A DNA stretch of 20,323 bases from a candidate division NC10 bacterium CSP1-5 (GCA_001443495.1 LDXR01000027.1:1-20323); one strand, 5' to 3'. Counted from the first letter of the stretch, positions 1-20,323 are shown. Notes: generated by a model from the sequence alone, not told the origin. A program made the numbers and translations.

Positions 1-894
1 TTCCTCCGGGACCGGATCGCCGTGGCAGGCATGATGGCCTGCACCCTCTTCTTCATCGTGGCCCTCTTCGGCCTGCTTGTGACCAAAGGAGATCAGCCAG
101 TCCTCGACCCCCGCCAGGTGCGACTGGCGGACAAGTTCAGGCCTCCCCTGTCGCTTCCCAATCGTCAGGCAGTCGCAGCCGACGCTCTGCCGCGCCTCGG
201 CATCTACCTGCTTGGGACCGATGAGTTGGGACGGGATGTCTTTGCTCGCATGCTGGAGGGGGCCTTTGTCTCTCTCTCGGTCGGGTTCGTCGCGGTCGGG
301 ATTGCGGTGGCCATTGGGATCATCTTCGGGGGCATCGCCGGGTATTACGGTCGCGCGAGCCTCGGGCTCATGACCGTCGATACCCTGATCACCGGGTTGA
401 TTGACGTGGCGCTCTCCTTCCCCGCCTTCTTTCTCATCCTGACGGTCGTGGCCATTTTGAGGCCCTCGATCTGGAACATCATGGTGGTGATCGGTCTCAC
501 CAGTTGGGAGGGGACGGCGCGCTTTGTCCGTGCAGAGATCCTGGCGCTGCGCGAGCAGGACTTTGTCCAGGCGGCGCGGGCGCTGGGCGTGTCCGGGCCA
601 CGGGTGATCCTCCGTCACCTGCTCCCGAACGCCGTTGCCCCGGTCCTGGTCTCGGCGACCCTCGGGATCGCCGGGGCCATTCTGACCGAGTCCGCCCTCT
701 CCTTCCTCGGGTTCGGCGTCCCGCCGCCGGACGCCACGTGGGGGAACATCCTCTCGGATGGGAAGAATTACCTCTTTGATGCGTGGTGGTTGACTATTAT
801 CCCGGGCACGGCGATCCTGGTCATCGTGCTCGCCTTCAACCTCTTCGGCGAGGGTTTAAGGGAAGCCTTTAACCCGCGGCTGCGGCAGCTGTAG
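1..894 (+). CDS. ABC transporter permease, DppC/OppC type (5' end outside window)
   Basis: This is an inner-membrane permease of the peptide/nickel/opine ABC importer family. It pairs with a second permease, two ATPases and a periplasmic binding protein, none of which is visible here. The reading frame is open from base 1, and its first residues (FLRDRIAVAGMMA) resemble the stretch just before TM1 in DppC proteins. The internal GTG at 22 is therefore probably not the start. About 297 residues remain. They include a first membrane segment, the post-TM1 motif LGTDELGRDVFARML (about residues 70-85) typical of DppC/OppC, several further hydrophobic helices, and the EAA loop contacting the ATPase (about residues 179-205, ending in LRHLLPNAVAP). 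The C-terminus is also typical (GEGLREAFNPRLR). The substrate cannot be told from the permease alone. Confidence 0.93.
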   Translation, partial: FLRDRIAVAGMMACTLFFIVALFGLLVTKGDQPVLDPRQVRLADKFRPPLSLPNRQAVAADALPRLGIYLLGTDELGRDVFARMLEGAFVSLSVGFVAVGIAVAIGIIFGGIAGYYGRASLGLMTVDTLITGLIDVALSFPAFFLILTVVAILRPSIWNIMVVIGLTSWEGTARFVRAEILALREQDFVQAARALGVSGPRVILRHLLPNAVAPVLVSATLGIAGAILTESALSFLGFGVPPPDATWGNILSDGKNYLFDAWWLTIIPGTAILVIVLAFNLFGEGLREAFNPRLRQL

Positions 895-972
895 GGTCCT
901 GCGCTGGCGGCGTCCGAGCCGGAGCGGGGGTAGAGAGGGGGAAAGGATGCGGCTGCAGGGGGCTGTCCGGTG

Positions 973-1692
973 ATGGGTTACTCCCCTAGGGTGAGCCTGT
1001 ATGTCGGCTTGGGCGTCCTCCTGCTGCTTGTGGCGGGATGTATCCTTTGGTCCGTGGATGCCCTTTCCGATCCCTACGGAACGTATCGGAATCTGGTTGG
1101 ACTCTTTGCCGACCGGAAGCAACTTCGTGCCCTGGTTCTCAGCTACGGGGATCTCGCCCCTGTCGTCTTTATTGGGCTCCAGATCTCGCAGGTGGTCATC
1201 TCGTTTATCCCGGGCGAGGCCACAGGGTTCTTGGGCGGATTCTTCTTCGGAGTCTTGCAGGGCTTTGTCTACTCCTGCATCGGGTTGAGCCTCGGGTCCC
1301 TGATCGCCTTTGGGCTCTCCCGGTGGCTCGGAATGCGTTTTGTCCGACGCATCGTTCGTCCGGAGCTGTATCAGAAATTCGCCTTTCTGCAAGAGCCCCG
1401 GGGGATCATCGTCGTCTTCGTCTTCTTTCTCATCCCGGGCTTTCCGAAGGATACGCTTTCGTACATCCTGGGGGTAACCCCCATCCCCGTGTGGGCTTTT
1501 TTCGTGACCATGACCATTGGGCGGATGCCCGGGACCTGGCTCCTCTCGCTCCAGGGGGCGAAGTTTCAGGCCGGGGAGTCGTACAGTTTGGTCCTTCTCG
1601 TCGCCATCGGTGTCTTCCTCGTTCTGATGGGTTATTTCTACCGCGATCGGATCATGGTGTTCGTCCGGCGCCATTGGGCCGATCTCCCGTAG
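973..1692 (+). CDS. TVP38/TMEM64 (DedA/SNARE-associated Golgi-like) membrane protein
   Basis: This polytopic inner-membrane protein of about 239 residues belongs to the TVP38/TMEM64 (VTT domain) family, related to DedA flippase-like proteins. The family is linked to lipid scrambling or membrane homeostasis, but the exact substrate is unknown. An N-terminal membrane segment is followed by the conserved core: PGEATGFLGGFFFG (about residues 77-90), a glycine-rich helix with SLGSLIAFGLSRWLG, then the re-entrant FLIPGFPKDTLSYILG motif and the family's GRMPGTW signature. The start is taken as ATG 973, with GTG 970 directly before it in frame. A weak purine-rich site (GCAGGGGG) lies about 10 nt upstream. 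The ABC permease ends 78 nt upstream on the same strand, so co-transcription is possible. The gene converges on pncA with only 20 nt between the stops and no clear terminator. Confidence 0.9.
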   Translation: MGYSPRVSLYVGLGVLLLLVAGCILWSVDALSDPYGTYRNLVGLFADRKQLRALVLSYGDLAPVVFIGLQISQVVISFIPGEATGFLGGFFFGVLQGFVYSCIGLSLGSLIAFGLSRWLGMRFVRRIVRPELYQKFAFLQEPRGIIVVFVFFLIPGFPKDTLSYILGVTPIPVWAFFVTMTIGRMPGTWLLSLQGAKFQAGESYSLVLLVAIGVFLVLMGYFYRDRIMVFVRRHWADLP

Positions 1693-1712
1693 GCGCCCTT
1701 CGCTCTCATGCG

Positions 1713-2285
1713 CTAGACAAGTTGGTCGGTCCGGAAAGAGATACAGCCGGCGCGCCTCATCTCCTCGATCGCTCGCGCGCAGTCGCCATGGTTCACTTCG
1801 ACCCCCCGGATCGCATCCTCGAGGACGACGACCTCGAAGCCGGCCTGTCGGGCGTCGAGGGCGGTAGCCTTGACGCAATAGTCAGTCGCCAGCCCGCCGA
1901 TCAGGAGCCGCTCCACCCCACGTTCGCGCAGGAGGGTGGCCAGCGAGGTTCCCTGAAATCCAGAGTAGGCCTCTTGATTGGGTGTCGTGGCCTTGGACAC
2001 GATCAGCTGTAGTCGGGAATGGTCCAGGGCGGGATGAAACTCGGCGCCCCAGGTCTCGGCCACACAATGGACCGGCCATATCCCCCCCTGGTTTGTGAAG
2101 GAGCAGTGGTCTCTCGGATGCCAGTCCCTCGTGGCGATGTTGAGGCATGTGCCGCGACGCACGAGCGCGTTGAGCGGCGGAATCACCCGATCACCCTCCG
2201 GGATCGGCAGGGCGCCGCCCGGACAGAAATCGTTTTGCACGTCCACCACGATGACCGCATCGCGACGCGGATCGAGCCGATACAT
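1713..2285 (-). CDS. pncA: Nicotinamidase/pyrazinamidase (isochorismatase-like hydrolase)
   Basis: This cytoplasmic enzyme hydrolyses nicotinamide to nicotinate and ammonia in NAD salvage. The 190-residue protein matches the length and motif order of PncA. The catalytic triad is visible as Asp15 (in VDVQNDF), Lys98 (in VSKATT) and Cys137 (in ATDYCVKAT). The metal-site residues Asp54, His56, His60 and His73 lie in TRDWHPRDH and WPVHC, the arrangement known from Mycobacterium PncA. The substrate-pocket motif AYSGFQGT is present. ATG 2285 has an AGAGGTG ribosome site about 8 nt upstream. The gene stands alone, divergent from queE across a spacer that carries a heptamer repeat array. No other NAD genes are nearby. 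Confidence 0.95.
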   Translation of the reverse strand: MYRLDPRRDAVIVVDVQNDFCPGGALPIPEGDRVIPPLNALVRRGTCLNIATRDWHPRDHCSFTNQGGIWPVHCVAETWGAEFHPALDHSRLQLIVSKATTPNQEAYSGFQGTSLATLLRERGVERLLIGGLATDYCVKATALDARQAGFEVVVLEDAIRGVEVNHGDCARAIEEMRRAGCISFRTDQLV

Positions 2286-2357
2286 CGCGTCTCACCTCTC
2301 TTGTCCAAGCTAGCAATGGGAGGTCGGAAGTGTCAAGGCAGGGAGCGTTTAGCGGTT

Positions 2358-2421
2358 GTATGCTGGCTGCCGATAGCCGGTATGTTGCTCGATGCTGACG
2401 GCTGACTGCTGACAGCCATAC
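2358..2421. repeat. Heptamer-period repeat array A (GCTGAnn family)
   Basis: Eight consecutive 7-mers fit an unbroken 7-bp register from 2365: GGCTGCC, GATAGCC, GGTATGT, TGCTCGA, TGCTGAC, GGCTGAC, TGCTGAC, AGCCATA. The outer ends form an inverted pair (GTATG at 2358, CATAC at 2417). The array fills part of the pncA-queE spacer just upstream of the queE promoter. It has no coding potential that I trust. Confidence 0.75.
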
Positions 2422-2432
2422 CCGGGGAGCCG

Positions 2433-2461
2433 TTGACATCGTCGGGATGCCGGCGTAGAGT
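2433..2461 (+). promoter_or_regulatory. Sigma70-type promoter of queE
   Basis: The -35 TTGACA at 2433-2438 is separated by 17 bp from the -10 TAGAGT at 2456-2461 (4 of 6 consensus bases). The predicted transcription start is near 2468, almost on the first candidate ATG of queE at 2470. Confidence 0.6.
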
Positions 2462-2469
2462 TTCCTGCG

Positions 2470-3168
2470 ATGGATGCGATGGAGATGACCTTTCAAGTCA
2501 GTGAGCTGTTTACCTCTATCCAGGGTGAGGGAGAGGTCATCGGGATGCCTTCCCACTTCATCCGCCTCTATCGGTGCGACCTCACCTGCTCCTGGTGCGA
2601 TTCCAAGTACACCTGGCTCCGGCAAGATCAGGCGGTTGAGCGAAAGGATTATACTTCCATGAGCGCGGAAGAGATCTTGGGGTGGCTTCGGAAGGAACCT
2701 CGCGCTCCTCTCGTGACCCTCACCGGCGGCGAACCAATGCTTCAGCCGCTGCTCCCGCTCGTCGCCGCGCTTGATACGCGAGGCTATCAAGTGGTGGTGG
2801 AGACCAATGGTCTGCATAGGCCGGAGCAGACGCTACGCGAACTGGTCCGCTACTGGGCTGTCTCGCCAAAGCTCAAGAATGCAGGGATGGATATTAAGTG
2901 GGGGCCACTCGACTGGCTCGCGAAGACGCAGAATTATTATCTAAAGTTCGTCATCTGCGATCCGGCCACCGATCTGCCTGAGATCCAGGAGTTTATTGAG
3001 AGCCGTGGCCTGCCGAGCGGCAAGGTGATCCTACAGCCTGACGGCTTGGCAGCCGACTATGAGACCATCCTTCGCAGTGTCGCCGAATTCGTCCGCGATC
3101 GCGGCTACCCCTATCGCGTCCTGCCCCAGCTTCACCGGCTGCTCTGGGGCCTCCGCCGCGGGGTGTAG
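2470..3168 (+). CDS. queE: 7-carboxy-7-deazaguanine synthase (radical SAM)
   Basis: QueE converts 6-carboxy-5,6,7,8-tetrahydropterin to 7-carboxy-7-deazaguanine, the ring contraction step of preQ0/queuosine synthesis, using S-adenosylmethionine and a 4Fe-4S cluster. The N-terminal family signature ELFTSIQGEG is present (about residues 12-21). The cluster motif CX3CX2C is formed by Cys36, Cys40 and Cys43, followed by DSKYTW. The SAM-binding TLTGGEPMLQ and VVVETNG motifs follow. The C-terminal VLPQLHRLLWG is typical of the family. The length (232 aa from ATG 2470) is normal. In-frame ATGs at 2479 and 2485 are alternatives; 2485 gives the most family-like N-terminus but no candidate has a clear ribosome site. 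No queC, queD or queF is in the window. Confidence 0.93.
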   Translation: MDAMEMTFQVSELFTSIQGEGEVIGMPSHFIRLYRCDLTCSWCDSKYTWLRQDQAVERKDYTSMSAEEILGWLRKEPRAPLVTLTGGEPMLQPLLPLVAALDTRGYQVVVETNGLHRPEQTLRELVRYWAVSPKLKNAGMDIKWGPLDWLAKTQNYYLKFVICDPATDLPEIQEFIESRGLPSGKVILQPDGLAADYETILRSVAEFVRDRGYPYRVLPQLHRLLWGLRRGV

Positions 3169-3171
3169 CTG

Positions 3172-3194
3172 GTTCACAGTTCACTGTTCACAGG
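3172..3194. repeat. Heptamer-period repeat array B (GTTCAnn family, single arm)
   Basis: Three tandem 7-mers (GTTCACA, GTTCACT, GTTCACA) begin three bases after the queE stop codon. They match the left arms of the arrays in the carboxylase operon. No opposing arm is seen before the next gene. Confidence 0.7.
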
Positions 3195-3235
3195 AAGGAG
3201 AGAGAGGCGCCGCGTTTAGGGGCAGGAGCTATCTG

Positions 3236-3751
3236 ATGCGTAGGTTAGTTTTGGTGAGTGCGGGGTTGTTGTCCGTGCTCGTCGCACAGGGGGCGGAGAT
3301 GGATCTAAACAGTCAAGCCTTTCGGCCGGGGGGCATGATTCCGGCCAAGTACACCTGTGACGGAGCGGACATTTCGCCGCCGCTCACTTTGCCAGATCCA
3401 CCAGCCGGGACGAAGAGCTTTGCCCTGATCATGGATGATCCCGATGCGCCGGTGGGCACCTGGGTCCATTGGGTCATCTGGAATATTCCGGCGACCACTC
3501 GCGCCCTGGAAGAGAACATCCCCAAGACGGCGTCACTCCCGAACGGCGCAAGGCAGGGAACCAACGACTTCAAACGGATCGGCTATGGCGGACCGTGCCC
3601 CCCCTCCGGGACCCACCGGTATTTCTTCAAGCTCTACGCCCTCGATACAACGCTTAACCTGCCGCCCGAGACCACCAAGAGTGTCCTCGAGGACACGATG
3701 CGCGGCCACATCCTCGTCCAGGCCGACCTCATCGGCAAATACACCCGCTGA
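3236..3751 (+). CDS. Exported YbhB/YbcL-family (PEBP, Raf-kinase-inhibitor-like) protein
   Basis: This is a 171-residue protein of the phosphatidylethanolamine-binding-protein superfamily, bacterial YbhB/YbcL branch. The biological role of this branch is poorly defined. The start at ATG 3236 is supported by AGGAG 7 nt upstream; an open frame continues further upstream without a start of similar quality. A signal peptide is visible (MRRLVLVSAGLLSVLVAQGA, cleavage near residue 20), so the protein should be periplasmic. The fold signatures are FALIMDDPDAPVGTWVHW (DPDAP at 68-72) and the second binding-site segment GTHRYFFKLYALD (125-137). The mature length is usual for the family. It follows queE by 67 nt containing a heptamer array, so the two may share a transcript, though no functional link is evident. 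Confidence 0.92.
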   Translation: MRRLVLVSAGLLSVLVAQGAEMDLNSQAFRPGGMIPAKYTCDGADISPPLTLPDPPAGTKSFALIMDDPDAPVGTWVHWVIWNIPATTRALEENIPKTASLPNGARQGTNDFKRIGYGGPCPPSGTHRYFFKLYALDTTLNLPPETTKSVLEDTMRGHILVQADLIGKYTR

Positions 3752-3846
3752 TCGGGAGAGAATCGCTCATAGAGCTAGTGGTACATTTGAGCCGGCCTGA
3801 CCCGTCTCGGACGAGCGTTATACGCCCTCCGACCTTGTCAACAAGA

Positions 3847-3875
3847 GCAAAAAGCACCGGAGGGGCTGCCCCGGT
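3847..3875 (-). terminator. Rho-independent terminator of the TRAP operon
   Basis: Read on the minus strand, a hairpin spans 3875 to 3856 (arms ACCGG and CCGGT, one A-C mismatch, one further G-C pair, 6-nt loop). GC and a run of five T follow (3853-3849). It lies 8 nt after the stop codon of the last gene of the minus-strand operon, in a convergent intergenic region. Confidence 0.6.
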
Positions 3876-3882
3876 CCCCCTA

Positions 3883-4635
3883 TCACGTCTTGACAGGAAA
3901 GGGTTCGGAGAGCGCCATCAATTCTCGGAGCTTCGTCAGGTCATCACGGGTCAGTTGGTCGGACGCCTCAATCCGCGCAAAGGTCCCCTGCGGATCGTGC
4001 ACCATCAGCTCACTCACCTGTCGGACCACGCCCTGCGCCTTGCTGATCTTGGCATCGACCAATCCGCCGATGAGGGGCGAAAAGATCTGGAGGAACAGCG
4101 CGAGCAAGGGGTTTTTGATCTTACCGTAGACAGTAAGCTGCGTGGCGACCCACGGCTGCCCCTGATCGGCGATCCGGTATTCGAACTCGTGGACCACGAG
4201 CGCCTTGCCTCGCACGGTGAGCAACCCCCCCTTTGCTATCCCCTCCGCGAAGTAGACCCGATGCGCACCATCCCGGTAGAGGATCTCCATCTCGCCATCA
4301 AGGCCTTCGGGGTCACTGGCGCGAAAACGGTCCTTTCCTGTCCCGGTGACGGTGTACGTGCCGATCCTGAGGATCCGGGCGAGGGCCGCTCCCACATCCG
4401 GGCGGTCCAGGAGGAACTGGTGGAGGGGGGAATTCAGGATCGGGTGGTCAAGCCGCGGTGATCGCTTGAGGGTGTAATCGTTCAGCAAGGCCTCGACCTT
4501 TTCCCTGGCCCCTGCTCCGAACTCCTCGAGCGGGAGGGGGAATCGTTCGGCGGCGCCGGCCGGTGCCGGGGCGGTAGCGACGATCAGCAGGCTCAGGACG
4601 ATGCTCGCCGGACGCGTCACTGGAGCTCTCCTCAC
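3883..4635 (-). CDS. Secreted protein of unknown family, coupled to the TRAP transporter
   Basis: I do not recognise this 250-residue protein. It has an N-terminal signal peptide (hydrophobic SIVLSLLIVATAPAPAGA, cleavage near residue 28) and no other convincing membrane anchor. It is therefore probably periplasmic. The middle part (about residues 90-190) alternates short beta-like segments (YTVTGTGKDRF, GEMEILYRDGAHRVYF, VHEFEYRI, VATQLTVYGKIK). It is followed by an amphipathic, partly hydrophobic helix (NPLLALFLQIFSPLIGGLVDA), which loosely suggests a helix-grip or lipid-binding fold. That is a guess from pattern only. Its GTG start (4635) overlaps the dctM stop codon in a GTGA tetranucleotide, as do the two preceding gene pairs, so it is very likely translated with the transporter. 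A terminator follows directly. Confidence 0.85.
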   Translation of the reverse strand: MRRAPVTRPASIVLSLLIVATAPAPAGAAERFPLPLEEFGAGAREKVEALLNDYTLKRSPRLDHPILNSPLHQFLLDRPDVGAALARILRIGTYTVTGTGKDRFRASDPEGLDGEMEILYRDGAHRVYFAEGIAKGGLLTVRGKALVVHEFEYRIADQGQPWVATQLTVYGKIKNPLLALFLQIFSPLIGGLVDAKISKAQGVVRQVSELMVHDPQGTFARIEASDQLTRDDLTKLRELMALSEPFPVKT

Positions 4636-5894
4636 CGGAGCAGGATCAGGCTGAGATCCGGCACGTAGGTGATGATCATCAGGGCGATGAGATAGATGAC
4701 GAGGAAGGGAACCGACGCCCGGTACAGGGTGATGATCGGCTTGTTGAAGCGCAGGCTGCTCAGGAAGAGGTTCACCCCGATCGGCGGGGTGGAGTAACCG
4801 ATCTCCAGGTTGGCGAGGAAGATGATGCCGAGATGGATCGGGTCCACGTCGAACACCTTGGCCACCGGCAGGATCAAGGGGACGAAGACGATGGTGGCGG
4901 AGAGGATGTCCATCAGGCAGCCGACGACGAGGAGGAAGAGATTCAATAGGATCAGAAAGACCGTCCGGCTGGTGATCGTCTGCTCAAACATCCCGAGCAG
5001 GCGCATCGGCACCTGCTGATCGATCAGGAAGCTGGTGAGTCCCAGGGCGGTCCCCAGGATGATGAGGATCCCGCCGACGAGCACCGTGCTCTCCACCATG
5101 ATGCGGGGGACATCGCGGGTCAGGCTGAGGTCCCGGTAGATGAAAACCTCCACGACGAGGACGTAGGCGGCGACGATGGCGGCGACCTCTCCGGCCGTAA
5201 AGAAGCCGCCATAGATGCCAATGAGGATCAGGGGGAGAAGGAGGATCTCCCATTTGGCCTCCCACAGGGTCGTCCAGGCGACGCGCGGATCCCAGGGTCG
5301 CTGGGGCAGTCGGGCGCGGGCGCCGACGATCGAGGCGTAGAGCGCCAAGAGCAACATGAGCAACAATCCGGGGAGGATCCCCGCGATGAAGAGGTGGTCG
5401 ATGCGGGCCTGCGACACGAGCCCGTACACGATGAGCGGCAGGCTCGGAGGAAAGAGGATCCCGAGGCTCCCGGAGGTGGTAACAAGCCCCAGGGCAAAGC
5501 GGTCCGAGTAGTGATCACTGAGCAGCATCGGGTAGAGCAAGCCCCCCAGCGCGAGGATCGTGATGCCCGAGCCGCCGCTCAGCGCGGTGAAGAGGGCTGA
5601 GGCGGTCAGAGCGACGATGGCGAGTCCCCCCGGGAGCCACCCGAACCAGGCCTGGCTCAGCGCTACCAGCCGGGTGGCGCTCCGGCTCTCGGCGAGGAGC
5701 GAGCCGGCAAAGGCGAAGAGCGGCAGGGCGATGAGGGCGGGGGAGCTCACGAGGCGATACATCTCGAGCATGACGGCGGTGAGGGAGATGCCGGCCGCTG
5801 CGAAGAGGGCCAGGGCCATCCCTCCGACACCGACAAAGAGCGGCGTGCCCAGGAGGATCGTGAATGCGCCGAGACCCACGATAATCCAGATCAC
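4632..5894 (-). CDS. dctM: TRAP transporter large permease, DctM family
   Basis: DctM is the inner-membrane channel subunit of tripartite ATP-independent periplasmic transporters, which use a sodium or proton gradient to import ligands delivered by a binding protein. The protein is 420 residues (family usual 420-440) with about 12 hydrophobic segments. Recognisable features include FAGSLLAES near residue 67, the SALFTALSGGSGITILALGG stretch, the GSLGILFPPSLPLIVYG motif (about residues 147-163) and its pseudo-repeat near the C-terminus (LANLEIGYSTPPIGVNLFL), both typical DctM ion/substrate-site elements. The GTG start at 5894 overlaps the dctQ stop (GTGA). It forms the transport unit with DctQ and the binding protein encoded upstream. 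Confidence 0.95.
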   Translation of the reverse strand: MIWIIVGLGAFTILLGTPLFVGVGGMALALFAAAGISLTAVMLEMYRLVSSPALIALPLFAFAGSLLAESRSATRLVALSQAWFGWLPGGLAIVALTASALFTALSGGSGITILALGGLLYPMLLSDHYSDRFALGLVTTSGSLGILFPPSLPLIVYGLVSQARIDHLFIAGILPGLLLMLLLALYASIVGARARLPQRPWDPRVAWTTLWEAKWEILLLPLILIGIYGGFFTAGEVAAIVAAYVLVVEVFIYRDLSLTRDVPRIMVESTVLVGGILIILGTALGLTSFLIDQQVPMRLLGMFEQTITSRTVFLILLNLFLLVVGCLMDILSATIVFVPLILPVAKVFDVDPIHLGIIFLANLEIGYSTPPIGVNLFLSSLRFNKPIITLYRASVPFLVIYLIALMIITYVPDLSLILLR

Positions 5895-6397
5895 CGGTCT
5901 GTTCCTCCGCCTCCGGTCCCCCCCGCCGGCTCATTCGGGAGGATCGTCTGGAGCCCGAAGCGGAAGGCGACGATGGCGAAACCAACGGGGAGGACGAGCT
6001 GAAGCATCCAGGTGGGGACGGGGCCGAACGCCATCGACCCCGTGCCCTGCTCCTGCCGAACCAGGTCCACGGCCGCCACTCCGAGGAAGGTGGAGACGGC
6101 CGCCGCGAAGAGCAGGACGCCTCGCTCCACGAGCCGTTGATGCCGCGCAGGCAGGAAGCGCGTGAGGGCCTCGATCCGGATGTGCCGGTTCATCCGCGTC
6201 GCGAGGGAGGCCCCCATGATCCCGAGCCACAACACCAGGTGCCTCAGGAGGATGTCGACCCAGGGCAGGCCGAAGTCCCAGGCGTTCCGGAGCAGGACCT
6301 GAAGGAAGGCGAGCAGGAGCATGGCGGTGAGGACGATGACGATCAGGACCTGTTCTGCTTTTGCGAAGAACGCGTCGATCCGCCGAAGGCCCCTCAC
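5891..6397 (-). CDS. dctQ: TRAP transporter small permease, DctQ family
   Basis: DctQ is the small four-helix inner-membrane subunit that pairs with DctM. The open frame runs much further upstream (to 6751) across the binding-protein gene, but that part is Pro/Gly/Arg-rich and not DctQ-like. The start is therefore placed at GTG 6397, which overlaps the dctP stop as GTGA and gives 168 residues, normal for DctQ. The sequence shows IDAFFAKAEQVLIVIVLTAMLLLAFLQVLLRN as the first helix, then FGLPWVDILLRHLVLWLGIMGAS with the conserved W and L-R-H region of the family. NRHIRIEALTRFL and two more helices follow. A short Gly/Thr-rich tail ends the protein. It is translationally linked to both neighbours. 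Confidence 0.93.
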   Translation of the reverse strand: MRGLRRIDAFFAKAEQVLIVIVLTAMLLLAFLQVLLRNAWDFGLPWVDILLRHLVLWLGIMGASLATRMNRHIRIEALTRFLPARHQRLVERGVLLFAAAVSTFLGVAAVDLVRQEQGTGSMAFGPVPTWMLQLVLPVGFAIVAFRFGLQTILPNEPAGGTGGGGTDR

Positions 6398-7410
6398 GGC
6401 CGGCGCCCCCGGTGCTGCTGGAGGAGCGAGAGGACCTCGTCGAGGAGCGCGCGCGGGTAGAGCTTCCCCGCCTCTCGCTCCCACAGCTGGCGACTGAGCT
6501 CCGTCAGGCGGCTCTGTTCCGCCTGGTCGAGGCTCACGGTCTGGATGCCGGATCGCTTGAGGACCTGGAGGGCTTCCTGGTTCTCCTGGCGGGTCTTCAG
6601 CACCACCTGTCGCGCGTATTTCTGGGCCGTCTCCCTGAGGACGGCATGGAGATCGGCGGGGATCGTCTCCCAGCGGGAGCGCGAGACGAGCACCCCACCG
6701 ATTGCATAGGTCAGCTCCGGCGTGGACATGTGCGACACCTGGTTGAACCACTGGAGCGCGATGGCAGCCGCCGGTGGGGCGTAGAAGGCGTTGATGAGAC
6801 CGGTCTGGAGGGAGGGCAGGACCTCGGGCAGGCCGAGTGGGACAGGGGCAACCTGATACCGCTCGAAGAGAGCGGCAGCCAGCGGGTCCCCCTGCCAGGC
6901 CCAGATCTTGACCCCTTCCAGGTCTTCGCGGCGCCGGATCGGCTTTTTGGAAAAGATGTGGACGGCGCCGGCTTCGGCGAGGGCCAAGAGGACGAACCCT
7001 CGCTCCTCGAAGGCACGGGCGTATTGCGCTTCGAGCCGTCCGGTGACGAACTCGATCTCGCCGGTGTCCCGGAAGAGGAGGGGAAGTTCGAGGACCCGGA
7101 TCGACGGGACCACAGACCCCAGCCCGACGCCCGAGAAGGCGCCGGCGTGAAGTTGCCCCACCCGGATCTTGCGGAGCACGTCGATCTCGTCCCCGAGGAC
7201 GCCGCCGGGATAGAAGAGGAAACGGATGCGGCTGTTGCTCCGCTTTTGCACCTCCGCATCCATCTCCCGGAGGAGCCGCATCCAGGTCGAGCCTTCGGGC
7301 GCCAGCGTCGCAAACTTTACGGGGATCGCCTCTGCAGGTTCAAGCCGGTGTGGCGTGATCAGTAGGAGTAGCCAGATCATGGCGGCTACGATTTGTCGAG
7401 GGATTTTCAA
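6394..7410 (-). CDS. dctP: TRAP transporter periplasmic substrate-binding protein, DctP/TatP type
   Basis: This is the extracytoplasmic binding protein of the TRAP system. From TTG 7410 it has 338 residues: a short N-region, a hydrophobic segment (AAMIWLLLLITP) that looks like a signal peptide or anchor, then VKFATLAPEGSTWMRLLREM, the opening strand and helix of the DctP fold. FLFYPGGVLGDEIDVLRKIRVGQLHAG and ELPLLFRD follow, all family landmarks. In the ligand-site strand the usual Arg (KIR) is replaced by Trp170 (VKIWAWQGD), unlike carboxylate-binding DctP proteins. The frame continues upstream to 7662, but that part is a translated heptamer array overlapping tatT and is judged non-coding. 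ATG 7380 is another possible start. None has a clear ribosome site. Confidence 0.88.
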   Translation of the reverse strand: MKIPRQIVAAMIWLLLLITPHRLEPAEAIPVKFATLAPEGSTWMRLLREMDAEVQKRSNSRIRFLFYPGGVLGDEIDVLRKIRVGQLHAGAFSGVGLGSVVPSIRVLELPLLFRDTGEIEFVTGRLEAQYARAFEERGFVLLALAEAGAVHIFSKKPIRRREDLEGVKIWAWQGDPLAAALFERYQVAPVPLGLPEVLPSLQTGLINAFYAPPAAAIALQWFNQVSHMSTPELTYAIGGVLVSRSRWETIPADLHAVLRETAQKYARQVVLKTRQENQEALQVLKRSGIQTVSLDQAEQSRLTELSRQLWEREAGKLYPRALLDEVLSLLQQHRGRRP

Positions 7411-7558
7411 TGACCGATGACCGACGATCGATGACAGCAAGAATGCGACGACCGACAACGGATAACCGACGACCGCAAAGGCAGTAAAGGCAGTCCGGAA
7501 TCCTTCGGTCATCGGTGGTCGGACTTCGGCGAGCTCAGTCGAGCCGTGATCGGTCTTC
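7411..7558. repeat. Heptamer-period repeat array C (TCGGTnn/GACCGAn family)
   Basis: The whole tatT-dctP spacer is built of degenerate 7-mers: TGACCGA, TGACCGA, CGATCGA, TGACAGC at one end, CGACGAC, CGACAAC, GGATAAC, CGACGAC in the middle, and TCATCGG, TGGTCGG, ACTTCGG near the other end. The end blocks are mutually inverted (11 of 14 positions complementary in my hand alignment). The array touches the presumed TTG start of dctP and contains a palindromic 26-bp element. Confidence 0.7.
7521..7546. repeat. 26-bp palindromic element, copy 1
   Basis: This segment matches 14263-14288 at 24 of 26 positions. A stem pairs CGGC (7527-7530) with GCCG (7543-7546), then tandem G-A mismatches, one G-C pair and a 6-nt loop. 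The two differences from copy 2 are positions 9 and 24 of the element, which pair with each other. Confidence 0.65.
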
Positions 7559-7561
7559 GAC

Positions 7562-8482
7562 TTACAGGAACAGCTCATCAATCCTCTCCAGCAGCAGTCG
7601 CGCGCGGGCCTTGGCCACTTGGTTGAGCAGCCGATAATCGGGGGAGAGGTCTTCTGGAGCATCGAGGATCAGCCGGAGTTGGGTCTCGAAGAGTGTGCGG
7701 TCCTGGACCTGGATCGCATACGGATCCGCGAGGAACAGTCGCCCCATGAGGATGGTTGGTCCCGCCAGCTCCAGGACCCGGTCGAGATGTAACCTGGCGC
7801 GCTCCGGATCCCCGCCGAGGGCCCGCGATCTCGACGCGTAGTAGGCGCCGAAGAAGAGGTGGGCCCCGGCAAAAAAGTACGGCTCGTCTAGCTCCAAGAC
7901 CCGGTCCATCATCACCAGGACGCGGGGGAGATCCGCCAGCATCTCCGGCCGGTCGAGGCTCCAGTGGATAGATCCGGCCCATCCGTAGGCCGTCCAGAAG
8001 AGGGCGGGGACATCCTCTCGTCGGAGGCGGGCGAGGCTCGTGCGAAGCGCGGGCAGATCCGCGTTCAGGGAGGCCGCAAGGGCGTTGTGGCGGAGCGCGA
8101 GGAGGCGCAGCCCGTACTCGCGGCCCCTGAGGTACAGGCGGCGGGCGCGCTCCCGATGCACCTCGATTCGATGCGGATCGCGGTGGTGCCGCGTGATCTT
8201 ATCCTCGACGAAGGCAAAGGTGTAGGCACCGAACCCCTGGGAGGCCTGGAGCAGCAGGTCCGGGTTGTCGGGCGAGGCCTCGAGGAAAACCTCGAGGAGC
8301 TTGAGGTTCGACGCCAGGGCCTGTTCCGCGAGGATGAGGTCCTCCTCGCGGTAGAAGGCGGCCATGCCGTCGCGAAAGATCTCCGTCGCGGAGGCCACGG
8401 TGACCTGTTTCAGGACCGGGCCGCAGCCTGACGCGAGGATAGTCATCATGGCGAGTGTGACGAGGGACCGCAGGCTTGGCAC
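7562..8482 (-). CDS. tatT: TRAP transporter TatT component family lipoprotein (TPR-type)
   Basis: TatT is the periplasmic T component of TPR-protein-associated TRAP transporters (TPATs), described from Treponema pallidum Tp0956, where it assembles as a helical TPR-like trimer that meets the binding protein. This copy is 306 residues. The N-terminus looks like a lipoprotein signal (MPSLRSLVTLAMMTILASGC, Cys20 as lipid site). Mature features fit the family: FRDGMAAFYREEDLILAEQALASNLKLLEVFLEASPDNPDLLLQASQGFGAYTFAFVED, then RARRLYLRGREYGLRLLALR. A tyrosine/alanine helix pair (FWTAYGWAGSIHWSLDRPEML) follows, and further helical repeats containing ARLHLDRVLEL and PYAIQVQDRTLFETQLRLIL. The GTG start at 8482 has GGAGG overlapping it; ATG 8449 would leave too short a signal. 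It heads the TRAP operon. Confidence 0.88.
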   Translation of the reverse strand: MPSLRSLVTLAMMTILASGCGPVLKQVTVASATEIFRDGMAAFYREEDLILAEQALASNLKLLEVFLEASPDNPDLLLQASQGFGAYTFAFVEDKITRHHRDPHRIEVHRERARRLYLRGREYGLRLLALRHNALAASLNADLPALRTSLARLRREDVPALFWTAYGWAGSIHWSLDRPEMLADLPRVLVMMDRVLELDEPYFFAGAHLFFGAYYASRSRALGGDPERARLHLDRVLELAGPTILMGRLFLADPYAIQVQDRTLFETQLRLILDAPEDLSPDYRLLNQVAKARARLLLERIDELFL

Positions 8483-8497
8483 CTCCGCTCGTGGGCT

Positions 8498-8513
8498 CGC
8501 GAAAATCGTGCCA
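8498..8513 (-). promoter_or_regulatory. Possible sigma54 promoter upstream of tatT
   Basis: On the minus strand the sequence TGGCACGATTTTCGCG keeps the perfect -24 block TGGCACG and the GG-N10-GC spacing of sigma54 promoters. It has C for T within the -12 TTGC. The predicted start of transcription near 8487 would leave a leader of only about four bases before GTG 8482, which weakens the call. Confidence 0.3.
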
Positions 8514-8576
8514 CGATACCATATTTCACTTCACGGCGATGGCGCTGATCGGACCCCTCACAGCCCCTTGGGGGAG

Positions 8577-8599
8577 CGCCAGGCGCTATGCGCCTGGCG
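8577..8599 (-). terminator. Strong hairpin after the glycine-zipper lipoprotein gene
   Basis: A perfect 10-bp inverted repeat (CGCCAGGCGC and GCGCCTGGCG) with a 3-nt loop begins two bases after the stop codon of the minus-strand lipoprotein gene. No T run follows, so it may be a Rho-assisted or mRNA-stabilising structure rather than a classical intrinsic terminator. It separates the lipoprotein gene from the TRAP operon. Confidence 0.5.
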
Positions 8600-8600
8600 T

Positions 8601-9212
8601 TTACCGGAAATCGGCCTCGGTGAATCGCAGGGCCCACCCACTGCCGCGGGGATCCACTTGGATGGTCCGGTCGTAGTGTCCCACCGTTCGCGTGCCGAAC
8701 TGGGTATCTACCAGGGCCCTGGCGACCACGCGATGGGGGCCCAGGTCCAGGGAGTACTGCCGGGACTCTTGAGGATTGAGCAGAATGGCGGTTCTGCTGG
8801 GCGTGACCTGAGGGTCGGCGTCGACAAAGACCTCCAGGCGCCATCGTGTGCTGTTGAGGAGCTGTCCCGAGGTCGGGTCGACGGTGGGCGCCGTTGCGGT
8901 GGGGTACCCTGCCTGCGGCTGCGTCGGGGCGGGATACGGGGTGGATGCCACAGGAGGTGCAGGAGGCAGGGGGGCTGCTTCCGCGCGCTCATTCTCGATG
9001 GCCCCACCGATGATTGCACCGGTCAGGAGGCCAAGGCCGGCCCCGATGGCGGCGCCGGCCCCGGCGCTGCCGGTGGCGCCTCCGATAATGGCGCCTGTCC
9101 CTGCCCCCAGGGCGGCGCCGGTCACGGCCCCCTTCTCCTGGGTGGTGAGAGGTCGCTGGGCACAGGCGCTGAGCAGGGCGACGGCAGCGATGACAACGGT
9201 GAGTCTTCGCAT
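8601..9212 (-). CDS. Glycine-zipper lipoprotein with C-terminal beta-rich domain
   Basis: This is a predicted outer- or inner-membrane lipoprotein of 203 residues of unknown function. ATG 9212 is chosen because GGAGGGG lies 8 nt upstream; an in-frame upstream extension has no such site. The signal sequence MRRLTVVIAAVALLSAC gives lipid-site Cys17. Residues about 28-67 form a glycine zipper (repeated GAxxG, GAIIGG twice), the membrane-inserting motif of Gly-zipper/OmpA-like and SlyB-type lipoproteins. A Pro/Ala linker follows, then a domain from about residue 113 (LNSTRWRLEVFVDADPQVTPSRTAILLNPQESRQYSLDLGPHRVVARAL). Its alternating pattern suggests a small beta sandwich, and it ends in GWALRFTEADFR. 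A hairpin lies directly after the stop. Function cannot be assigned. Confidence 0.85.
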   Translation of the reverse strand: MRRLTVVIAAVALLSACAQRPLTTQEKGAVTGAALGAGTGAIIGGATGSAGAGAAIGAGLGLLTGAIIGGAIENERAEAAPLPPAPPVASTPYPAPTQPQAGYPTATAPTVDPTSGQLLNSTRWRLEVFVDADPQVTPSRTAILLNPQESRQYSLDLGPHRVVARALVDTQFGTRTVGHYDRTIQVDPRGSGWALRFTEADFR

Positions 9213-9430
9213 CAGGTTCCCCTCCATATTATTTCTCCTTCTTGTCCTTGGCACCGGTCGTGGCCAAGTCCCGAAGGACTCCGTAGGCTTCCCCCATCGG
9301 ATCTTCGCGACGGGCTGGCCGCTGTTCGCTTACCCATTTTGACGGGTGTACGCCGGCTTTATTCCGCGCGAAGGTATCCTTTCAGCGGCTGGTCCTGGGC
9401 TCTTTCGAATCCGGCGTCCCGAGGGAACTG
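9213..9430 (-). other. Spacer between tRNA-Leu and lipoprotein gene, with UUCG hairpin
   Basis: This 218-nt spacer has no convincing gene. On the minus strand, positions 9280-9267 form AGTCC-TTCG-GGACT, a C(UUCG)G tetraloop hairpin in the leader of the lipoprotein gene. I see no clear promoter for that gene and no T-rich terminator for the tRNA, so read-through from the tRNA promoter is possible. Confidence 0.5.
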
Positions 9431-9515
<85 letters not shown>

Positions 9516-9556
9516 ACGTCCTCGCGGATTTTCAAGGCACATATAATAATATAATA

Positions 9557-9584
9557 ATTGTAGGCTGGGAAGTCGGGATGTCAA
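9557..9584 (-). promoter_or_regulatory. Sigma70-type promoter of tRNA-Leu
   Basis: On the minus strand, TTGACA (9584-9579), a 16-bp spacer and TACAAT (9562-9557, 5 of 6 consensus bases) precede the tRNA. The stretch from the -10 box to about 9541 is strikingly AT-rich compared with its surroundings. Transcription should begin near 9550, leaving a leader of about 35 nt. Confidence 0.7.
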
Positions 9585-9610
9585 CGGGAAAATTGGCGCG
9601 CGATCGCCCG

Positions 9611-9779
9611 CCAGCCATCAGCCGTCCGCTGTCAGCACAATTCCAGCGACCAGCAGCCAGCCGTCAGCTGCCAGCAGTAGCCGACCAACGATTGTTCGCA
9701 TCCTCCCGGGGAAAGCTGACAACTAGGGGCTGAGACCCGGAACTTTGCTGACTGCTGATTGCCGATAGCTCACAGCTAC
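9611..9779. repeat. Heptamer-period repeat array D (GCTGAnn/CAGCnnn family)
   Basis: From 9612 the register CAGCCAT, CAGCCGT, CCGCTGT, CAGCACA, ATTCCAG, CGACCAG, CAGCCAG, CCGTCAG, CTGCCAG, CAGTAGC holds a 7-bp step. A second arm with complementary sense lies at 9748-9779 (CTGACTG, CTGATTG, CCGATAG, CTCACAG). The second arm runs into the stop codon of the response regulator gene. Nothing gene-like is seen between 9516 and 9775. Confidence 0.7.
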
Positions 9780-10171
9780 AAGACTTTCGCTTGGGCCTCT
9801 TCCTGCACCGCCGGCAGGAGTCGGGCCACCTCCCGGGTCAGCGCCCGGGTGTCGATCGGCTTCGCGATGTAACCGCTGCAGCCGGCCTCGAGGATCCGCT
9901 CGCGATCCCCTTTCATGGCGTGGGCGGTCATGGCGACGACGATGATGTCCTTCGTGCCCGGGTCCTGCTTCAAGGTCCGGGTGAGCTCGAGTCCGTCGAG
10001 CCCAGGGAGCTGGATGTCCATAAGGATGAGATCCGGCAGGCTTTCTTGCAGGGCCTGTAGCGCCTCTCCCGCCGAGGTCGTCCCTCGGACCCGGTATCCG
10101 TTGGCTTCGAGGACATCCCGGGCCAGCTCCATATTCATGGGGTTGTCTTCCACGATCAGGATCGTCCTCAT
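9776..10171 (-). CDS. Single-domain response regulator (CheY/DivK-like receiver)
   Basis: This is a 131-residue stand-alone receiver domain, presumably phosphorylated by a histidine kinase encoded elsewhere. ATG 10171 is preceded by AGGGAGG at a suitable distance; the longer open frame up to 10363 reads through the intergenic region and is not used. Receiver hallmarks are all present. The acidic pair Glu8-Asp9 lies in ILIVEDNPMN, the phospho-acceptor is Asp52 in LILMDIQLPGLDG, and the switch Thr82 lies in VVAMTAHAM. The conserved Lys104 is in GYIAKPID. The AMTAHAMKGDRERILEAGCSGYIAKPI block is typical of receivers derived from hybrid kinases or DivK. It lacks an output domain, so it acts through protein contacts. 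It is divergent from the carboxylase operon. Its stop codon borders a heptamer array. Confidence 0.93.
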   Translation of the reverse strand: MRTILIVEDNPMNMELARDVLEANGYRVRGTTSAGEALQALQESLPDLILMDIQLPGLDGLELTRTLKQDPGTKDIIVVAMTAHAMKGDRERILEAGCSGYIAKPIDTRALTREVARLLPAVQEEAQAKVL

Positions 10172-10230
10172 GGGTCCTCCCTGGGGTGCGACCCTGCGGC
10201 TTGCAACCCTTATGCCAGGGGAGGTCCTTC

Positions 10231-10273
10231 TCTGGGGCCCTCTGGGGCCGGATCCCTGATCAAATATGTGATT
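10231..10273. promoter_or_regulatory. Putative operator region of the carboxylase operon
   Basis: Two perfect direct 9-mers TCTGGGGCC start at 10231 and 10241, exactly one helical turn apart, at about -76 to -58 from the predicted start. Next to the -35 box lies a dyad ATCA-N6-TGAT (10259-10272). Both are plausible protein-binding sites; neither regulator is identified. Confidence 0.35.
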
Positions 10274-10300
10274 GACATTTATCCGAGGCGCTGATATGAA
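10272..10300 (+). promoter_or_regulatory. Sigma70-type extended -10 promoter of the pcc-mcm operon
   Basis: TTGACA (10272-10277), a 17-bp spacer and TATGAA (10295-10300) with an upstream TGA (extended -10 TGn). The predicted start is near 10307, giving a leader of about 34 nt with AAGGAG at 10326-10331. Confidence 0.7.
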
Positions 10301-10340
10301 AAAAACTCCGTTTTGGAATGCGTGAAAGGAGCCTGGGGCG

Positions 10341-11891
10341 ATGTCCCACGAAGAGAAACTCAAGGAGCTTCATCGACGAAAGGAAGCAGCGCTCGCGGGT
10401 GGAGGTCCCGAACGGATCGAAAAGCAGCATCAGGCGGGCAAACTCACCGCGCGGGAACGGCTCAATGTGCTGCTCGATCCGGGAAGCTTCACGGAAATGG
10501 ACATGCTGGTCACCCACCGCTGTACCGATTTCGGGATGGAGAAGCAGAAGCTCCCCGGCGATGGCGTCGTGATCGGGCATGGCACGATCGAGGGGCGGCC
10601 GGTGTACATCTTCGCCTATGATTTCACCAGCCTCGGTGGATCGCTCAGCGTGACCAACGCACAGAAGATCTGCAAGGTCATGGACCTGGCGGTCAAGATG
10701 GGTGTTCCCCTCGTCAGCCTCAACGATTCGGGGGGCGCCAGGATTCAGGAGGGGGTGGACTCCCTCGCCGGCTATGCCGATATCTTCTTGCGGAACGTCC
10801 TGGCCTCGGGGGTCATCCCCCAGGTCACGGCGGTCATGGGACCCTGCGCCGGGGGGGCGGTCTATTCGCCGGCCCTGATGGACTTCGTCGTCATGGTGAA
10901 GGGGACGAGCTACATGTTCGTCACCGGCCCCGATGTGGTCAAGACGGTCCTGCAAGAAGAGGTCACCCTTGAGGAGCTCGGAGGGGCGATGACGCACAAT
11001 TCCGCGTCGGGGGTGGCCCACTTCGCCGCGGATTCGGAGGAGGAGGGCCTGCTCACCATTCGGGAGCTCCTGAGCTTCCTCCCCCAAAATAACGTGGAAA
11101 GCCCGCCCTGGCGGCAGCCGACCGACGATCCCCAGCGGATGGAAGAGGGCCTCAACACGCTGGTCCCCGAGAATCCCAACAAGCCGTACGACATGAAGGA
11201 GCTGATTCGGTTGGTCGTGGATGATGGGTACTTCTTCGAGGTGCAAGAGCATCTCGCCCAGAACATCATCGTCGGCTTTGCCCGGCTCGATGGCCATCCG
11301 GTGGGCATCGTGGCCAACCAGCCGATGGTGCTCGCAGGATGCCTCGACATCAACTCCTCGATCAAGGCGGCCCGGTTCATCCGCTTCTGCGACTGCTTCA
11401 ATCTCCCGATTATCACCCTGCAAGATGTCCCGGGGTATCTCCCCGGGACGGCCCAGGAACACGGCGGGATTATCAAGCATGGGGCCAAACTCCTCTTTGC
11501 CTACGGCGAGGCCACGGTCCCGAAGCTCACGGTGATTACCCGCAAGTCCTACGGCGGCGCCTACTGCGTCATGGGGTCCAAGCACATGCGGGCCGATTAC
11601 AATCTGGCCTATCCGACAGCGGAGATCGCCGTGATGGGGCCCGAGGGGGCGGTGAATATCCTCTATCGTCGGGAGCTCGTCAAGGCGACCGACTTGGAGG
11701 CCTTCCGGGCCGAGCGGGTCAAAGAATTCAAGGACAAGTTCGCCAACCCCTATGTGGCGGCCGAGAAAGGCTACATCGACGAGGTGATCGAGCCGAAAGA
11801 AACGCGACCCAAGCTCATCAGGGCGTTGAAGATTCTGGCCAACAAGCGGGACACGAACCCTCCGAAAAAGCACGGGAACATCCCCCTCTAG
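10341..11891 (+). CDS. pccB: Acyl-CoA (propionyl-CoA) carboxylase carboxyltransferase subunit
   Basis: This beta subunit transfers the carboxyl group from carboxybiotin to an acyl-CoA, most likely propionyl-CoA to give methylmalonyl-CoA given the mutase and epimerase downstream. It is 516 residues, the normal length. The family features are present in order: [18 protein letters not shown] near the N-terminus, [24 protein letters not shown] and [17 protein letters not shown] (N-terminal crotonase half). [40 protein letters not shown] and [20 protein letters not shown] (C-terminal half) follow. The position usually read for acyl-chain preference reads AYCVMG rather than AYDVMS of human PCCB, so acetyl-CoA activity is not excluded. 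AAGGAG sits 9 nt before ATG 10341. Confidence 0.93.
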
Positions 11892-11907
11892 CGCGCTCCG
11901 CGCGCTC

Positions 11908-12046
11908 GTTCACAGTTCCTGGTTCACCGTTCATGGCAGAGCAGCGGCGCGCGTTCGGATTGGGGGTGGCAGCGACCTGTGATGGTTCTGGTCTTGGATC
12001 TCAGGAGAGGGCGATCCGGTCTGCGAACCGTGAACCCTGAACCATG
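11908..12046. repeat. Heptamer-period repeat array E (GTTCAnn, two inverted arms)
   Basis: The left arm at 11908-11936 reads GTTCACA, GTTCCTG, GTTCACC, GTTCATG. The right arm at 12023-12046 reads GCGAACC, GTGAACC, CTGAACC, ATG. The arms are inverted (17 of 24 positions complementary by hand alignment) around an 86-bp unrelated core. The final ATG is the start codon of the biotin carboxylase gene. A small GCGCG-CTC-CGCGC hairpin precedes it, directly at the pccB stop. Confidence 0.8.
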
Positions 12047-13546
12047 TTTAGCAAGATTCTGATCGCGAATCGGGGCGAGATCGCGCTGCGGGTCATTCGG
12101 GCCTGCCGGGAGATGGGGGTCCGGACCGTGGCGATCTACTCCGAGGCCGACCGCTCGGCGCTCCACGTGCGGAAGGCGGATGAGGCGTACTGCGTCGGGC
12201 CTGCCCCCTCGGCCCAGAGCTATCTTCGCGCGGATCGCATCCTCGAGGTGGCCCGGCAGAGCCGGGCAGACGCCATTCACCCTGGCTACGGCTTCCTCTC
12301 GGAGAATCCCGCCTTTGCCGAGGCCTGTGAAAAGGCAGGCATCGTCTTCATCGGTCCCTCCTCGGAAACCATGAAACTGTGCGGGTCGAAGACCGCCTCG
12401 CGGCGTCTTGCCAAGCAGGTGGGCGTGCCGACCGTTCCCGGGATCGACCAGGATCTGACCGATGAAGAGATCCTCCGCCGGGCACCCGAGATCGGCTTTC
12501 CCATCCTCATCAAGGCGGCGGCGGGCGGCGGGGGTAAAGGTATGCGGGTCGTCCGAGAGTCGGCCGAGCTGGCTTCGGCCATTCGGGCCTCCCGCTCGGA
12601 GGGGCAATCCTCATTCGGTGACCCCGCCGTCTTCATCGAGAAATATTTGATTCGTCCGCGCCACATCGAGATGCAGATCCTGGCCGATGCGACCGGCCAC
12701 ACCCTGTATCTGGGCGAACGCGAGTGTTCGCTGCAGCGCCGCCATCAGAAGGTGGTGGAAGAGGCCCCGTCTCCCGTCATGACCGCGGAGCTCCGCCAGC
12801 GGATGGGAGAAGCCGCCGTGGCGCTCGCTCGCGGATGCCGCTACCGGAACGCGGGAACCGCCGAGTTCCTGGTCGATGCCGACCGGAACTTTTACTTCCT
12901 GGAGATCAACGCCCGGCTCCAGGTGGAACATCCGGTGACCGAGCTCACCACGGGGATCGACCTGGTCAAGAGCCAGATCCGGATCGCCGCCGGGGAGCCC
13001 CTTGCCCTCCGTCAGGAGGAGGTGGAGTGGCGGGGCCACGCGATCGAGTGTCGCATCTACGCCGAGGACCCGGCGAACAACTTCGCTCCGTTCCCCGGAA
13101 AGCTCATCCTCTATCGACCTCCTTCCGGACCAGGCATTCGGAACGATAGCGGGGTCTACGAGGGCTTCGAGGTGCCGATCTACTATGATCCCATGCTCTC
13201 CAAGCTGATTGCCTGGGGGAGAGATCGGCATGAAGCGATTGGTCGGATGCGGCAGGCCCTCCAGGATTACCTCGTTGCCGGCATCAAGACTTCGATCCCC
13301 TTTCTCGTCGAGGTGATGGCGGACCCCGCCTTCATCAAGGGAGATGTGGACACCACCTTCATCGAAGCCTTTGTGAAGCGGAAGAAGATGGACGAGCCGA
13401 GGCACCGCGAGGTGGGGCTTGTCGCGGCGGCGATTCATGCGTACCTCATGGAGAAGGAGCGGAGGCCTCCGGCCCCGGCGGCTGCCGCCGGCGCGGTCTC
13501 CCCGTGGGCACTGGCAGCCCGTCACAACGCCCTGCGACGCCGCTAG
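12044..13546 (+). CDS. accC: Biotin carboxylase subunit of acyl-CoA carboxylase
   Basis: This ATP-grasp enzyme carboxylates biotin using ATP and bicarbonate. The 500 residues include the N-terminal motif KILIANRGEIALRVIRAC, HPGYGFLSENP (79-89), the ATP-binding glycine loop GGGGKGM (161-167) with Lys157 before it, and the catalytic HQK (His234, Lys236) in ECSLQRRHQK. The metal and bicarbonate residues Glu274, Glu287, Asn289, Arg291, Gln293-Glu295 lie in GTAEF and EINARLQVEHPVTE. It ends about 50 residues beyond a minimal biotin carboxylase, at SPWALAARHNALRRR, a stretch like the hinge that leads into the BT domain in fused PccA. The ATG 12044 lies inside a heptamer array and has no ribosome site within 30 nt. 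AGGAGAGGG is 34 nt upstream. Confidence 0.94.
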   Translation: MFSKILIANRGEIALRVIRACREMGVRTVAIYSEADRSALHVRKADEAYCVGPAPSAQSYLRADRILEVARQSRADAIHPGYGFLSENPAFAEACEKAGIVFIGPSSETMKLCGSKTASRRLAKQVGVPTVPGIDQDLTDEEILRRAPEIGFPILIKAAAGGGGKGMRVVRESAELASAIRASRSEGQSSFGDPAVFIEKYLIRPRHIEMQILADATGHTLYLGERECSLQRRHQKVVEEAPSPVMTAELRQRMGEAAVALARGCRYRNAGTAEFLVDADRNFYFLEINARLQVEHPVTELTTGIDLVKSQIRIAAGEPLALRQEEVEWRGHAIECRIYAEDPANNFAPFPGKLILYRPPSGPGIRNDSGVYEGFEVPIYYDPMLSKLIAWGRDRHEAIGRMRQALQDYLVAGIKTSIPFLVEVMADPAFIKGDVDTTFIEAFVKRKKMDEPRHREVGLVAAAIHAYLMEKERRPPAPAAAAGAVSPWALAARHNALRRR

Positions 13547-13550
13547 GCGG

Positions 13551-13705
13551 GTTCAGGGTTCAGAGTTCATGGTGCATGGCGATAGGATGGATGATGAGTT
13601 TTGAGACGATCTTCCATCCGCTGGCGACTGACGAATCACCGGGTAGCCGATCTTGGCGTTTTGAAGGCTCTCAACCCTGAACCATGAACCCTGCACTATG
13701 AACCA
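13551..13705. repeat. Heptamer-period repeat array F (GTTCAnn, two inverted arms)
   Basis: The left arm 13551-13579 (GTTCAGG, GTTCAGA, GTTCATG, GTGCATG) starts four bases after the accC stop. The right arm 13671-13705 reads TCAACCC, TGAACCA, TGAACCC, TGCACTA, TGAACCA. By hand alignment 23 of 29 positions are complementary between arms. The core between them (about 90 bp) is unrelated to the cores of the other arrays. Confidence 0.8.
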
Positions 13706-13720
13706 ACTCGGGAGTTGACC

Positions 13721-14230
13721 GTGGAGTTCTTTGCTCGGATCGGAGACAAAGAGCACCGCATCGAGGTGACCGACCTGGAAGGCTCACACTACCGGCTCTC
13801 CGTGGACGGGGTGGCCCGGGACGTGGACTGCGTCAGGATCTCGGAGAGCTGCTACTCCCTGATTCTGGATGGCACCTCCTATGAGGTGGACATCATCAGG
13901 GGTGTGAATCCCTACGCGGTGTGGGTGAAAGGGGAGGTCCACGATGTGGAGGTCCTTACCGAGCGGGAGAAGCGCCTGAAGGCGGTCACCCGCAAAGCGG
14001 CAGCGGCTCAGGAGGGACGGCAAGTGATCACCGCCCCGATGCCGAGCAAGGTGGTGCGCCTCCTGGTAGCTGTCGGAGAGCAGGTGAACCCGGGCAACGG
14101 GGTCATCGTGGTCGAGGCGATGAAGATGGAGAACGAGCTGCGGTCCACGGGAGCGGGCACCGTGCGAGAGATTCGCGTCAAGGAGGGGGAGGCGGTGGTC
14201 GGCGGCCATCCCCTCGTCATCATCGAATAA
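13721..14230 (+). CDS. Biotin carboxyl carrier subunit with BT-like N-terminal domain
   Basis: This 169-residue subunit carries biotin between the carboxylase and carboxyltransferase. GTG 13721 is preferred because GGGAG lies 6 nt upstream; TTG 13715 has no room for it. The C-terminal biotinyl domain (about 101-169) has the EAMKMEN motif with biotin-accepting Lys135, preceded by the proline-containing ITAPMPSKV strand. The first about 85 residues alternate charged and hydrophobic residues (YRLSVDGVARDV, SYSLILDG-like, TSYEVDIIRG). They look like the BT (subunit-contact) beta domain found between the carboxylase and carrier in single-chain PccA. Together with the 500-residue carboxylase the total equals a fused alpha subunit of about 670 residues. 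The arrangement resembles three-subunit archaeal and syntroph-type enzymes. Confidence 0.9.
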   Translation: MEFFARIGDKEHRIEVTDLEGSHYRLSVDGVARDVDCVRISESCYSLILDGTSYEVDIIRGVNPYAVWVKGEVHDVEVLTEREKRLKAVTRKAAAAQEGRQVITAPMPSKVVRLLVAVGEQVNPGNGVIVVEAMKMENELRSTGAGTVREIRVKEGEAVVGGHPLVIIE

Positions 14231-14242
14231 GGCGACGGCCTG

Positions 14243-14343
14243 GTTCACAGTTCATGGTTCATGGACTTCGACGAGCTCAGTCGAGTCGTTCACGGTAAGG
14301 TCCAGCTCTCCATCTGTGAACTGTCAACTGTGAACCGTGAACC
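14243..14343. repeat. Heptamer-period repeat array G (GTTCAnn, two inverted arms)
   Basis: The left arm 14243-14264 (GTTCACA, GTTCATG, GTTCATG) and right arm 14314-14343 (CTGTGAA, CTGTCAA, CTGTGAA, CCGTGAA) are inverted; 16 of 22 positions are complementary by hand alignment. The core contains copy 2 of the 26-bp palindrome. The array starts 12 bases after the carrier gene stop and ends 28 bases before the mutase start. Confidence 0.8.
14263..14288. repeat. 26-bp palindromic element, copy 2
   Basis: This matches 7521-7546 except at element positions 9 (A for G) and 24 (T for C). The stem here is CGAC with GTCG, so the A-T pair replaces a G-C pair. Tandem G-A mismatches and a 6-nt loop are identical in both copies. 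Confidence 0.65.
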
Positions 14344-14371
14344 TTTTCGTCGGTCATCGAGGAGTAGGATG

Positions 14372-16048
14372 ATGTCTGATGAAGATCGGGAACGACTCGA
14401 ACAAGCGTTGAGGGAGTGGGAAGAAGAGACGCTGAAGAAGGCCTTGGCCAGGGCCGCCGAGCGGCAGGCGGACTTTCAGACCCATTCGCGGATTCCGGTC
14501 GGGCGCCTCTACACCCCCCTTGATCTCGCCGAGTGGGACTACCGGGCAAAGGTCGGCTTTCCCGGAGAGTATCCGTTCACCCGGGGCATCCAGCCCACCA
14601 TGTATCGAGGCCGGGTTTGGACGATGCGGCAATACGCAGGCTTCGGGACGGCGGAGGAGACCAATCGCCGGTTCCGTTATCTTCTGGAACAGGGCCAAAC
14701 CGGCCTCAGCGTCGCCTTCGACCTACCCACCCAGATCGGCTACGACTCCGATGCCCCCGAGGCGCATGGAGAGGCGGGCAAGGTGGGGGTCGCCATCGAT
14801 TCGCTCGAGGACATGGAGCGCCTCCTGGACGGTATCCCGCTGGACCGGGTGAGTACGTCGATGACCATCAACGCCACCGCCACGGTTCTGCTCTGCATGT
14901 ATGCGGCGGTCGCAGAGAAGCAGGGGGTTCCGCCGGACAAGGTCAGCGGGACCGTGCAGAACGACATCCTGAAGGAGTACATCGCGCGCGGGACCTATAT
15001 CTTCCCTCCGGGGCCCTCCATGCGCCTCATCACCGACCTCTTTGCCTTCTGCGCAGAGCGCATGCCCCGATGGCACCCGATCAGTATCAGCGGCTATCAC
15101 ATCCGGGAGGCGGGGGCCACGGCGGCGCAGGAGCTGAGCTTCACGCTCGCCGATGGGGTCGCCTACGTCGAGGCCGCGGTGAAGGCCGGTCTCGATGTAG
15201 ACGCTTTCGCCTCTCAGCTCTCCTTCTTCTTTGCCTGCCACAACAACTTCTTTGAGGAGGTAGCCAAGTTCCGAGCCGCCCGGCGCCTCTGGGCCTCCCT
15301 GATGCGAGAGCGCTTCGGCGCCAAGAATCCCCAATCCTGGATGCTCCGGTTTCATACCCAGACGGCCGGCGTCACGCTGACCGCCCAGCAGCCGGAGAAC
15401 AATATTATCCGGGTGGCCCTGCAGGCCCTCGCCGCGGTCCTCGGAGGGACGCAGTCGCTTCACACCAATTCCCGGGACGAGGCGCTCGGGTTACCCACCG
15501 AGGAGTCGGCCCGGATTGCACTCCGGACCCAGCAGGTCATCGCGTACGAGAGCGGGGCCGGCGATGCGGTCGATCCCCTGGGGGGCTCGTACTTTATCGA
15601 GAGCCTGACCAATCGACTGGAGGAGGAGGCGCGCCGGTATCTGGCCAGGATCGACGCGCTGGGAGGGATGCTGAGGGCGATCGAGATCGGCTACGTCCAG
15701 AAAGAGATCCAGGAGGCCGCCTATCGGGAGCAGGCGCAGGTGGAGAGCAAGGCGAAGATCGTGGTCGGCCTCAATGAATACGCGACGGTGCAGGAGGTCA
15801 AGATCCCGGTCTTCCGGGTGGACCCGCGGATCGAGGAAGAGCGGCGGCGACATCTCCAAGAGCTGCGCCGGCGGCGGGATAACGGCGCGGTGGAGCGGAC
15901 GTTAGCCGAGCTCGAGGCGTCGGCCCGAGGCGACGCCAATCTTCTCCCCCCCATTCTGGCGGCGGTCAAGGCCTATGCGACGATCGGCGAGATCTGCACG
16001 CGGCTGCGACGGGTCTTCGGGGAACATCGCGAGATCATCACCGTGTAG
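14372..16048 (+). CDS. mcmA: Methylmalonyl-CoA mutase, large catalytic subunit (no B12-binding domain)
   Basis: This subunit carries out the coenzyme B12-dependent rearrangement of (R)-methylmalonyl-CoA to succinyl-CoA. The 558 residues correspond only to the substrate-binding TIM-barrel half; the cobalamin-binding domain with DxHxxG is absent and must be a separate protein. Compared with Propionibacterium mutase, key residues are kept: Tyr88 in [13 protein letters not shown], Gln196 in TVQNDIL, Arg206 in [10 protein letters not shown], and Tyr242-His243 in [11 protein letters not shown]. The Tyr and Arg favour methylmalonyl-CoA over isobutyryl- or hydroxyisobutyryl-CoA. The sequence [10 protein letters not shown] is the usual late landmark. 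AGGAG at 14360-14364 is 7 nt before ATG 14372; ATG 14369 is adjacent and possible. The epimerase gene starts 2 nt after the stop. Confidence 0.95.
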
Positions 16049-16050
16049 CC

Positions 16051-16476
16051 ATGATTAAGCGTGTAGCGCACATCGCTATCGCCGTGCGGAGCGTGGATGA
16101 GGCGTCCCGGTTCTTTGAACAGGTCCTCGGCCTTCGCCGGGAGCGGACCGAGGTGGTCGAGACAGAGAGGGCAAAGGTCGCCTTCTTCCCCGTCGGGGGG
16201 ACCGAGATCGAACTCGTAGAGGGGACAGAGCCGGGCAACCCCCTGGAGCGCTTCCTGGAGAAGAGGGGGGAAGGCATCCACCATGTCTGCCTCGAGGTAG
16301 CGAACCTGGACGAAACGATGGGCCGGCTCCGAGCGGCCGGGGTTCCCCTCCTCGACGAGACTCCCCGTCCGGGGGCAGATGGAACCCGGGTCGCATTTAT
16401 CCATCCCAAAGGAGCCCATGGCATCCTCATTGAATTAGTCGAGGGACCTGCCCTAAACCATGCCTCTGAACCCTGA
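16051..16476 (+). CDS. mce: Methylmalonyl-CoA epimerase (VOC superfamily)
   Basis: This metal-dependent epimerase interconverts (S)- and (R)-methylmalonyl-CoA, linking the carboxylase product to the mutase substrate. The 141 residues form two beta-alpha-beta-beta-beta repeats of the vicinal oxygen chelate fold. Metal-ligand candidates are His7 in VAHIAIAV, Glu54 in GTEIELVEG, the His77-His78 pair in GEGIHHVCLEV and Glu128 in HGILIELVE. These motifs are diagnostic for the family. The start is 2 nt after the mutase stop, indicating tight coupling. The last residues (about NHASEP) and the TGA stop are encoded within a heptamer repeat arm. The C-terminal tail beyond ELVEG is therefore probably recent and non-conserved. 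Confidence 0.93.
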   Translation: MIKRVAHIAIAVRSVDEASRFFEQVLGLRRERTEVVETERAKVAFFPVGGTEIELVEGTEPGNPLERFLEKRGEGIHHVCLEVANLDETMGRLRAAGVPLLDETPRPGADGTRVAFIHPKGAHGILIELVEGPALNHASEP

Positions 16477-16480
16477 ACCC
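16456..16480. repeat. Heptamer-period repeat array H (TGAACCC, single arm)
   Basis: The segment reads AAACCA, TGCCTCT, GAACCCT, GAACCC in a 7-bp register and includes the epimerase stop codon at 16474-16476. Only the TGAACC-sense arm is found, the orientation of the right arms of arrays E, F and G. Confidence 0.6.
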
Positions 16481-16547
16481 GCGGGGGCTGGCCGGAGTGA
16501 CCGAAGCCGCTGTAAGTGTCGAATAATACATTTCTGAAAGCCCCCGT
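16481..16547 (+). other. Inverted repeat with long loop after the epimerase gene
   Basis: CGGGGGCT at 16482-16489 is perfectly complementary to AGCCCCCG at 16539-16546, with a 49-nt loop. It could end or protect the operon mRNA. No T run follows, and it does not resemble a cobalamin riboswitch. Confidence 0.4.
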
Positions 16548-16575
16548 GCCGTGTGGTCTCCCGCGAAGAAATTCC

Positions 16576-16605
16576 TTGACAATCTGTCACATGGAATGAT
16601 AGAAA
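16576..16605 (+). promoter_or_regulatory. Sigma70-type extended -10 promoter of the FG-GAP gene
   Basis: TTGACA (16576-16581), an 18-bp spacer and TAGAAA (16600-16605) with TGA just upstream (extended -10). The region is AT-rich compared with the flanking genes. Transcription would start near 16612, about 65 nt before the GTG start. Confidence 0.55.
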
Positions 16606-16676
16606 GTCCCTACTTTGCGTCGGATTTTCCTAACATTGTTTGAATTTTGTAGCGAGGCCCATCGGAGGTGTGACGG

Positions 16677-18704
16677 GTGAGGGAGAGACGGTCCTGGCTC
16701 GCCGTCGTGCTGGCCCTGCTTCTCGTCGGGCTGACCTCCGCCCAGGCCCAGGTGGCAGATTACTCCCTCGCCGCCTCCCGCGTGGCCGAGAAGCTTCTCC
16801 AGGCCTTTCCCAAGGTGCGGGGGCTGATCGTCTCGGTGGAGCAGCAGGGCAAGCTCGTCCTGGATCTCACCGCACAGGATGGGATTTATCCCGGGATGGA
16901 GATGGAGGTCTTCCGGGAAGGGGAGGCCTTCAAGCACCCGGTGAGCGGTGAAGTCATGGGCCGGATGGAGAAGACCGTGGGCCTCATTAGGGTGGTGGAG
17001 GTCCGAGATCGGTTCTCCGTCGGGCAACTGCTCGAACAGGAAGGATCGGTGAAGGCGGGAGATGGGGTGCGCGTGACCGGGGCACGGATCCTCCTCGGAT
17101 TGGCCAAGGTCGAGGCACCGCCGGGGGCCGATACGGCGGCGAGGGCCTTCACGCGGGAACTGGAACTGGCGCTCCAGAAGACCGGCCGGTTTGAGGTGTT
17201 CGATGACCGCATGACGCGCTCGACGGTGGTGAAAGGGGGATTGAAAGAAGGGACCCGCATCACCGATCCCGCCGCCCTCGAGGTCCTCCGGCGGGACCTC
17301 AGGCTCTCAGCCGTCTGTTTGGCGAAGCTTGGCGCTGGCGGTGCGGGAGGCCAGGTGGTGGATGTCGAGCTGGTGTCCACGAGGACGGGATCCCCGCTGA
17401 CGGTGGTGAGCACGGACGTGCCCGTGGGCGTTGCGCAGGCGCCCACGGAACCTCTACCGGCCAAGCCAGCGACCCAAGCACCCAAGCCCGCTCCCACTCC
17501 GGGTGGTCCGGCGTGGATCGGACCGCCGACGTCGGAGGGGGCGCCCAATCCTCACTTCACCGCGAATCCCCTCTTGCAGAGTCCGCGCAGGACGTCGGGC
17601 CCGCGGACCTACTACATCCAGCCGGTCCCGGCGGGACTCAAGCGGATCGCGTTCGCCGATCTCGACGGGGATGGGCAGGATGAGATGGTCGGGATCACCG
17701 ATAATGAGGTCGTGACCTTTCAGTGGACCGAAGATCATTTCAAGCTCTACCGCCGGTACGCGAAGCCGCAGGGTGCGAACTTCCTGCTGGTCGATGCGGC
17801 CGATATCAACGGCAACGGCCGGGCCGAGATCTTTGTCACCGACGTGGACGAGCGGCCGGGGACCGTGGGGCTCTATCATGTCGCCCTCAGGTCCTTTGTC
17901 CTCGAACTCAAGGGCGAGAGTTTGGTCCCGATCTGGGAGGATGTTCCCCTCTATTTCCGCGTCATCAGATACCCCGGCCATCCAGAAGGCATCCTGGTGA
18001 CGCAGCCCCTGGGAAAGCATAAAGCCTTTCAGGATCCGGTCCGGCGCTACGTCTCGAACGGCACAGCCTACGTCCCCGACCCAGCCTGGGAGTTTCCCAG
18101 CGGTCTCGAGCTCGACACCTTCACCCTGGTGGACTTGAACGGGGATGGCCGGGAGGAATTCGTCGTCATCGGCTACGATGGGCAGGTTCGGGTCTGGAGC
18201 CAGGAGGGCAAGAGGCTGGCAGAGACCAGTGAGAACTTCGGCATCACCAATCACATCAAGTTTCGCCAGTTGCCGCGCGAACCCGGGCGCTCGTTCACCG
18301 GCAGGGACATCCGCCCTACGGAGTATGCGGAAGAGCGCTATATCCAGCGGCGGCTCGAGGTGACCGACCTGGCGCCCGGGGGCAAGCCGGGGATCCTCGT
18401 GGGGGCCAACTTTCCGGACGGCATCACGGGGGCGCTGGCGTCTTCGCTCCAGATCACGAGCGGCGCGGCGCAGGTCATTCACCTCGCCTGGGATCAGGGG
18501 GCGCTGACGAGGCAGTGGGGCAGCCCGCTCGCGCGGAACAATTATCTGGCCGACTACGGCCTCGCCCGTCTCGGGGGGTCGCGGGCGCTGGTCGTCCTGG
18601 GGCTCGAGAAGAAGTTTCTACGCGAGACCGAGGGCACCCTCGAGGTCTTTCGCCTGATCGAGCCCGAGGGCGGGGAGGCCCGGCCGATGGAGCGACCCCA
18701 GTAG
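16677..18704 (+). CDS. Exported FG-GAP/VCBS repeat protein with FlgT-like N-terminal region
   Basis: This 675-residue exported protein is of unknown specific function. GTG 16677 has GGAGGTG 6 nt upstream. The signal peptide is MRERRSWLAVVLALLLVGLT with cleavage near AQA (residue 24). Residues about 45-135 (IVSVEQQGKLVLDL, QDGIYPGMEMEVFREGE, GEVMGRME, VGLIRVVEV) resemble the C-terminal domain of FlgT-like periplasmic proteins. The next region (about 140-240, RAFTRELELALQKTGRFEVFDD) resembles a TolB/CsgG-like periplasmic domain. A Pro-rich linker follows near 260-290. The rest holds at least three FG-GAP Ca-binding loops: FADLDGDGQDE (about 325), ADINGNGRAE (about 375) and VDLNGDGREE (about 485), suggesting a beta-propeller. 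It has its own promoter and lies just upstream of the porin gene, so a cell-envelope role is likely. Domain matches are by eye. Confidence 0.85.
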   Translation: MRERRSWLAVVLALLLVGLTSAQAQVADYSLAASRVAEKLLQAFPKVRGLIVSVEQQGKLVLDLTAQDGIYPGMEMEVFREGEAFKHPVSGEVMGRMEKTVGLIRVVEVRDRFSVGQLLEQEGSVKAGDGVRVTGARILLGLAKVEAPPGADTAARAFTRELELALQKTGRFEVFDDRMTRSTVVKGGLKEGTRITDPAALEVLRRDLRLSAVCLAKLGAGGAGGQVVDVELVSTRTGSPLTVVSTDVPVGVAQAPTEPLPAKPATQAPKPAPTPGGPAWIGPPTSEGAPNPHFTANPLLQSPRRTSGPRTYYIQPVPAGLKRIAFADLDGDGQDEMVGITDNEVVTFQWTEDHFKLYRRYAKPQGANFLLVDAADINGNGRAEIFVTDVDERPGTVGLYHVALRSFVLELKGESLVPIWEDVPLYFRVIRYPGHPEGILVTQPLGKHKAFQDPVRRYVSNGTAYVPDPAWEFPSGLELDTFTLVDLNGDGREEFVVIGYDGQVRVWSQEGKRLAETSENFGITNHIKFRQLPREPGRSFTGRDIRPTEYAEERYIQRRLEVTDLAPGGKPGILVGANFPDGITGALASSLQITSGAAQVIHLAWDQGALTRQWGSPLARNNYLADYGLARLGGSRALVVLGLEKKFLRETEGTLEVFRLIEPEGGEARPMERPQ

Positions 18705-18732
18705 TCACAAATAGCGAACCATCGTTTTATTC

Positions 18733-18761
18733 TTGACAAGGGGGGAAGGCTCGCATATAGT
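18733..18761 (+). promoter_or_regulatory. Strong sigma70-type promoter of the porin gene
   Basis: TTGACA (18733-18738), a 17-bp spacer and TATAGT (18756-18761, 5 of 6). This is the best promoter in the window. The start would be near 18768, leaving a leader of about 170 nt that contains a possible short ORF (18845-18904) and ends in AAAGGAGAGAGG before ATG 18939. Confidence 0.75.
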
Positions 18762-18938
18762 CGGTCAAATTTTTTATCGAAGGAGCCAGGAGCGGTCTTA
18801 CACCTCGGACATCGGTTAACGGTCATCCAAATTGGAAGGGGGTGATGGATGGAACATACGTAAGTGCGTCGGCAGCTCGATCCTTTCAACGGTCGCTTGA
18901 TTGACCCAGATGGGATTTCCGTGAAAAGGAGAGAGGCG

Positions 18939-20323
18939 ATGAGAAAGTTCATTGCGCTGACAGGGGCGCTCCTGCTCGCCCTCCCGGGTCTGGCCTTCGC
19001 GCAGGTGAAGACCCAGACCAAAGGGGGGGACTGGGCGGCGCAGCCGACTGCCCCGGGAGATTTTACCCGGTCGTTTAAGCTTCCCCAGAAGATCGGCGAC
19101 GTGACGGTCAACTTCCGTGCCCGCGCCGACTTTGACTTCCAGTCCAACAGAAACTTCGACTTTGATAGCGAGCAGGCCGACTCCGCATTGCTGCCCACGA
19201 CCACTTTTGGCGGAGGCGCTGCCGGTCCCAAGACGCCTGGCAGGAAAGGCGAGTTCTTCGAGTACGAGGACCTGCGGTTTGGCTTCGACGCCTCGGGTGA
19301 CCGGTGGGCGGTCCATACCGTGATGGAGGCGAATGACAGCATCGCCGACCGGGAAGGGGCCGACTCTAACCTCCACGTCGAGCGGTGGTGGGGAGATTAC
19401 GATTTCGGGTATTTCAACATCCGGATCGGGAACCAGATCGTGGGGATCGAGCCAGGCGCGATGGTCTGGACCGATGACGATCCCGTGCTTCGACTCTACA
19501 AGGACTACGGCACCGTTGCCTGGAGCATCTACTACAGCAAGCGGCAGGATGCCGATTCGGAAGTCGATGGCGGCCAAGGCGGTGGCGCGCCGCCCGGCGG
19601 CGCCCTGACCAGCCAAACAGGCATCGGCAACGATAACGATATTATTGCGGCCACGCTTGAGTTCGCCTTCGCGAATCCGATGGGGGCCGGCACCCTCTCC
19701 TTCGCCCCCTTCTTCGTCTATCAGGATGACAAGCGGTTCCAGAGGGGCCTCGGTGTGCTCGGCCCGGCTGGACCAGCGGCTGGGGCAGCCTGCGGGATCA
19801 CCTGCGATGGGGACCTCCATATCTATACTGCGGGGGCTACCATCGCGGGCAAGATCTGGCAGATTGATTCTGTCCTCGCCGGGGCCTATCAATGGGGCGA
19901 TGACAATACCGGCATCAACTCTGTGAACCCCGCCACCGGCTCGCTCCGGAAGGCGGACATTGCTGCCTTCTACGCGTTTGCCAACCTCGCCTGGCCGATC
20001 CCCAACACCCCGTTGACGATAGGCGCGGGCGTGATGGTCGTCTCCGGGGATGACGATCCGTTCGACGATAAGGCCAATGGTTACCTGGGTGTTGCCCACA
20101 ACACTGAGTATGGCGGCGGGCTTGGCGGTATCGACATCTGGGTGGACGAGTTCGACAAAGCCATCAAGCTGGCGGACAACCTGGGTCCGGGTGGGACCAT
20201 TCGCACAGGGAACAGCGCCCCCGCTGGCAATGCGATCTTTCTGGGCACGGACGATGATCCCACGCCGCTCGGGTTGAGCAACGTGGCGGGCGTCTTCGGC
20301 TTGCCGGCTGCGGGGATCGCATC
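18939..20323 (+). CDS. Porin-like outer-membrane beta-barrel protein (3' end outside window)
   Basis: The frame opens at ATG 18939 and has no stop up to the window end (461 codons visible). AAAGGAGAGAGG precedes the start. The signal peptide MRKFIALTGALLLALPGLAFA (cleavage after residue 21) is clear. The mature part has alternating hydrophobic strands ending in aromatic residues (VTVNFRARADFDF, DLRFGFDASGDRWAVHTVME, YDFGYFNIRIGNQIVG, GTVAWSIYYSK, GTLSFAPFFVYQ) separated by Asp/Gly-rich loops, as in bacterial porins. No specific porin family is recognised. Loops contain Asp runs (WTDDDP, SGDDDPFDD, GTDDDP) and one CGITC pair. A long open frame on the opposite strand (18816-20099) is an overlap shadow. 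The strong promoter suggests an abundant protein. Confidence 0.88.
   Translation, partial: MRKFIALTGALLLALPGLAFAQVKTQTKGGDWAAQPTAPGDFTRSFKLPQKIGDVTVNFRARADFDFQSNRNFDFDSEQADSALLPTTTFGGGAAGPKTPGRKGEFFEYEDLRFGFDASGDRWAVHTVMEANDSIADREGADSNLHVERWWGDYDFGYFNIRIGNQIVGIEPGAMVWTDDDPVLRLYKDYGTVAWSIYYSKRQDADSEVDGGQGGGAPPGGALTSQTGIGNDNDIIAATLEFAFANPMGAGTLSFAPFFVYQDDKRFQRGLGVLGPAGPAAGAACGITCDGDLHIYTAGATIAGKIWQIDSVLAGAYQWGDDNTGINSVNPATGSLRKADIAAFYAFANLAWPIPNTPLTIGAGVMVVSGDDDPFDDKANGYLGVAHNTEYGGGLGGIDIWVDEFDKAIKLADNLGPGGTIRTGNSAPAGNAIFLGTDDDPTPLGLSNVAGVFGLPAAGIA

What the first reader, a model, noticed from the sequence alone, without database searches (positions are those of the whole stretch)
2358..16480. 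Eight intergenic arrays with a strict 7-bp period in three sequence families
Seen directly: at 2358-2421, 3172-3194, 7411-7558, 9611-9779, 11908-12046, 13551-13705, 14243-14343 and 16456-16480, the spacers are made of degenerate heptamers that hold register over several to many units. Three families occur: GTTCAnn, GCTGAnn and TCGGTnn, with complements. Units vary in sequence but not in length, so period is conserved more than sequence. Known analogy: heptanucleotide STRR repeats of cyanobacteria. The families here differ, and several of these arrays are arranged as inverted arms. Eight copies in 20 kb implies hundreds genome-wide if typical. This is the strongest candidate for an undescribed element class here.
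Basis: partly seen in the sequence, partly recalled or inferred. Interest (0 to 1): 0.75.

Follow-up and report, generated by a model that had tools for sequence, protein, structure and literature searches.

The report
Inverted heptamer arms of IVS-like elements
The 7-bp arrays between these genes are the paired ends of small parasitic DNA elements whose complete form carries one gene for a four-helix-bundle protein, the same protein known from insertions inside bacterial 23S ribosomal RNA, so several puzzling 7-bp repeats in different bacteria may turn out to be one kind of element.

Summary
The eight heptamer arrays are real, specific to period 7, and mostly arranged as inverted arms; the genome (a Ca. 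Methylomirabilis relative) holds hundreds. The arrays are not the element itself. In close relatives the same three heptamer families flank a four-helix-bundle gene (PF05635/TIGR02436, the 'S23' protein of 23S rRNA intervening sequences, IVS), sometimes in this same operon. Of 139 scored copies of this gene from about ten phyla, 83 have period-7 arrays on both sides, against 0-3 for other periods tested except 8 (15 copies). In a Bacteroidota test set the score was 15 of 29, against 0 of 116 control positions. Each lineage has its own heptamer, the two arms of a copy match each other, and the heptamer follows the protein: 13 of 14 pairs at 70% identity or more and at unrelated sites share it. 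Heptamer arms also flank the gene in cyanobacterial plasmids and in a real 23S IVS (Azospirillum). Best explanation: IVS-like selfish elements spread into operon junctions; the window holds ORF-less short forms. RNase III excision and protein-heptamer binding are inferred, not shown. How the element moves is unknown.

The parts
2358..2421 (.). GCTGA-family heptamer block, direct units, between the isochorismatase-like gene (reverse) and the 7-carboxy-7-deazaguanine-synthase-like gene
   Evidence: gene names from sequence reading only
3172..3193 (.). Solo GTTCA arm, three units, no inverted partner in the spacer
7408..7440 (.). Left arm of a TCGGT/TGACCGA-family element
   Evidence: the same family flanks an intact 4HB gene in G003 (L151)
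7502..7522 (.). Right (inverted) arm of the same element, running into a REP-like palindrome
   Evidence: RNA fold z -2.9 for 7405-7550
9608..9682 (.). Left arm of a GCTGA/TCAGC-family element between tRNA-Leu and a response-regulator-like gene
9746..9777 (.). Right (inverted) arm of the same element
11908..11937 (.). Left GTTCA arm at the pccB-accC junction
12018..12046 (.). Right (inverted) GTTCA arm; it runs into the accC start codon
13549..13582 (.). Left GTTCA arm at the accC-BCCP junction
13672..13705 (.). Right (inverted) GTTCA arm
14243..14264 (.). Left GTTCA arm at the BCCP-mutase junction
   Evidence: RNA fold z -3.4 for 14243-14343
14312..14343 (.). Right (inverted) GTTCA arm
16456..16480 (.). 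Solo GTTCA-family arm (right-hand type) that supplies the stop codon of the epimerase-like gene
16046..16053 (+). Empty site: mutase stop and epimerase start two bases apart; filled by a GTTCA-armed 4HB element in G005, G003 and G006

Best explanation
The arrays are the terminal arms of small selfish elements of the 23S-rRNA intervening-sequence (IVS/S23) kind that have spread into operon junctions. SHOWN: a complete element is [array of a lineage-specific heptamer] - [gene for a four-helix-bundle S23/IVP protein, about 120 aa] - [inverted array of the same heptamer], about 0.5 kb. ORF-less and partly deleted forms of the same families exist, and the window holds the ORF-less form. Arms and gene occur together at unrelated sites, so they behave as one unit. 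Filled and empty versions of one junction exist. The left arm usually begins within about 10 nt of the upstream stop codon, with no evident target-site duplication. INFERRED: in the transcript the two arms pair into a long imperfect hairpin that RNase III cuts out, as shown experimentally for 23S IVSs, so insertions in rRNA, introns and operons are tolerated. INFERRED, weaker: the 7-nt unit is the spacing at which the cognate four-helix-bundle pentamer contacts its own arms, which would explain why the heptamer stays with the protein lineage while two of the seven bases drift. How the element moves at the DNA level is unknown.
For: Same-genus 4HB elements carry the window's three families: GTTCA (L162), TCAGC/GCTGA (L147), TCGGT (L151). 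The bccp-mcm, accC-bccp, pccB-accC and mcm-mce junctions carry intact, relic or ORF-less elements in different species; a TCGGT-armed 4HB relic in G003 matches at E 1e-14. Association: 32/52 with both flanks at period 7, against at most 4 for other non-multiple periods and 6/327 control ORFs; Bacteroidota 15/29 against 0/116; all 4HB copies 83/139. Own arms match: 19.0 against 9.2 for swapped arms, own arm best of 50 in 32 of 50; RNA duplex -41.9 against -19.3 kcal/mol. Heptamer follows protein: 3-4% shared below 50% identity, 95-100% at 70% or more; 13 of 14 unrelated-site pairs. Two copies in one genome at unrelated sites show sharp ends. Named isolates: 10 of 13 plasmid 4HB genes have period-7 arms, including one inside a 23S rRNA gene. 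Coxiella IVS: heptameric repeats before the S23 ORF, cut by RNase III (PMC4990558). 4HB dN/dS 0.08-0.18.
Against: No 4HB relic is found in the window or in 400 kb of this genome, and a complete related genome (G026) has arrays but no 4HB gene, so ORF-less forms persist without it. Unit-by-unit pairing of the arms in register is weak (median p 0.30), and RNA folding of the window elements beats shuffles clearly in only two of five cases, marginally in a third. About 40% of 4HB copies lack clear period-7 arms on both sides. Period 8 occurs and is not clearly lineage-bound (p 0.13). ORF-less elements show no strand preference. No experiment was possible.
Confidence: 0.75

Rival explanations
1. 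Plain heptanucleotide microsatellites (STRR-type) made by slipped-strand mispairing in spacers, unrelated to any gene.
For: Arrays vary in copy number and lie mainly in spacers; slippage may well lengthen arms, e.g. the very long GCTAAAA arms in Pseudanabaena galeata.
Against: Arms are inverted pairs of one family, flank one gene family at a rate far above controls, and the heptamer follows the protein at unrelated sites.
Confidence: 0.08
2. Host regulatory or processing hairpins of operons (RNA-level punctuation), bound or processed by a host protein; the 4HB gene is an occasional passenger.
For: Nearly every junction of the propionyl-CoA carboxylase/mutase operon has an element in several species, and 4HB genes are co-directional with their neighbours (81/99 against a baseline of about 0.65, p 2e-4).
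Against: The heptamer changes completely between species at the same junction, one junction is empty in this genome, and heptamer and protein travel together to unrelated sites.
Confidence: 0.12
3. Arms of elements moved by a reverse transcriptase, with the 4HB protein acting like the related Avd protein of diversity-generating retroelements.
For: 4HB proteins match the Avd model weakly (NCBIfam NF033474, below cut-off).
Against: The genome has no RVT_1 hit and neither do several array-rich relatives.
Confidence: 0.05
4. REP-type palindromes moved by a Y1 (RAYT/IS200-like) transposase.
For: Insertion without evident target-site duplication next to defined sequence; Y1 genes are common in the order.
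Against: Several array-bearing relatives have no Y1 hit, including the 99%-complete G024 and G034; the heptamer follows the 4HB protein instead. A separate REP-like palindrome occurs inside two window elements.
Confidence: 0.06

Closest known systems
Intervening sequences (IVS) of bacterial 23S rRNA with the S23/IVP open reading frame
   Same: Same protein family; arms form a stem around the ORF; ORF-less and ORF-bearing forms; heptameric repeats reported upstream of the ORF in Coxiella (PMC4990558); Azospirillum 23S IVS has inverted heptamer arms
   Different: Here the elements sit in protein-gene operon junctions, in hundreds of arms per genome and in many heptamer lineages; RNase III excision is not shown here
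Cyanobacterial heptanucleotide STRRs
   Same: Period 7, degenerate units, spacers, many copies; on Pseudanabaena, Anabaena, Nostoc, Aulosira and Calothrix plasmids heptamer arrays flank the same 4HB gene as inverted arms
   Different: Described as tandem repeats, not as arms of an element (own knowledge of the STRR literature); I found no paper making the link in this library
P6b stem of the cyanobacterial tRNA-Leu(UAA) intron
   Same: Degenerate heptanucleotide repeats that base-pair into a hairpin (PMC3488679)
   Different: Inside a group I intron; not examined here for a 4HB ORF
TAACTGA heptamer repeats of marine Beggiatoaceae (PMC4679880)
   Same: Intergenic heptamer direct repeats, abundant, unknown function
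   Different: A single invariant heptamer, only one inverted case, no S23/IVP protein mentioned
23S_rRNA_IVP genes reported in cas loci (PMC3936711)
   Same: Same protein family between cas genes; Pseudanabaena galeata and Anabaena sp. 90 show the pattern with heptamer arms
   Different: The paper lists them among functions associated with CRISPR-Cas loci; the arms suggest insertion elements

Membership tests
23S rRNA IVS / S23 elements | ORF, when present, encodes a PF05635/TIGR02436 four-helix-bundle protein | tested here: met
   for complete elements of the same families; the window's own copies lack the ORF
23S rRNA IVS / S23 elements | Ends are complementary and can form a stem | tested here: met
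   mixed for individual window elements
23S rRNA IVS / S23 elements | Inserted in a 23S rRNA gene | tested here: not met
   Window elements lie in protein-gene spacers; one related element does lie in 23S rRNA. So filed as IVS-like, not as rRNA IVS
23S rRNA IVS / S23 elements | Excised from RNA by RNase III | not testable with these tools
   Shown for Coxiella in PMC4990558; needs RNA data here
Cyanobacterial STRR | Tandem degenerate heptanucleotides in spacers | tested here: met
Cyanobacterial STRR | Occurrence in cyanobacteria | tested here: not met
   Nearest named relative is Ca. Methylomirabilis
REP/RAYT palindromes | Associated Y1 transposase in the genome | tested here: inconclusive
   One hit in this genome, none in several array-bearing relatives
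Diversity-generating retroelements (Avd) | Reverse transcriptase present | tested here: not met
   No RVT_1 hit in this genome

The most novel reading that the evidence does not exclude
One cross-phylum class of selfish elements, defined by a four-helix-bundle protein and arms built of that protein's own heptamer (or octamer), accounts for 23S rRNA IVSs, cyanobacterial STRRs, heptamer stems in tRNA-Leu introns, 'IVP' genes in cas operons and the spacer arrays of Methylomirabilota; the protein is a lineage-specific reader of its 7-nt unit.
Probability: 0.45. Interest if true: 0.9.

Novelty: new variant of a known kind. Interest (0 to 1): 0.8.

Why it matters
The function and spread of the S23/IVP protein and of heptanucleotide repeats have been open questions for about three decades. 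The link makes both testable: each protein lineage predicts its own heptamer, and each orphan heptamer array predicts a protein lineage. It also offers a simple reading of IVP genes reported in cas loci, and warns that many operon spacers are element-derived.

Tried and rejected
Microsatellite slippage alone (rejected by the 4HB association and by matched inverted arms). Reverse-transcriptase partner (no RVT_1 in this genome). Y1 transposase as sole mover (absent from several array-bearing relatives). Strict unit-by-unit covariation of the arms: weak. Rfam: no family matches the elements. 4HB relics in the window or in 400 kb of the genome: none. Period set by protein lineage: not significant. 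The first flank analysis used wrong coordinates for minus-strand loci; one search replaces its 4HB figures, and only its control figure is used. Ten literature searches found no paper linking heptamer arrays to S23/IVP genes; the library is open-access only, so absence there is not proof.

Full report
WHAT WAS CHECKED. The eight arrays are real. Inside them lag-7 identity is 0.44-0.81, against 0.263 window-wide, and period 7 has the strongest local excess of all periods tested from 2 to 14. The pattern GTTCAnnGTTCAnnGTTCA occurs 124 times in the 2.77 Mb genome and its reversed control 0 times; GYTSA units give 197 against 0. In 400 kb of this genome arrays recur as inverted pairs in many heptamer families (GTTCA, GCTGA, TCGGT, GTGAT, GTCCG, GTCAA, CTGAG). 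The arrays occur in all families of the order except f3, and are essentially absent from the 25 genomes of f7 in the same class. The nearest named relative is Candidatus Methylomirabilis sp. MAG-BB-18.

THE KEY STEP. Comparing the spacers of one operon (pccB-accC-BCCP-mutase-epimerase; gene names from sequence reading) among relatives showed that the arms are conserved in layout but not in sequence, and that some spacers contain an ORF between the arms. The ORF is a four-helix-bundle protein of the 23S rRNA intervening-sequence family (PF05635; TIGR02436 and, weakly, the Avd model; solved relative 2GSC at E 3e-18). The pccB-accC junction carries GTTCA arms in four species, GCTGA arms in G005 (97.7% identical to this genome in the PccB protein), and a different heptamer plus an intact 4HB gene in G006. 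The mutase-epimerase junction is empty in this genome (stop and start two bases apart) and filled by a GTTCA-armed 4HB element in G003, G005 and G006. That 4HB gene is under purifying selection (dN/dS 0.08-0.18). In G003 the accC-BCCP spacer holds TCGGT arms around only the last third of a 4HB gene (69% identity, E 1e-14): a decay intermediate between full elements and the ORF-less forms of the window.

IS THE ASSOCIATION GENERAL? Of 52 4HB loci from this order and about ten other groups, 32 have period-7 arrays in both flanks and 45 in at least one, while other non-multiple periods give at most 4. Flanks of 327 ORFs in the array-rich home genome give 6. A later test set from Bacteroidota gave 15 of 29 against 0 of 116 control positions in the same loci. 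Pooling 144 distinct copies, 83 of 139 scored have both flanks at period 7, 15 at period 8, and 0-3 at periods 5, 6, 9, 10, 11 and 13. Named complete plasmids agree: 10 of 13 4HB genes, in Pseudanabaena, Calothrix, Nostoc, Aulosira, Anabaena, Stanieria, Azospirillum and Riemerella, have period-7 arms. In Pseudanabaena galeata and Anabaena sp. 90 the element lies between cas6 and cas4. The Azospirillum copy lies inside a 23S rRNA gene (RF02541, 2527 bits).

ARMS AND PROTEIN FORM A UNIT. A copy's left arm matches its own inverted right arm (mean score 19.0) far better than other copies' arms (9.2); the own arm is the best of 50 in 32 of 50. Predicted RNA duplexes are -41.9 against -19.3 kcal/mol for swapped arms, and the left arm is G-rich in 41 of 48. 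Heptamer sharing rises with protein identity: 3-4% below 50%, 23% at 50-60%, 43% at 60-70%, 95-100% at 70% or more. For pairs at unrelated genomic sites with 70% identity or more, 13 of 14 share the heptamer (after removing one pair that is really the same site); several of these pairs belong to one lineage, so they are not fully independent. Two copies in one Bacteroidota genome at unrelated sites (84% protein identity) share four-unit arms with sharp ends and no evident target-site duplication; in both, the arm supplies the upstream gene's stop codon. In 57 of 87 elements a co-directional upstream gene ends near the left-arm start, mostly within 10 nt (the search range was -80 to +25, and short operon gaps contribute).

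MECHANISM. Shown: architecture, association, unit behaviour, filled and empty sites. Known for the 23S relatives: RNase III excision, with heptameric repeats just upstream of the Coxiella S23 ORF and the cut at the first repeat (PMC4990558). In cyanobacterial tRNA-Leu introns degenerate heptamers pair into a hairpin (PMC3488679). Inferred for the window: the arms pair in RNA and are cut or tolerated there. 4HB genes are co-directional with their neighbours more often than the baseline (81 of 99 against about 0.65, p 2e-4), which fits an RNA-level tolerance filter, but ORF-less elements show no such bias. Weak points: arms do not pair strictly unit by unit, and only two of five window elements fold clearly better than shuffles, a third marginally. 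The heptamer-protein link suggests, but does not show, that the pentameric protein reads its own 7-nt unit. The mover is unknown: no reverse transcriptase in this genome, and Y1 transposases are not consistently present.

NOVELTY. The protein, rRNA IVSs and heptanucleotide repeats are known separately. I found no paper, in an open-access library only, that joins them or describes such elements in operon junctions. A 2013 survey noted IVP genes in cas loci (PMC3936711) and MacGregor described TAACTGA heptamers (PMC4679880), without this link. I therefore file it as a new variant of a known kind (IVS-like elements), not as an rRNA IVS, because the rRNA location is not met in the window.

Noticed in passing
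window 14265-14288 and 7523-7546: A REP-like palindrome (ACTTCGACGAGCTCAGTCGAGTCG and ACTTCGGCGAGCTCAGTCGAGCCG) sits inside two of the elements and has many matches in related genomes (query 3910-3956).
   Followed up: partly
L223 and L233 (Pseudanabaena galeata and Anabaena sp. 90 plasmids), L225 (Picosynechococcus PCC 7003): 4HB genes lie between cas6 and cas4, or between cas10 and cmr3; heptamer or octamer arms suggest they are insertions, not Cas proteins.
   Followed up: partly
L238, L244, L269, L271, L293, L225: About one in six arm-bearing 4HB elements has octamer instead of heptamer arms, e.g. GTTCACTT GTTCACGT, as if a 5-nt core had a 3-nt instead of a 2-nt spacer.
   Followed up: partly
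L193, L194: 4HB genes with strong non-heptameric inverted repeats around them (own-arm scores 34 and 38).
   Followed up: no
L204 (G005 contig 206), 3' end of the epimerase gene: GTTCA arrays appear to interrupt the last codons of the epimerase-like gene, which is intact in this genome.
   Followed up: no
window 11892-11906: A short GC hairpin (GCGCGCTCCGCGCGC) lies between the pccB stop and the left arm; a different hairpin sits there in G005.
   Followed up: no
G026 (closed genome, same order): Array-rich genome with no PF05635 gene: ORF-less arms persist without the protein.
   Followed up: no
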